From assembly GCA_963971405.1 (NCBI GenBank), contig OZ020491.1, forward strand, positions 31,423,019 through 31,487,018: a stretch of DNA of 64,000 bases, written 5' to 3'. Made by a program: the position numbers and the translations under genes. The notes below the pieces were generated by a model. It made no database searches. It was not told the DNA's origin and saw nothing but the letters and a program-made list of their open reading frames with translations. This DNA comes from Psococerastis gibbosa. Its lineage: Eukaryota; Arthropoda; Insecta; Psocodea; Psocidae. Shown here one piece after another: positions 1 to 64,000 of this stretch; position 1 is the stretch's first letter, and each line of letters opens with the position of its first letter.

Positions 1-15
1 CTACATAAGAAAACA

Positions 16-513
16 ATGTGTGGAAATATGATATGGACTCCTAATTTCATCAAATCAAACCTGACGATGATGTTAACGAATGATAATGAATTGGAAATGA
101 AGTCCTCATCATCACATATTAAACTATCTAAAATAAATATTGAGAACATACAAGCGTTGAAAGCAATTCTTCATATTGTTTGCCATGAGTTGGAAAAGAA
201 GAAGAGGTTGGCTAATTTCCATCTAAAAAATATTATGGAAGAGATATTTATAGAGTTGGAAACAGATGATGTTTCAATGGAAGCTCTTTTACAGTTTGCC
301 CAATCTCCAGCTCCAATAGTAGCTACTATCGAGGATGTTCGCAGTAAACTATTGTGGAAGAAGCATCAAAATCAATCAAATCGTATGTATTTAGAAATTA
401 TAACCATCTATGAAAATGAGTTGTGCTATGAGATACTTAAGCGCTGGTTGGAGCGAGCTAAAGTCATTATCAATCAGACTGTTGAACACGATGGAACCGC
501 TGGGGATAATTGA
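16..513 (+). CDS. Unrecognised helical protein at the left window edge
   Basis: A 165-codon frame that starts at ATG 16 but is open back to base 1, so the true start may be outside the window. The product is rich in Lys, Glu, Ile and Leu, looks mostly alpha-helical, and shows no signal peptide, membrane span or cysteine motif. I do not recognise the family. Its last codons overlap the start of the next ORF at 491. Lying beyond the integrase, it occupies the position where Polintons carry variable accessory genes. Function is not assignable from the sequence. Confidence 0.45.
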   Translation: MCGNMIWTPNFIKSNLTMMLTNDNELEMKSSSSHIKLSKINIENIQALKAILHIVCHELEKKKRLANFHLKNIMEEIFIELETDDVSMEALLQFAQSPAPIVATIEDVRSKLLWKKHQNQSNRMYLEIITIYENELCYEILKRWLERAKVIINQTVEHDGTAGDN

Positions 514-982
514 GTTTCAAGGTTTCAAAGATAATGAAAATAATTTCATCATCAAAGAATTGGCTATGGGCCCTGCATGCAAGAACCAGTATGAACATTG
601 GTTTTTCCGTCCACCCTTTCCATTCACCAATCTTACAAATCAAGTAAAAAGCAACAACACATGGTGCACAAATAATCTCCATAAGCTTCGTTGGGAAGAG
701 GGGAACGTGGACTACATTCATTTAAAGAATATTTTACTAGAGTTTGCTAACCAATATGTTAGAATTGCTACTAAAGGAAAGGAGAAACAAGTTTGGCTTG
801 CAGGAATACTAGAATGTGTTGTGTATGACTTGGACTCTGTGCTTCTGAGGAGTTTTGAGAAGTTACCTCATCTAGAAGCTAAAAAATGTATTCATACAGG
901 AAACTGTGCAATGATCAATTTGAGGAAACTACAGAAATGGTTTCAAGATGTCAATTGTTTAATTGATGATGATGTTGATTAA
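491..982 (+). CDS. Accessory protein of a family common beside arthropod mobile elements
   Basis: A 163-residue protein starting at ATG 491. The frame is open further up to 410, but the recognisable part begins at once with IIEFQGFKDNENNFIIKE. Ordered landmarks are IIEFQGF, a HWFFRPPFPF block, WCTNNLHKLRWEEG, an IATKGKEKQVWLAG block, and a C-terminal H-x-GNCA-x-IN-x-RKL-x-KW block. I associate this string of landmarks with uncharacterised proteins that recur in many insect genomes next to repetitive elements. An RNase H-like or exonuclease fold is conceivable but unproven. It overlaps the preceding ORF by 23 bases in another frame and is followed at once by AATAAA. Confidence 0.6.
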   Translation: MEPLGIIEFQGFKDNENNFIIKELAMGPACKNQYEHWFFRPPFPFTNLTNQVKSNNTWCTNNLHKLRWEEGNVDYIHLKNILLEFANQYVRIATKGKEKQVWLAGILECVVYDLDSVLLRSFEKLPHLEAKKCIHTGNCAMINLRKLQKWFQDVNCLIDDDVD

Positions 983-988
983 AATAAA
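983..988 (+). terminator. Poly(A) signal AATAAA after the accessory ORF
   Basis: A canonical AATAAA begins one base after the stop of the plus-strand ORF, just before the convergent integrase stop at 996. Its position fits 3'-end formation for the plus-strand transcript. Confidence 0.4.
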
Positions 989-995
989 GTTATGT

Positions 996-1910
996 TTATA
1001 AAATTTCCGTTTTATTAATCCATGTAGGTTTCGGGAAACCAAGCCACTTCACATACAATTTATCCTTAGACTTTTTCAACACTTTCTCCACCAAATATAC
1101 ATCTGTGTGCTTGGTTTTCTGCAACTCTTCCATATACCACGACCCTAATATAGGTTCACCATCCATAGCCTCAAGGAGATAGGTAGTAGGTCGAGTAGGT
1201 TGTACAAGACGCACACGAAATACTTCTGTAGACCAGTTCGGTTGGTAACCCTTCTCAAATAAGGCTTTCTGCTTGCTGATTCTGACGGGATCACCCTCTC
1301 GAAATTTCTGTTTGGTACTACCTTTCTCATCAACAGCTCTATACATAGATAATAATTTTGCTTCATGTTCTTCTCCCACATCGGCAGGACACATCTTAAT
1401 GGTCCTATGCTTCGTAGGGTTGTATTGTTGCACTAAGCGAGGTAGTAAATGTAACCACTTATAACCACCCTGCAAGCTGAATTCCTTCCACATTCGATTT
1501 TTCAGAGTGCGATTCCAACGTTCAATAATTGAAGCTTTCAGTGTAGAATAAGTAGCATAATGATTAATGTTATATTGTTTTAGAATACATTTCATTTGTA
1601 TATTGAAAAATTCCAGTCCCATATCTGTCTGAAGGTGGGCAGGAGCTTGAGGAGCTCTATCGAGAATTTTTACAAAAGCTTCAGTTACATCCTTCATAGA
1701 TTTAGTTTTAACTGCTTCTGCATAGCCGAACTTTGTGAATGCATTTATCACTGTTAGAATATATTTATATCCTTTATTAATCTTTGAATATGGAATCATT
1801 TCCACCAGATCTGCTTGCCATAAATCATGCATTCCTTTAACAGTCACATGGCGTCGGGGATAATTCCGTCGAGCAGGTCGATGAATTTCATCAACCAAAG
1901 CTTGTTTCAT
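996..1910 (-). CDS. INT: Polinton integrase, retroviral DDE core plus C-terminal chromodomain
   Basis: A 304-residue integrase for inserting the element into host chromatin. The DDE triad is visible: D34 in LWQADLVEM, D96 in QTDMGLEF and E130 in SIIERWNRTLKNR, with 33 residues between the last two by my count. Residues from about 268 form a chromodomain-like segment (VYLVEKVLKKSKDKLYVKW), as in Polinton and chromovirus integrases, where it is thought to guide insertion. Length is normal for Polintons and the frame is intact. The start ATG overlaps the stop of the upstream ORF in an ATGA tetranucleotide (1907-1910). The stop lies seven bases from the AATAAA of the convergent gene. Confidence 0.95.
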   Translation of the reverse strand: MKQALVDEIHRPARRNYPRRHVTVKGMHDLWQADLVEMIPYSKINKGYKYILTVINAFTKFGYAEAVKTKSMKDVTEAFVKILDRAPQAPAHLQTDMGLEFFNIQMKCILKQYNINHYATYSTLKASIIERWNRTLKNRMWKEFSLQGGYKWLHLLPRLVQQYNPTKHRTIKMCPADVGEEHEAKLLSMYRAVDEKGSTKQKFREGDPVRISKQKALFEKGYQPNWSTEVFRVRLVQPTRPTTYLLEAMDGEPILGSWYMEELQKTKHTDVYLVEKVLKKSKDKLYVKWLGFPKPTWINKTEIL

Positions 1911-2608
1911 TGAATAATAATATTTGCTTCTCGCAATTCGTTGATAATATTAATGATTTCGTTTTGATGGCTTGTATGTCCTGCGGCATGTGATGCATTA
2001 AGTAAGCGTAATCGTTCAACTAATTCATTTGGATCATTCCAATATTGATATTCACCACCAGATTTTATTCCAAAAAGCTGTTTAACAATATTTTTATATT
2101 TATAACGTTGACTGCTCCTAAGACGACCACTAGTGGTTAAATGAGCTCCAGTTCTTTCCAATATATCTTTATAGGCTTGCAAATCTTCCAAAGTATAGTT
2201 TTCAGGTTTGTTCAATGTTAATAATTGATACAAACCCAATGTGCCTTGCCATGTTTTATCTTCGATTGTGATCGAATCATCATCAGCATTAAAATGTACA
2301 GGGTATGAACCCAGCATAAATACACCTTCATTACTTCGTGTTACTCCATAGTATGTATCAATGGTTTTCCTATTATATTGATTAGGCATTAATAAGTCTA
2401 AATATTTGCTAACTCCAGGTTTATGAATTGCTCTTGCTATCGCTGTTTGTTTGTTCAGCTCAATTAATTCTTGTAGAGGTTTCAAGACAGGTTTTAACTT
2501 CCGCTCTTGCTGAGAAGCCTCATTGTGTTGATCACGTTTAAGATTAAGGTACTTTTGTTGCAGAGCTTTGCGTATGTTGATAATATTCTTGATAACTTTG
2601 GGATCCAT
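1907..2608 (-). CDS. Polinton-conserved protein upstream of integrase
   Basis: A 233-residue protein directly upstream of, and overlapping, the integrase. Visible parts are a charged helical N-terminus, a central segment with YYGVTRSNEGVFMLG and WQGTLGLYQLL, a YTLEDLQAYKDILERT block, a basic KYKNIVKQLFG block, and a C-terminal AAGHTSHQNEIINIINEL helix. This combination recurs in Polinton-like loci of insects next to integrase and ATPase, but I know no assigned function. No catalytic motif or membrane segment is evident. The ATGA overlap suggests co-expression with the integrase by reinitiation or frameshifting. Confidence 0.72.
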   Translation of the reverse strand: MDPKVIKNIINIRKALQQKYLNLKRDQHNEASQQERKLKPVLKPLQELIELNKQTAIARAIHKPGVSKYLDLLMPNQYNRKTIDTYYGVTRSNEGVFMLGSYPVHFNADDDSITIEDKTWQGTLGLYQLLTLNKPENYTLEDLQAYKDILERTGAHLTTSGRLRSSQRYKYKNIVKQLFGIKSGGEYQYWNDPNELVERLRLLNASHAAGHTSHQNEIINIINELREANIIIQ

Positions 2609-2655
2609 ATCTACTACACCGTGTTATAGTCGAATGAATAATGATGAGTTACGTG

Positions 2656-3351
2656 TTAAGCAGAGTTATTTATATCTTTGAAATAGTGATCGAATCCCTG
2701 CCGATATCGTCCATCATTTAATCCAAAATCTTTTGCAATAACTAGGAATGTATGTGACTCTTTCCATGCTTCCGCACAGAGTTTCATGAATGTCGCTAAA
2801 TTCATATCTCCCGCAACATGGTCTCTATACACATTCTTTATATTAAGCAAATCCTGTTTGAATAATACGATAAAATTCAAATTATCTCGCAGCAAATGTT
2901 TCGGAATGGAGGTATAGGTCTGAGTGAGATAGAAGCAATCAACCCCTTTATGACGACCCATAGAGTAGACATTTCGAATTTCCCCTTGAGATTCACATGA
3001 AACATCATCGAATATTAGCACAGAGTTAGGTTTGATGTCAGAGAGTGGTGTAACCGAATCGCCTGACCCTGTAAAAGTCATCCCACGAATAGAATGGATA
3101 TTTTTCTCAAGCTGCTGGTATTTATGTTGAAACAATGTCTTGCAGAATAAGTACACATTTTCAAATCGTAGACCAAACGGATGATATATCATGCTGCATA
3201 GTAGGCTTGTTTTACCACAACCTGATGGACCGCAGATTGTACCACGAATCGATGCAGGAAGTAAAGGCCCATTCTTTCTATTACTCCGTACATTTTCATC
3301 TTCTTGACTTAGAATCACACTGAACTTATGTCTTTGTGGTACAAGCTTCAT
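2656..3351 (-). CDS. ATP: Packaging ATPase of the A32/FtsK-HerA type
   Basis: A 231-residue genome-packaging ATPase. Counting from the ATG at 3351, the Walker A loop GPSGCGKT is at residues 41-48 and Walker B is SVLIFDDVS, followed by a SMGRHKGVDCFYLTQTY segment expected for sensor/arginine-finger elements of this family. The frame continues upstream to an ATG at 3414, which would add a hydrophobic leader (MFVYTVVFIAFLITHIM). I prefer 3351 because the family lacks such a leader and because the extra DNA holds TATA-like boxes of a divergent promoter. The product would pump element DNA into the capsid. The frame is intact. Confidence 0.92.
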   Translation of the reverse strand: MKLVPQRHKFSVILSQEDENVRSNRKNGPLLPASIRGTICGPSGCGKTSLLCSMIYHPFGLRFENVYLFCKTLFQHKYQQLEKNIHSIRGMTFTGSGDSVTPLSDIKPNSVLIFDDVSCESQGEIRNVYSMGRHKGVDCFYLTQTYTSIPKHLLRDNLNFIVLFKQDLLNIKNVYRDHVAGDMNLATFMKLCAEAWKESHTFLVIAKDFGLNDGRYRQGFDHYFKDINNSA

Positions 3352-3426
3352 TATATGAGTGATTAAAAAAGCTATAAATACCACTGTATATACAAACATT
3401 TTACTCATTCGCATTTGAGAATACCT
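3352..3426. promoter_or_regulatory. Divergent promoter between ATPase and virion genes
   Basis: The 75 bases between the preferred ATPase start and the PLA2-protein start contain TATAAATA at 3373-3380 for the plus direction and a TATATA-like run at about 3387-3392 readable on minus. A TCATTC initiator-like stretch lies about 30 bases beyond the first box. This is inferred from composition and spacing only. Confidence 0.4.
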
Positions 3427-4146
3427 ATGTTGAACAACATAATTAATAAGTTACCAATTGAAGCACATATCCCCGGCTATCAATTTTGCGGACCAGGCAC
3501 TAAGTTAGAAAAACGATTACTTCGTGGAGATCGAGGGAGAAACAAACTTGATCAAGCTTGTCGTGAACATGATATAGCCTATTCACAATCATCAGATATA
3601 ACTAGTCGACACGTGGCTGATAAAAATTTGGCAGATCAAGCGTGGCAACGTGTAAAAGCAAAAGATTCGTCTGTAGGGGAAAAAATCGTTGCTTTAGGTG
3701 TAGCAGCTGCAATGAAAGTTAAACGAAAGCTGGGATTTGGGTTGAAGCGGAAAGTGTCTTTCAGATCACTATTGACTTCAGCTAAGAAAGCGATAAAGCT
3801 TACAAAACCACCCACTGTGGCGGATGCAATCAAGATCGCATATAAATCTGTGAAAAATTTAAAGGGAGATAAAAGGAAACCTCCTCGAATCATACCTATT
3901 GCCAAGACAGGTGGTGTATTACCACTTATCCTGATATTTGCGGGGCTTTCTGCCCTAGGTGCTCTCTCTGGTGGTGCTGCAGGAATTGCATCGGCTGCTA
4001 ATAAAGCCCATAGTGCACAGAAAAAGTATGAAGAAATGAAACGTCATAATCAAACTATGGAATCTATAGCCATTGGAAAAGGCTTATATTTAGCACCATA
4101 CAAGAATGGGAGTGGACTCTACTTACATCCTTATTCAAAAAACTAA
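3427..4146 (+). CDS. Minor virion protein with phospholipase A2 domain
   Basis: A 239-residue protein starting at ATG 3427; the frame is open from a TTG at 3415. Residues 18-25 (YQFCGPGT) form the PLA2 calcium loop and residues 45-50 (CREHDI) carry the His-Asp catalytic pair, the arrangement known from parvovirus VP1 and from Polinton/adintovirus proteins. A basic middle follows, then a hydrophobic segment (VLPLILIFAGLSALGAL) and a C-terminal tandem GKGLYLAPY / GSGLYLHPY. By analogy it is a structural protein that breaches the endosomal membrane during entry. It is first in a tightly spaced plus-strand virion cluster. Confidence 0.85.
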   Translation: MLNNIINKLPIEAHIPGYQFCGPGTKLEKRLLRGDRGRNKLDQACREHDIAYSQSSDITSRHVADKNLADQAWQRVKAKDSSVGEKIVALGVAAAMKVKRKLGFGLKRKVSFRSLLTSAKKAIKLTKPPTVADAIKIAYKSVKNLKGDKRKPPRIIPIAKTGGVLPLILIFAGLSALGALSGGAAGIASAANKAHSAQKKYEEMKRHNQTMESIAIGKGLYLAPYKNGSGLYLHPYSKN

Positions 4147-4151
4147 GTTGC

Positions 4152-4532
4152 ATGCCTCGGAACCGTCCACTGACTAATGTGGAACTTATAAAATTCGCCG
4201 CTAATGTTCCTCATTTTCGTGGTGTGTTCATGCGAAATGCACTACCTCACATACCATGGCAACATTATGAAGCTGGAATAATTAATTTAGATGATGCTAT
4301 GGGACCCGGCACACATTGGGTTGCTTACCGCAAGATTAGAAACCAAGTTATATACTTCGATAGCTTTGGAGACTTGAAACCACCTTTAGAATTGAAACAA
4401 TATTTTCACAACTGTGCAATATACTACAACTATCAATCATATCAAACCTATTCAACATCAAATTGTGGGCAGTTATGCCTAAAATTTCTCTACATGAAAG
4501 ATCCATTTTCCATGATATTAAAAGTTATATAA
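4152..4532 (+). CDS. PRO: Adenain-like maturation cysteine protease
   Basis: A 126-residue protease of the Ulp1/adenovirus (C5-like) family that would cleave virion precursors during maturation. The visible triad is His55 in GTHWVAY, Asp70 in IYFDSFGD and Cys105 in STSNCGQLCLKF. A Gln about seven residues before the Cys could supply the oxyanion hole. Start ATG 4152 follows the preceding stop by five bases. The length suits Polinton proteases, which are shorter than adenovirus adenain. The frame is intact, and it sits between PLA2 and capsid genes as in related elements. Confidence 0.93.
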   Translation: MPRNRPLTNVELIKFAANVPHFRGVFMRNALPHIPWQHYEAGIINLDDAMGPGTHWVAYRKIRNQVIYFDSFGDLKPPLELKQYFHNCAIYYNYQSYQTYSTSNCGQLCLKFLYMKDPFSMILKVI

Positions 4533-4560
4533 GCTATGCATATGTTTGATTTATTATATT

Positions 4561-5256
4561 ATGTCGCTAACATTGACACTAAGTGGTAACAAGTCATTCC
4601 TAGGTAGCAATTACTTCCCTCCAATTATACTTGAAGGTGTATGGGAAATCGGCTTGCTTGACCTTGAAACATATAATTCAATACCTAATCTCTCAAAGGG
4701 TGTGATTAAAATTATAAACGATTCAAAACCTCTGGAGGCTACAATAATTGAATTACCAATAGGATCTTACGAATTATCAGACATAGCTAAATATATAAAT
4801 GAAGAGTGGGGTACTGAAATCGTATCGATAAGCGCGAATCGGAACACCATGCATTCCGTAGTTTGGATAATACTTGATGGCTTCACGATTGAAGTAAATG
4901 AAGAACTAGGATACCTGCTAGGCTTTGGTTATGATGGGGTGACATTTCCCACAAGTGGAATATATAAATCAACAGATAGCATTAAAATATCTAAAGTCAA
5001 TGCAATTCGAATTAATTGTAATATTACAAGAGGATCATATTTGAATGGTAGACCATCACATGCTGTTCATGAATTTTATCCTAATGTACCACCTGGTTAT
5101 CGGATTGTTGAAGCACCACATACAATCGTCTACCATGCTATAAATACAAATATACTTACAAGTCTAACATTAGACATTGTCGATCAAGACAACAACACGG
5201 TCGATTTCCGAGGGGAAACTATTACTTTACGTCTTCATTTACGTAAACAACCATGA
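4561..5256 (+). CDS. Penton-like minor capsid protein
   Basis: A 231-residue protein starting at ATG 4561 (MSLTLTLSGNKSFL); the frame is open from TTG 4546. The composition is strongly beta: alternating hydrophobic stretches, a GVWEIGLLDLETYNSIPNL segment, a GYLLGF turn, and a RPSHAVHEFYPNVPPGYRI block. I recognise this as the single-jelly-roll minor capsid (penton base) protein that accompanies the Polinton major capsid protein. Its stop overlaps the start of the next small ORF as ATGA (5253-5256). Name and fold are by family resemblance and position; no catalytic residues are expected. Confidence 0.8.
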   Translation: MSLTLTLSGNKSFLGSNYFPPIILEGVWEIGLLDLETYNSIPNLSKGVIKIINDSKPLEATIIELPIGSYELSDIAKYINEEWGTEIVSISANRNTMHSVVWIILDGFTIEVNEELGYLLGFGYDGVTFPTSGIYKSTDSIKISKVNAIRINCNITRGSYLNGRPSHAVHEFYPNVPPGYRIVEAPHTIVYHAINTNILTSLTLDIVDQDNNTVDFRGETITLRLHLRKQP

Positions 5257-5426
5257 GAGTATATATTTCACAGCGGTATACACCATACAACATTCCAACT
5301 CGAGCTTCCACACAAGTACGCTGTGTTAAGCTCACTAATGAGAACAGACGATATTTACAATCAATAGGTTTTAAAATCCACGATGACATCAATGCTAAAC
5401 GTGAAGGAGTCCATTCTCGTGGATGA
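5253..5426 (+). CDS. Short ORF between the two capsid genes
   Basis: A 57-codon frame from ATG 5253 to TGA 5424-5426. The ATG overlaps the penton-like stop in an ATGA tetranucleotide, and the end overlaps the major capsid start at 5383 by 44 bases in another frame. The product is basic, with a C-terminal KLTNENRRYLQSIGFKI stretch. A short basic peptide with a similar (N/L)-x-x-FL-x-SLG-like motif is something I associate with this position in other Polinton loci. Tight coupling on both sides supports real translation. The function is unknown; a cement or scaffold role is a guess. Confidence 0.58.
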   Translation: MRVYISQRYTPYNIPTRASTQVRCVKLTNENRRYLQSIGFKIHDDINAKREGVHSRG

Positions 5427-6597
5427 AAGTTTAACACGTTATGAATACCATAAGATTGCACCCTATTCATCAAGCAGTCTAAATAATAATGATGAAATTC
5501 GCATACCAATCCATCAACAAGATATACTTACTCTACCATGTGAAAGCCGACTGTATATTGAAGGTGTGTTAGAAAAAGGTGTGAAAACAATTGCTTATGA
5601 GGATGATGATGGGCTTAGTGCTAATGCTATGGCACACTTATTCTCTGAAATACGCTATGAACTCAATGGAATAACTATTGATCATGTGCGAAATCCTGGT
5701 ATTACCACTCAGCTTAAAGGGTTAGTATCATTCACCGCTCAAGATGCACAACGTCTTACAAACAACTCATTTTATACAGATACAAATAAAACTGAGAGGA
5801 ACTTTAATTTCTGTTTGCCATTGAAAATGTTGTTTGGATTTTGCGAGGATTTCCGACGAGTTCTACTCAACGTTAAACAAGAGCTTGTCTTAGTACGATC
5901 ACGCAGCAATACGAATGCCATGCGGGATATTTCAAACACTAAAGACTTGACATTGAAACTGACTACTGTGATGTGGGAAATACCTTTCGTAAGTGTGAGT
6001 GATAGTCAGCGCCTTGAATTGTTGAGTGTACTAAGGGAAAATATTCGGTTGCCGATTGGCTTCCGAACATGGCAACTGTATGAATATCCCAACATTCCCT
6101 CATCAACATCATCAATTAATTGGCCTGTGCGAATGATTTCTTCAAGTGAAAAACCACGGTTTGCTATTATTGGCTTCCAAGCAGCACGCACAGATGATGT
6201 TAAGGAAGATGCTAGTGTTTTTGATCAATGCGCTATACGACAAATACAACTATTCCTCGGCTCAGAATGCTATCCATACCATCCGCTACAGGCGAACTTC
6301 AGCAAAAATACTGTTGCTGTATTATATGAAAATTTTCTCAATTTCCGGAAACACTACTACATGCAGGATGAAGCAACTCCAAACGTTTCCCGTAGTGAAT
6401 TTCTAAAATCATACCCCATTTGGGTTATCGATTGCTCACGACAGAATGAGCTCATGAAAACTAGTGGTGTTGATATACGTTTGGAAATTCATTGTCAAAC
6501 TAATTTCCCTGATAAAATGAGTGCCTACTGTCTACTCATTAGTGACTGCTTATATGAATATGTACCTTTAACAGGTATTGTACATCAACTACAGTAG
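5383..6597 (+). CDS. Major capsid protein, double jelly-roll
   Basis: A 404-residue protein starting at ATG 5383, with a second ATG three codons on. Landmarks are LTRYEYHKIAPYSSSSLNN, DEIRIPIHQQDILTLPCES, a HLFSEIRYELNGITID block, WEIPFVSVSD, and a C-terminal LEIHCQTNFPDKMSAYCLLISDCLYEY. This is the hexon-like capsid protein of invertebrate Polintons/adintoviruses. I recognise the HLFSEIRYELNGITID and DEIRIPIHQQD blocks from many arthropod loci. The frame is intact, so virions are conceivable. It is the last gene of the plus-strand virion cluster. No AATAAA follows within 280 bases. Confidence 0.88.
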   Translation: MTSMLNVKESILVDESLTRYEYHKIAPYSSSSLNNNDEIRIPIHQQDILTLPCESRLYIEGVLEKGVKTIAYEDDDGLSANAMAHLFSEIRYELNGITIDHVRNPGITTQLKGLVSFTAQDAQRLTNNSFYTDTNKTERNFNFCLPLKMLFGFCEDFRRVLLNVKQELVLVRSRSNTNAMRDISNTKDLTLKLTTVMWEIPFVSVSDSQRLELLSVLRENIRLPIGFRTWQLYEYPNIPSSTSSINWPVRMISSSEKPRFAIIGFQAARTDDVKEDASVFDQCAIRQIQLFLGSECYPYHPLQANFSKNTVAVLYENFLNFRKHYYMQDEATPNVSRSEFLKSYPIWVIDCSRQNELMKTSGVDIRLEIHCQTNFPDKMSAYCLLISDCLYEYVPLTGIVHQLQ

Positions 6598-6670
6598 AAC
6601 CCTCGATATCCGGTAAATGAATGTAAACCATTTAATGATATAACAATTTTATAATACATGTATTTTAATA

Positions 6671-6861
6671 GAAATCAATGTCGTTATAATCACTTAAGAT
6701 AAACCTCCAACACAAGGTTAGTTAGGTTATTAATGTTTGCTGGTAATTAGTTCTAAGAGCCTTACAATCATTTACAATTAGGGTGAGGTATGTTAAAAGA
6801 AATCAATGTCATTATAATCACTTAGTTAGATTATTTGTGTTTGTTCTGCTGGTAATTAGCT
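6671..6861. repeat. Imperfect direct repeat in the MCP-PolB convergent gap
   Basis: The 281-bp gap between the convergent capsid and PolB genes holds two related copies, about 6671-6755 and 6799-6861. Both contain AATCAATGTC(G/A)TTATAATCA followed further on by TGCTGGTAATTAG or a close variant. The second copy is shorter. There is no ORF. This is the only sizeable non-coding stretch inside the element. Confidence 0.75.
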
Positions 6862-6878
6862 CCAGGGTTGCGATACAA

Positions 6879-9800
6879 TTAGAGTGAAATGCGATAATGA
6901 CCGTGAGCTAAACTATCAATTCCATTACGACACACATACCGTTTATCATCATAAGGGCTGAGAGTGAGTTTTTGTTGTTTAATTGTAAAAAGTTTATGAT
7001 CAATACTTTGAATACGGTACATTGGTTTACACGAGTCTTTTACACTGTAGGACTTAAATAGGGTATTGTAATAGTCTTGATGGGAAATATGATGTTTGAG
7101 GGTTGAGCGAACTATACCTTTGCCCACTTTCTTTTCTTTTCCCTCCTCAAACAAGGAATACAATTTGGGGCGTAAAGCAACACATTGTAAAATGTGAGAA
7201 TGAGCATTCTCATCTTTAAACGTCCCCACTTTCTTTTTATTTTCAATATTGTATAAGAGATGGTTTGAGGGATATACTGAGTTATCAAATAAATGGGGGT
7301 ATGGCTTTAAATCAACATATAAATCATCACTCTCAACCTCATAAACCAGAGAATCTGTATCTGTTAAAATCAGTGTAGCTTTATCACCATACCTTTGTTT
7401 TACAAAGTTATAATGAAATTCATACATAACGACCTTAGATAGTTCCAGAACGGTTAGACCAACAAATATTGGCTTATTAAGTAAAATATTAGTTTTTTTT
7501 GAGCGGACTGCAATTAAGTCTTTTGAAAAAATCTGAAAATCTTTAAATGCGGGGGATGAGATAAGTTTGCTAGCTCGTTTGGTAGTGTTAACTAACTCTA
7601 ATTTTGTGTGTTTTCTAACATTCTCCATTGTCTTCCCAAACATACTATTAATTTTCAATTTGTAAAAATCCTTCTCGAAATCATTACAAGCTAATTTTCG
7701 TTTTTCTGTGTTAAAATCGATAAAGGGTCGCATCCAAGCGCTTTGTTTAAAAGCTAAAATTTTATGTGTATTTTTTAATTTTAAACCCAATTCTAAACAT
7801 TGCTTCAAATTTCGATAGTGTATAACATAGTTGTGTTTATCGTTTAAGTTGGGAATAAGCTTTGAGATTGTGGATGATAAAGATATATTATTTTCAGCAG
7901 GAAATTCCTTACAATAGGGGGAAATCATGTTTGAAGTAACAACACAATGTTCGGCTGCCAGTGGGTATTCATTATGTAAGTCGTGCAATTTTTGTGGATA
8001 TTCCAAGTCCACCTGCAATATAAACCCATCATCCCCCTCGTCAGGTATGAGCATTACATCAAAGTTTTTAATTTCTTCCATATCCATCCAACGAAACCCA
8101 CTGACAGGCAAAAATTGGCGCATCGCATGTCCGTACAAGTTAGTACAATCCCAATATACTATAAATTTGGATGGTTTATTTGATTCAAATTTTTTTAAGT
8201 ATTTATTGTTACTTTCAGCAAATCTTTTTGAAATCATACTTATACCCCCGCGAATCCCAGCCTCACAAAACAAATGCATATTAGGATCAGTCAACAGCTC
8301 AATTTCTACTCTTGTCATTTTTAAGCAGCTTTGAAGAGCTAGTCCTGGTGCTGTGTACATGTGACAAATTTCAAGGTTATCGTTTTCGAAACATAAGGCT
8401 CTGAAGGCTTCAAAAACATCACAAAGAAGAAGGGTGTCTGTTAATACATATAAGTCTTGGTATTCCCCTAAATTCTTTATGTTAAAAACATTCCACACTT
8501 TTTGAGCGTGTTCATATTGTTCTTGTGAAATGTCCTCTTGAGTTAATCGACTAAAAAATGCTTCGATTGGAGGCAAATGCTCATCATTAAATTTTGATTC
8601 ATGCATCATATATTCATAGGGGAAGACACCTTTCCTCAACATTAAGTCTAACTTTTCACCCACAAAACATGTTTTCATAATTTGAAATTTATCTTTACCC
8701 ACATCAACAAGATTTTTTACTAAAGAGTCTAATGAGGTGGCCATAAATTGGTATGTATCTAAAAAGCGTAACTCCCCAATACTGAAGGCTATATATTCCT
8801 CCATAGTTTTAGCTATACATGTAATTTTTATATTTTTTAGCTTCCCAACCCCTTGCATGATAAGATGTCCATCATAATGTCTCAAGTTATGCATAAAAAC
8901 GGGGATATGTTTTGGAGTTCGAAAATTGCTCATATTACAGACATTATGTAATGCTTGTCTATATTTCCCCGTTATATGGCAGTGGTCTATTACTCGATCA
9001 GCTCCTAGTGGCTTTTGACAAACATTACAAATGATAGAGTTTTTAAAATTTTCTCTATCCTCATCAGTCATAATTACCGGTTTAATATTTTTATAAATTT
9101 CTAAAATTTCATCCTTAACATTTAATAGGGATTTCAAAAATACATCAACAGCATCGGTTCCCCTGTAAACTACCGGTTCTTTAAACTTATTCCCATTGAT
9201 ATCCACAACAACGTAGGAAAACCCTGATGGTATATGCATTGATAATTTTTCAGTGTTACAACTGGTCCCTTCAATGGGACTGAGAATGCTCTCGAAATCG
9301 GCATATATTCTATATGCTACAGGGATCATATATTGTGGCTTATCGAATTTCATAATACTTTTCTCCTTAGTTGGAAATGTGGTTTTTTGCGGATCATGTG
9401 TTGAGCAGAGTGGTTTATGTTCGTGTAAGCGTTCAGCACTACTGAAGGGGTGTATACACCAACGGCAATAAAACTTTTGTTCCTTATGTTTCGTGATTGA
9501 GAAATTAAGTTTGTTGAAATTTTTAATAAGACAATAATGTGAATTTTTACCTTCAGTTATGTAAAGCAGATCTACTAGCTTATTATAATGTTGACTTTGT
9601 GACAAATATAATGGAAACAATCTTTGTTCATAACCAAACACATTTACTCCGATATTATTCATTTTTTCAAATTTTGGAATGACTTGTAAAGATACTGGGT
9701 ATGTTATACCTTTCATATTTAACTCCTTCTCACACTTTTTATAATTATGAACTCGCTCAGCGTGTATCTTTACTGGATGCAAGTATGCTAAAATTGACCA

Positions 9801-10907
9801 TATAAAACATTTAAGGTCTTCATTTTTAATATTGATTACTGCTTTGGTGTTATATATTTTTTTAGGTAAAGGGATGTAACTACTACCACTGCATGGATTA
9901 TATTCAGCAATATAGATACTAAAACTTTTTAAACATTTCAACACCCACCCGCTTCCCATTGCTTGAAATTTATCTATTTTTATTAGAATTTGTTCAATCA
10001 TTTGTTGATATTTTATTGTGGGGTTATCACTTAGGAGAAGTTGTTCGTTTTTAGCACGAAACCACGCCTTAGTATAATTTTTATCGCTGTCGGGTCCACG
10101 TTCAAATTCAATATGTAGAGCTACATGCCATTTAATAGCTTTTAAAAGTTTTATGTTTTCAGTTGTAATGGTGTCAACCTCGCCTGTCATATTATTTAGA
10201 TAAACAACTGGATCATGTATGGTCATGTTTTTATAATTATATTGTTTTACAACACCATCTAGAGCTGTAGATGTTTTACATGCAAAGTTCTCATCGGTAG
10301 ATAGCTCTCCCCCGCTCATAATTGTGCAATTATTTATATGATTAGTAAAATAGTCTCTCATAAATAATTCGTTGCAATTGAAACAATTAATAATATGTAT
10401 GCTTAATATGTGGGTTTTCAAATTATACTTTCGAGTAAAAGGTGCTGAACAGAATTCACAAATAAATTTATGTTCAGGGATTTTAACAGATTCAAGATTC
10501 TTGTACTCACATGGAAAGATGGATATGCATTCTTTACATAGAACTGTTTCAGTAGTGTTGATGATTTCACCTCCGCAACTCTTGCATTTCCCTCCATTCC
10601 CAGTCGATGTTGGTTTAGGTGTGATTTCATATGGAAAGATGGATGTGCATTCTTCGCACAGAACTGTTTGAGCAGTGTTGATAATTTTCCCTCCGCAACC
10701 CTGACATTTCTCTCCATTCATAGTAGATGTTGGTATTGGGGCAATTTCGACAGGTTCAGAATTCTCGTACTCACATTTAAAGATGGATGTGCATTCTTCA
10801 CATAGAACTGTTTGACCGGTGTTGATGATTTCACTCCCGCAACCATCACATATTCCACATTTATATTCACCCTCGTTCAGTTTCCTTTTCTTCATTGGGG
10901 GTGTCAT
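6879..10907 (-). CDS. POLB: Protein-primed family B DNA polymerase with zinc-finger and OTU-like N-terminus
   Basis: A 1342-residue replicative polymerase with an intact frame. In order: three near-identical Cys4 modules (residues 17-43, 68-91, 108-131); a C2H2 finger (about 145-170) and a second Cys/His finger; an OTU-like region with DLKCFIWSI (about 366) and NSHYCLIKNF (about 456); exonuclease motif I YADFES (about 535); an inserted endonuclease VII-like zinc motif (CNVC ... DHCHITGKYRQALHNVCN); HNLRHYDGHL (exonuclease II); polymerase motif A YWDCTNLYG; motif B KLKINSMFGK; motif C LTDTDSLVYE. It would copy the element from terminal-protein-primed ends. The OTU assignment is inference; the polymerase call is firm. 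Confidence 0.95.
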   Translation of the reverse strand: MTPPMKKRKLNEGEYKCGICDGCGSEIINTGQTVLCEECTSIFKCEYENSEPVEIAPIPTSTMNGEKCQGCGGKIINTAQTVLCEECTSIFPYEITPKPTSTGNGGKCKSCGGEIINTTETVLCKECISIFPCEYKNLESVKIPEHKFICEFCSAPFTRKYNLKTHILSIHIINCFNCNELFMRDYFTNHINNCTIMSGGELSTDENFACKTSTALDGVVKQYNYKNMTIHDPVVYLNNMTGEVDTITTENIKLLKAIKWHVALHIEFERGPDSDKNYTKAWFRAKNEQLLLSDNPTIKYQQMIEQILIKIDKFQAMGSGWVLKCLKSFSIYIAEYNPCSGSSYIPLPKKIYNTKAVINIKNEDLKCFIWSILAYLHPVKIHAERVHNYKKCEKELNMKGITYPVSLQVIPKFEKMNNIGVNVFGYEQRLFPLYLSQSQHYNKLVDLLYITEGKNSHYCLIKNFNKLNFSITKHKEQKFYCRWCIHPFSSAERLHEHKPLCSTHDPQKTTFPTKEKSIMKFDKPQYMIPVAYRIYADFESILSPIEGTSCNTEKLSMHIPSGFSYVVVDINGNKFKEPVVYRGTDAVDVFLKSLLNVKDEILEIYKNIKPVIMTDEDRENFKNSIICNVCQKPLGADRVIDHCHITGKYRQALHNVCNMSNFRTPKHIPVFMHNLRHYDGHLIMQGVGKLKNIKITCIAKTMEEYIAFSIGELRFLDTYQFMATSLDSLVKNLVDVGKDKFQIMKTCFVGEKLDLMLRKGVFPYEYMMHESKFNDEHLPPIEAFFSRLTQEDISQEQYEHAQKVWNVFNIKNLGEYQDLYVLTDTLLLCDVFEAFRALCFENDNLEICHMYTAPGLALQSCLKMTRVEIELLTDPNMHLFCEAGIRGGISMISKRFAESNNKYLKKFESNKPSKFIVYWDCTNLYGHAMRQFLPVSGFRWMDMEEIKNFDVMLIPDEGDDGFILQVDLEYPQKLHDLHNEYPLAAEHCVVTSNMISPYCKEFPAENNISLSSTISKLIPNLNDKHNYVIHYRNLKQCLELGLKLKNTHKILAFKQSAWMRPFIDFNTEKRKLACNDFEKDFYKLKINSMFGKTMENVRKHTKLELVNTTKRASKLISSPAFKDFQIFSKDLIAVRSKKTNILLNKPIFVGLTVLELSKVVMYEFHYNFVKQRYGDKATLILTDTDSLVYEVESDDLYVDLKPYPHLFDNSVYPSNHLLYNIENKKKVGTFKDENAHSHILQCVALRPKLYSLFEEGKEKKVGKGIVRSTLKHHISHQDYYNTLFKSYSVKDSCKPMYRIQSIDHKLFTIKQQKLTLSPYDDKRYVCRNGIDSLAHGHYRISL

Positions 10908-11340
10908 GTTGAAAGATCACACAAATTTACTTGTAAAGTGGTATTACTTGGAAGAAGGTTTGATTTCAACTATGCTCCTCAACCAATGTGTTACAGTTTT
11001 ATGCAAGTTTCGAAATTAACTATTATTAATAACCATGAGTCAAGTACAATTGGCTTAAGGTTAGCATATAACTTGAAGTATATAATAAGTGATAGCCGGA
11101 GGCTGACAAATTATGATAGCTAGTTACACTATTCTGAGTTTAGACCAAACCCTCATTCAAATAATACTAGGCCTACTTTACAAGTGAATTTGTGAAATCT
11201 TAGAACATGGCATGTCTATGTGATAAAGTTAATACCAACTATGAAATGATGTAAATCAAATAAATAATCATTGCGGAGGCGAAATCGCCCGAAATACGGT
11301 ATGTAGGCTACGTGAAGAAGAAGAAGAAACAATGAGAATG
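10908..11340. other. Gap right of the Polinton, probable element end
   Basis: No credible gene. It probably includes the right terminal region of the Polinton, but its inverted partner is outside the window. Positions 11058-11110 match the array at 11644, and a GAAGAAGAAG run precedes the SINE. Confidence 0.5.
11058..11110 (+). repeat. Diverged outlying copy of the 155-bp repeat
   Basis: It shares AAGGTTAGCATATAA, then a TATA-rich stretch, then AAGTGATAGCCGGAGGCTGA, with the array at 11644-12136, in the same order and spacing. It lies 150 bases beyond the PolB start. Confidence 0.8.
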
Positions 11341-11554
11341 GACATGTAGAGTGGTGGTACGGACTCCAACTTTCACCCGAAAGGTTGTTGGTTCGAGTCC
11401 TACACTTGCTACATTTTCTGGTCATGCTTCGGAGGGCATGTAAAGCAGGCGGTCCCGGGCCTTCCTAGTTGAGTGTAAGAGAGGGCTTTATAGCCCTAAC
11501 TCCGCTAGGTTGGCTTAGTAATAGAACAAAAAGTCTTTATTTATTTATTTATTT
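11341..11554 (+). mobile_element. tRNA-derived SINE with perfect target duplication
   Basis: A 214-bp element flanked by exact 14-bp duplications AAACAATGAGAATG at 11327-11340 and 11555-11568. The head is tRNA-like: an A-box-like TGTAGAGTGGTGG near the start and a B box GGTTCGAGTCC at about 11391-11401. The body contains GGGCTTTATAGCCCTAACTC, and the tail is (TTTA)n. RNA polymerase III would transcribe it, and a LINE would mobilise it in trans. A second, more diverged copy lies on the minus strand at 41994-42206. Confidence 0.88.
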
Positions 11555-11643
11555 AAACAATGAGAATGATGTCCGATAACAGGAGGGGGCGACCCCCTTA
11601 CACTGTGTGAAGAAGAAGAAGAAGAGAAGAGAAGAAGAAGAAA

Positions 11644-12136
11644 GGCTACAAGGTTAGCATATAAGTATAGTATAAAATAAGTGGTAGCCGGAGGCTGACA
11701 ACGTAGAATAAGAACAATAATGATGCCCGGAGGTAGAAAGCAAGAGTGGCCTAAAAGTGTCCCAGAAACCCCCTGTCATATGATGTGTTGTGGTTTTATA
11801 GGCTACAAGGTTAGCATATAAGTAGTATAAAATAATTGATAGCCGGAGGCTGACAACGTACAATAAGAACATAAATGATGCCCGGAGGTAAAAAGCAAGA
11901 GTGGCCTAAAAGTGTCCCAGAAACCCCCTGTGATATGATGTGTTGTGGTTTTATAGGCTACAAGGTTAGCATAGAAGTAGTATAAAATAAGTGATAGCCG
12001 GAGGCTGACAATGTACAATTAGAACAATAATGATGCCCGGAGGTAAAAAGCAAGAGTGGCCTAAAAGTGTCCCAGGAACCCCCATGCCCGGAGGTAAAAA
12101 GCAAGAGTGGCCTAAAAGTGTCCCAGGAACCCCCTT
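11644..12136 (+). repeat. Tandem array, unit about 155 bp, three copies plus a partial
   Basis: Units begin GGCTACAAGGTTAGCATA at 11644, 11801 and 11956 (spacings 157 and 155). Each contains TAGCCGGAGGCTGACAA, ATGCCCGGAGGTA and AAGAGTGGCCTAAAAGTG. A partial unit at about 12084-12136 runs directly into the last codons of the basic-protein ORF. The array therefore abuts, and probably truncates or replaces, the left side of the second PolB element. Confidence 0.9.
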
Positions 12137-12546
12137 TCTACTCTACTAATATAGCTTGGGGGAACTCGTTTCCTCTTTAACGTTGTTTGAGGCGGTGTGG
12201 GTAATTGAATTTTCTGTCCTTCTTCAATAAATGGAATTTTAATGGGTTCACGAGTATTTTTAAGTACATTCATATAATCACGATAATGTTTACGTATTCG
12301 ACTCCATTTTTGATATGGATCTAACCCTTTTGTTGTTGTTGTTTTTGTTGTTGTTGTTGCTGACGGTTTCTTCTGCTTCTTTTTCTTCTTTTTAGTCTTA
12401 TTCTGTCCAAGCGTTGCAAATTCTTTATTTAGCGCTAGTTTTTTGGCTTTGACATTAGATGGTTCTAATTGTCGCATGCGATCCAACACTTCTGGAGAGA
12501 CCAGGAACATTTTACGAAGTTCTCCCGGTTTAGCTGCTCCCGCCAT
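12112..12546 (-). CDS. Basic, lysine-rich protein, possible virion core protein
   Basis: About 144 residues from ATG 12546; a longer frame begins at 12564. The N-terminus GELRKMFLVSPEVLDRMRQ is helical. It is followed by a K-rich run (TKKKKKKQKKP), a T/K-rich linker from ACAA-type repeats, and a C-terminal KRKRVPPSYISRVERGF. The charge suggests DNA binding, as in adenovirus-type core proteins, and it sits last in the minus-strand gene set. The C-terminal codons overlap the 155-bp array, so the natural end may have been replaced. Function is inferred from composition and position. Confidence 0.62.
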   Translation of the reverse strand: MAGAAKPGELRKMFLVSPEVLDRMRQLEPSNVKAKKLALNKEFATLGQNKTKKKKKKQKKPSATTTTKTTTTKGLDPYQKWSRIRKHYRDYMNVLKNTREPIKIPFIEEGQKIQLPTPPQTTLKRKRVPPSYISRVERGFLGHF

Positions 12547-12871
12547 TTCCAAATAGTTTACCAATTAATCCACCAAATAAACTGGATAGCAGGGGTAAGA
12601 GAAATCCACCACGTTGTATAAGTAGTTTCCGTTTTGTACAAGTAGACGTTTTGTGACAAGCAATGCGTCGGATAACACCTTTATATTTTCGTAACTTTTC
12701 TTTAACACTGCTTGAGATTTTAATGTTGCCAGCAAGTAAATTCAAAGCTATCTCTGCAAGTGCAGTAATAAGTTGAGGTGGTCCTGCCTTAATTATTGCT
12801 TTGCGACACTTGGTATCACATTTCTGCAATACTCGCAAATGATGCTCAAACGATCGAATAGACGTCTTCAT
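12530..12871 (-). CDS. Small basic protein with hydrophobic tail, adenovirus pX-like layout
   Basis: 113 residues from ATG 12871; an upstream in-frame ATG at 12910 would overlap the ATPase gene further. It is helical and cysteine-containing at first, then strongly basic (KLRKYKGVIRRIACHK...KRKLLIQ), then RGGFLLPLLSSLFGGLIGK, a glycine-led hydrophobic segment. A basic region followed by a GG-hydrophobic membrane-active tail resembles the layout of adenovirus pX and of proteins reported from adintovirus-like elements. The resemblance is of layout, not a proven homology. It overlaps its neighbours on both sides (12530-12546 and 12846-12871), as in compact viral genomes. Confidence 0.65.
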   Translation of the reverse strand: MKTSIRSFEHHLRVLQKCDTKCRKAIIKAGPPQLITALAEIALNLLAGNIKISSSVKEKLRKYKGVIRRIACHKTSTCTKRKLLIQRGGFLLPLLSSLFGGLIGKLFGNGGSS

Positions 12872-13505
12872 CCTGAGGCATCGCGGCATATACTGTTGGA
12901 TACTTGTCAAAGATATTACTTAAAAAACGCATGTTGTCATCACAATCCTGAGTGAAATCCATAAAAAAATGTCCATACTTTTGTTTCATACATTCGTTAT
13001 ACGCTTGCTGTAGAGATTTCGGATTTTTCGGATATATTTGTCGTGAGAGATATGCAAACTGCGCTGGATTTCTTGGTTGACGGAGTGCTGTTATGTAACT
13101 GGCGTTGTTTGAGATGTCACGTCCATACTTTGAGTTGTGAAACAAATTTTGTAAATCTACAATAACACTTACATTGTAATGATGTGATCCGCGTGTAAAT
13201 AAGTCAAGAATTTGTATGTTGTTGGCAGCTTCTCGCATCAAGTCATCCAAGACAACTATGGTATGACAATTGTTGTTGTGTTGATGACTGGAAATGTCTT
13301 CAAACGTAGGTATACCTCGTAGTATAATAGTATCACCGGCAAGACCTTTAGGAACAGCATTGTCTATTGCAAGACACCAAATAACTTTAAACTTTGTATT
13401 GTTTGTCCACAGCGGAAGGTTGTTTATAAACTTTATTATGAAAGTGCTTTTACCGCACATGGTTGGTCCTACCACTAGCTTACGCATCGGTAAAACTATA
13501 TGCAT
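12846..13505 (-). CDS. Packaging ATPase of the second element
   Basis: 219 residues from ATG 13505; the open frame extends to a TTG at 13532. Walker A GPTMCGKS is at residues 13-20, close to the N-terminus. Walker B is HTIVVLDDLM. FTRGSHHYNVSVIVDLQNLF then matches the sensor region of A32-like packaging ATPases, and RQPRNPAQFAYLSRQIYP follows. It is much diverged from the ATPase at 2656-3351 and lacks that protein's N-terminal part. The frame is intact even though the PolB upstream is broken. It would translocate DNA into capsids that this window does not encode. Confidence 0.88.
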   Translation of the reverse strand: MHIVLPMRKLVVGPTMCGKSTFIIKFINNLPLWTNNTKFKVIWCLAIDNAVPKGLAGDTIILRGIPTFEDISSHQHNNNCHTIVVLDDLMREAANNIQILDLFTRGSHHYNVSVIVDLQNLFHNSKYGRDISNNASYITALRQPRNPAQFAYLSRQIYPKNPKSLQQAYNECMKQKYGHFFMDFTQDCDDNMRFLSNIFDKYPTVYAAMPQDEDVYSIV

Positions 13506-13825
13506 GTTTATGTAATGCCTCAACTTTTTCAACTGCTGCCTTGGTACGTTTAAAACTAGCGCGGAATTTTGTCAATTCCACTAATAAGTCAGCATATTTT
13601 TTTTTCAAATAATTCACGTTCTACCAACAGATTATCCTCCATCTTCATATCTTCAATCTGAATAGTATTTGGATTATGATTTATACTTGTATGATCATCT
13701 ATTAGTAAATGTATATGGCTCCGTTCGATTTTTCTATTTCCCAACTGTTTACGTGTATTAAATCGCCATTGGTCATAGTCACTGGGAAGTATTTGGTCGC
13801 ATGTCGTCCGCCGTGTCCACCTCAT
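13480..13825 (-). CDS. Coiled-coil protein downstream of PolB, frame changes at an A/T run
   Basis: It starts at ATG 13825 inside the end of PolB and reads through NTRKQLGNRKIERSHIHLLI and an acidic IQIEDMKMEDNLLVERELFE helix before stopping at about 13589. A second frame continues the helical pattern (YADLLVELTKFRASFK, then AAVEKVEALHKHAYSF) to a stop at 13480-13482. The switch coincides with a 9-base T run on the plus strand (13597-13605). The combined product would be about 115 residues with heptad-like helices. I do not recognise the family. The break may be a sequencing slip, a mutation or slippage. Confidence 0.5.
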
Positions 13826-16800
13826 TGTCAACTGCGGTTGGTATGTCTTTATGTCCGTACGCTAATGTTTTATGGTTAGGTAGAATGTAACGTTTATCAT
13901 CAAAAGAATTTAAACTCACTTTATTGAGGCTGACAGTATAATAGTGTTGGTTAAAGCTACGCAGCGATAGGTTCGTGTGTTGGGCTATGCTACCTTCGAA
14001 TAAACATTGTTTATACATTTCATGTTCAATTTCAGTTGCTACTACACTGCGTGAGATACCCTTTAGAACTTTCTTTTGGTAATCATCCAGTGTAAGTATA
14101 CTGTATGATTTAGCACGTAATGCACAAACTTCCAACAGGTGTTTTCCAGGCAGCTCCACCTTCCACTTACCTGCAACACCACGATTTAATTCGCTATATA
14201 GTCTATGCGTCTTATCAAAGTTTGAAAAGTCAAATCTCTCTTTATGCTCTTCTAAGAATGTATCGAGCGACTGGATCTTTAAGTCGTATATTAAACTGTC
14301 CGTATCTGTTGCTATTAGGATGCTGTTGGAGGGCAGGACTTTTTTTATAAAGTTATAGTGAAAATCTTGCACTACTATTTTGGAAAGGTCCAACACTGAA
14401 ACTCCGGCTGCCACCGGGCGATCCAATGTTACACTCTTCCAACCGCTTTCCACAAGTGTTACATCTGGACTTATCACCGTGAAAACTTTAAAGAGTGGGT
14501 TGGATACTAACCGCCTTTGGTGACGTTTGTTTGTTACTAATGCGAAGTTTCTATAGTCCTTCTTCTCAAGTAACTTGCCATATATTATATTGGACATCAG
14601 CTTAGCCATCGCCTTGTCTAACTCGTTTGTGGCTGCCTTGCGAATCTCCATACAGCGGTCAATATACGGTTTCAAGTACCGCGATTGGTGGAATGTAATA
14701 CCCCTATGTATTTTAACTAGTGTAATCCCTTGACTTAAATAAAATTGCAACTGTTTGTAATGTAATACGTAATTTTTCTTAGGAAGTAAATCTAGAATTA
14801 ATTTTTTGGATTTGACATGTCGTAAATTATGCTTAGCCAGAAGGCTTTTGGCGTGAGGGCTCAACATGGATTCCCTGACCTCCATGTGAGACGGTAGTAG
14901 GGGGTAGCAATTGTAATAATCGAGCAATTCTGGATTAATTTCAAAATCACATTCGAATATGTAACCATCTGAGCCCTCTGGGTTTAAGTCGTTAATGTTT
15001 ATTTCAGCTAGTTCATCCGCAGACAACCACCTATAGCCGCTGACGGGCAACAGTTCCATCATGGCTGCGCTGTAGAGTGCGTTTGCATCCCAATAGACTA
15101 GGTAATTAGATTCGTCCGTTTCCGGGTTGAACTTAGGATTGACATCTTTATTGTTTGCTCTTGCGTAACGTTGTGAAATCTGGGCTATTCCACCCCTCAC
15201 AGCGCCCTCCAGCCACATGTACATCGAAACATCCTGTATTAGTTCCAATTTCACTCCCGTTGTCTTAAGCATGCACGCCCAAGACACACCGGGGAGTCCC
15301 ACAAACCAATAGCAATCAATATTAAAATTACGTTAGAAATGTTCTCGTAAATTATGCATTACGTCAGCTAATAACAGTACGTCCGTCTTTACGTACAGTT
15401 GCATATATTCATCCATTGTTTTCATATTAAAGGTATTCCAGACAGTGTGTGCGTGATTGTAATCGTCTTCGGTAATGTTCGTTTTGGTGAGTTTGTTGTA
15501 AAACATCGCATGTGGCGGTAAACAGTCAGTTTGCAATTTGTCAATGCCTGTGATAAAATCGTAAGGGAAAACTCCCTTACGCAGTACTAATTCAAATTGT
15601 GATTGAATGGAAAATTGTGAACGTAAAACGGAAAACCTATCTTCACCCCCACTTTTCAAATTTCTCACAACTTTGTCAAGTGAGGCTTGTAAAAATTGTA
15701 GACTATCGATAAATTTAAGATTACCTATAGACATTGACAAAATGCGTTCTTGGTTTTTTGCCAATACGCTGATTTTACGGTTAGTATTATTTGTTAGCTG
15801 ACGTAACACATAAGATAAATCATACGTCAAATTATGAGCCACCGTTGGTATAAAGAGCGTCTTGTGTTGTAAATTGCATCGACTACACGCGATATTTGCA
15901 AAATTATTTCCCGAAGGTAGATAATGTAGATGGTGATATACCTTCACACTACCTTCTTTAAACGGTTTTTTACAAATTTCGCATGCAGTCGCTGCTCGTT
16001 TCCGCTCTGCAAGCTCTGGTGTCTCAATAAATGGGTTATTCTCAGCAATTAATTTTAAAATATTTTTTTCTTCTATAAACAATGCGTCTATAAACTGCTT
16101 TGCAGCATTGGACCCGCTGTATACAGTAGGTGGCTTTACGGGCAACCCATTCGGTCCAATAACTACATAAGCAAATCCAATTGCTTCATGTTTTTGCGTA
16201 CGCGTTTGCTTACCGGTTGCACTCGATACATTACATTCGATTAAAGCACATTCAAAATCAAAAAAAAATTTGGTATGGAATTTTATACTCGAAACGTGTA
16301 TTTGTATATTGTAATACGCTACGTTCGTCCGATGGCATTAGCACGGTACGTGGTTTATTTTTCTCACAAATTAAACTGTGCTCCTCCAAGCAGCGCTCCA
16401 CTGAAAACCCGTAGAAGCAGTTACTACAATAATAATATGCTTGATGAGCGCGCTTTCTGGCATGCAGTAATTTGTTAAGATTAGTAACCAGTGCGTAATG
16501 GCCATGTCCTTTCTCATTCTTTACATACAATAGCGTTATATGGCGGTTAGCCGTCTTCGCATTGGTACGATAAATTGTTTGAAAATGTGGGTGATTGTAT
16601 GTAATTACATTAATAGATAATGTGTTTTGGTGCTCGAATTTTTTAATGTCATCGACTTTCATGGGCATAGTAATGCCATGTGTTTGAAAGCCTTTGACAG
16701 TTGCCCTATAATGGTTGGAATACCTTGGATTAGACAGTCTCTCGCGGTCTGTCAGACCCGCCGCGACGGCATACAAAAAACACTTGTTCCCATCGTTTCT

Positions 16801-17994
16801 TGTTCGAATGATTACATTTAATATTCCGTGATTATTCTTAAGTACCCTCGGTAAACAAAAGTCGCCACATAAACCCATCATTGGATTATAAACAGCAGAG
16901 TTCATGCATACATTTTTAACGGCTACTACAACATACCCGCTTCCCCGTCTTTCAAATTCTTCCCCATTCCTGATCATTTTTGCAATGGCGCGTTGTAATA
17001 TGTCGTCAAATTCGTCACGTCTGTATATCGTTTCCACTACAGAATAGAAATAAGCTGTTATGTCATCAATTTCGGGTTTGCCTACTTTTACAATTTTTGT
17101 ATAGTGTACCTCTGCGCAGAAATAAATTTTTAGTGGTCCCCGTCTTAGTCGTACGTCGCAGGTGTTGAACAGTCTTGTTTGCACAGAGGTCACTGCTAAA
17201 TGTATGTCTTTTGTCTCATTTTTTATCTTAAAGACGTGGGTTGTAAACAATCCACGTAAAGAGTCCCGCATCTCATCATGTAATTCCTCTGACGGTTGAG
17301 GACTAGTCCTCGATAATGATGATGATGATGATGGTGATGGGTTTGACTTACCTCCTGCACCTACCTGGTTATTTATTTCTACGTTGGAAATGGACGTAGG
17401 TGGCGACAGACTCGATACCACGCTTGATAGGCCCCCACTGCTGCTTCTGCTGTTTTGTCTATCGATTCCTGAACTATTTATTCCCCGGTTACTCCAATCC
17501 ATGCTGCTAATGGTAATTGGGATAAAGTCATTGCCACAACTATCCATAGACTGGTTATCCCAATCAATCCCACTAGTCATTGCATGGTCAAAGCTCTCGT
17601 TCGCTGCGCCTTGGAGTGACTTCTCTACCTCATCCATACCCTCGTCACTCCAATCAATGCCACTAGTCATTTCCCAGGCATACCTCTGATTCGCCATTTC
17701 TGATGTTCTACTGTCCTCATCAGAGGTCGCCTGAGACGCATATCGTTCCGCTAACCGGGTTAGTTCATTCACTCGCACCCCATCCGTAATTATAGCTTCT
17801 TCTTCTTCTTCTTCTTCTTCACTGGAACTAATATTAATAACCTCTTGCGGAGGTCTCATCAGCATTTCCCCACCTGCTGTTAAATCTACTGCTCCGTTGT
17901 TTCGCACTTGCCGTGTTAAATCCAACGGCACGTCTTGCTGCACCTGGATACCACTACCTCGCATCGATAAATCTAATGGTTGAATGTCACCCAT
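13779..17994 (-). pseudogene. POLB: Family B DNA polymerase of the second element, interrupted twice
   Basis: It starts at ATG 17994 (the frame is open from TTG 18003). The N-terminus has PLDLS (residues 6-10), PLDLT (23-27) and AVDLT (35-39), an acidic SSSEEEEEEEE run, and three TSGIDW-like repeats. Next come an OTU-like region (DGNKCFLYAVAAGL ... HGHYALVTNL), exonuclease motif I DFECAL, an inserted zinc motif, AHNLTYDLSYVL, YVKTDVLLLADV, motif A VYWDANALYS, motif B KLMSNIIYGK and motif C LIATDTDSLIYD. All catalytic residues are present. The frame is lost at a 9-base run (16260-16268), and an in-frame TAA lies at 15333-15335. Otherwise well preserved, so either recently dead or containing sequence errors. 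Confidence 0.9.
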
Positions 17995-18070
17995 ACTGTT
18001 CAACGTTTCCTAACCAACTGATGAAAATCTGAAACGAAACTTTTACATTTATATATAATATTCTCAAATC
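17995..18070. promoter_or_regulatory. AT-rich divergent promoter region
   Basis: A near-palindromic TTATATATAATA at about 18049-18060 lies between the PolB start (17994, minus) and the plus-strand ORF at 18071. It could serve both directions as a TATA element. No other motif is clear. Confidence 0.4.
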
Positions 18071-18568
18071 ATGCTATATAACCTAAGGTACATCCTCCCT
18101 ATCCTCAGTCTGTGGCTAGTGCTGTATCTAAACGGACGTACTAACATGTGTTCCTCTCCAGAAGCTGTTTTTCAGGAGACGCGCGCTGCTATAATACCCG
18201 AGAAGAAAATACGAGATCTTGATGAACACATACGCTTTGAAATTAAAGAAGTTGACTTGTACTTGACACCAAGTAAGTACCATATTTTTAAGTGTTTTTT
18301 GTTATTATCTGTCTTTTATTTAATAAAGCTACTAATTGTGCTGACATTTCTACGTTATACTAAAGTAATACTGTATTCCAGGTATGGACGCGCAATAAAG
18401 GTACGGATTGTCTATCACGGAAATTTGTGTGAGGTATTTCTACCTACCCTCTATACCAAACGCCTCACTGATGATATTTGCAAATACATTAATTCTTCGA
18501 AAGTGCCCTATCATCTCATTCTACTAGACAAAACTGGAACTGTTCCATCGCTTGACTTAACAAAGTAA
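18071..18568 (+). CDS. Small membrane-type protein, paralogue candidate of the gene at 20218
   Basis: 165 residues from ATG 18071. An N-terminal hydrophobic stretch (YILPILSLWLVLYL) looks like a signal peptide or anchor. A second long hydrophobic stretch follows at about residues 70-100. The C-terminal part begins IKVRIVYHGNLCEVFLP. That last part aligns with the C-terminal exon at 20218-20855. GTAAGT at 18273 and TTCCAG at 18376-18381 look like splice sites, but using them would lead straight to a stop. A variant donor at 18277 would keep the frame and remove the second hydrophobic stretch. Function unknown; divergent from PolB. Confidence 0.55.
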   Translation: MLYNLRYILPILSLWLVLYLNGRTNMCSSPEAVFQETRAAIIPEKKIRDLDEHIRFEIKEVDLYLTPSKYHIFKCFLLLSVFYLIKLLIVLTFLRYTKVILYSRYGRAIKVRIVYHGNLCEVFLPTLYTKRLTDDICKYINSSKVPYHLILLDKTGTVPSLDLTK

Positions 18569-18629
18569 TTTTTCAACATACTGTACTATGTTACACCATT
18601 ATAATCTATTTATTAAAATAATTGTCTTT

Positions 18630-19135
18630 ATTACTACCTATAGGCTAAATGTTGACGCACTTACAATAATATAAAATCCTAGACTTTGTGGGATTCGAAT
18701 TCACAACAGTTGTTGATGGACGCAGCAACGTTACTGCAATTTAATGCATAGGCAATCCGGTGGTAGCAGGTACTATCTAACGCTCGAGGGCATGGCTAAT
18801 CCGAATAGGTATCCAGTAATAACTGGTCTTGGCGGGATACTAATAGAAACGTCATCTTAACACTATAGTCCATACAAGTGCAGTTATGTCAATCGTGGGT
18901 TCGAACCCTTTGTTTTCATTTATCTTATATAATTACTTGTCAGTTTCAACCTACGTTGTAATGCATAGGCAGACGGAATATAGAAAGTACCTACCTATAG
19001 GCTACATTACAATAAAACCTATGCCAGGGGGGATTCGAACCCACGTTCTACATGTAACCGAAACGTCGTCTCACCACTTAAATCCATGGTTAACGTTGGC
19101 TATCGAATGTGGGTTCGAGCCCCGCAAACCCCGTT
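18630..19135. repeat. Cluster of tRNA-like B-box sequences in alternating orientation
   Basis: Four T-arm/B-box-like sequences occur at about 18690 (minus), 18896 (plus), 19027 (minus; GATTCGAACCC on plus) and 19111 (plus; GGTTCGAGCCC). Two similar units are visible, each starting CCTATAGGCTA and sharing GAAACGTC(A/G)TCT(T/C)A. The first has an extra stretch of over 100 bp. On minus at about 19090-19022, a D-arm-like AAGTGGTGAGAC precedes the B box. These look like SINE or tRNA-pseudogene pieces; none folds convincingly as an intact tRNA by eye. Confidence 0.6.
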
Positions 19136-19450
19136 TTCCTAATCCAGTTATTACCAAAGTTAATGCATTATCACCGATAGGCTAGACTGGAAAGGACAGC
19201 TGGATTACCTGCATAGCCCGAGGCGGCTATATGTACCTGCATCACGGTCAACGCGGAGACGGGTCTAATTATTCACTTCACGCTGCATTGGTCATGTTCG
19301 GTCGACATGGTATCTTTGCTAATGCGTTTCCTTCGTATACTGTATAGGTATACTTCCTTTAGCACTACAATTTGTATTTAGCCTATTACACCTATTTCTA
19401 TATAACTATATTGTTGAGTTCAATATACTGTATTCGATACTAGCGTTTGC

Positions 19451-20032
19451 CTATAATGGTTCAAAACTACCTGTAATTGGAAACGAAGGAATCCGTTCGC
19501 ATATTATGCGCTCATATGCCACTCTAATCATTCTCCACCCAGACTCCGCACAAGTTGCAATCCATGTTGTAGCGCGATACGTTTTCCAAATAATATCCTT
19601 GCTAGGTTGGAAGCTTTCCATGGGATTTCTAACAAACCTATTGGTTATGAGTTGATTTAAGGCTAATTGCGTTAATGTTGGGATTTCCGCCCTTTCCTCC
19701 AAACTATACATTGCCACGTTTGGTACCTTTTCCATGCTAAACTCTGGTGCTTCCGTTTTTAATTGAATAACTAACGCAATTAAAAAATGTAGGGGAGTTT
19801 GTAACGATGTCAGCAAAACCTGTGGCATGTGTATTTTTAAACAAAATACGTCTTTCCGTCTGCGTAATGTTTCATCATATATGGACACAATTATCAACAG
19901 CTTATATTTAAGATTGAGACGCAACAGCAACAGGAGTATTCTTTCTGGATTAAAATTTCCATAAATTTCATTTGTTACCCAAATCTTTTCAAGCCTGCTA
20001 ACTACTGTAGTCTTAGTTTTCCACAATTCCAT
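19451..20032 (-). CDS. Unrecognised 193-residue protein
   Basis: Start chosen at ATG 20032 (MELWKTKTTVVSRLEKIW). The frame is open to an ATG at 20212, but that start would sit inside the promoter of the divergent gene at 20218. The product is Leu-rich and helical (ERILLLLLRLNLKYKLLIIV; LLTSLQTPLHFLIALVIQL), with an IPTLTQLALNQLITNRF segment that faintly resembles a SOCS/BC-box helix, and ends Trp-rich (IWKTYRATTWIATCAESGW). No family is recognised. It lies beside virus-like genes and may be an accessory gene of the second element or an unrelated remnant. Confidence 0.45.
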   Translation of the reverse strand: MELWKTKTTVVSRLEKIWVTNEIYGNFNPERILLLLLRLNLKYKLLIIVSIYDETLRRRKDVFCLKIHMPQVLLTSLQTPLHFLIALVIQLKTEAPEFSMEKVPNVAMYSLEERAEIPTLTQLALNQLITNRFVRNPMESFQPSKDIIWKTYRATTWIATCAESGWRMIRVAYERIICERIPSFPITGSFEPL

Positions 20033-20179
20033 TATACTATATTTAGATAAAAACGACCTTACCTTGATGGTAAAACTTACCTTGAGACGTGCAGGAACAC
20101 AGACAAATAACCTTAAAATCCCCCCTACACTTGTCTTATATACATTTCTGCATAGGCGTTGCCCCCCCAAATTTAGTAC

Positions 20180-20216
20180 TATATAAGCTCCCGTTTTGCC
20201 TTCCTCCAGCATCAGT
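20180..20216 (+). promoter_or_regulatory. Core promoter: TATA box and arthropod initiator
   Basis: TATATAA at 20180-20186 is followed about 28 bases later by TCAGT at 20212-20216, the arthropod initiator consensus, at canonical spacing. Transcription would begin at about 20214, only four bases before the ATG at 20218. Confidence 0.6.
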
Positions 20217-20217
20217 C

Positions 20218-20855
20218 ATGTCAGACACACCCCTTCCTTACCCGATCCATGTGCAGTCGGTGGATACTGCCCCCCCTCTCCAAATTCCTTTTTGGGGGTT
20301 GGACGTCGGCGTGTATCACATATTAAATATGTAAGTACTTTATTTTCACTAGCACTTTTGCGTAATGCCTCTCGAAAACAACTTGGACTTATCTCTTAGG
20401 CACTCGCTGCATACTTTTTCGTTCCCCCTCATTAACCCCATATTACCTTGTAGTTTTTACAATGGCTTTGAACACCTTTTTTATTTACGGAGACCTTTTT
20501 AATGCCGGTGGATTTATGTTATTGCACTTATCTTTTAAACGTTGCTGTTCTGTCACTCGCTGCATACGGTTTCGTTCCCCCCCTCATTTTATTCATATTA
20601 CCTTGTATTTCTTTTTTTTTTTTTTCCAATGGCTATGCATGCCTTTTTTATTTACGGAAACCTCCTTTTGTGTGACTTGGTATACATGTTTCTTATTCCT
20701 TTTTCAGCTCTATACATCGCACGATTATGAGGGTGATCCTTATCTACCGAGGGGAAGTGGCCTACGTCACCATACCGGAATTAAATGACAACCGCACCAT
20801 GCTGACGCAGGTTCAGGCCTCTCAGGACACCCTCGTCGACCGCATTTTTTTTTAA
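20218..20855 (+). CDS. Two-exon small gene, 86 residues if spliced
   Basis: Exon 1 runs from ATG 20218 to 20330 and ends at GTAAGT. Exon 2 runs from 20708, after a pyrimidine-rich TTTTTCAG, to TAA 20853-20855. Splicing (intron 20331-20707, 377 bp) keeps one frame. Exon 1 encodes a proline-rich leader (MSDTPLPYPIHVQSVDTAPP). Exon 2 encodes MRVILIYRGEVAYVTIPEL, matching the IKVRIVYHGNLCEVFLP region of the ORF at 18071 in spacing and hydrophobic pattern. A strong TATA/initiator lies just upstream. The family is unknown to me, possibly a small beta-rich domain. The splice model is inferred from sequence only. Confidence 0.55.
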
Positions 20856-21312
20856 TATTTCCATGCACGTACTCGAACCGTGCAACGGACTCTTTTACTT
20901 ATCATACAATACTCTTTGACTTTTTATTTTTTATTTTATTCTTTTTTTTTTTTTTTCTTGTGCTATTTACTGAACAACGTACTTACCGCATTACTGACAT
21001 TCTTGTATATTAACCTTATAATATAAATGTATTGAATTGTATTGTTTTTTACTTCGATCTTCCCTCCTACCTTTATACTCTACAATTCTTAAATATAGTA
21101 CCTACCTTGGGTGTCTGATTCAAGAAACAAGTCATGTGGTGAGTCACTCTCGCTCTTACGTCAGACAGGTCTAGTACCGTCCGCCCGCTAACTACCGCTC
21201 ATATTGTCTCCTAATATATATTGTACGTTCAATACTTGGTTATAACGTCATACTTCACTTTTCCGCATACCTGTTCATGCTTAATTTTTTATGAACCGTT
21301 TTAACTTTAAAG
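20856..21312. other. AT-rich gap without a gene
   Basis: Long T and A runs, no credible ORF and no recognised repeat. It may hold 3' sequences of the spliced gene; no AATAAA follows closely. Confidence 0.4.
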
Positions 21313-21317
21313 GCCAC

Positions 21318-21555
21318 AAATTGATACAGATATTCCTAGTGCCTTTTGGCGATTGCAGAGACATCTAGCGGCTTTTTTCACAACTTCGATCACGGTCAAA
21401 AATTGATACAGATATTCCTAGTGCCTTTCGGCGATTGTAGAGACATCTTGCGGATTTTTTCACAACTTCACTCAAGGTCAAATATTGATACCAATATTCC
21501 TAGTGCCTTTTCAGGGGTCAAAGGTCAAAAATTGATACAGATATTCCTATTAATA
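21318..21555 (+). repeat. Tandem repeat, unit about 81 bp
   Basis: AAATTGATACAGATATTCCT recurs at about 21318, 21399, 21482 (one change) and 21529. Full units also share GTGCCTTT(T/C)GGCGATTG and a TTTTTTCACAACTTC stretch. The last unit is shortened. Confidence 0.85.
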
Positions 21556-22139
21556 AACTACTTGGGATGTTCTGCAAGGAGGATGCCTTAATAATATTTT
21601 TATTTCGATTTAACGTAACGTAATGCTAATGCATATTATTATTATTTTTGATTTGAGTTCTATTTATTTAATTGAACTGGACCCATCTATCGAATTCTTA
21701 CTGAGCAAAATATATGACAAGTCTTCCTTGGAGAGCATCTTAACTCTTGGTTGGCTGGTGTGTTGTCTGCTGCTGAGGCGTGGAACCTCCTCTGTTTCCG
21801 AACTAGCTAGTAGGACATGCCGTACGGATACTCGAGAAACTCAATCTGCTATTTACGTTAAAGTAACCCAGGTAAAACTTGAATATAGTTAATAAATAAT
21901 TTGTATCCGTGATCCAAAACTACACACTGTCGATTCTGTGACACTATGTAGGGGCCCAGGGCAATTATATTTGTATCAGGCGCTTTATTATTATCTAGTT
22001 TTTATTTTTGACGCGGGCACTTTACTCATATTCTAGTGGGTAGTTACACTTCCTGTGGACGCACAATACTAACAAATTTAAAACGGAGAATTAAGTTCGC
22101 CGAGATCTTTAGTATGCAATGTAGGCCCTTATTAAAAAC
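21556..22139. other. Gap with low-complexity and repeat-like DNA
   Basis: A 90-codon frame at 21623-21892 has no recognisable content and I do not call it a gene. From about 21965, a stretch (TTATTATCTAGTTTTTATTTT, then CTAGTGGGTAGTTACAC) matches the repeats at 23059-23480. Confidence 0.4.
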
Positions 22140-22615
22140 TGTTGAAAGAATAAGACGCAACTGATCCGCAATAAAATATATTAACAGTGCCGGTTTCGGT
22201 AAGATACCATCATCAGACTTAAACCAACAAATGAAACACGCCATTGTATACATACCAAGGGGGGGGGGGATACAATATTAATTGATAGTAGGTGGGCGGG
22301 GTTGGCAACATAACATTAGGAGTGAGAAGCAGTTTTGGACAATAATTTCTAGTTGATGCACTGTGCTAGCAAGGGGAGACTTCTCGATAGGTTAGAGAGT
22401 ATAGAAATAAACAAGGCTTTACAAAATAACGAAAACGAGACAATTAATCCTACCAATTAATATTGTATCCCCCCCCTCCTTTGTAGGCCTATGTATATTA
22501 TAATGGCGTGTTTCATTTGTATGTTTAAGTCTGATGATGGTATCTTACCGAAACCGGTCACTTTTAATTCATGTTGTTGTGGATCAGTTGCGTTTTTAGT
22601 CTTATTCTTTCAACA
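22140..22615. mobile_element. Fold-back MITE with about 150-bp inverted ends
   Basis: The left arm (22140 to about 22290) begins TGTTGAAAGAATAAGAC and the right arm (about 22450-22615) is its inverse. Both contain CCGGTTTCGGTAAGATACCA and AATGAAACACGCCATT, and both end inward at a long G/C run beside GATACAATATTAATTG. The central part has no coding potential. No clear target duplication could be fixed. Confidence 0.8.
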
Positions 22616-22625
22616 ATTTCAAGTA

Positions 22626-23480
22626 TGATGAAGTTCCACGAAGTCACTTTCGAGAATCTCACTATTATATGCAATATAATAGTAATTACCGCTGTGAGTT
22701 CCTTCATTTTAATGACTATGCAACCGTAGACCTAATAAAACATGTAGGCCTACCCGAAGGCGATTATAGTAGTATAGTAGCACATTTTTTTGGGGGGGGG
22801 GGGTAGCTGAGGGTCAAAGGAAAAACATATGTAGGATCGACTAAATTAGAGCTTAATAACTTAATTTACAATAGATTTATCAATTTTTTTTTGGGGGGGG
22901 GGGGGCAGCTGAGTAGTATCAGGCACTTTATTATTATCTTGACTTACTTGACTTAATTAGGCGCGATCAGCCCAGGGGGACTTTTGGCCGCTCTGACGAT
23001 TTCCCTCCATCTTTGCCGATCCTCAGCAGCCGCTGTCCAATCTGCTGCCTCGACGCCGATTATCTAGTTTTTATTTTCGACACGGTCATGTTACTCATAA
23101 TCTAGTGGGTAGTTACACCCCCGGTGGAAGCCGTATACTAACAAATTTAGAACGGATAAGTAGGAGGAGGAAGTTCGTCGAGACTATGAAAATATATTAT
23201 AGTAATTACCGTGAGTTCCTGCATTTTAATGGTTAAGCGACCGTAGACCTAATAAAAGTAATTAAACATGTAGGTCTACCCTAGGAGCCAAGGGCGGCTA
23301 CACGGGCTCGCGGGTCATATTCCAGAGGGTAGTTGCACCCCCTGTGGACGTCGTATACTGACAAATTTAGAACGGAGAAGTAAATTCGCCGAAACCTATG
23401 GTATGGAAATATAATAGTAGTTCCCATGAGGTCCTGCATTTTAATAGCTATGCGAACGTAGACCTAATTAACCATAGTAA
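22626..23480 (+). repeat. Diverged repeat family, about 190-230 bp copies
   Basis: Related copies at about 22660-22770, 23059-23290 and 23291-23480, plus a fragment at 22020-22110, share GGGTAGTT(A/G)CAC, ACTAACAAATTTA(G/A)AACGGA and GCATTTTAAT followed by CGTAGACCTAAT. Two T(7-8)G(12-14) tracts at about 22787-22803 and 22888-22905 lie between copies. Confidence 0.75.
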
Positions 23481-23737
23481 CAACTAATGACATAACAGGC
23501 ATTGCTAGCGAAAGAATAATATATGTAAAAGCCTTCTACTGCCAACTATTACGGGAAGCGAAACAAACAGCAAAGGAACAAGGATAAAAATTTCTATTGT
23601 GGAACGAATAGAAATAGAAATATATATATTGTACAAATACAGGGTTGCCCCCAATTACTAAGTACAAAATAAAAGTGTGAATTGATTATATAGATACAGT
23701 GATTACTTGATCAGAAATGTAGGTACAGAGAAGAAAA

Positions 23738-25680
23738 TTAATCAAAAAAGTTTTTCCTTACATGTATTTCAGAGTGTGCAAAGAAGTCAATGCTTGGGCA
23801 GCTATTGGCTTCTCTGCACACCCTGTTAATAGTCGAAAATAACGAAATATTTACTCTACCACCTGAAATAACAAAAGTGGCAGTTGAGCGGTTGACTCTA
23901 ATTCTAGCATTAAAACTAATCTTCTCCAAAAAGTAATTATTATCTTCTTTGAAATTTAAAACTTTCCAAAGGTATGAAATCTAGCAATATTTCCTTCTCT
24001 TCTCGAGTGATACTAAATTAAATTATTTCAATAAGGATATATAAAAATCTGGATTAAGATTCGAAAAATTTACAGTAGCATTATTCAAAAACCTTTTTTC
24101 CAAGAATTTTGCTAATTTGATTTGAGCTTTTTCTAGTAATGCAATTTTAGTCGAATGGAAAGGATTCCAAATGATGCAGCAGTATTCTAAACGACTTCTT
24201 ACGAGAGCATTAAATAGGTTTATAATTGTTTCTGGCATTCTAAAATGTACTGAGGTTCGTTTAATAAAGCCAAATAGACGAGAAGCTTTCTTTTTAATAT
24301 TTTGGATGTGCCTATCAAAAGATAATTTTTTATCGAAAGCAACACCAAGGTCATCACATTCCTCAACTCTTTTTAATTTGATACCTGATATTGAATAGTC
24401 AAACACAGTCTCCAATCTTTTTAACGAGTAAGTCATACATTTACATTTTTCAATATTGAACTCCAGTTTGTTTAAATTACTCCATTGAACTAGCGCATTT
24501 AAATCAGTCTGTAATAGTCTACAGTCTCGTTCGTTTGCAATAATTTTCCCCAGTTTTAGGTCGTCCGCAAAAAGATAAACGGTACTGTGGTTGATAATTT
24601 CAGGTAGGTCATTTATAACTATTAAAAAGAACAGTGGTCCTAGATTGGAACCTTGAGGCACAGATGAATTGACAGAGAAGTCCATTGAATCAAAGCCTTT
24701 GTACGTAACAAACTGTTTTCGATCCAGCAAGTACGTAGAGCAAAATTTTACCAGATTATCAGAGAAACCATACATTCTTAGCTTTCTCAATAAGACTGTA
24801 AACTCAACCAGGTCGAATGCTTTCCTGAAATCAGTATAGATGACGTCAATTTGCTGGTTATTTTCAAAAGCTTGGGTAACTTTATCCGAAAAATTTATCA
24901 GGTTTGATGTTGTGGACCTTTTGGGTAGAAAACCAAATTGAGCGTCACTTATAATTGGTTTTACATGTTGAAAGAACTTTTTATATAGAATGTTTTCAAA
25001 TAACTTACGGAAGGAACGAAACATGGAGATAGGCCTGTGTTCTATTATTAGTTTCGTTTGAGGCTTTTTAGGTAACGGCGTAACAACCGCTGCTTTCCAG
25101 GATGTAGGGTATTTCCCAGTTCTAAGTGAAAGACTAAAAATTATTTGTAAAGGTTTCAGTAATACTTCTCTAAAACCTTTCACCCAGTACTGAGGTATAC
25201 CATCAACACCTTTACAAAATTTAGGTTTTAACTTAGAAAAACTATCCATCATATCTTCGTAAGAAACAACCGTAAACTGCAGTAAATCCATAATATTTGG
25301 CGATATTTCAGTTTTCAAAATTTCATCTAGAACAATATTAGGTTTATTTTGACATAATTTGCAAAAGCATTAGCCTTTTCCTGAGCTGTGATAAGAGGTT
25401 TATCATTGTGCAATAGAACTATATTGTGGACGTCATTTTTCCTCTTTGAACTCACAAAATTCCAGAAGGATTGTGGATCACGTTTAATATCATTCTCTAC
25501 TTTCCAGTTATAATTCTTGTAAGCTGTTTCCATAGTTTTTTTTCAATTTTGATCTCACTTTAGAAAATTCAAAATAGTAATAGCCTTGCCCAGTTTTTTT
25601 TTTTAAATTCCTATGTAATCGCCCCTTTAATTTAAGCATTTCTATGATTTCTTTAGAGTACCAGACTTTTATGGGATCCT
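23738..25680 (-). pseudogene. Reverse transcriptase part of non-LTR ORF2, frameshifted
   Basis: The main open part (25318-24023) carries the RT core: a VDGIPQYWVKGF segment, AVVTPLPKK, HRPISMFRSFRKLFENILYK, AQFGFLPKRSTTSNLI, DFRKAFDLVEF, SSVPQGSNLGPLFF, and the catalytic box as LFADDLKL. Upstream frames (from about 25680, then 25533-25327) carry the linker (WYSKEIIEML; DPQSFWNFVSSKRK). Downstream, 23929-23738 encodes the usual ORF2 C-terminus (INRVCREANSCPSIDFF). Frame changes separate these parts, so the copy is inactive although the RT core itself is open. Confidence 0.88.
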
Positions 25681-25691
25681 ATCTTTATTAT

Positions 25692-25853
25692 AAAAAACAC
25701 CTTTACGTAATTGTACGTTCCATTTATTTATTAATACAAAAAATAAAGTATTGGCTTCACGCCCTTCACATTAACATTAGAAAACCCCAATGTTGGCAAC
25801 CGTGTTACTTTTTACCAACACAATATACCGCCAAATATCTAATAATACAAAAC
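25692..25853 (-). repeat. 3' LTR of copia element
   Basis: A 162-bp LTR differing from the other copy at one base (CGCCCTTCAC versus CGCCCGTCAC). On minus it is preceded by a purine-rich tract, AATTGAGAGGGGG (25853-25865), fitting a polypurine tract. The ends lack the usual TG...CA. Confidence 0.93.
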
Positions 25854-25908
25854 CCCCTCTCAATTAAAAGTTTTCATATCATGAAAAGTTGAAAATTGTA
25901 AAAAAAAC

Positions 25909-28900
25909 TTATCCCAAGTTTAACATGAAGCAAAATTTCTCAAACTTTGGTTTGGCCAATGCCTTTGTAAAAATATCTGCCACATTGTCTTCTGAACAAA
26001 CATATTTAAAGTTAACTATTTCTTTCTTAGCTAAGTCTTTAATAAAATGATACTTTATATCAATGTGTTTGCTCCTTTTACTGTTTTCTGCATTAACAGC
26101 AATACTCATTGCTCCTTGATTATCTGTATATAGGCAAGCTTTTAAATTTTTATCAAGATCATTGGCCGCTTGAATAATGAAAAGTAACTCACAACACATC
26201 ACTGCCGCAGAAACATACTCAGCTTCTGTCGTTGAGAGGGCTACACATTGCTGTTTCCTTGAAACCCAGGAGACAGCGTTTCCGTAAAAGTACACCACAC
26301 CGCCTGAAGTGCTTTTTCGGTCTGAGCTCCCCGCCCAGTCTGCATCGGAGAACCCCACTATTTCTTCTTCGTCTTCTTTTTCTTTCTTCGTAAACACGAT
26401 GCCCATTTCTCTTGTTCCTTTTAGATATCTTAGAATTCTTTTCCCCGCCTTCCATGTGGTCGAGGTAGGCTTGTCAAGAAACTTACTTAAAGTTGAGACC
26501 GCATATGTAATGTCAGGTCGTGAATTTACTGACAAGTACATTAAACTTCCAATTAACTGTCTGTACGGCACATTTTCTAAGATGTCTTCATTTTCTGCGA
26601 ATTGAAGATTAAATTCCATTGGTATTGATATTTCTTTGCAGTCTTCCATATTGAATTTCTTTAATACCTTGTCAATTAAAATTGTCCGACAAATCTTCAT
26701 CTCATTTCCACTTCTTTGCACTTGAAGTCCAAGAAAATTTCTTATCTCGCCAAAATTTTTCACTTTAAATTCTTGTTCGAGTTGTTTAACAATCAGTTCA
26801 AATTTTTCTTCTTCACCTGTTAATATTATGTCATCAACCCATAGTAGTAAATAAACACCATTTCTTATGTAGAGGCATACATCTGCCTTTGAGCGAACAA
26901 AACCAACTTTTTCTAAGAAAATACTGAAAGTCTCGTTCCAACACTTTGGAGCTTCTTTAAGCCCATATAATGCCTTCTTTAACTTGTAAATTTGGTTTCC
27001 GGAACCTTTAACACCATCCGGTTTCTTAATGTACACAGAGTTCTTAAGTTCAGCAGCAATAAACGCTGAAGGTACGTCTAGCTGTATAACAGGCCATGAC
27101 TTCTGCACTGCTAGTGATAATATCATTCTCACCATAACAAGTCTCGCTACAGGTGCGTACACATTTTCTTCGCATTTCTCTTGGAATCCTTTAGCTACTA
27201 GTCGAGCTTTCTTCTCACCTCCTTCTTTCGTTCTGAACACCCACTTTGTATCGATTGCCTTTTTGCCCGCTGGAAGTTCGTTCACATTCTCCCAAGTATT
27301 AGCTTTTTCATGCACTGACAGTTCTTTAGTGATTGCTTTCCTCCAATCATCATCTTGAATAGCTTCACTATAACACACAGGATCATATTCATTTAACATA
27401 CAGTATGTCTCATAGTTTGACAAATAAGCTGGCTGTCTTCTTTGCCTTGTCCCTCTTTTTGGAAGTTTTGGAAGTCTGTAATTATTCGTTTTCTCGTCGC
27501 AACCAACAAAAATTAGTTTTTCAGATTTCGCGTCTAACTTGTCTCTTTCATGTTTTTGTTTCATCTTGTATGCATCACACCCGAATGTTCTTACATGATC
27601 TAGTTTCGCTTTCTGCCCAGTCCAGTGTTCATATGGAGTCATGTCTACTTGCGAGTTTGGCGTACGATTTAGAATGTAAACTGCATTATTCACAGCTTCT
27701 GCCCACAGTTCTTTACGTATATTTTTGCCCAACATCATGGCTCTGGCAGCTTCCATTATTGTCCGGAATTCGCGTTCACAGCGTGCATTTTGTTCCGGTG
27801 TATAGGGTGCTGTTAATTCCCTTTCTGCGCCAATCTCTTCAAGATATCTGTCAACTATTTGACTTCTGATTTCTGTCCCATTGTCTGAATGTAGCACTTG
27901 TAAATGACGCCCAAATTTATTCACTAAAAGCATGTCAAACTTCTTCAGACAATCAATAAAACAACTTTTATTACTCACAAAGTAAACTTTTCTGTACGCT
28001 GTAGCTCCATCCTTGAACAGAATTATATATTTTGCTTTACCAACAGATTCACATGTCATTGGTCCACATATGTCTGTATAAATCAACTGTCCTGGACCTT
28101 TAGGTTTTATTCTTTCTGATTTCTTAAAACTTGCTTTACTTTGCTTTGCCAATACACATGGCTCACAAAAGAAATCTTCTTTTTCCATTTTCACATTGTT
28201 TTGGGCCATATGTCTCTTTAAATACTCAATATTTATATGCCCAAGCCTTTCATGCCATAGTTTCATACTTGATTTAGTTTCTTCAGCATTAGCGCATGCG
28301 ACATCATTTATTACTGTCTTAAAAAATAGCTGATACAGATTTGTATCATCTCTTGTTCCACTTGCTATTACTTTTTTATTTTTCATGATTTCAATAGTTT
28401 TCCCTCTCTTCACGATTTCCAGGCCTTTTGCAGTCATTTCTCCTTCAGACACTAAGTTCCTTTTTAGCCCAGGAACGAATAGGACGTTCTTTAAAATTTC
28501 CCATTTATTATTTACGAGCTTCCTTATCTCAATATCACCTTCACCTTCTATATTCAGTTTCGCACTGTTTCCTACGGTGACATTTCCTTTACGTTTTTCA
28601 AACGTTTTAAAGAAACTTCTCTGATAACACATATGTCTTCCTGCACCTGAGTCTGCAGTCCACTCGTAATAACTATTTTCGGTTGCAATTACAAACGCAT
28701 CACTATTGACTTCATTTTTCATTGTACTTTGTTCATTATAATTTCCACCGTAGTTACCTCTACGATATCCGCGTCCCTGATATCCGCGTCCTCGATGTCC
28801 TTGCCCGCGATACTCGTTACCCCGATTTGAAGCTTGTCCGCGACCCGTACCACGTCCGTGATGTTCGCGCCCGCTTTCACATTGATATGCGTAATGGCCC

Positions 28901-29463
28901 CGTTTGGAACAACGGTAGCAGATGGTGTCCTTTTTCTGACTTTTCTCAGGTTTTTTATGGGCAATGTAAGCTTCTGTCTTACTTTCAGCTCCTTTTATTA
29001 TCCTTTCCTCATCTATTAGTCTAGCCGTTAGATTCTCAATGTTCTGTTTGGAATCTTCAGTTGATAGCCATGCTTGCCTGAAATTTACAAATGTTTCTGG
29101 CAATGTTCCAATTATTTTTGTTATAATTTGATTGTCACTTACTGATTCTCCTGCATTTTTCAATTTTCCTGCAATATTCATCGCTCTTGCAATGAAACCT
29201 GATATAGTCTCTTCACTTTCAAAGTGAAGTTTATGTAGTTCTTCGTATAACAGCATTTTATTGACTTCTGAGGTACTACCATAAATTTTCTCGAACTTGT
29301 CAAGCATTTCTTTGCTTGTTTTGCAACCTTCAATAATCGTTAGCAACTTTTCATCAACCGAAGAGGCAATTAAGTATTTGGCCTTTCCGTCGTTCTTAGA
29401 ATATTCCTGATCGCTTTTACTTAGTTTTCCATTTGCTACACTTTCTAAGCCTTTTCCTTGCAA
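25909..29463 (-). CDS. Copia gag-pol polyprotein, start of gag missing
   Basis: A 1184-codon open frame. In order: part of gag (about 1-175), zinc knuckle CYRCSKRGHYAYQC (about 182-195), protease active site ADSGAGRHM, pre-integrase HHCC (LWHERLGHI ... CEPCVLAKQ), integrase D-D-E (YTDICGP, LHSDNGTEI, EQNARCEREF), RT with LLLWVDDIILTG, and RNase H (DADWAGSSDRKSTSG, STTEAEYVSA, KHIDIKYHFI). It opens after a TAA at a TTG with no ATG before MLDKFEKIYG, and it begins within gag, only 16 bases from the LTR. The 5' end of gag and the leader are deleted. The link between integrase and RT (EKTNNYRL/PKLPKRGTR) also looks shortened. Probably not self-sufficient. Confidence 0.93.
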   Translation of the reverse strand: MQGKGLESVANGKLSKSDQEYSKNDGKAKYLIASSVDEKLLTIIEGCKTSKEMLDKFEKIYGSTSEVNKMLLYEELHKLHFESEETISGFIARAMNIAGKLKNAGESVSDNQIITKIIGTLPETFVNFRQAWLSTEDSKQNIENLTARLIDEERIIKGAESKTEAYIAHKKPEKSQKKDTICYRCSKRGHYAYQCESGREHHGRGTGRGQASNRGNEYRGQGHRGRGYQGRGYRRGNYGGNYNEQSTMKNEVNSDAFVIATENSYYEWTADSGAGRHMCYQRSFFKTFEKRKGNVTVGNSAKLNIEGEGDIEIRKLVNNKWEILKNVLFVPGLKRNLVSEGEMTAKGLEIVKRGKTIEIMKNKKVIASGTRDDTNLYQLFFKTVINDVACANAEETKSSMKLWHERLGHINIEYLKRHMAQNNVKMEKEDFFCEPCVLAKQSKASFKKSERIKPKGPGQLIYTDICGPMTCESVGKAKYIILFKDGATAYRKVYFVSNKSCFIDCLKKFDMLLVNKFGRHLQVLHSDNGTEIRSQIVDRYLEEIGAERELTAPYTPEQNARCEREFRTIMEAARAMMLGKNIRKELWAEAVNNAVYILNRTPNSQVDMTPYEHWTGQKAKLDHVRTFGCDAYKMKQKHERDKLDAKSEKLIFVGCDEKTNNYRLPKLPKRGTRQRRQPAYLSNYETYCMLNEYDPVCYSEAIQDDDWRKAITKELSVHEKANTWENVNELPAGKKAIDTKWVFRTKEGGEKKARLVAKGFQEKCEENVYAPVARLVMVRMILSLAVQKSWPVIQLDVPSAFIAAELKNSVYIKKPDGVKGSGNQIYKLKKALYGLKEAPKCWNETFSIFLEKVGFVRSKADVCLYIRNGVYLLLWVDDIILTGEEEKFELIVKQLEQEFKVKNFGEIRNFLGLQVQRSGNEMKICRTILIDKVLKKFNMEDCKEISIPMEFNLQFAENEDILENVPYRQLIGSLMYLSVNSRPDITYAVSTLSKFLDKPTSTTWKAGKRILRYLKGTREMGIVFTKKEKEDEEEIVGFSDADWAGSSDRKSTSGGVVYFYGNAVSWVSRKQQCVALSTTEAEYVSAAVMCCELLFIIQAANDLDKNLKACLYTDNQGAMSIAVNAENSKRSKHIDIKYHFIKDLAKKEIVNFKYVCSEDNVADIFTKALAKPKFEKFCFMLNLG

Positions 29464-29479
29464 GAAACATTTTAGTACG

Positions 29480-29641
29480 AAAAAACACCTTTACGTAATT
29501 GTACGTTCCATTTATTTATTAATACAAAAAATAAAGTATTGGCTTCACGCCCGTCACATTAACATTAGAAAACCCCAATGTTGGCAACCGTGTTACTTTT
29601 TACCAACACAATATACCGCCAAATATCTAATAATACAAAAC
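29480..29641 (-). repeat. 5' LTR of copia element
   Basis: A 162-bp direct repeat of 25692-25853 with a single base difference. The coding frame starts 16 bases after it, leaving no room for a normal leader. Confidence 0.93.
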
Positions 29642-30491
29642 AGACGTTGGGTACTTATTTGAAGACTGTACTATTTTCTGAATAGGTACGTAGTCTTTGA
29701 AAATTGAGTCAAGAACATTATAAAAATAATTAACTGCATCATCAATTTCAACAAAAGAAGCTAAATTTTCCCAATTAACAGCGTTAAGAGCTTAAAAATA
29801 GGTATATTTATACTGAGAAACGGATGGTGCGGATCTGTAGGAAGCAATTGAAAATCGCTCCGTGTGACGACACATTTTGGTAGATCTGTTAAAACAAAAT
29901 CTAAAAAATAACCATTTGAATTTCTTATTTCATTTTTCTGAGTAAGATTGAAATAATTAATTTTTTCATAAACGTAAAATTCACGAGGTGGCAGGCTACT
30001 CGGTTTATTAAACAGCCAATGCTTGCTAAGTTCAGGCAAGTTCAAGAAGTCACCTACAATTATTATATAGACGATTTTAAATTACTTTCCATTTCTTCTA
30101 ATTTTGAGAAATAACTGTTATATATGTCTTTGGGAGAGTTCGGTGGAATGTAAGCTAAACACAGGAGGAAAAAGTTGTGTTTGTCACTAAAAAAATTTAC
30201 CCAGATGGATTCGACTTCAGGTTGCTGGCTTTCCAATTCAGAGACGCGTTCCGAGATTAATCCTTTGATTGCCAGAATTCCACCTCCATAAGCTTTACCC
30301 GTTTTTATTAAATTTCGATCCTTTCGGTATACGGTAAAATTATTCTCAAAAATTTCTGAACTGAGAATAGAGTCATTCAACCAGGTTTCAGTAATGGCAA
30401 TAATATGAGACTCTATCAGTTGAAGATTTGACTGGAACGATTGTAGTTTGTTTTTTAAAGAGCGCACATTTTGATAGTATATTTCAATCAT
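29642..30491 (-). pseudogene. Endonuclease part of non-LTR ORF2, frameshifted
   Basis: APE-type endonuclease start: IYYQNVRSLKNKL, IIAITETWLND and GGGILAIKG correspond to motifs I-III, and LLCLAYIPPNS follows (30491-30063). After a frame change at about 30050, VGDFLNLPELS (usual form GDFN) and a FLDFVLTDLP / PHHPFLSI block follow (to 29761). Residues up to the copia boundary (VPIQKIVQSSNKYP) belong to the endonuclease-RT linker. The domain would nick target DNA. It is inactive here because of frameshifts and insertion. Confidence 0.85.
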
Positions 30492-30537
30492 TATATAGAC
30501 AGTAACGGTAAATTCCAGATATCATACTGAATTTATG

Positions 30538-31509
30538 TTAATGTGCTGCATTCGTGGCTAGATTAGCAATGGGAAGATCGAATTCGGATAAAATTTTTAT
30601 GGCTGCGGAATCTTCTGCTTTTTTCATACAAATTTCTCCTTTAGGACTAACCCAGCAGAAACGAAAATTGAACTGCTTTGCTGCCCCCCTCGCTTTCCAA
30701 AATAAGTCTTTGTTCATTGGAGAAAGGTTTATGTTTATATAGATATTTTGATCGTCACTACATTCAATTATATTGTAAGAGACTAGGCCTGATTTGCGAT
30801 GTACTACCCACGCATCCCTGGTTCCCCTCGACTTGAATTGAACTAGAATAGGGCAACGTTTTTTCTTGTTCATGGTCGGAACCCGGTGCACCGCTTCCAC
30901 GTCGTCTTCCTCCCCGGCGATTTTCAACTTCTTTTGGATCTCGGTGACGATTTCCTTTAGATTCTCACCTTCGCGTTGTTGCACTCCGTGAATTTCGATG
31001 TTTTTGTTTCTGCTGAATTGTTCTTGGCGGTTTAGTTCGCTCCTGAGAAAGTGCATTTGGTTGCTTAAAATGTGATTGGTACGTTCCAGCTCAGTGATAC
31101 GTTCCTTCTGCTTCTTCATTAGCTCATTTTGTTTCGCGAAATTTTCCTCTTGGGCTATCATTTTTGTCATCACCTCATCAAATTTACATGATTGGAACGA
31201 CGTAACTAGACCACCATCAATGCATCCACACAGCTCAGCTAGTTTAGCACTAATGCACTCGATCGAAGTGGTTTCCGGGTCAAAAATAGGCTGCTCGAGC
31301 TGAATTTGAGGGCTACTAGGAGTACTGGCTCCACCTACAGCCTTCCGACAAGCGACAGAGCATTTCCAGCTTTTTTGCTTCTCAACCGTCCATTTTCTGA
31401 AGACCACTTCTGAAGTCCCGGCACAAGAAAAATGGAACGACCACTTACATTGCTCGCAAACCACCACATCTTGGCCATATGGGGCCATGCATTTTGCGCA
31501 CTCACTCAT
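30538..31509 (-). CDS. Non-LTR ORF1: PHD finger, coiled coil, FP-type RNA-binding domain
   Basis: 323 residues, ATG 31509. Residues 4-55 form a PHD-like finger (CAKCMAPYGQDVVVCEQCKW, FHFSCAG, WKCSVACRK). Residues of about 115-165 form a coiled coil (ENFAKQNELMKKQKERITEL). The C-terminal half (NIEIHGVQQREGENLKEIV ... FCWVSPKGEICMKK) matches the baculovirus-FP/L1-like domain found in many insect non-LTR ORF1 proteins. It would form the RNP that carries element RNA. The frame is intact, unlike ORF2. The ORF2 start (30491) follows its stop by 46 bases. Confidence 0.88.
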   Translation of the reverse strand: MSECAKCMAPYGQDVVVCEQCKWSFHFSCAGTSEVVFRKWTVEKQKSWKCSVACRKAVGGASTPSSPQIQLEQPIFDPETTSIECISAKLAELCGCIDGGLVTSFQSCKFDEVMTKMIAQEENFAKQNELMKKQKERITELERTNHILSNQMHFLRSELNRQEQFSRNKNIEIHGVQQREGENLKEIVTEIQKKLKIAGEEDDVEAVHRVPTMNKKKRCPILVQFKSRGTRDAWVVHRKSGLVSYNIIECSDDQNIYININLSPMNKDLFWKARGAAKQFNFRFCWVSPKGEICMKKAEDSAAIKILSEFDLPIANLATNAAH

Positions 31510-31709
31510 AGGAAAGCTGATTAATGCAATAGTTGACAGTTCAAGTAAGACTCACCGGTATCGTAGTATTGTGAAGGTCACACTTCACTAACTCAAACCA
31601 CACACCAAATAGTCAAACTTGCTTTGGCAAGTTACTTCCAAATTTCCGCCACAAAATTCAATAAAAAAGTCTAAAATTTAGGTGAAATGTTTCTAACAGT
31701 TATCTCTAT

Positions 31710-32603
31710 GAAATTATGAATAATCCAAGCTAAAAAACTTGCTAAAAACTTATCAAATAACTAAAATTCGCTCTGTCTGTAAGACACGACCATACCAATC
31801 ATTTTAGACTTTTAGATTTTAGTCAGGAAAGAACAAAAGTCAGGAGTAATAAAAATGGATAAACACGAAGACCTACAGAATTTGAAATATAATGATGATT
31901 TTACAGTATGCCCAAGACACCACCAATGGATAATTCGGAAGATACAACATTAAATCACCAGCAAATAACAGCCTACAGGGTATACAATAAATGACAATAA
32001 CACTGCTATTGTTATTTTATTTTTCCATTACATTCTATATTCTTTTTTTTTCCGCAAGATGGTGGACGATTAATGTATATTCCGTTACAGTTTTGGTATT
32101 TACTTATTTAATTAGCCTAGGTAATAATTTAGACAACTTATTTTGTGTTTTTTTTTTTAATATTGCTCTGGTGCAATAGAGTCAAGTTAACAGTCAAAAT
32201 GGATAAAAGATTTGAACCTGTTAAGATGGTTACTTTCTTTAAGATTGGCAGACAATATTCTTCCCTACACAAATTCCGAATTAACCAACGCTGATAGATG
32301 GCACCTAACCATAAGCTAAGTATTGTAGATAGCGGTCAAACCTAGGGGAAAATGGCAAAAGAAGCGTTTCCACATTGTTGCGTTCCAACATTTAAAATGG
32401 CGGCAATAGAAAGGCAAATTTGACAACTCCGCCGCACTAGACATTATTGCCTGTATTGGGCTTATGAGGAAAACCATCTGCTTAGCCTAGGAGACTACCT
32501 TGGAATCGTTGATTGACATTCGAATGAGGTACACAAGCCCCTCATGGTATTCTGGACTGAATAAACTGCCAGGTAAGCGTTGGTGTACAAAGTGACGACT
32601 GGT
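31710..32603. other. Gap without a gene
   Basis: AT-rich; no recognised element. Any further 5' sequence of the non-LTR element may extend into it. A 62-codon frame at 31991 is hydrophobic low-complexity sequence and is not called. Confidence 0.4.
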
Positions 32604-32754
32604 AAGGCCGTAGCCAGAAGGGGCGGGTGGTCCAGACCGAAATATTTGCAGCGTATGTACACCAGATAGAATGGAGTTTTAAATATATTGAGGCTACCTT
32701 GCCTGCAGTGGCGTCAGATGGACCACTCCCGAAAAAATGTCTGGCTACGGCCTT
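32604..32754. mobile_element. Short MITE with perfect 15-bp inverted ends
   Basis: AAGGCCGTAGCCAGA (32604-32618) and its exact inverse TCTGGCTACGGCCTT (32740-32754) bound 151 bp. Just inside, GGGTGGTCC and GGACCACTCCC extend the symmetry. No target duplication is evident. Confidence 0.75.
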
Positions 32755-33843
32755 GCTTGTGGTTATGTACCTATATTAGGCAAGCTACGTTGCACCCCCC
32801 TCCCCTAAATCTCCTATTTGTAGTTATACCAGACGTCAGTGATTCGGACTGCCATCAGGAATATTACGAAAAACATGAAAAAAAGAAATTGAAATAGGCC
32901 TAGTGTTTCACTGATATGAAAAACTCTTTCCCGCTTTTATTTTAATTCGAAATTAAGCCGAAACTCTCAATATTCTAAAATAATATTGAAATTTTATTTA
33001 TGACGAAATGCACAAATGTACACTTGAACATAGCATCTGGCAAGAGACCACCCACCGGCCATCATAGCGGAATTTAGCAATAGAGATAAGACTATTTCCC
33101 AGGGTAACACTGTAAAAACAAATGAACCGGACCCTGCAAACGTACATTTTTCAATTTTTATATGCAAGTAACTAAATTTACAACAGGATACAACAAAACA
33201 GGTCCTGGTCGCGTACGAGTGTCGGGAGACAACTGACCCATGAATAAGATCGCATAGCTACCACCCTCCTAAACCCCATGCTTATTCCATTTAAGTTTAT
33301 CAACAATTACGCCTCCGTCGCTGATTATTTCTATATAATTATAATATTATTTCTAATAATAGTAATAGGTACCTTGTGAATTCAGCAAAGCTTAGCTTAC
33401 AAGGTTTTTCTTTTTCATAATTACACCATAGCATTAGGCTTCCGCCATCAGCTTTCTTGCAGCCCAATACAACGCTTAAGGTGCTTTCCGTCCATCTCTT
33501 ACCGTGTGTCGCATAAAGGGCCGAAGGGGTCCACTGCTACACAGTCTACGTATATTGTGAATATGTTCTTGTAGGTAGTCATGACCTGTTCTTCTTAAGG
33601 TTACAATCTTAGCGATGGGTTGGCAGCAACTCCCTGCATATCGTCCTCCAGTTTACTCGGTAGTAACCTAAATTCTGCCACTGACTGGTATCGGTGTAGG
33701 TTCTTAGGCGACCTGACTAGTTTTTCCATTGGCGTCAGTCCTGTGACCTGTCCCGCACTTAACCTGAAAGAATTCTTTAGTATGCCTCTTACAGTCACTT
33801 AAGGTCATGGGCTTACAAGGTAGTTTTTTCCTATCTTTTGTTA
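32755..33843. other. Gap without a gene
   Basis: No supported gene or element. A 65-codon minus frame at 33601-33798 has no recognisable motif. The DNA looks like old repeat sequence. Confidence 0.35.
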
Positions 33844-34225
33844 AGGTGCCCATTCCATTGACCGGCTAGGGCTATATCCAAAAACGGTGACGCGGTAGCA
33901 GACATTCAAGACTTAGGTGGCGTTTCCACCGACCTCGCATTGCAGAATTGACGCAAATGTTTATTTTCCTCTATGCCATAGTTAAAATTGATCAATGATC
34001 ATACAGTGAAATCACAAACAAACTAAAATTAAAAAATGGCGTCATGGGATATGTTAAGTATAAACATTTTAATAGATTTCTATAAAAAGAAAAATTATAA
34101 TTTCAGTCAATGCCATTTGCATTCTGCAATGCGAGATCGGTGGAAACGCAACCTAAGTCTTGAATGTCTGCTACCACGTCACTGTTTTTGGAAATAGCCC
34201 TAGCCGGTCAATGGAATGGGCGCCT
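33844..34225 (+). mobile_element. MITE family 1, copy 1, TA target duplication
   Basis: 382 bp with about 100-bp inverted ends starting AGGTGCCCATTCCATTGACC and ending with the inverse (GGTCAATGGAATGGGCGCCT). Flanked by TA at 33842-33843 and 34226-34227. Non-coding interior includes AAAATTGATCAATGATCAT. Copy 2 lies at 35500-35884. Confidence 0.88.
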
Positions 34226-34316
34226 TATCCTAACCAAACTTATCCGACTTTCAAGGCATCCAATGCTCTCTAACACATAAGAATAGGGTTACCAGACCTC
34301 CTCTAAATATGTCCTC

Positions 34317-34640
34317 CTTTTAGGCGGGGTTTCCAACGACTTCTCATTGTTCTTTGGTAGTTAGGTAGGTTTTTTTTATAAATTTAAATTATTTAATAAG
34401 AAGTTACAATAGGCTATAAACAGTAGGAATTTTTGTTGTTGTTGTTTTTTCGCTTTACATTATGTAATATTTATACACATAAGGGTACGGCTGTGTGATG
34501 TAATAAAAACAATTTCTATTCTATTTCTATTCTATTCCAGAATGCAAATGACATAAACAGAAATTTTTGTTTTACTCTATGCCATAGTTAAAATTGATCA
34601 ATGATCATAGAGTAAAATCACAAACTAAAAATAACCAGTC
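34317..34640 (+). mobile_element. Degraded, partial MITE family 1 sequence
   Basis: GGCGGGGTTTCCAACGACTTCTCATTG at the left and TATGCCATAGTTAAAATTGA with AATGATCATAGAGTAAAATC at the right match parts of the intact copies, separated by AT-rich unrelated DNA. No complete ends remain. Confidence 0.55.
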
Positions 34641-35065
34641 TGCTTCCAGCTTCACCTTTTTCTCGGTAGATGGCCCTATTATTCACACAATTCAATATTC
34701 CTAAATCTTATTTTTATGTATTTATTTCCTTTATTCAATAATATCTTTAAGCTCCCTTTGTCTCTCATCAGCTCCTTAAGCTGGAGACAGTTAGTTTTTC
34801 TATATGAAAGTAGGCTAGGTAAAATTCATTGTTAATTGTAAGCATGTATCGTTCTTTTCACACACCGGATATTGTAATCATGTTTGTTAATTTACTCTCA
34901 CTCTCACTCAAGTGGAGTCGAAACCTACTGCAGTCTGCAATATACAATCATCTCTAGAATACAAAAGTCCATTCCTTTACTTCGACCAGAACGATCCTTT
35001 AGCTACATTGGTGACCCTCGACAATTGAACAAGCAGCCTTCAAGAACTACAATGCGGTGTGAATG

Positions 35066-35135
35066 GGTAGTGAAAACCCCCTAGGCGGTGAAAACCCCCA
35101 CAGCATAGGTGGTGAAAACCCCCATGGCGGTGTAA
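35066..35135 (+). repeat. Short repeats of GGTGAAAACCCC
   Basis: Four imperfect repeats of GGTGAAAACCCC(C) spaced 15-30 bases apart. In one frame they read as GGENPH-type peptide repeats; I regard this as repeat DNA and not a gene. Confidence 0.55.
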
Positions 35136-35481
35136 ACCCCATCGTCATACCAGCTTCTCTCCGGAAGGGGCTTACACCCGTAGACCCAAGGCGGCAGAAA
35201 TCATCTTTGTCAGACGCGGGTAGCCTCTGCCCCTTCGGCACTTAGTTTCGAACATATTTATGGAAGACCCGGTGTCGAGTTTCTGAATGGCCTTCTGGTC
35301 TATTCCAGTGCTGACCTTTCCGCGAATAGGTGTATGGCAGGGAATGGTCGGCATATTCTGTGACGTCGCCAACAGAAGTATTAAATAGAGCAAAAGGGAT
35401 TTTAGAGGACAGAGGAAGACTGACCGAGGGACTGGCTGGAAGAAGGAAAACAGGAGTCGATTAGTAATACGGATTTAATTA

Positions 35482-36044
35482 CAGTAGAATCCGTTTATAA
35501 GGCGCCCATTCCATTGACCGGCTAGGGCTATTTCCAAAAACAGTGACGTGGTAGCAGACATTCAAGACTTAGGTTGCGTTTCCACCGATCTCGCATTGCA
35601 GAATGCAAATGACATTGACGGAAATTAGAATTTTTCTTTTTATAGAAATCTATTACATTGTTTGTACTTAACATATCCCATGACGCCATTTTTTAATTTT
35701 AGTTTGTTTGTTTGTGATTTTACTGTATGATCATTGATCAATTTTAACTATTGCATAAAGGAAAATAAACATTTCCGTCAATTCTGCAATGCGAGGTCGG
35801 TGGAAACGCCACCAAGTCTTGAATGTCTGCTACCACGTCACCGTTGTTGGAAATAGCCCTAGCCGGTCAATGGAATGGGCACCTTATGACTCCGCTTATT
35901 ATTATTATGACCTAATTACACAAGGAAGTTTGGTTTTCATTACTTAAGGCTTTGTATATACAGTACTGTCCGCTTTGTATGACATCCGCTTATTATGACG
36001 TGTTTGTCAATTCATTTCGATGTCATAATAAACGGATTCTACTG
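35482..36044 (+). mobile_element. Tc1/mariner-like MITE interrupted by MITE family 1
   Basis: CAGTAGAATCCGTTTATAA at the left and the inverse, ending AACGGATTCTACTG, at the right, flanked by TA at 35480-35481 and 36045-36046. The ends and TA flanks fit a Tc1/mariner-type non-autonomous element. MITE family 1 copy 2 sits near its left end, leaving about 180 bp of its own sequence. Confidence 0.82.
35500..35884 (-). mobile_element. MITE family 1, copy 2, nested
   Basis: 385 bp, ends AGGCGCCCATTCC and GGAATGGGCACCT, flanked by TA at 35498-35499 and 35885-35886. The interior is in the opposite orientation to copy 1. It is inserted into a TA inside the outer MITE. Confidence 0.87.
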
Positions 36045-36046
36045 TA

Positions 36047-39000
36047 ACACATTAGTATTTGTCGTATGAAGGTTGTGTCGGGCAGAGTCCAAGTGTGAGT
36101 GTCTACATCCAGAACCAGTCAAAAAGGCCCTCAAATGTGCTTTGCTGTGAACAAGACATTCCAACATACCCCTCCGCTCCTCTATTTGCAGAATTTAACG
36201 TCCCGACACTAGAAACTAACTATATAGAACAAAATCTCATATACAGATACAAAACTTCTTACATAACCTTACACACAAAGCCCGTGACACCAGACTAGCA
36301 GAGGATCGTTGGCTCATAATACCACAATTCAAAACGTCACTATTTCAACCAGGGGGATGTCACTCCATGTAAAAAACTTGATTTATCCAATACGGCCAGC
36401 CTCAGTTCCGCTACCAGAAACGAGAGGCGCTGTCTGTTTCCCGCCAGTATTCAAATTATCCTACTTTTCTTAAATAAATTTTTAAGTGAAAATATTTCCA
36501 AATATTAGCTAATTTAAATGCAACCTCACTGAAATTCAGCTCTACCATCACCTTAACTTATAATTGCAGCAGTGATATTCCATATTGAACTCTGACAATG
36601 CAAAAATTCAATCTTTTCATACACTTATGCATGTTAAGTCTAACACTATTGAATAAAATCTATGTAAAGTAATTTGGTAGACCACGAAAATACGTTTTGA
36701 TGCTTTAATTTTTCTTCTTATCCCCTAAGGGGAAGGTATTCCGGCATTGGCGCTTCTACAGCCATCTAAATGACGGTGCGCGAATGTGAGTTGGTCCACA
36801 CCAGTCAGGATGTTTCTCGGCAGCGTCATCTCCGCTTCTCCTATTTCCTGGTACCACAATCTCCTCATCCTTTTCCAGGGGATGAGTCTCACCTCACCAT
36901 TGAACATGCCGATTCCATAACAGACGCTTTCCGCCTAGCTTGAGTTATTTCGACAAATTTCAAACCCAGCTTTGAACTGGTGGCTCCTTTGCCTGTCTGC
37001 CAGGGTTTCTTCAGCTACCTGAGCTACCCAGCGTAGCAACCTCACCTCCGTCGCATCAGCTAGTAGCCTACCACGTCCATATATCAAGCAGGGCCTAACC
37101 ACTTGCTAATAATTATTTCTAGTCATTTAACTTTTTCAGCATATCTTTCTGTCTACTAATAGCCCTATTCTTGCCATTTCTCAGAATTTGGCATACGCCT
37201 TCTCTTTCCATCATTGATGGAGAAGCCTTAAATTATATACCGACAGCAAGTTAGGGCCTAGGTTACATTTTAACAGTACCTACTTGCTACCTGCTTGGTT
37301 ATTGTAACAAATACAAAGCAAAATAATTAATGAAATCAATATTCAATTGGCCATGCAGCGAATTTGTCGAATAATGGCCGAAATCGAATGGCATGGCGAC
37401 GCATGGCGATTGTTTATTTAATATTTATGTACATTTCGGTCATGCGCATCCGTCAAATAACAAGTCAGTAAGCCACTTTTAAAATTAATATATTTTTATA
37501 TAACCAAAAAATGCAGTTTATATTCGAAAATAATTAGAAAACGTTTTTGAGAATTAATTTGACGTTTTTTTCTTAATATTATCAATAAAATGAACATAAA
37601 TGTCTTACGTAGTGTCACTAGTTCCGCTACCAGAAACGAGACTGCGCTCTTTTGAATAAATTAAGGCGGGCTATGTCACTAGCCCTTCTATCCTATTCTT
37701 ATTCTGTGATTTCAACACTCCCATACTTACATATGTCAATAAAGGTTGGGGGGTTGTCCACCTGACGTCACTGGAGGTGAGGTAAATTCTAGATAGGTCA
37801 GAGCAACACATTACCACACAGCAATACTGGCAGGGCACGCAATGCATTTGAGCATGAATTTTCTATCATTTAAAAAAAAAAAACATTTTTTGTACTAAAC
37901 CAAATACTTTTTTGGGAAAGGAACCTATCCGGTTTCGTTACTCAATTTAATACCTAAAACATACCTGAAGGTAGAAATCATCGAAAGAAAGGTGTCGCAG
38001 AAAAATTATTTTTTAGTCATTTTTCATGAAAATTGAGTTATTTTTATTTTTTTACCCCCAGAAGCAAACTATAAAGGGGCAAGTGACCCCCCGCATTTTA
38101 TCAACATTAACAACTACAATATATGTGAATTTAAAAGAAATCGTTGGAGCCGTTTTGGGGAAATAATTTTTTTAGACGTTTTTTGAAAATAAAACCCCCC
38201 CAAATTGAGTTAGCCCAAAATAAAAAAAAATGGTTCCGAGGTATGATTTTTGTGAACCTACATGCCGAATTTCATCAAAATCGACAGAGACCTTAAAACG
38301 TGTAAATCCGTTGAAATCTCGGAATCGAAAATTTCGACCGTCACAAAGCTTTCCTTATACTACGTATAAATTAGAAACCAAAAAGCCCTAAGTCTGAATC
38401 TATACAAGTCACTTATAAGCAAGCTTATTAAAATTGTCACGCGAAATTACCTGTCATGAATTGCCTTGCTATGAAGTTAACGTTCATTTTATTATATTAG
38501 ATTTTATTTTGTTTTTATAACTTAAATATTAGTGTTATATATTAGGACGGGGACTCCCAAAGGTGAACCACCAATAAAATGTATGCATAAAAATGAAAAA
38601 TCGAATGTAAAAATATAATATATTTATTATATTGTATTCATTGAGGTGTTCGTTAATATTATTCGCGATAGATTTCAACTCCATTCAAACTAACAGTAGG
38701 TAGCTGGTAGACTAGCAGCTTACACCTTTCTACCCCTACTACAGCCACCGACCACAGATCAGCTCCAATCGCCACCAGGTGTTGGTCGCAATAATGCACA
38801 TCACCAATCATAACACTAGCCTTTTCCAACATTCTCACAATTAACTATCAGTTTCAATCTGTAACAACCTTCCTGAGTTCATAAAAAAAATCTACGACAA
38901 AAAACAAAAACAACATTCAACAGTTAACTTAGATTCCATCTGCCCCAAAACCAACTGACAAATGCTACAGCAATAACATAACACCCCCGGATTCAATAGA

Positions 39001-39263
39001 GTGATAAACCTCTGAATTTATAATGCTTGATGATATCATCATAGTCAAGCAGTTTCATTGTTACATAGATCAACATATAGGCCTACTTTAAATATATTAA
39101 GTAAATAAGGGAACAAGATGATTTATTATAGACATTTCATAACCAACGTATAAAAAAGCTAAGGTACAAGAAGCAACAGCGTAAAAAAGTTTTAATTAGA
39201 TGTTAGCATAGGCTACGTTAAAATATAATCGTTATTTAGGGTCAAAATAAAATAAAGTAATAC

Positions 39264-39294
<31 letters not shown>

Positions 39295-39790
39295 TATATA
39301 AGTAATACATATAATTTCAGCTTTTGTATAAATTAACACATACAGTATATACTGAATATATTATTAAAATTTAATTTATTCGTATTAAAGGGGGGCCCAG
39401 CACGGGTGAAATACTTTGGGCCACCCCTAATGCAATGTATAATATTCTCCCTGTAAGTAAGTAAGTCCAGGCAGCGGTTATCAAGCTAATCAGGGAAGTC
39501 TCTTTTACATGGTACAATAATTCTTGTTAGTCGGGCTTAATTTTTTTTTTTTTTATCCGTCACAGATCTATCTCTCCGAGAAAAACACAACAGTTTACAT
39601 ATATCTGCATACCTAAGCTAACCTGTAATGCTGTATATATATATGTAGCCTATTAACTCTTTCCACTTTTTAGTTTTTGTAAACAAAGAATAATATTTTT
39701 ATTGTATACCTCGGTGTTTCCATAAGAATTAGGTAAAGTTTATTTCAATCCAGCCAGGGGTGACCAACGTCAACTGTAACCTTCCCCTGA
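36047..39790. other. Long gene-free stretch with minor repeats
   Basis: No supported gene. A 22-bp direct repeat (AGTTCCGCTACCAGAAACG and three more bases) occurs at 36404 and 37620, and a (TA)n microsatellite at about 39263-39302. A conserved-looking stretch at 36720-36920 reads as a 60-codon minus frame, but I cannot assign it. Confidence 0.45.
39263..39302. repeat. (TA)n microsatellite
   Basis: Almost uninterrupted TA dinucleotides, broken by one CA near 39289. Confidence 0.9.
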
Positions 39791-40139
39791 GGCGGCAATT
39801 CCAGCGGCGAATTTACTTCATTTGTGACTTTTTGTTTGTTTTGTTTGAAGGAGACTGTTATGAAGATACTTAACTTATCAATTATAAACTAAATTATAAT
39901 ATGGTAGAGACTTATTGATGATGTCTGCTACCATATTATAACTTAATTTATAATAGTTAATTATCTACATAATAGTCTCCTTAAAACCAAACAAACAAAA
40001 AATCTCAAATCACAAATTTCTTTCTTTTTCATTCTTTAAAAAAAAAAGGTTAATCGCATACAAACAATTTAATGAATGAATGTATCGATTGATATCTTCA
40101 GTCGCCTCAATGGAGCAAAATCGCCGGTGGAATTGCCGC
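39791..40139. mobile_element. Fold-back MITE with GCGGCAATTCC ends
   Basis: Outer ends GGCGGCAATTCCAGCGGCGA and TCGCCGGTGGAATTGCCGC are inverse to each other. A second, inner inverted pair (from GTTTGAAGGAGACTGTTATG to ATAATAGTCTCCTTAAAACC) surrounds a short centre with ATGGTAG / CTACCAT. No ORF. Confidence 0.75.
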
Positions 40140-41993
40140 TTTATCGTTCTGAAAACATATTGTAAAACTTCTAAATGACGGTTAATAATAGACTCGTTGA
40201 CAATTTTTTAGTACCTTAATATATATACATTTCGTCAAGCAAAAAATTGTATTATTATTAACCTATAAAGCTACCTTATCTAGCATATTTTTATTGTTAC
40301 AATGGGGTTCATTTGTGGCGTCATTTTATAGATGGCAGCACCAGTTGCAATGATATCATAGCGTTGATTTTTCCATAAGCCTCAATACTATTTTAAAATG
40401 ATTTTTAATTACGTATTATTTCAAAGTGATATTTTTCTATGAATCATGGAGAATATATATAGGCTATTAAATTATATGCAGCGAATTAAGGTCCAGCCAT
40501 AGTAAAAATATAAAAAGAATTAATTAGATGCTAAGAGCTTAGTTTTCGCATGCAAACGGCGGCCATTTTGAATAATACGGATATCGGTTTGTCGTCAGCG
40601 AACCTAGTGACCAAAACTGTCCCTACAGAACCTCATTGTCAAGTAGCCTATTAGCCTATTAGGTCCAGTGCACGGTATTCTCTGAGAAAAGTATAATACA
40701 TTACAATAATAATACAATACATAATTTAGATTGTGAACTTGAATAAACCTTGATGTGTGAATGACCTTTTAGTAACCAGGTTACATCATTGAAAAACCTA
40801 GTTTCATACGCTAATAAGCATTATACAAAATCAATGAACTCAAATTTGTAGGGCAATACAAATTTATATTTAAGGGCAGTGTTTCGATTTTGGGAAACTT
40901 AGCAACTCCATGCACACCAACGCCCCAAAAAATTAAACTCTTTCATCAGTGTTGTCAGTTTCAGCGAAGTTCAAAACCGGACAAGAGCCCGAAAGTAATT
41001 TTACCTGTATAAATTTTTTTCTGAAGCTCCAATAATAATTACTATCAATTTTACGAAACTTGAATTTTCTGTATGTTTTTCAAATGAAGTGACTAAAATC
41101 AAAATTGCAACGTTAATGGAAAACATTTGAAATTTTGCGTTATTAATTATTTATTAATTTGATAATAAATTTTATTCATTTTTGGGTAGGTCAATGCATT
41201 GTCCGGTTCGTCAACAAATTTTCAGCCGGACAAACCATTGAAAAACCCAAGCCCAAGTTTTTTTTTCAGGGGTGCTGTGGCGACTGTGATCCTTCCTATC
41301 TGGTGTAAATTTCTTGAGAATTCAATTGTTCTAGTGTATTCCTTAGAGGTTATTTTGTGTTACTCGTATATAGCCTATGATAGCATAGACAATTTATTAG
41401 AGGTTTTAACTTCGGTGCGAACACAGGCATAATAATATTTCGCGGATATGCGGAATAAATCGTTTTTAACCCAAAGAGGGGGCCCGGCGGAAAAATTTGA
41501 AAATATAAGTGCAAAATAGCGGGATTTTACGCATTTTAACAGCAGTAAAGTATGGATTTTACAAAGCTTACAAAAGAAATCTTCGTCATAAAAATAATAT
41601 TGCATTTAACTGGAAAAGGACTTACGTACAGTGCAGTTACTGACCTAACACTTACTGACTACTGTAGCGGATAATCCACAGTCCATGACCATTAGTTAAG
41701 CCCAGGGGATAGTTCCGAGGGGTGGAGCGAGGCCTGACCAGGTACTCTTATGAATGGGGGTTGCGTGACCTTGTTTGGCTTTGTATTGTGTGCAGACTGC
41801 TGAGTGCAGACCCCACAATACCATTTTAAATATTACCGCCGGAGGCCAAATTTTAAATTGAACGTGATTGCAAGAAAAACAAGCAGCTACCCCCCCCCCC
41901 TACCCCTCCCCTGTATCCATCCTTGCTCTATGGATAGAGCCCGAGTTAAATAGGAAGGGAAGGGCTTTTATCAAGCAGACCTCCAGCTATAGT
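40140..41993. other. Gene-free stretch
   Basis: No supported gene. The 77-codon frame at 41199 begins at TTG and has no recognisable content. A C-rich run is at about 41890-41915. Confidence 0.4.
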
Positions 41994-42206
41994 TAAATAA
42001 ATAAATAAGGACTTTATGTTCTATTACTAAGCCAACCTAGCGGAGTTAGGGCTATAAAGCCCTCTCTTACACTCAACTAGGATGGCCTGGGACCGCCTGC
42101 TTTGCATGCCTTCCGAAGCATATGGCCAGAAAATGTAGGAAGTGTAGGACTCGAACCAACAACCTTTCGGGTGAAAGTCAGAGTCCGTACCACTACTTTA
42201 CATGTC
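41994..42206 (-). mobile_element. Second copy of the tRNA-derived SINE
   Basis: Reverse-orientation copy of the SINE at 11341-11554: tail (TAAA)n at the left, body GAGTTAGGGCTATAAAGCCC, B box as GGACTCGAACC, and head ending CATGTC. About one difference per ten bases from the first copy. No target duplication is clear. Confidence 0.85.
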
Positions 42207-42235
42207 CTGTTTGTATCAGACAGCACATGACTATG

Positions 42236-42400
42236 ACATAAAAAACCTATTAGCACACTTTCCTGACCAAACAATGTCCTCAGATTAGTTAAAAATTCTT
42301 AAACGTATCTGTGCTACCGTGCAATCAATGGGTCCGCGGAAAGAGATAATAAACTTGGACTTCAAGAAGTAGAATTTGACATACTAGTAGAAGAAGAAAC
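42236..42400 (+). pseudogene. Fragment of a mononegavirus-like L gene (pre-motif A and A)
   Basis: A short broken frame shows FPDQTMSSD, LKRICATV and then NLDFKK followed by a TAG where the neighbouring copy has a Trp codon (42370-42372). It precedes and partly duplicates the better copy at 42420-43211. It is an endogenous viral element of the polymerase gene, clearly dead. Confidence 0.7.
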
Positions 42401-42419
42401 CGCACTGAAAGGAATATTT

Positions 42420-43211
42420 ATGTTTAGATATCTTGTTTGCGATCATTTTTATACCAATTTCAAATCCAGATCACCTCCTCTCTACACATTTTGGAAAAAG
42501 CAGATATGGCCCGACAAAGTCCAAATTAGACAAATGGGGTACAAAGTTATTAAGGATGTGAAGCTTTTAAATGAGTTTTCCTTCAATTTTAGTGAAGTCA
42601 CCCCCGAACTTTTGAAGGATACCACTCTAGCAAGCCCTAGACAGAATTGGGCGGCCAAATTTGATCCGTGTGCGTTCCAGCGGTTGTACCAAAAACCACG
42701 GCCTTCGCTCAATAGGGAAGAAAAACGGACACATTATTTGTTATCAACGGAAGAGAATGCAACATACCGAAAAGTCATGGAGTGCGACCTCGGTTATCCC
42801 AGACACAACGTTGATGGAATTGCTGTAACCTGCAGGAAGGAGCAGAAGGTAAAGGGTATCAAACAAACCGCTCACCAACGCCTTCTCCAGACGGCTATGG
42901 AAAACAATATAAATTCATTCATCTTTAAATACATGCCAGATCAAACAATGTCAGATAGTGAACTAGAACTGACTAAGCGAATCTGCGCAGCTGTAAAAGG
43001 CCCAACTCTCCTGATGGAGATTCTCAGTTTGGACTTTAGCAAGTGGAATCTCACTTTCAGGCATTTCCTTGTTGCATTATTTGGTGCAGAGATTGATACT
43101 GTGCTCCAACTAAATGTAGAATTTGATAACAGAGAGTGTGTGAACAACGCTCTCTGCGCAAAACTGCTGTTATCCACGACTACCGGAATATTACCCCTGA
43201 AGGCGCTGTAG
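42420..43211 (+). pseudogene. Endogenous mononegavirus-like L polymerase fragment
   Basis: A 263-codon open piece of an RNA-virus L protein (RNA-dependent RNA polymerase). Visible segments in L order are PPLYTFWKKQIWPDKVQ, NFSEVTPELLKD, a KPRPSLNREE loop, TCRKEQKVKGI, MPDQTMSDSELELTKRIC, and RdRp motif A as LSLDFSKWN (43029-43049). I judge it closest to rhabdovirus-like L by eye. Motifs B and C are absent here but occur at 49.7 and 54.8 kb. Only this stretch is open; everything downstream is unrelated or decayed. A virus-derived genomic fossil of minus-strand RNA origin. Confidence 0.85.
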
Positions 43212-44096
43212 TGGTTGATGACCACATAGCGTCCTGGTTGGTCAGCACAGGAGTCGGCATTGGGAAAAGGAAAACTGACTGCCCATTGTAGCTAAACAGT
43301 CCACATCCCAACTTGTCGGTGAATGACATGAAATTTCATGTATTCCCACACAAACCAAGGAAACCATGAATTCTACAGCCGGGTTCTGAAAGCGTTTCAC
43401 GCACTCATGGAAAACCAATCACTTCGAGGCGACGCAACATGTAGGGACTATAAAAAAATTCGAATACCAGCTCCTGGTTCTCAGAACCTTTGAAAACGAA
43501 AGAATAAAGACGGTTGGAAAACCGAAGTTACCGAAGGTATAATGCCACTGGTTATCACGTCAGATGAAGCAAGCCAAGTTGGATGAAAAGATGACGACAG
43601 TTCTGAAGCTGGCGCTTATAATAATTTGAGTTTTGATTCAGTTTGGTAATTTTTTTACAATTTTTTTCAAATTACTAGATTCTCGTCAGTTGTATGAAAA
43701 AAGTAGATACAATTTATAATCCAGAATAATTTAGGACAAAACGTAAATATTTCTTACACAACTTCATTTCTTCAAAGCATGGTGGGGTAAGATTTATATT
43801 GACTTGTCGGGCACCGACAATCAGCTGAGACACCTGAGAGATACAATCTATATTGCAGTATTGGGAATGAATTATAATTATTTTGAGTAATAAAAAATCG
43901 GTCATACCGCTACGTGATGTCACTGATGTCTGCGATTGTTTTGATCCTCTCCACTGCGCGCGCAACTGGTTATGGCGCGAAAATTCAAACTGTCCTCACG
44001 CATATGATATAATAGTTCAATTGTGAACATAATGATAATAATATTTCTCCATACCGCCCACCTTGAAATCTATTTCAACTTCTAAGGGACGGCGGC
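43212..44096. other. Gap after the L fragment
   Basis: No gene. Broken frames at about 43340-43470 may be old retroelement or viral coding sequence, but I could not assign them. Confidence 0.35.
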
Positions 44097-44540
44097 CTAT
44101 TCCTCCATAGGTATAACGACCAGCTTATTGACAGGTCGAATAAGTTGACGACCGCGACTACGAACACGTACGACGCGAACGACCGAGTCAACTGGATTCT
44201 GAAATGCTTCTTCTACAATGCCAATAGGCCACGATAATGGGGCAGCGTCCATTTCTGTGACATACACCAAATCACCGGGTATCAGTTCGTGAAGATACGA
44301 CACTGACCACGCAAGCCAGAAGGCTTGAGACATCTGCTGAACTCTTCTCCAACGCTCCCTGATATTGACGTCATCATCAAACGTTTGTTCGGGCGGTGTC
44401 ATCATTTCTTCAACGGCGGTAGTAGTACTGCAGGAAATGGAAGTCAGAGGTTTGGCGATGCGAGGGACTCCCTCCTTTGGCGATGGAGGCGACGGGGCGA
44501 GAGCTGATCGGCCTGACCCAGCACGACATAAGTCAATCAA
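44097..44540 (-). pseudogene. BEL/Pao retrotransposon remnant, C-terminal pol (DUF5641-like)
   Basis: Minus frame of 147 codons, no ATG at its head. The segment RERWRRVQQMSQAFWLAWSV, SYLHELIPGDLVYV, PLSWPIGIVEEAF and VRVVRVRSRGRQLIRPVNKL is the C-terminal domain following the integrase in BEL/Pao elements; the usual spacer between SYLHEL and GDLVYV is shortened. The rest of pol is absent. A second copy with a small deletion lies at 55045-55470 in the duplicated segment. Confidence 0.82.
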
Positions 44541-44836
44541 TCAATTATATTAATAATTGATTAATAAATTTTTTGCGCATGGACGTGGGTACATTCCAGT
44601 TTATTTCCTTGCCCATCCGCTACGTAGAAAAAAGAACCAAGTAGTAAGCAGGAAATAAATCACTGTTACACGAACTGTATGACGATTTATCCCACTGAGC
44701 ATGCCATGAAAGTACATGCTAGTGCCATGCATATAAATGCGGAATTGATTCGGCAACTGCGTGCATAGAAATAACGAATCGCAATGATTTCAGGTATGTA
44801 ATATATTTCCATAATAATAATAATTTACGAAGTAAG

Positions 44837-44844
44837 CTTGGTGC
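44837..44844 (+). repeat. 8-bp target site duplication, left of hAT
   Basis: CTTGGTGC, repeated at 47704-47711 right of the element. Copy B has a single CTTGGTGC at the matching place (about 55779-55786). Confidence 0.95.
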
Positions 44845-44848
44845 TAGA

Positions 44849-44960
44849 GAATAAAATCCCGGGATCCCGAATCCCGAAATCCCGGGATCCCGGCCAATTT
44901 TCGATCCCGAAATCCCGGGATTTTCAACAGGACAATCCCGGGATTTTCGGGATTGCTAAA
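44849..44960. promoter_or_regulatory. Left subterminal CCCGGG palindrome cluster
   Basis: At least five ATCCCGGGAT or ATCCCGAAATCCC-type repeats. By analogy with hAT elements these are probably transposase-binding sites. The matching right cluster is at about 47610-47695. Confidence 0.6.
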
Positions 44961-45216
44961 AATGCAGAAAAACACAATGGCAGAAATCATTTTATGTGTA
45001 TTTATACAAAAAATACGAAAGATCACGTACAAATCGTACAATACACCATTAGTACCATGTATACGTGACTTTTGGCTGCTTTCGCACTTTTGCAGTGTCA
45101 GCGATTCGGCAGGTCAACAGGTGCGCCTGCGTCTGCCTGCATTCATTCTCTTTCATTTTCATTTAGTGTAGTTGTTGATTTAGTGCTGTGAGGACGATCA
45201 CGATAACGATATCAAT

Positions 45217-47475
45217 ATGGTAAGTAAAATATTCAAACACTTATTGGTTTTATTAAGCGTTCGGTTGTTTTGCCTCTGATCTGCATCTGCATCGTTAGAG
45301 TCTGGAGTTGTATAAGTATCATCTTAGGTCCGGACTCCGGAACGACACCTACCACTTAGCCCCTAACCTATTATCTATAATTATTGTCTTTTATAAGATT
45401 TAAAAAGTTTCTTTCGGAGCTACTGGAGAACTGAGTAAGTAGTATGTTTAACAATCATGTAAGGTGGATGTTGCATTGTTGCATTAATTAATTTTTTTTT
45501 TTAGAGTCAACCCAATCCTTCGTTTATTAAACACAAGAGAGATGCGGATCCATTGTCTCCATGGAGTCATTTCTTGATAGCTGCAGACGGCAAAAGTGCC
45601 CAGTGCAAAACTTGTAAGAGTATTCTCAAGACTCTTGGAGGATCTACGAAAGGCCTCCATGTACACTTAGAGGCAAAACATAAATTAAATCTAAAAAAAC
45701 AAGACGGCGGCTCGGCCGCACCAGCAACAGCTTCCCCTTCTACATCAAGCAAGCGTCAAAAAATCAGCGATTACATGTTGCCAGCACTAGACGATGGAAG
45801 TATAGAAGCTGTTTTAGCTAGAATGACAGCGCTTGACGGTATGCCCTTCAGGATTTTCGTTACATCTAAGGACTTGCGCAATTTGTTCCTGGCAAAGGGC
45901 TTTTCAAACTTGCCTAAATCTGAACCTACTATTAGAAGCAAAGTAATGAGCTACAGTTTGGTTGTGCGATCCAAAATAAAAGCCGAGCTGACACACCATA
46001 AGGCAATGGGACAACGCTTCAGTTTAACATTCGACGAGTGGACCTCTTCTGGAAACAAACGATTTATGAATGTCAACATTCATACTGGAGAGAAATCGTG
46101 GAGTTTGGGTTTAGTTAGGATTAAAGTTTCCCTAACTGCTGAAAACTGTCTGATACTTTTAGAAAGTCGCTTAGACTTATTTGGAATCTCTCTTAAGAAA
46201 GACGTGGTGGCCATCGTGACCGACGGTCCAAATGTTATGCTGAAGGTCGGGAGGTTGGTTGAAGCTGAGCATCAAGTTTGTTTTGCTCATGGTGTTCATT
46301 TAGCAGTTTTAGATGTTTTATACGGAAGGAAGTCGACAGAAACGACGCCACCTGCGTTGGCCGATTCGAATGAAAGTAGTGAGGACGAAGACGATGGTGA
46401 TGGTACGGACGGGCAATTTATTATTGACGATACGGTGCAAGAACCTTCGATGACTAAATTGACAACTTTTCGGAACATTAAAGAAGTAATTTGTAAGGTC
46501 AGGAAAGTTGTGAAATATTTTAAAAAATCGCCTTTAAAGGTAGACACAATATTGGAAGCGTATGTGATTGCAGAACACGGAGCCCCCCTGAGTTTACTGC
46601 TGGACTGTAAAACAAGATGGAACAGCCTTTTTACAATGCTTGAACGATTCATCAAACTGAAGTCTAGCATCCAAAAGGCCTTAATCGACTTAAAACATCC
46701 ATTTAAATTGGAGGAATCTGATTTTGATGTAATTGCAGAGGTGGTAGAGGTCCTGTTGCCCGTGAAGTTGACAGTTGAAGCTTTCTGTCGTTCGGACGCA
46801 AATTTATTCACCGCAGATGTGGCTCTTATTTTTCTGTTCAAAAAGTTAAGGAAATTAAACACGGCCTTTGCAACTGCAATGACTGAATCCTTAGTGGAAC
46901 GGGTTACAGAACGGCGGCGAAACGATCTATCTGGAGTGCTGGCATACTTACAAAACCCAGCAGCAAATGAACCTGAGGCTGATGAAGTGGGCCAAAAAGT
47001 AGTTGCCCTTTTTGCTCAACCAACAAAAGCCACCATCAGAAAAGTAATAATGTCTCTCGTGAAAAGAGTTGGTCTTTCAAACACAGAAGACGATCCGGTA
47101 CCTCATATGGTTGGTAAGGATCCCCAAGCCATACCCAAACCCAACCCTGTTCCGGTTTCAAATAAGGTAACCATGAAAAATGAGCTGGAGGAGGCAATCA
47201 AACAGAGCCTCCTTCCCATGAAGGAAGATTACTCATGCGACCTCTTAAAAACTATAAAAAAAGAAATGAACATATATGATGGCGGGCAACAACCCCGAGG
47301 AACAAATTTACAGAAAGCGTTTATTTGGCTGAAGACCATCCCTCCAACATCAATCGAGCCCGAGAGGGCTTTCTCGGCGGCGGCATACATAGGCACAAAA
47401 ATAAGGAGCCGTTTAAATGATGAAACACTAGACGTTCTATTATTTTTAAGAATCAACTTGCGGCAAAACGTGTAG
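45217..47475 (+). CDS. hAT transposase with BED zinc finger, two exons
   Basis: Exon 1 is just the ATG (45217-45219), followed by GTAAGT. The intron 45220-45504 ends in a T-rich tract and TTAG. Exon 2 opens at AGT and runs to 47475, giving about 657 residues; the open frame alone starts at no ATG. A BED finger (FLIAADGKSAQCKTCKSIL, then HVHLEAKH) lies near the N-terminus. The catalytic core shows LTFDEWTSSGN and AIVTDGPNVM. The hAT dimerisation region LKTIPPTSIEPERAFSAAAY and RSRLNDETLDVLLFLRIN is at the C-terminus. It would cut and paste the element. The exon model is inferred. Confidence 0.88.
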
Positions 47476-47609
47476 AAAGGGTATGTTTAATTTTCGACAT
47501 TAAATTTTTTGTTCAAGTTCAAGTTAATTATTTTTTTGTTGCAAAAAACACCTGTGAAATATGGCACTTTGTGTTTAAAGAGTAAAGACATACATGGTAG
47601 ATAAATACA

Positions 47610-47695
47610 TAATCCCGTTTCGGGATCCCGGGATCCCGGGATTGAGTCTAGCCAATCCCGGAATCCCGGGATTGGAAAAACCGTCCCGGGATTTT
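47610..47695. promoter_or_regulatory. Right subterminal CCCGGG palindrome cluster
   Basis: Repeated GGGATCCCGGGATCCCGGGA and AATCCCGGAATCCCGGGATT type sequences mirroring the left end. Probable transposase-binding sites. Confidence 0.6.
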
Positions 47696-47937
47696 ATTCT
47701 CTACTTGGTGCTCACTTGTGTTGTATCTAATAACAACCCCATTATTGTTAAATACCCTTGAACAGGAAGCACTGAGCTATGCTTTCCCTTAAATTGTGCA
47801 AGTTGTTTACTGATTTATTTTGCTTGGGTTTCACAGAATGATTCGGATTCAAGTTGGGGGGCTCTCCCCTCGATGAATTCAAGCGAGTCGTCGCTGGAGC
47901 GCCGGGAAAGGAGCTCACTAGCCGAAGACCGGCATTT

Positions 47938-48170
47938 TCAATGGGTTACTAAAAATGAACTTCGACTGCACTGTCGATTTGCCAATGACACAATTTTATA
48001 CATTCACGGACCAACTTGGGTAGATGTTCACGAAAAGGCTGCATCCACCCTTTCGAAAGTCAAGAACTGGCTGGACGAAAACCAGTTGACCTTGAACATA
48101 GCAAATCAGAATTTATGACGTTCAGTGCCACGTCAAAAAGAAAAGAAATCCTTTGCCAAGGAGGTAACCA
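47938..48170 (+). pseudogene. Non-LTR reverse transcriptase fragment
   Basis: It reads FQWVTKNELRLHCRFANDT and then ILYIHGPTW, VKNWLDENQLTLNI and, after a small frame change, KSEFMTFSATSK. This matches the RT catalytic box region (normally ADD, here AND, so inactive) and its downstream helix. A copy is at 57047-57279, and a more decayed one at 53860-53960 (and 62968-63068). Confidence 0.75.
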
Positions 48171-48227
48171 GGATGTGTTTTCAGATTATGGAAATCTTTT
48201 TGAAATTGAGAGAGTCGCTCACTAAGG

Positions 48228-48800
48228 GCAAGATTCATGACTCAATTGACAGAAAATTTTGCTACCCTTGGTTTAGAGATAAAACTTCCTGAAGCATAGT
48301 ACAGTAATAGATTCTTTGACTACAGGAAGGGAAGGTATATAGATGGAATCGCTGCGAGCCAGGCAGCTAAAAAATCAGTAGGTACTTGTTTCCTAGATAC
48401 AAATGAGGACATTCCTTCTTTATCTGATTTCGACATTATTGGGAGGGGGGGGGGGGTTGTAGCAAATAGACATCCCTTGCCAAAGAGATAACCAGGGTCT
48501 GGACAACACTGTCAAAAGTCTCTTCAATTATTTTCCCGACCAGACACTGTCAGCGAATTAGCTCACGGTCTTGAAAAGAATGTGTGCCACTCCATAGAAT
48601 ATAGGTCCTAAGAAATAATAAACCTAGACTTCCGAAAATGGAATCTCACCTTCAAGCATCTGTTGGTCGCCTTATTTGGGAGAGAACTTTATCTATTGTT
48701 TGGTTTCCTTTCCGAGACATAACCCATTTGTTTTATTATAAATTATGGAAATATTTCTGAGATTGAGAGAGCCAAAATAAGGGCCAGAATCAAGACGATT
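48228..48800 (+). pseudogene. Decayed L-gene fragments
   Basis: Two pieces in sequence. About 48228-48440 (LTENFATLGLEIKLPEA, YRKGRYIDGIAASQAAKK) resembles the part of L after motif C. About 48525-48740 shows LKRMCAT and motif A as NLDFRKWNLTF (48624-48644). Their order is inverted relative to an intact L gene, so they come from different copies or a rearrangement. Several stops. Duplicate at 57336-57908. Confidence 0.7.
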
Positions 48801-49609
48801 TTTTTACCTTCTGCAGTTTTTAATTAAATTTACCATGTAATGAGCACACTTTGACGTGTATTTCTTTATCAATAACTTGCTGGAAGACCTGGAAGTTTGA
48901 GTGACAGGACACAGGAAGGAAGATATAGCACATTTCAGTAACTATAAACATTGTATTCATCTGTCAATCCCAACATATAATGCGTCTTATCTACTTTAGA
49001 GGTGAAATAATCAAGGAATGTTTTAGGTAAGCCCATAATTGACATCTAAGTTTAGAGCCATTTTTTTTTAAATATTCTGCAACGGTAATAATAGTAGTAA
49101 TAAAAAAACGCGGTTTCTATAATATGATATTGTCCGGATTACACCAAACTTATTTTAGTTACCCCGACTTTCCCTATCCCACGGCACTAAATTGATCCGT
49201 GGGACAAGCTATTCAACCATTACCCAGAGGTGCAGCCAGTGGTACTTATATCAGTGGACGCAGGCCTAAATAAAAACACCTCCCCGGGTTAGGTCCATAA
49301 ACGAGGTATAAGTTCCGGACCTATATCACAGTCGAACTCTGCTTACTGAGATGTGAAGGGGGAGGGGGGGGGGGCTCATTATGGAAAATATAAAATAAGG
49401 GGTTTAAATCGAGACACTTTGTTCAATAAGGCTAGAAATGAATATTAGACTATGCATAAACCCTTGAAAATTATAAGACTGAGGAATTAACAATTGCAAA
49501 TGCTTATGTTCATAGGCAGGAATTAGATAACCTGCCCATTTTTAAGTACATGACATGATGGGCGGTGCGGTACATAAAGCAAACCTTTCGTCTGGCGCTT
49601 GGTACCAGA

Positions 49610-50240
49610 GGCGCCTATTTGGACTGAAATGCTTCTACCGAGATCAGCATTTATGGCATCTATTTGCTCTGATTTTATCTAACTCGCGATATCACCCATT
49701 ACCACAGCCTTGGAAATCCGATGGAAGGTCCCCATGCGTACACAGGATCCTTCGGGGGTTTGGAAGGGATGCGGCAGAAGCTATGGACGATCACAACACA
49801 ATGTATGTAATCCGTTTTGTTCGGTTTATTTTGAATATATTAGCAGATATGCTCGGACAAGGAGATAATCAGGACATCCTGTTGAAATAACAGCGTAATA
49901 TCGAAGACTGGCTTAGGGCTCACCTCTTACACCTACTACGGGAGTCGTTTGCGAAGATTGGATTCTCTAAAAGTTGAGGAAACGTGGTATAGCAAGAGGC
50001 CATTCGAATATGGAAAAGTACGGTAACTCAATGGGCTAGCCATGAGTCAAGCAACAGAAAAACTCTGTAGGTTTCTCCTGATTGCGAGGATGAATTTCCT
50101 AATACACTAACAAGCATTGAGACGATCAGCACTATTTCAGAGGGAGCTTCACGGTTTGACTCGACACCAACCGCTTGCACAGTCATTTATTCTAGGAGGA
50201 ACAATCGACATCTAACAATTGTAAGAAAAATATCCTACAG
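49610..50240 (+). pseudogene. L-gene fragment with RdRp motifs B and C
   Basis: Motif B reads GGLEGMRQKLWT (49754-49789) and motif C GQGDNQ (49855-49872), the GDN signature of mononegavirus L proteins, but in different frames. Farther on, EETWYSKRPFEYGK and LTSIETISTISEG fit the post-motif-C region. Motif C lies inside a 111-codon frame (49555-49890) that is otherwise out of phase with motif B. An endogenous viral fossil. Duplicate at 58718-59348. Confidence 0.82.
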
Positions 50241-50262
50241 AAACCGCCATGCGACTTTATTC

Positions 50263-50748
50263 ATGTGCGCTCCATATCACAACGGCAATGGTTCGCCAAC
50301 TGCGTCAATAGAATTTAGTTATTTCCAAATCACTTTGAAGGGACTGTTTTTGGTTTCCGCTCTATACCAAATTAACGCGGATTACATTTGCTGCAGGTTA
50401 GAAAATGTTAACTTTTGCGATATCTTCCATAGTTTTCGAGATATTCACTCAGAGAAGTCAGTAGTTTTGAAAAAAGAAGACAAAAAGAAAGCAAAGGACG
50501 ATCCTGCTTTCTTTTCGGGAAACTTCAATTTACAAGCTGTATTGTACATCCCCTTGTTTCTGGACAAGCCTCAATTTTACAAGAGAAAATTTGACACATC
50601 CAACTTTACTATATATATAATATCTTGCATTATCCCGCAGCCACTGTTAGATTTAGACCATTACAAAACCTGTCCACCGCGAGGACTGAGGCAAAGCACA
50701 GAGTTAGTAAATTGGTGGCCAAATTTTCCTGAAAGAGGAGAAACATGA
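50263..50748 (+). CDS. Unrecognised 161-codon ORF
   Basis: Open from ATG 50263 and preserved identically in copy B (59371-59856). It has a hydrophobic early stretch (FQITLKGLFLVSALYQI) and a basic KKEDKKKAKDD segment; no family is recognised. Part of its 3' half lies in the 1.4-kb tandem duplicate. It may be old viral or repeat coding sequence. Low confidence as a gene. Confidence 0.3.
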   Translation: MCAPYHNGNGSPTASIEFSYFQITLKGLFLVSALYQINADYICCRLENVNFCDIFHSFRDIHSEKSVVLKKEDKKKAKDDPAFFSGNFNLQAVLYIPLFLDKPQFYKRKFDTSNFTIYIISCIIPQPLLDLDHYKTCPPRGLRQSTELVNWWPNFPERGET

Positions 50749-52001
50749 CACTTACGTTGCTAAATAAATAAATTATTTTCTAGTAATGTACTACCCTATC
50801 CTATGAAAATGGAGCCTAAACTAAATATATTGGTCTAGATCTTTCGCCTCTTACTTGAAACACAAAGAGAGAGGCAAGAAAGAGAGAAGGGCCATAGCTT
50901 CAGCAAATATTTTCCTGAGGATGCCCCTTTACATCATAGAGGATTAGTTTCACTTAGCCCTTGGAAAAAGGCTCCCTGGGTCCACCATCTCTGTAGTCGT
51001 AGGAGGGGAAGAAAAGAAAGCCAAGATAATCTAGGTCTTCATGTGGGGCTTTACAATTATTGTATTTAAATTGTTCTATATTTAATACATTCATTCATTC
51101 ATCTTATGTCGAAGATACCATGTTAGGATCATGGCTTCAACCCTCAGTTCAAGCAACAGAGGATGCCACTAAGTGGAATGAATGCTTGTCACCTTCTGTT
51201 TTCTCTCTTATGCACGAGTGCATTATGGTACCTTTTTCTGACGACAAAGAAAGTCTGGATACCAGGAGATTAGTCTGGAATATTGCCCAGGGCGCACAGC
51301 AAGTACTAGTGCAAAGTACAACCGACTGGACTGCTGGGAAACTGATTCCATTGATAGGTTTAACACCAAAACACAGGAATGGCTGGCATAAGCAAGGCTA
51401 ATGATAAAGGTAAGGTATCTGGAATCGTCACCTGGCATGCTTATGGGGGTGTTGAACGCAGGAAATACCACCCTTCGCCTACTTGTCACCGGTTATGCTT
51501 TGAACAAAGAGCAAAAGGTGACGACAATGCGCTCAAACGATGATTCCGCAAGCATCTTTGTCAGTTGAAGAGCCATCGATGCAGTGGAAGTAAACAGAAA
51601 GCGCCTTTGTTTGATCGGTGTAAACCTACGCCTCGAAAAGACCTTTTTCTACCCACAGGGATACTCCGAATATTCGTCTTAAGTACCAAGAAAAAAAAGT
51701 TTCTGTCTCAATTTGGTGTAGAAACCTCCACTCTGAGGCCTCAGGGGAAAAACCCACAAGACGACTTAGGGGCACTAACCTGCGCCAAATAACAGATGAG
51801 TTTTCACGATTATGTCGATGTATTTGGTGGAGGTGAATTTCATCATGGCTCCGTCATGCAAAATATACAGCAAATGTTATAATTAGGTTCATGATAGGTG
51901 TTTATACACCTGTACACCTGCTTTATGGGTTTAAGACAATAGCTGTGTGAAAATACATTATGTTATGTTATGTTGAATTGTTAAAACAGCTAACCAAAGA
52001 A
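50585..52001 (+). repeat. Nested tandem duplicate, unit 1 (about 1.42 kb)
   Basis: Begins AAATTTGACACATCCAACTT and ends near TTGTTAAAACAGCTAACCAA. Nearly identical to the next unit. Both units hold an EDATKWNECLSPSVF frame (51060 onward) that I associate, with moderate confidence, with L proteins, and a frame beginning MKSHRCSGS. Confidence 0.9.
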
Positions 52002-53396
52002 AAAATTTGACACATCCAACTTTACTATATATATAATATCTTGCATTATCCCGCAGCCACTGTTAGATTTGGACCATTACAAAACCTGTCCACCGCGAGG
52101 ACTGAGGCAAAGCACAGAGTTAGTAAATTGGTGGCCAAATTTTCTTGAAAGAGGAGAAACATGACACTTACGTTGCTAAAACGTCACCAGTATACAGAAA
52201 ATAAATTATTTTTTAGTAATGTACTACCCTATCCTATGAAAATGGAGCCTAAACTAAATATATTGGTCTAGATCTTTCGCCTCTTACTTGAAACACAAAG
52301 AGAGAGGCAAGAAAGAGAGAAGGGCCATAGCTTCAGCAAATATTTTCCTGAGGATGCCCCTTTACATCATAGAGGATTAGTTTCACTTAGCCCTTGGAAA
52401 AAGGCTCCCTGGGTCCACCATCTCTGTAGTCGTAGGAGGGGAAGAAAAGAAAGCCAAGATAATCTAGGTCTTCATGTGGGGCTTTACAATTATTGTATTT
52501 AAATTGTTCTATATTTAATACATTCATTCATTCATCTTATGTCGAAGATACCATGTTAGGATCATGGCTTCAACCCTCAGTTCAAGCAACAGAGGATGCC
52601 ACTAAGTGGAATGAATGCTTGTCACCTTCTGTTTTCTCTCTTATGCACGAGTGCACTATGGTAACTTTTTCTGACGACAAAGAAAGTCTGGAATATTGCC
52701 CAGGGCCTACAGCAAGTACTAGTGCAAAGTACAACCGACTGGACTGCTGGGAAACTGATTCCATTGATAGGTTTAACACCAAAACACAGGAATGGTTGGC
52801 ATATGCAAGGCCAATGATAAAGGTAAGGTATCTGGAATCGTTATGGGGATGTTGAACGCAGGAAATACCACCCTTCGCCTACTTGTCGTCGGTTATGCTT
52901 TGAACAAACAGCAAAAGGTGTCGACTATGCGCTCAGGCGATGATTCCACAAGCATCTTTGTCAGTTGAAGAGCCATCGATGCAGTGGAAGTCAACAGAAA
53001 GAGCCTTTGTTTGATCGGTGTAAACCTACGCCTCGAAAAGACCTTTTTCTACCCACAGGGATACTCCGAATATACGTCTTAAGTACCAAGAAAAAAAAAG
53101 TTTCTGTCTCAATTTGGTGTAGAAACCTCCACTCTGAGGCCTCAGGGGAAAAACCCACAAGACGACTTAGGGGCACTAACCTGCGCCAAATAACAGATGA
53201 GTTTTCACGATTATGTCGATGTATTTGGTGGAGGTGAATTTCATCATGGCTCCGTCATGCAAAATATACAGCAAATGTTATAATATAGGTTCATGATAGG
53301 TGTTTATACACCTGTACACCTGCTTTATGGGTTTAAGACAATAGCTGTGTGAAAATACATTATGTTATGTTGAATTGTTAAAACACCTAACCAACG
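52002..53396 (+). repeat. Nested tandem duplicate, unit 2 (about 1.40 kb)
   Basis: Second unit, with small indels relative to unit 1 (for instance lacking a TACCAGGAGATTAGTCTGG stretch, and with an extra CGTCACCAGTATACAG early on). Corresponding units in copy B are at 59693-61109 and 61110-62504. Confidence 0.9.
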
Positions 53397-53439
53397 TATA
53401 TTACAAACTTCCATGGAGGCATAACATAATCCAATTTAT

Positions 53440-53800
53440 TTTCAAGTATTTCCCCGATTAGACAATTGTCGGACTCTGAACTGGAGTTGACAAATTTTAG
53501 TGTAACACCAGAGCTCATAAAAAAAGCTGCTTTAGCCAGTAGTAGACCAACTGGGCACTGTGCATTCTCAGCAAAAAAACCTCGACCAACCTTTAATCAA
53601 GAGGGGAAAATGACCATCCTGCATTACTTAATGTCTACAGACGAATACGCTAGGTGATGGAGTGTGATTTATTGCTCAGTTGCAGTAAGGAGCAACTAAA
53701 AAGCGAGAAAACAGCCAGCCAAGGTTTATTACAAACCTCCATGGAGAATAAAGTCAACAAATTTATTTTCTAGTATCCCGCAACCAGGCAAATATAAAGC
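53440..53800 (+). pseudogene. Rearranged L-gene fragment (pre-motif A)
   Basis: SDSELELTNFSVTPELIKKA joins two L segments that at 42.6-43.0 kb are about 110 residues apart and in the opposite order. Then KKPRPTFNQEGK and LMSTDEYAR follow. Frames break by 53657. Duplicate at 62548-62908. Confidence 0.72.
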
Positions 53801-54137
53801 ACAGTGCCTGCCCAGTTCTATTTTTTATATATTTCAACTAAAAATGAACTGCACTGTCATAGGATTTGCCAATGACACAATTTTAAACATTCGCGGACCA
53901 ACTTGGGTAGAGTTCACGAAAATCCACATATCCACCCTTACGAAGGTCAAGCGTTTAAGCCAGCTGAGAAGACAAGTGCATTGGGTGTACTATTTGCGGG
54001 GATATTAGTGACTCAGTCTGTCACTGTAGCCACCATATTAAATATGGAGTTCTGCTCTTCCTGCATTGGAGAGGACTTTTTCTGTGGAAATGTGCCTGTA
54101 ACTTTGTCCCTCAATTGTACCTCTGAGGAATTCTATT

Positions 54138-54632
54138 TTGGAGTACATATTGCTATGCTTTCTCTTATTCAAAGGCAACATGAATAATTACATCAAATTA
54201 CATGATAAGCCTAAGCAATATTCGTGGTCTCAGGATATCCGTAATAGAAACGGACAATCAGCATTTAACGTGGACAAATATCACGTAGACGCTAGGCCTA
54301 TACGAGAAACAGGTGCCGTGGGAGTGCGTGAATGTTACCGTGGGTTCACCGAACATGTCACAATGATTGTTGAGATATTATTTTTTATATATAAAGTTAC
54401 ATACTTTATTTATAATTTTTATATAAGAACGCTGTTCCGGCACTATAGAATTAAATACCGTTATAATCGGGATGACACAATGGAAGGAATTTCCAATAGG
54501 CACCGCATGCAAACAAGAAACAGGACAATTACCGAACCTGTCAACGAAGAAGTGACGGTGGAAGAAGGAAACTACAAAATCACCGAACTTGTCTGGAACA
54601 TTGGTGATTTCAATAGTAAAAATACAATTTGA
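54138..54632 (+). CDS. Unrecognised 164-codon ORF
   Basis: Open and identical in copy B (63246-63740). A hydrophobic segment (MIVEILFFIYKVTYFIYNFY) is followed by an Arg/Tyr-rich stretch and an acidic end. No family is recognised. It overlaps another short frame (53903-54187). It lies between L-like fragments, so viral origin is possible but not shown. Confidence 0.3.
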   Translation: MEYILLCFLLFKGNMNNYIKLHDKPKQYSWSQDIRNRNGQSAFNVDKYHVDARPIRETGAVGVRECYRGFTEHVTMIVEILFFIYKVTYFIYNFYIRTLFRHYRIKYRYNRDDTMEGISNRHRMQTRNRTITEPVNEEVTVEEGNYKITELVWNIGDFNSKNTI

Positions 54633-54689
54633 TTTGCAAATTATGTAAATTCAAAACTCGTTCCGGGTAAGCATGCCAGGATCACGTCC

Positions 54690-54960
54690 CTGATCACTTT
54701 CTTGTAGCAATTTTCGGGGCAGAGTTAGATAAGCTATTTGGACTGAAATGCCTCTACCAAGATCAGCATTTAAGGTTTCGTTTTGCTCTGAACCAAGGAA
54801 ATCCGATGGAAAGTCTCTATGCGTACACAGGATTCTTCGGGGGTTTCGAAGGGATGCGGCAGAAGCTGTGGACGATCATAACACAATAATCCGTTGTGTT
54901 CGGTTTATTTTGAATATATTAGCAGATATGCTCGGACAAGGAGATAATCAGGTGATCCTG
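54690..54960 (+). pseudogene. Second L-gene fragment with motifs B and C
   Basis: LYAYTGFFGGFEGMRQKLWT (motif B, 54839-54874) and, in another frame, GQGDNQVILL (motif C, 54934-54951). This version keeps a Tyr-rich lead to motif B that is lost at 49.75 kb, so the two are separate copies. Its duplicate begins at 63798 and is cut by the window end. Confidence 0.82.
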
Positions 54961-55044
54961 TTGTAATATGACGAAAAACAGTGAAATAGTATAACCACAG
55001 TAACCCAAATCAAACAAAAATTAGGAATACTTGTTTGAGGACGT

Positions 55045-55470
55045 TTACGCACTAAACCTAAAAGGTATAACGACCAGCCTATTGACAGGTCGAATAAGTT
55101 GACGACCGCGACTACGAACACGTACGACGCGAACGACCGAGTCAACTGGATTCTGAAATGCTTCTTCTACAATGCCAATAGGCCACGATAATGGGGCAGC
55201 GTCCATTTCTGTGACATACACCAAATCACCGGGTATCAGTTCGTGAAGATACGACACTGACCACGCAAGCCAGAAGGCTTGAGACATCTGCTGAACTCTT
55301 CTCCAACGCTCCCTGATATTGACGTCATCATCAAACGTTTGTTCGGGCGGTGTCATCATTTCTTCAACGGCGCTAGTAGTACTGCAGGAAATGGAAGTCA
55401 GATCCCTCCTTTGGGGATGGAGGCGACGGGGCGAGAGCTGATCGGCCTGACCCAGCACGACATAAGTCAA
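55045..55470 (-). pseudogene. BEL/Pao remnant, copy B
   Basis: Same C-terminal pol segment as at 44097-44540. A deletion of about 36 bases removes part of the upstream linker (before SISCSTTSAVEEM), and scattered base changes occur. Confidence 0.8.
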
Positions 55471-56000
55471 TCAATCAATTATATTAATAATTGATTAATA
55501 AATTTTTTGCGCATGGACGTGGGTACATTCTAGTTTATTTCCTTGCCCATCCGCTACGTAGAAAAAAGAACCAAGTAGTAAGCAGGAAATAAATCACTGT
55601 TACACGAACTGTATGACGATTTATCCCACTGAGCATGCCATGAAAGTACATGCTAGTGCCATGCATATAAATGCGGAATTGATTCGGCAACTGCGTGCAT
55701 AGAAATAACGAATCGCAATGATTTCAGGTATGGAATATATTTCCATAATAATAATAATTTACGAAGTAAGCTTGGTGCTCACTTGTGTTGTATCTAATAA
55801 CAACCCCATTATTGTTAAATACCCTTGAACAGGAAGCACTGAGCTATGCTTTCCCTTAAATTGTGCAAGTTGTTTACTGATTTATTTTGCTTGGGTTTCA
55901 CAGAATGATTCGGATTCAAGTTGGGGGGCTCTCCCCTCGATGAATTCAAGCGAGTCGTCGCTGGAGCGCCGGGAAAGGAGCTCACTAGCCGAAGACCGGC

Positions 56001-57046
56001 ATCTTCATCTGATGAGGAGTCGCCACCTTACCTGGTACACAATTACTTCAGGTATATTTTTAGGTGTTAATTCAAGTAATAAAACCGAACAGATTGCTTT
56101 TCCCAACAAGAATTAAGAATTATTCTTGGAAGAAATTGGATAATTAATGCCTTAACGCATTGCATACCATGCCTTTATTACTGGGTTGTATCGTATGATA
56201 CAAGATAACAGGGCCATATTTGGCTTCATTCGAGTGACTCTGGTATGATCTGGACGCCTAGTCCCCGATTGGAGCTATATATCGTGTTATATTGAAATGG
56301 TCAACTATTAATTAGGAATAGGAGGAGCCCAAGCCATGTATTTGCCACCAAGCTATTATTGCGCGTACTTGAGTATGCCTTCTGTCATTCTGTGGTTGGG
56401 GAAGGGCAGCTTGAGCTCTGCCACGTGTTTTTTGCGCTAAATTTAAAATCTTATTGCTGTAATATGACATCCATATTCGTAAATATGGAACGAAAGTAGA
56501 AATTATATATTTCAAAAAAAAAAAAACTACCGCGTAATATCAAAGACTGGCTTAGAGCACAACTTTTACTACAGGAGTCGTTTGCCAAGCTTCGAATCCT
56601 TCAAAATTGAGCAAACTTGTTACAGCGGGAGACTATTCGAATATGGAAGTACGATATCTCAATGGGCTAGCCATGAGTCAATTAACAAAAAACTCTGTAG
56701 GTTGTCTCCTAATTGCGAATATGAATCTCGAAACCCACACGTCAAATCACAATCGCTATAAATGAAATTTAGAGTATGCAGAAACTTATGAATATTTTAA
56801 GACTGAGGCATGCAGTTGATGCCTTAAACTTTAACAAATTTAATTTAATCAATTTGAGAGTAGTTTCAGATATGAAGGCTTTAATTGAAAAATAGTTTTT
56901 TATTTATGTATAGGTATCTACGTCTACACCTAAGTATACGCATCTATACAGTATAGCATCTTTATTTTCCAGTATTATGCAATATGGCCACCACAGAGCA
57001 CAGTGCCTGCCCAGTTCTATTTTATATATATATATATCTATATATT
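56001..57046 (+). other. Segment present only in copy B, with an L-like fragment
   Basis: After the shared GAAGACCGGCAT, copy B continues with CTTCATCTGATGAGGAG while copy A jumps to the RT fragment. Positions 56528-56760 are related to 49893-50110 (RNIKDWL, YSGRLFEYG, QWASHESI), another post-motif-C L fragment. A deletion in A is the simpler reading, since the flank reads on naturally in B. Confidence 0.7.
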
Positions 57047-57279
57047 TCAATGGGTTACTAAAAATGAACTTCGACTCCACTGTCGATTTGCCAATGACAC
57101 AATTTTATACATTCACGGACCAACTTGGGTAGATGTTCACGAAAAGGCTGCATCCACCCTTTCGATAGTCAAGAACTGGCTGGACGAAAACCAGTTGACC
57201 TTGAACGTAGCAAATCAGAATTTATGACGTTCACTGCCACGTCAAAAAGAAAAGAAATCCCTTGCCAAGGAGGTAACCA
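57047..57279 (+). pseudogene. Non-LTR RT fragment, copy B
   Basis: Same as 47938-48170 with a few base changes. Confidence 0.72.
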
Positions 57280-57335
57280 GGATGTGTTTTCAGATTATGG
57301 AAATCTTTTTGAAATTGAGAGAGTCGCACACTAAG

Positions 57336-57908
57336 GGCAAGATTCATGACTCAATTGACAGAAAATTTTGCTACCCTTGGTTTAGAGATAAAACTTACTG
57401 AAGCATAGTACAGCAATAGATTCTTTGACTACAGGAAGGGAAGGTATATAGATGGAATCGCTGCGAGCCAGGCAGCTAAAAAATCAGTAGGTACTTGTTT
57501 CCTAGATACAAATGAGGACATTCCTACCTTATCTGATTTCGACATAATTGGGAGGGGGGGGGGGGTTGTAGCAAATAGACATCCCTTGCCAAAGAGATAA
57601 CCAGGGTCTGGACAACACTGTCAAAAGTCTCTTCAATTATTTTCCCGACCAGACACTGTCAGCGAATTAGCTCACGGTCTTGAAAAGAATGTGTGCCACT
57701 CCATAGAATATAGGTCCTAAGAAATAATAAACCTAGACTTCCGAAAATGGAATCTCACCTTCAAGCATCTGTTGGTCGCCTTATTTGGGAGAGAACTTTA
57801 TCTATTGTTTGGTTTCCTTTCCGAGACATAACCCATTTGTTTTATTATAAATTATGGAAATATTTCTGAGATTGAGAGAGCCAAAATAAGGGCCAGAATC
57901 AAGACGAT
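57336..57908 (+). pseudogene. Decayed L-gene fragments, copy B
   Basis: Duplicate of 48228-48800, with motif A at 57732-57752. Confidence 0.68.
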
Positions 57909-58717
57909 TTTTTTACCTTCTGCAGTTTTTAATTAAATTTACCATGTAATGAGCACACTTTGACGTGTATTTCTTTATCAATAACTTGCTGGAAGACCTG
58001 GAAGTTTGAGTGACAGGACACAGGAAGGAAGATATAGCACATTTCAGTAACTATAAACATTGTATTCATCTGTCAATCCCAACATATAATGCGTCTTATC
58101 TACTTTAGAGGTGAAATAATCAAGGAATGTTTTAGGTAAGCCCATAATTGACATCTAAGTTTAGAGCCATTTTTTTTTAAATATTCTGCAACGGTAATAA
58201 TAGTAGTAATAAAAAAACGCGGTTTCTATAATATGATATTGTCCGGATTACACCAAACTTATTTTAGTTACCCCGACTTTCCCTATCCCACGGCACTAAA
58301 TTGATCCGTGGGACAAGCTATTCAACCATTACCCAGAGGTGCAGCCAGTGGTACTTATATCAGTGGACGCAGGCCTAAATAAAAACACCTCCCCGGGTTA
58401 GGTCCATAAACGAGGTATAAGTTCCGGACCTATATCACAGTCGAACTCTGCTTACTGAGATGTGAAGGGGGAGGGGGGGGGGCTCATTATGGAAAATATA
58501 AAATAGGGGGTTTAAATCGAGACACTTTGTTCAATAAGGCTAGAAATGAATATTAGACTATGCATAAACCCTTGAAAATTATAAGACTGAGGAATTAACA
58601 ATTGCAAATGCTTATGTTAATAGGCAGGAATTAGATAACCTGCCCATTTTTAAGTACATGACATGATGGGCGGTGCGGTACATAAAGCCAACCTTTCGTC
58701 TGGCGCTTGGTACCAGA

Positions 58718-59348
58718 GGCGCCTATTTGGACTGAAATGCTTCTACCGAGATCAGCATTTATGGCATCTATTTGCTCTGATTTTATCTAACTCGCGATAT
58801 CACCCATTACCACAGCCTTGGAAATCCGATGGAAGGTCCCCATGCGTACACAGGATCCTTCGGGGGTTTGGAAGGGATGCGGCAGAAGCTATGGACGATC
58901 ACAACACAATGTATGTAATCCGTTTTGTTCGGTTTATTTTGAATATATTAGCAGATATGCTCGGACAAGGAGATAATCAGGACATCCTGTTGAAATAACA
59001 GCGTAATATCGAAGACTGGCTTAGGGCTCACCTCTTACACCTACTACGGGAGTCGTTTGCGAAGATTGGATTCTCTAAAAGTTGAGGAAACGTGGTATAG
59101 CAAGAGGCCATTCGAATATGGAAAAGTACGGTAACTCAATGGGCTAGCCATGAGTCAAGCAACAGAAAAACTCTGTAGGTTTCTCCTGATTGCGAGGATG
59201 AATTTCCTAATACACTAACAAGCATTGAGACGATCAGCACTATTTCAGAGGGAGCTTCACGGTTTGACTCGACACCAACCGCTTGCACAGTCATTTATTC
59301 TAGGAGGAACAATCGACATCTAACAATTGTAAGAAAAATATCCTACAG
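58718..59348 (+). pseudogene. L-gene fragment with motifs B and C, copy B
   Basis: Duplicate of 49610-50240; motif C at 58963-58980. Confidence 0.8.
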
Positions 59349-59692
59349 AAACCGCCATGCGACTTTATTCATGTGCGCTCCATATCACAACGGCAATGGT
59401 TCGCCAACTGCGTCAATAGAATTTAGTTATTTCCAAATCACTTTGAAGGGACTGTTTTTGGTTTCCGCTCTATACCAAATTAACGCGGATTACATTTGCT
59501 GCAGGTTAGAAAATGTTAACTTTTGCGATATCTTCCATAGTTTTCGAGATATTCACTCAGAGAAGTCAGTAGTTTTGAAAAAAGAAGACAAAAAGAAAGC
59601 AAAGGACGATCCTGCTTTCTTTTCGGGAAACTTCAATTTACAAGCTGTATTGTACATCCCCTTGTTTCTGGACAAGCCTCAATTTTACAAGA

Positions 59693-62504
59693 GAAAATTT
59701 GACACATCCAACTTTACTATATATATAATATCTTGCATTATCCCGCAGCCACTGTTAGATTTAGACCATTACAAAACCTGTCCACCGCGAGGACTGAGGC
59801 AAAGCACAGAGTTAGTAAATTGGTGGCCAAATTTTCCTGAAAGAGGAGAAACATGACACTTACGTTGCTAAATAAATAAATTATTTTCTAGTAATGTACT
59901 ACCCTATCCTATGAAAATGGAGCCTAAACTAAATATATTGGTCTAGATCTTTCGCCTCTTACTTGAAACACAAAGAGAGAGGCAAGAAAGAGAGAAGGGC
60001 CATAGCTTCAGCAAATATTTTCCTGAGGATGCCCCTTTACATCATAGAGGATTAGTTTCACTTAGCCCTTGGAAAAAGGCTCCCTGGGTCCACCATCTCT
60101 GTAGTCGTAGGAGGGGAAGAAAAGAAAGCCAAGATAATCTAGGTCTTCATGTGGGGCTTTACAATTATTGTATTTAAATTGTTCTATATTTAATACATTC
60201 ATTCATTCATCTTATGTCGAAGATACCATGTTAGGATCATGGCTTCAACCCTCAGTTCAAGCAACAGAGGATGCCACTAAGTGGAATGAATGCTTGTCAC
60301 CTTCTGTTTTCTCTCTTATGCACGAGTGCATTATGGTACCTTTTTCTGACGACAAAGAAAGTCTGGATACCAGGAGATTAGTCTGGAATATTGCCCAGGG
60401 CGCACAGCAAGTACTAGTGCAAAGTACAACCGACTGGACTGCTGGGAAACTGATTCCATTGATAGGTTTAACACCAAAACACAGGAATGGCTGGCATAAG
60501 CAAGGCTAATGATAAAGGTAAGGTATCTGGAATCGTCACCTGGCATGCTTATGGGGGTGTTGAACGCAGGAAATACCACCCTTCGCCTACTTGTCACCGG
60601 TTATGCTTTGAACAAAGAGCAAAAGGTGACGACAATGCGCTCAAACGATGATTCCGCAAGCATCTTTGTCAGTTGAAGAGCCATCGATGCAGTGGAAGTA
60701 AACAGAAAGCGCCTTTGTTTGATCGGTGTAAACCTACGCCTCGAAAAGACCTTTTTCTACCCACAGGGATACTCCGAATATTCGTCTTAAGTACCAAGAA
60801 AAAAAAGTTTCTGTCTCAATTTGGTGTAGAAACCTCCACTCTGAGGCCTCAGGGGAAAAACCCACAAGACGACTTAGGGGCACTAACCTGCGCCAAATAA
60901 CAGATGAGTTTTCACGATTATGTCGATGTATTTGGTGGAGGTGAATTTCATCATGGCTCCGTCATGCAAAATATACAGCAAATGTTATAATTAGGTTCAT
61001 GATAGGTGTTTATACACCTGTACACCTGCTTTATGGGTTTAAGACAATAGCTGTGTGAAAATACATTATGTTATGTTATGTTGAATTGTTAAAACAGCTA
61101 ACCAAAGAAAAAATTTGACACATCCAACTTTACTATATATATAATATCTTGCATTATCCCGCAGCCACTGTTAGATTTGGACCATTACAAAACCTGTCCA
61201 CCGCGAGGACTGAGGCAAAGCACAGAGTTAGTAAATTGGTGGCCAAATTTTCTTGAAAGAGGAGAAACATGACACTTACGTTGCTAAAACGTCACCAGTA
61301 TACAGAAAATAAATTATTTTTTAGTAATGTACTACCCTATCCTATGAAAATGGAGCCTAAACTAAATATATTGGTCTAGATCTTTCGCCTCTTACTTGAA
61401 ACACAAAGAGAGAGGCAAGAAAGAGAGAAGGGCCATAGCTTCAGCAAATATTTTCCTGAGGATGCCCCTTTACATCATAGAGGATTAGTTTCACTTAGCC
61501 CTTGGAAAAAGGCTCCCTGGGTCCACCATCTCTGTAGTCGTAGGAGGGGAAGAAAAGAAAGCCAAGATAATCTAGGTCTTCATGTGGGGCTTTACAATTA
61601 TTGTATTTAAATTGTTCTATATTTAATACATTCATTCATTCATCTTATGTCGAAGATACCATGTTAGGATCATGGCTTCAACCCTCAGTTCAAGCAACAG
61701 AGGATGCCACTAAGTGGAATGAATGCTTGTCACCTTCTGTTTTCTCTCTTATGCACGAGTGCACTATGGTAACTTTTTCTGACGACAAAGAAAGTCTGGA
61801 ATATTGCCCAGGGCCTACAGCAAGTACTAGTGCAAAGTACAACCGACTGGACTGCTGGGAAACTGATTCCATTGATAGGTTTAACACCAAAACACAGGAA
61901 TGGTTGGCATATGCAAGGCCAATGATAAAGGTAAGGTATCTGGAATCGTTATGGGGATGTTGAACGCAGGAAATACCACCCTTCGCCTACTTGTCGTCGG
62001 TTATGCTTTGAACAAACAGCAAAAGGTGTCGACTATGCGCTCAGGCGATGATTCCACAAGCATCTTTGTCAGTTGAAGAGCCATCGATGCAGTGGAAGTC
62101 AACAGAAAGAGCCTTTGTTTGATCGGTGTAAACCTACGCCTCGAAAAGACCTTTTTCTACCCACAGGGATACTCCGAATATACGTCTTAAGTACCAAGAA
62201 AAAAAAAGTTTCTGTCTCAATTTGGTGTAGAAACCTCCACTCTGAGGCCTCAGGGGAAAAACCCACAAGACGACTTAGGGGCACTAACCTGCGCCAAATA
62301 ACAGATGAGTTTTCACGATTATGTCGATGTATTTGGTGGAGGTGAATTTCATCATGGCTCCGTCATGCAAAATATACAGCAAATGTTATAATATAGGTTC
62401 ATGATAGGTGTTTATACACCTGTACACCTGCTTTATGGGTTTAAGACAATAGCTGTGTGAAAATACATTATGTTATGTTGAATTGTTAAAACACCTAACC
62501 AACG
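59693..62504 (+). repeat. Nested 1.4-kb tandem pair, copy B
   Basis: Units at 59693-61109 and 61110-62504, matching 50585-52001 and 52002-53396. The unit-specific indels are conserved, so the small duplication preceded the large one. Confidence 0.88.
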
Positions 62505-62547
62505 TATATTACAAACTTCCATGGAGGCATAACATAATCCAATTTAT

Positions 62548-62908
62548 TTTCAAGTATTTCCCCGATTAGACAATTGTCGGACTCTGAACTGGAGTTGACA
62601 AATTTTAGTGTAACACCAGAGCTCATAAAAAAAGCTGCTTTAGCCAGTAGTAGACCAACTGGGCACTGTGCATTCTCAGCAAAAAAACCTCGACCAACCT
62701 TTAATCAAGAGGGGAAAATGACCATCCTGCATTACTTAATGTCTACAGACGAATACGCTAGGTGATGGAGTGTGATTTATTGCTCAGTTGCAGTAAGGAG
62801 CAACTAAAAAGCGAGAAAACAGCCAGCCAAGGTTTATTACAAACCTCCATGGAGAATAAAGTCAACAAATTTATTTTCTAGTATCCCGCAACCAGGCAAA
62901 TATAAAGC
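62548..62908 (+). pseudogene. Rearranged L-gene fragment, copy B
   Basis: Duplicate of 53440-53800. Confidence 0.7.
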
Positions 62909-63797
62909 ACAGTGCCTGCCCAGTTCTATTTTTTATATATTTCAACTAAAAATGAACTGCACTGTCATAGGATTTGCCAATGACACAATTTTAAACATTC
63001 GCGGACCAACTTGGGTAGAGTTCACGAAAATCCACATATCCACCCTTACGAAGGTCAAGCGTTTAAGCCAGCTGAGAAGACAAGTGCATTGGGTGTACTA
63101 TTTGCGGGGATATTAGTGACTCAGTCTGTCACTGTAGCCACCATATTAAATATGGAGTTCTGCTCTTCCTGCATTGGAGAGGACTTTTTCTGTGGAAATG
63201 TGCCTGTAACTTTGTCCCTCAATTGTACCTCTGAGGAATTCTATTTTGGAGTACATATTGCTATGCTTTCTCTTATTCAAAGGCAACATGAATAATTACA
63301 TCAAATTACATGATAAGCCTAAGCAATATTCGTGGTCTCAGGATATCCGTAATAGAAACGGACAATCAGCATTTAACGTGGACAAATATCACGTAGACGC
63401 TAGGCCTATACGAGAAACAGGTGCCGTGGGAGTGCGTGAATGTTACCGTGGGTTCACCGAACATGTCACAATGATTGTTGAGATATTATTTTTTATATAT
63501 AAAGTTACATACTTTATTTATAATTTTTATATAAGAACGCTGTTCCGGCACTATAGAATTAAATACCGTTATAATCGGGATGACACAATGGAAGGAATTT
63601 CCAATAGGCACCGCATGCAAACAAGAAACAGGACAATTACCGAACCTGTCAACGAAGAAGTGACGGTGGAAGAAGGAAACTACAAAATCACCGAACTTGT
63701 CTGGAACATTGGTGATTTCAATAGTAAAAATACAATTTGATTTGCAAATTATGTAAATTCAAAACTCGTTCCGGGTAAGCATGCCAGGATCACGTCC

Positions 63798-64000
63798 CTG
63801 ATCACTTTCTTGTAGCAATTTTCGGGGCAGAGTTAGATAAGCTATTTGGACTGAAATGCCTCTACCAAGATCAGCATTTAAGGTTTCGTTTTGCTCTGAA
63901 CCAAGGAAATCCGATGGAAAGTCTCTATGCGTACACAGGATTCTTCGGGGGTTTCGAAGGGATGCGGCAGAAGCTGTGGACGATCATAACACAATAATCC
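63798..64000 (+). pseudogene. L-gene fragment with motif B, cut by window end
   Basis: Duplicate of the start of 54690-54960; motif B at 63947-63982. Confidence 0.78.

Follow-up and report, generated by a model that had tools for sequence, protein, structure and literature searches.

A duplicated cluster of L and PB1 virus fossils on an arthropod chromosome: probable separate captures and local amplification

Known virus fossil clusters and the present locus

As described in the published sections considered here, Aedes nrEVE/NIRVS clusters hold flavivirus and rhabdovirus pieces, often no more than 10 kb apart and rearranged or duplicated, which adjoin Gypsy and Pao LTR elements and lie partly in piRNA clusters (PMC7448346, PMC6379468). 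The mosquito chuvirus elements reported beside BEL/Pao are element-borne and mostly glycoprotein (409 of 428; PMC7642597). Orthomyxovirus-like elements are described from Campodea augens (seven fragments, all PB1; PMC6938034), ticks (PB1, nucleoprotein and hemagglutinin pieces; PMC10675110) and the firefly Photinus pyralis (PMC6191289). The survey of Li et al. 2015 records chuvirus and quaranjavirus RdRp elements in Aedes aegypti and Bombyx mori (its Table 5) and mononegavirus RdRp elements in other species (PMC4384744).

We analysed a window of 64,000 nucleotides (C19:31423019-31487018), which lies within a 35.3-Mb contig and carries transposable-element pieces alongside viral ones. Its polymerase pieces came from two kinds of negative-strand virus: mononegavirus-type L and orthomyxovirus (influenza-family) PB1. 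With a probability that we put near 0.87, the locus is a cluster of nonretroviral endogenous viral elements (EVEs) on an arthropod chromosome, with several captures, decay and local duplication at three levels. The contig placement, the transposable-element pieces and the cuticle families of the genome put it on a host chromosome among host repeats; Chitin_bind_4, which we take to be a marker of arthropod cuticle, had 105 matches in the genome (118 of 118 candidates scored).

Like the Aedes clusters, the locus has clustered, rearranged or duplicated virus pieces beside LTR elements; unlike them, as far as the cited sections describe, it holds orthomyxovirus PB1 and an L from another order in one 9.1-kb unit that is present six times. 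It shares broken orthomyxovirus pieces with the Campodea, tick and firefly genomes but differs from those partial accounts in that one contig carries two PB1 lineages, both within about 0.4 kb of L and one of them amplified. As in the mosquito chuvirus elements, negative-strand virus genes adjoin BEL/Pao, but here, compared with what that report describes, they are polymerase pieces next to a small DUF5641 remnant. The survey, in the part cited, gives presence by species without mixed tandem arrays, whereas L and PB1 form such an array here. Fossil beds of viruses are already known; here, it seems, new captures and later copies can be told apart among the repeats. With a simple codon-position test, this one locus would allow repeated capture to be distinguished from local copying, in a genome where virus fossils turn into tandem arrays.

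L, PB1 and transposon pieces

One L region is present in four partial copies (alpha0, alpha, beta and gamma), which lie in series on the + strand, broken by insertions. Pieces of alpha, beta and gamma gave significant matches to PF00946 (Mononeg_RNA_pol; E 1.7e-12, 3.3e-7 and 5.8e-6), and alpha0, beta and gamma contain stops or frame changes, while alpha is open but partial. The initial annotation had described a mosaic of mononegavirus-type L fossils in scrambled order. The L assignment was upheld; it was neither the case that all best matches were non-viral nor that similarity to L was lacking. The scrambling was not: each copy keeps the viral order, with the sole exception of a pre-A stretch that gamma repeats at its head.

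Alpha (42303-43211, +), the best L piece, is a 302-codon open frame with L homology at about 42387-43100, from the upstream region to motif A. It had the strongest PF00946 match (profile 399-627), and pieces of L040, an L of the type found in the window, matched 42387-42728 (36%) and 42744-42998 (53%). Alpha0 (41937-42384, +) runs from pre-A to motif A. In tblastn, amino acids 194-252 of alpha matched 42211-42384 (46%, E 2.3e-8), and an L040 piece matched 42211-42345 (62%, E 1.7e-13) and, at the weak left end, 41937-41981 (93% over 15 amino acids, E 0.001). Inside alpha0 is an interspersed repeat (41994-42207) with a 93.5% inverted match to 11340-11551 and a further copy about 53 kb to the right of the window (85%). 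The feature starts at 42211 or, if a weak match is included, at 41937, instead of 42236 as first annotated; its right end lies not at 64000 but 34 kb past the window's edge, near 97.9 kb when counted in window coordinates.

Beta (48463-50103, +) contains pre-A, A, B, C and post-C in broken frames; PF00946 matched 49673-49807 (E 3.3e-7) and, at just E 0.051, 48612-48719. Gamma is in three pieces, all on the + strand. The upstream and partly repeated pre-A piece (53345-53776) was matched by alpha in tblastn at 53493-53681 (46%, E 5.3e-8) and 53648-53776 (47%, E 4.8e-6) and had no Pfam match. The piece with motifs B and C (54671-54968) matched PF00946 at 54671-54889 (E 5.8e-6, bits under the curated cut-off) and PDB L chain 7yer (E 0.0012). 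The post-C piece (56483-56762) was not matched by PF00946; its positions 56529-56729 are 80.5% identical to beta 49890-50098.

All seven RdRp motif coordinates given initially were confirmed: motif A at 42355 (LDFKK, followed by a stop), 43029 and 48624, motif B at 49754 and 54839, and the motif C region, where GQGD begins at 49855 and 54934 and GDNQ two codons further on. In six frames of 41901-57044, GDNQ, LDF.KWN and GG.EGMRQKLW each occurred twice, against means of 0.05, 0 and 0 in 200 single-base shuffles.

In one set of 10 L pieces, PF00946 matched 2 and left 8 unmatched. A genome-wide search with this profile gave at least 47 matches (43 of 124 candidates scored); the matches listed included none of the pieces from the window itself. 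In PDB searches, pieces from the window had matches that were weak or unrelated, or none at all; for window-type L the best was E 0.0012 (L040, E 0.015). Protein searches for relatives (476, 7 and 1140 candidates) had none reaching the threshold. Scans of viral contigs with the fossil pieces found nothing, and a strong rhabdovirus-like piece also found nothing, so the scans are barely informative about viruses of this kind. Judged by profile similarity, the fossils are mononegavirus-type, and the L family is assigned no further than that.

The reading that every fragment is L was ruled out by matches to the PB1 profile PF00602. The stretch at 50.8-53.3 kb, overlooked in the original L mosaic, is two copies of orthomyxovirus PB1, which make up about 2.1 kb of each full array unit. 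PF00602 matched PB1a (50825-51883, +; motifs named by eye) at profile 224-259 (E 1.1e-4) and 301-328 (E 0.0019), and PB1b (52258-53293, +) at E 0.0045. In the genome search the matches were colinear over the RdRp region, at 224-286 and 371-505 for PB1a and at 224-286 (E 6.6e-6) and 402-529 (E 1.1e-6) for PB1b. All 21 PB1 profile matches of the genome were on the window's contig, 20 of them inside the cluster, and none of 14 control genomes had a match. A second PB1 lineage lies 190 kb from the cluster. Both PB1 loci found have L fossils within about 0.4 kb, placing an influenza-family polymerase each time beside that of another negative-strand virus. For two PB1 pieces the top PDB matches were weak (E 0.058 and 0.62), to chains named RNA polymerase catalytic subunit, presumably influenza PB1; two other pieces had no such match. 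A Flu_PA profile found no match in the genome, but no control matched either.

The initial annotation had also noted admixed BEL/Pao and non-LTR reverse-transcriptase (RT) pieces. For BEL/Pao this was borne out: a DUF5641 piece (44097-44540, -; PF18701 E 1.6e-13) has a second copy between gamma pieces (55045-55470, -; E 3.2e-13), and we take DUF5641 to be the end of a BEL/Pao-type polyprotein. The non-LTR RT part fared less well. A likely remnant, named by eye, is at 47948-48300 (+; 82.8% to 53837-53951), with related ones at 53837-53951 and 57057-57409; of four RT pieces, RVT_1 matched 56934-57224 weakly at E 0.15 and did not match 47936-48115, 47989-48222 or 53700-54005. A hAT-type DNA transposon (44846-47703, +, ends approximate) carries a 656-amino-acid ORF at 45505-47475 (zf-BED E 5.6e-6, Dimer_Tnp_hAT E 1.4e-4). 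It is the single hAT copy in 124 kb, and its flanks match 55063-56007, where hAT is absent. ORFs 50071-50745 and 54102-54629 matched no Pfam family.

Local copying and separate capture

Local amplification is shown by an array of six units (unit length 9.1 kb, 99.40-99.97% identical), whose unit holds every viral piece except alpha0 and alpha. The core of unit 1 (47936-54968, +: beta, PB1a, PB1b and part of gamma) is 99.80% identical to unit 2, with 14 mismatches in 7032 sites. Unit 2 (57045-64000, +) continues past the window and is followed by units 3-6. Its part in the window repeats 47936-54892 at 99.8%, which rules out counting independent L versions up to 64 kb, as had been done before. 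Units 2, 3 and 5 have just 2 mismatches pairwise in 7032 sites, as haplotype duplication or repeat mis-joining in the assembly would also produce. We consider such an artefact unlikely: unit 1 differs from each of these three by 14 mismatches and alone has hAT, and units 4 and 6 have a common truncation, with a 16,794-bp period. The older repeats, beta/gamma and PB1a/PB1b, do not depend on the array being correct. The PB1 copies form an inner tandem duplication (50581-53394, +; 50581-51996 and 51997-53394) with 25 mismatches plus gaps in 1436 columns.

The initial annotation offered several captures and local amplification as alternatives; both probably took place, and the codon test favours several captures alongside the array. 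In this test, differences by codon position and amino acid identity were compared with 2000 neutral simulations. For alpha-gamma (41/25/82) the identity was 0.58 against a simulated mean of 0.29 and was reached in 0 of 2000, as were those for alpha-beta (21/14/34), alpha-alpha0 (25/17/36) and PB1b against the distant PB1 (16/3/57); the scored stretches were the aligned ones, favouring conserved segments, while the simulations had no such filter. The third-position excess was modest for alpha-alpha0 (36 of 78, p 0.013) and alpha-beta (34 of 69, p 0.0044). Beta-gamma (13/9/16; reached in 312 of 2000) and PB1a-PB1b (10/3/5; 837 of 2000) passed the same alignment filter but are less diverged. Alpha and the other L copies, and the cluster PB1 and the distant PB1, thus look as if they had diverged as viruses, and beta/gamma and PB1a/PB1b fit neutral duplication in the host. 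Beta and gamma also share an apparent L-to-RT boundary (53748-53834 with 56946-57033, 77%; 53762-53951 with 56961-57173, 74%).

A single capture behind all L copies of the window, followed by mere decay, would fit their covering an overlapping part of L and a TAG that alpha0 and beta have at one column, which may mark an old duplication rather than separate capture. It is nevertheless improbable, and disfavoured by the codon-position test, given that alpha shows a third-position excess in comparison with each of alpha0, beta and gamma, with identities above all 2000 neutral simulations. The conserved-protein pattern could alternatively come from a copy kept under host selection. The 302 stop-free codons of alpha (4e-9 by base composition; 2000 single-base shuffles gave open runs of up to 156 codons) and its conserved-protein pattern would agree with a host gene domesticated from viral L, but a recent capture accounts for both and motifs B and C are absent from the frame, which makes domestication very unlikely.

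Several captures with later copying remain our preferred account, which starts from sequence identities, the codon-position pattern, unit structure and interruptions. Viral polymerase RNAs would have been reverse-transcribed, presumably by host retroelements, and their pieces inserted in several separate events. The captured set would comprise two or more related L lineages of mononegavirus type (alpha on one side, beta/gamma on the other, alpha0 perhaps a third) and one orthomyxovirus PB1. Retrotransposon pieces interrupted the viral ones, which decayed without coding constraint; hAT probably came in later. Duplication would have proceeded from beta/gamma to PB1a/PB1b to the 9.1-kb composite unit, and thence, most simply by unequal crossing-over, to six units, in which a higher-order period of 16.8 kb is seen.

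Small-RNA readings and other fossils of the genome

The locus might produce piRNAs, its virus pieces being kept and amplified since their transcripts silence related viruses. In the cited sections, 138 of 456 Aedes albopictus nrEVEs overlap piRNA clusters (PMC7448346), and a partial, pseudogenised chu-like L transcript of Chaoborus is enriched in putative piRNAs (PMC8963322). By analogy, a density of EVEs and transposable elements (not a specific criterion), the + orientation shared by every piece of L or PB1 found in the window, and recurrent capture at one place with tandem amplification would suit this reading. Neutral drift with unequal crossing-over explains the same anatomy, however, and one-strand orientation is a trivial outcome of tandem duplication for most copies, so we regard a piRNA role as possible but less likely than not. 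The question whether EVE copy number is favoured in arthropods for the sake of RNA-based defence can be put concretely at this site.

Elsewhere in the genome, on contig C20, units of 1,458 bp that carry a rhabdovirus-like L piece make up a 108-kb array whose two arms stand head to head; 72 of its units are near-full, 36 on each strand. This array is possibly a more unusual feature than the window cluster. That the host amplifies captured polymerase pieces, in this array and the six-unit L/PB1 array, as heritable antiviral templates seems doubtful; if it did, copy number and the two-armed layout would be selected traits rather than accidents, and read-through transcripts of the C20 array would fold into long double-stranded RNA. 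On contig C13, an L fossil had VSV L as its best PDB match (E 2.8e-60), unlike the weak matches of window-type L.

Fossils of two virus polymerases

The initial annotation, made from sequence alone, had placed seven L polymerase motifs in this region, and all seven coordinates were borne out by a sequence check; those for motif C point to GQGD, and GDNQ begins two codons later. The open pieces of 42-57 kb were catalogued and part of them were run against Pfam. PF00946 (Mononeg_RNA_pol) was matched at 42303-43211 (E 1.7e-12, profile 399-627), 49673-49807 (E 3.3e-7) and 54671-54889 (E 5.8e-6), and weakly at 48612-48719 (E 0.051); in one Pfam test set, it was matched by 2 of 10 pieces. PDB matches for L pieces of the window were weak (E 1.3 and 0.0012).

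One L region is present in the window as four partial copies, alpha0, alpha, beta and gamma. Alpha0 (42211-42384) is interrupted by a repeat and, on weak evidence, begins as early as 41937. Alpha is contained in a 302-codon open frame. Beta spans 48463-50103, and gamma consists of three stretches (53345-53776, 54671-54968 and 56483-56762), the first partly repeated. Transposable elements are mixed with these copies: a piece of DUF5641, which we take to be associated with BEL/Pao, lies between gamma pieces, and a likely non-LTR reverse transcriptase piece (RVT_1 only at E 0.15) both precedes beta and follows the pre-A piece of gamma.

Between beta and gamma sit two orthomyxovirus PB1 fossils, PB1a and PB1b, which form a 1.4-kb tandem duplication with 25 mismatches plus gaps per 1436 columns. 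PF00602 (Flu_PB1) was matched at 50825-50944 (E 1.1e-4), 51030-51401 (E 0.0019) and 52463-52852 (E 0.0045). In one Pfam test set, 2 of 10 pieces matched this family, and the remaining pieces of the set, those with motifs B and C included, did not. For two PB1 pieces, the top PDB chains were named RNA polymerase catalytic subunit, presumably influenza PB1, and were colinear at 225-256 (E 0.62) and 299-325 (E 0.058). The presence of this second virus was settled by a profile search of the whole genome that reads through stops (30 of 30 candidates scored): all 21 matches were on the contig of the window, C19, and the same search gave no match in 14 control genomes. Twenty of the matches fell within 31,473,855-31,518,453, with one at 31,708,130; the window holds 8 of the 21.

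The distant PB1 (locus L021, 4523-5455; C19:31.707-31.708 Mb) also has an L piece, 0.3-0.4 kb away on the same strand, so that each of the two PB1 loci detected in this genome adjoins L fossils. This L piece matched PF00946 at E 0.001, below the curated cut-off, and matched another L piece, L040 (PF00946 E 2.3e-14), at 72.6% over 62 amino acids. The PB1 fossil at L021 is probably a separate capture.

Probable separate captures and host duplications

Unconstrained copies that split within the host are expected to differ equally at codon positions 1, 2 and 3. Differences at the three positions were 25/17/36 for alpha-alpha0 (p 0.013), 21/14/34 for alpha-beta (p 0.0044), 41/25/82 for alpha-gamma (p 2.9e-8) and 16/3/57 for PB1b and the 31.708-Mb PB1 (p 1.3e-13). 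When amino acid identity was compared with 2000 neutral simulations per pair, the observed value was reached by 0 of 2000 for each of these four pairs. For beta-gamma, the differences were 13/9/16 (p 0.16) and 312 of 2000 simulations attained the observed identity; for PB1a-PB1b, they were 10/3/5 (p 0.77) and 837 of 2000 did so. The selection of alignable stretches is not reproduced in the simulations; these two neutral pairs passed the same filter but are less diverged. Other alignments of the same pieces, in a separate codon-position run, agreed for all five pairs included. This pattern is best explained if alpha was captured separately from beta/gamma, and the PB1 lineage of the cluster separately from that at 31.708 Mb, with beta/gamma and PB1a/PB1b arising by duplication within the host.

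A clean count of captures is hampered by a TAG at one common column in alpha0 (42211-42384) and beta (48502-48615). Alpha0-beta showed some third-position excess, with 16/7/25 (p 0.006) in one stretch and 3/3/6 (p 0.18) in another. Alpha0 may thus be either a separate capture or an old copy.

Because beta and gamma differ by about 50 substitutions per 435 (19 in 235 plus 31 in 200), whereas PB1a and PB1b differ by 25 per about 1380, gaps omitted, the order of duplications read from the sequence is beta/gamma, then the PB1 tandem, then the array.

Arrays and related fossils

The extent of this array was read from the adjoining 60 kb beyond the window. Its six units start at 47936, 57045, 66153, 75263, 82944 and 92057 in window coordinates, and it ends near 97.9 kb. 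The repeated unit excludes alpha0 and alpha; a hAT element is found in unit 1 only. Unit 1 differs from each of units 2, 3 and 5 at 14 of about 7032 sites, and the latter by 2 mismatches in each pairwise comparison. Units 4 and 6 share the same truncation, with 2 differences per 4666, and full units compared with truncated ones are 99.40-99.72% identical. The spacing between units 3+4 and 5+6 is 16.8 kb.

The alpha protein, used as query against the genome, gave 23 matches with all 29 candidates scored: 14 in this cluster, 3 on contig C13 and 6 on C14. Those on C14 form a second cluster of L fossils of the window's type (C14:40721471-40773291, 40.72-40.77 Mb). The PF00946 genome search, with 43 of 124 candidates scored, gave at least 47 matches; the 47 listed were all of another L lineage (C13:17,958,637 plus 46 on C20), and the window's own pieces were absent among them. 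For the C13 fossil, VSV L was the best PDB match (E 2.8e-60).

The C20 locus (C20:15613557-15722021; L023-L026 and L028-L035), read whole, is a 108-kb array whose 1,458-bp units, arranged head to head in two arms, carry a rhabdovirus-like L piece. Each arm contains 36 near-full units, the minus-strand arm ending at 15,668,190 and the plus-strand arm starting at 15,668,191, and there are part units besides; compared with one plus-arm unit, minus units are 96.0-96.9% and plus units 96.7-100% identical. Similarity to the C13 L fossil covers about 500 bases of the 1,458-bp unit, and one unit used as query had no nucleotide-level match in the window. A read-through transcript of this array, if made, would yield long double-stranded RNA.

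Precedents and proposed origin

Clusters of nonretroviral endogenous viral elements (EVEs), rearranged or duplicated, have been described near Pao and Gypsy elements in Aedes albopictus (PMC7448346). Orthomyxovirus EVEs are known in Campodea (PMC6938034), ticks (PMC10675110) and a firefly (PMC6191289), and Li et al. list RdRp EVEs of both virus groups within the same species (PMC4384744). The window cluster belongs to a kind already described. Among the open-licence papers surveyed on tandem or segmental duplication of EVEs, satellite or tandem arrays, inverted repeats and unequal crossing-over, none clearly described EVEs arrayed in tandem or in two arms, although earlier examples may exist elsewhere; the C20 array may be novel in form.

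Most likely, viral RNAs would have been copied by a retroelement reverse transcriptase into a region rich in transposable elements, more than once. The captured pieces would then have decayed neutrally, with which the duplicated pairs fit, and tandem amplification would have followed, most simply via unequal crossing-over, as the unit structure suggests.

Other elements were seen in the window. A Polinton/adintovirus-like element with long open frames occupies 999-10916 and matches an integrase core at E 5.2e-10, an A32-type packaging ATPase at E 8.3e-9 and a double jelly-roll capsid at E 2e-92; its 1345-aa ORF resembles a DNA polymerase by eye and matched only Endonuclease_7 in Pfam. Another large-virus-like set lies at 12112-18009 (DNA polymerase B E 3.5e-12, weak packaging-ATPase match 0.0006), and the open frame of a Copia retrotransposon at 25912-29490 runs for 1193 aa on the minus strand.
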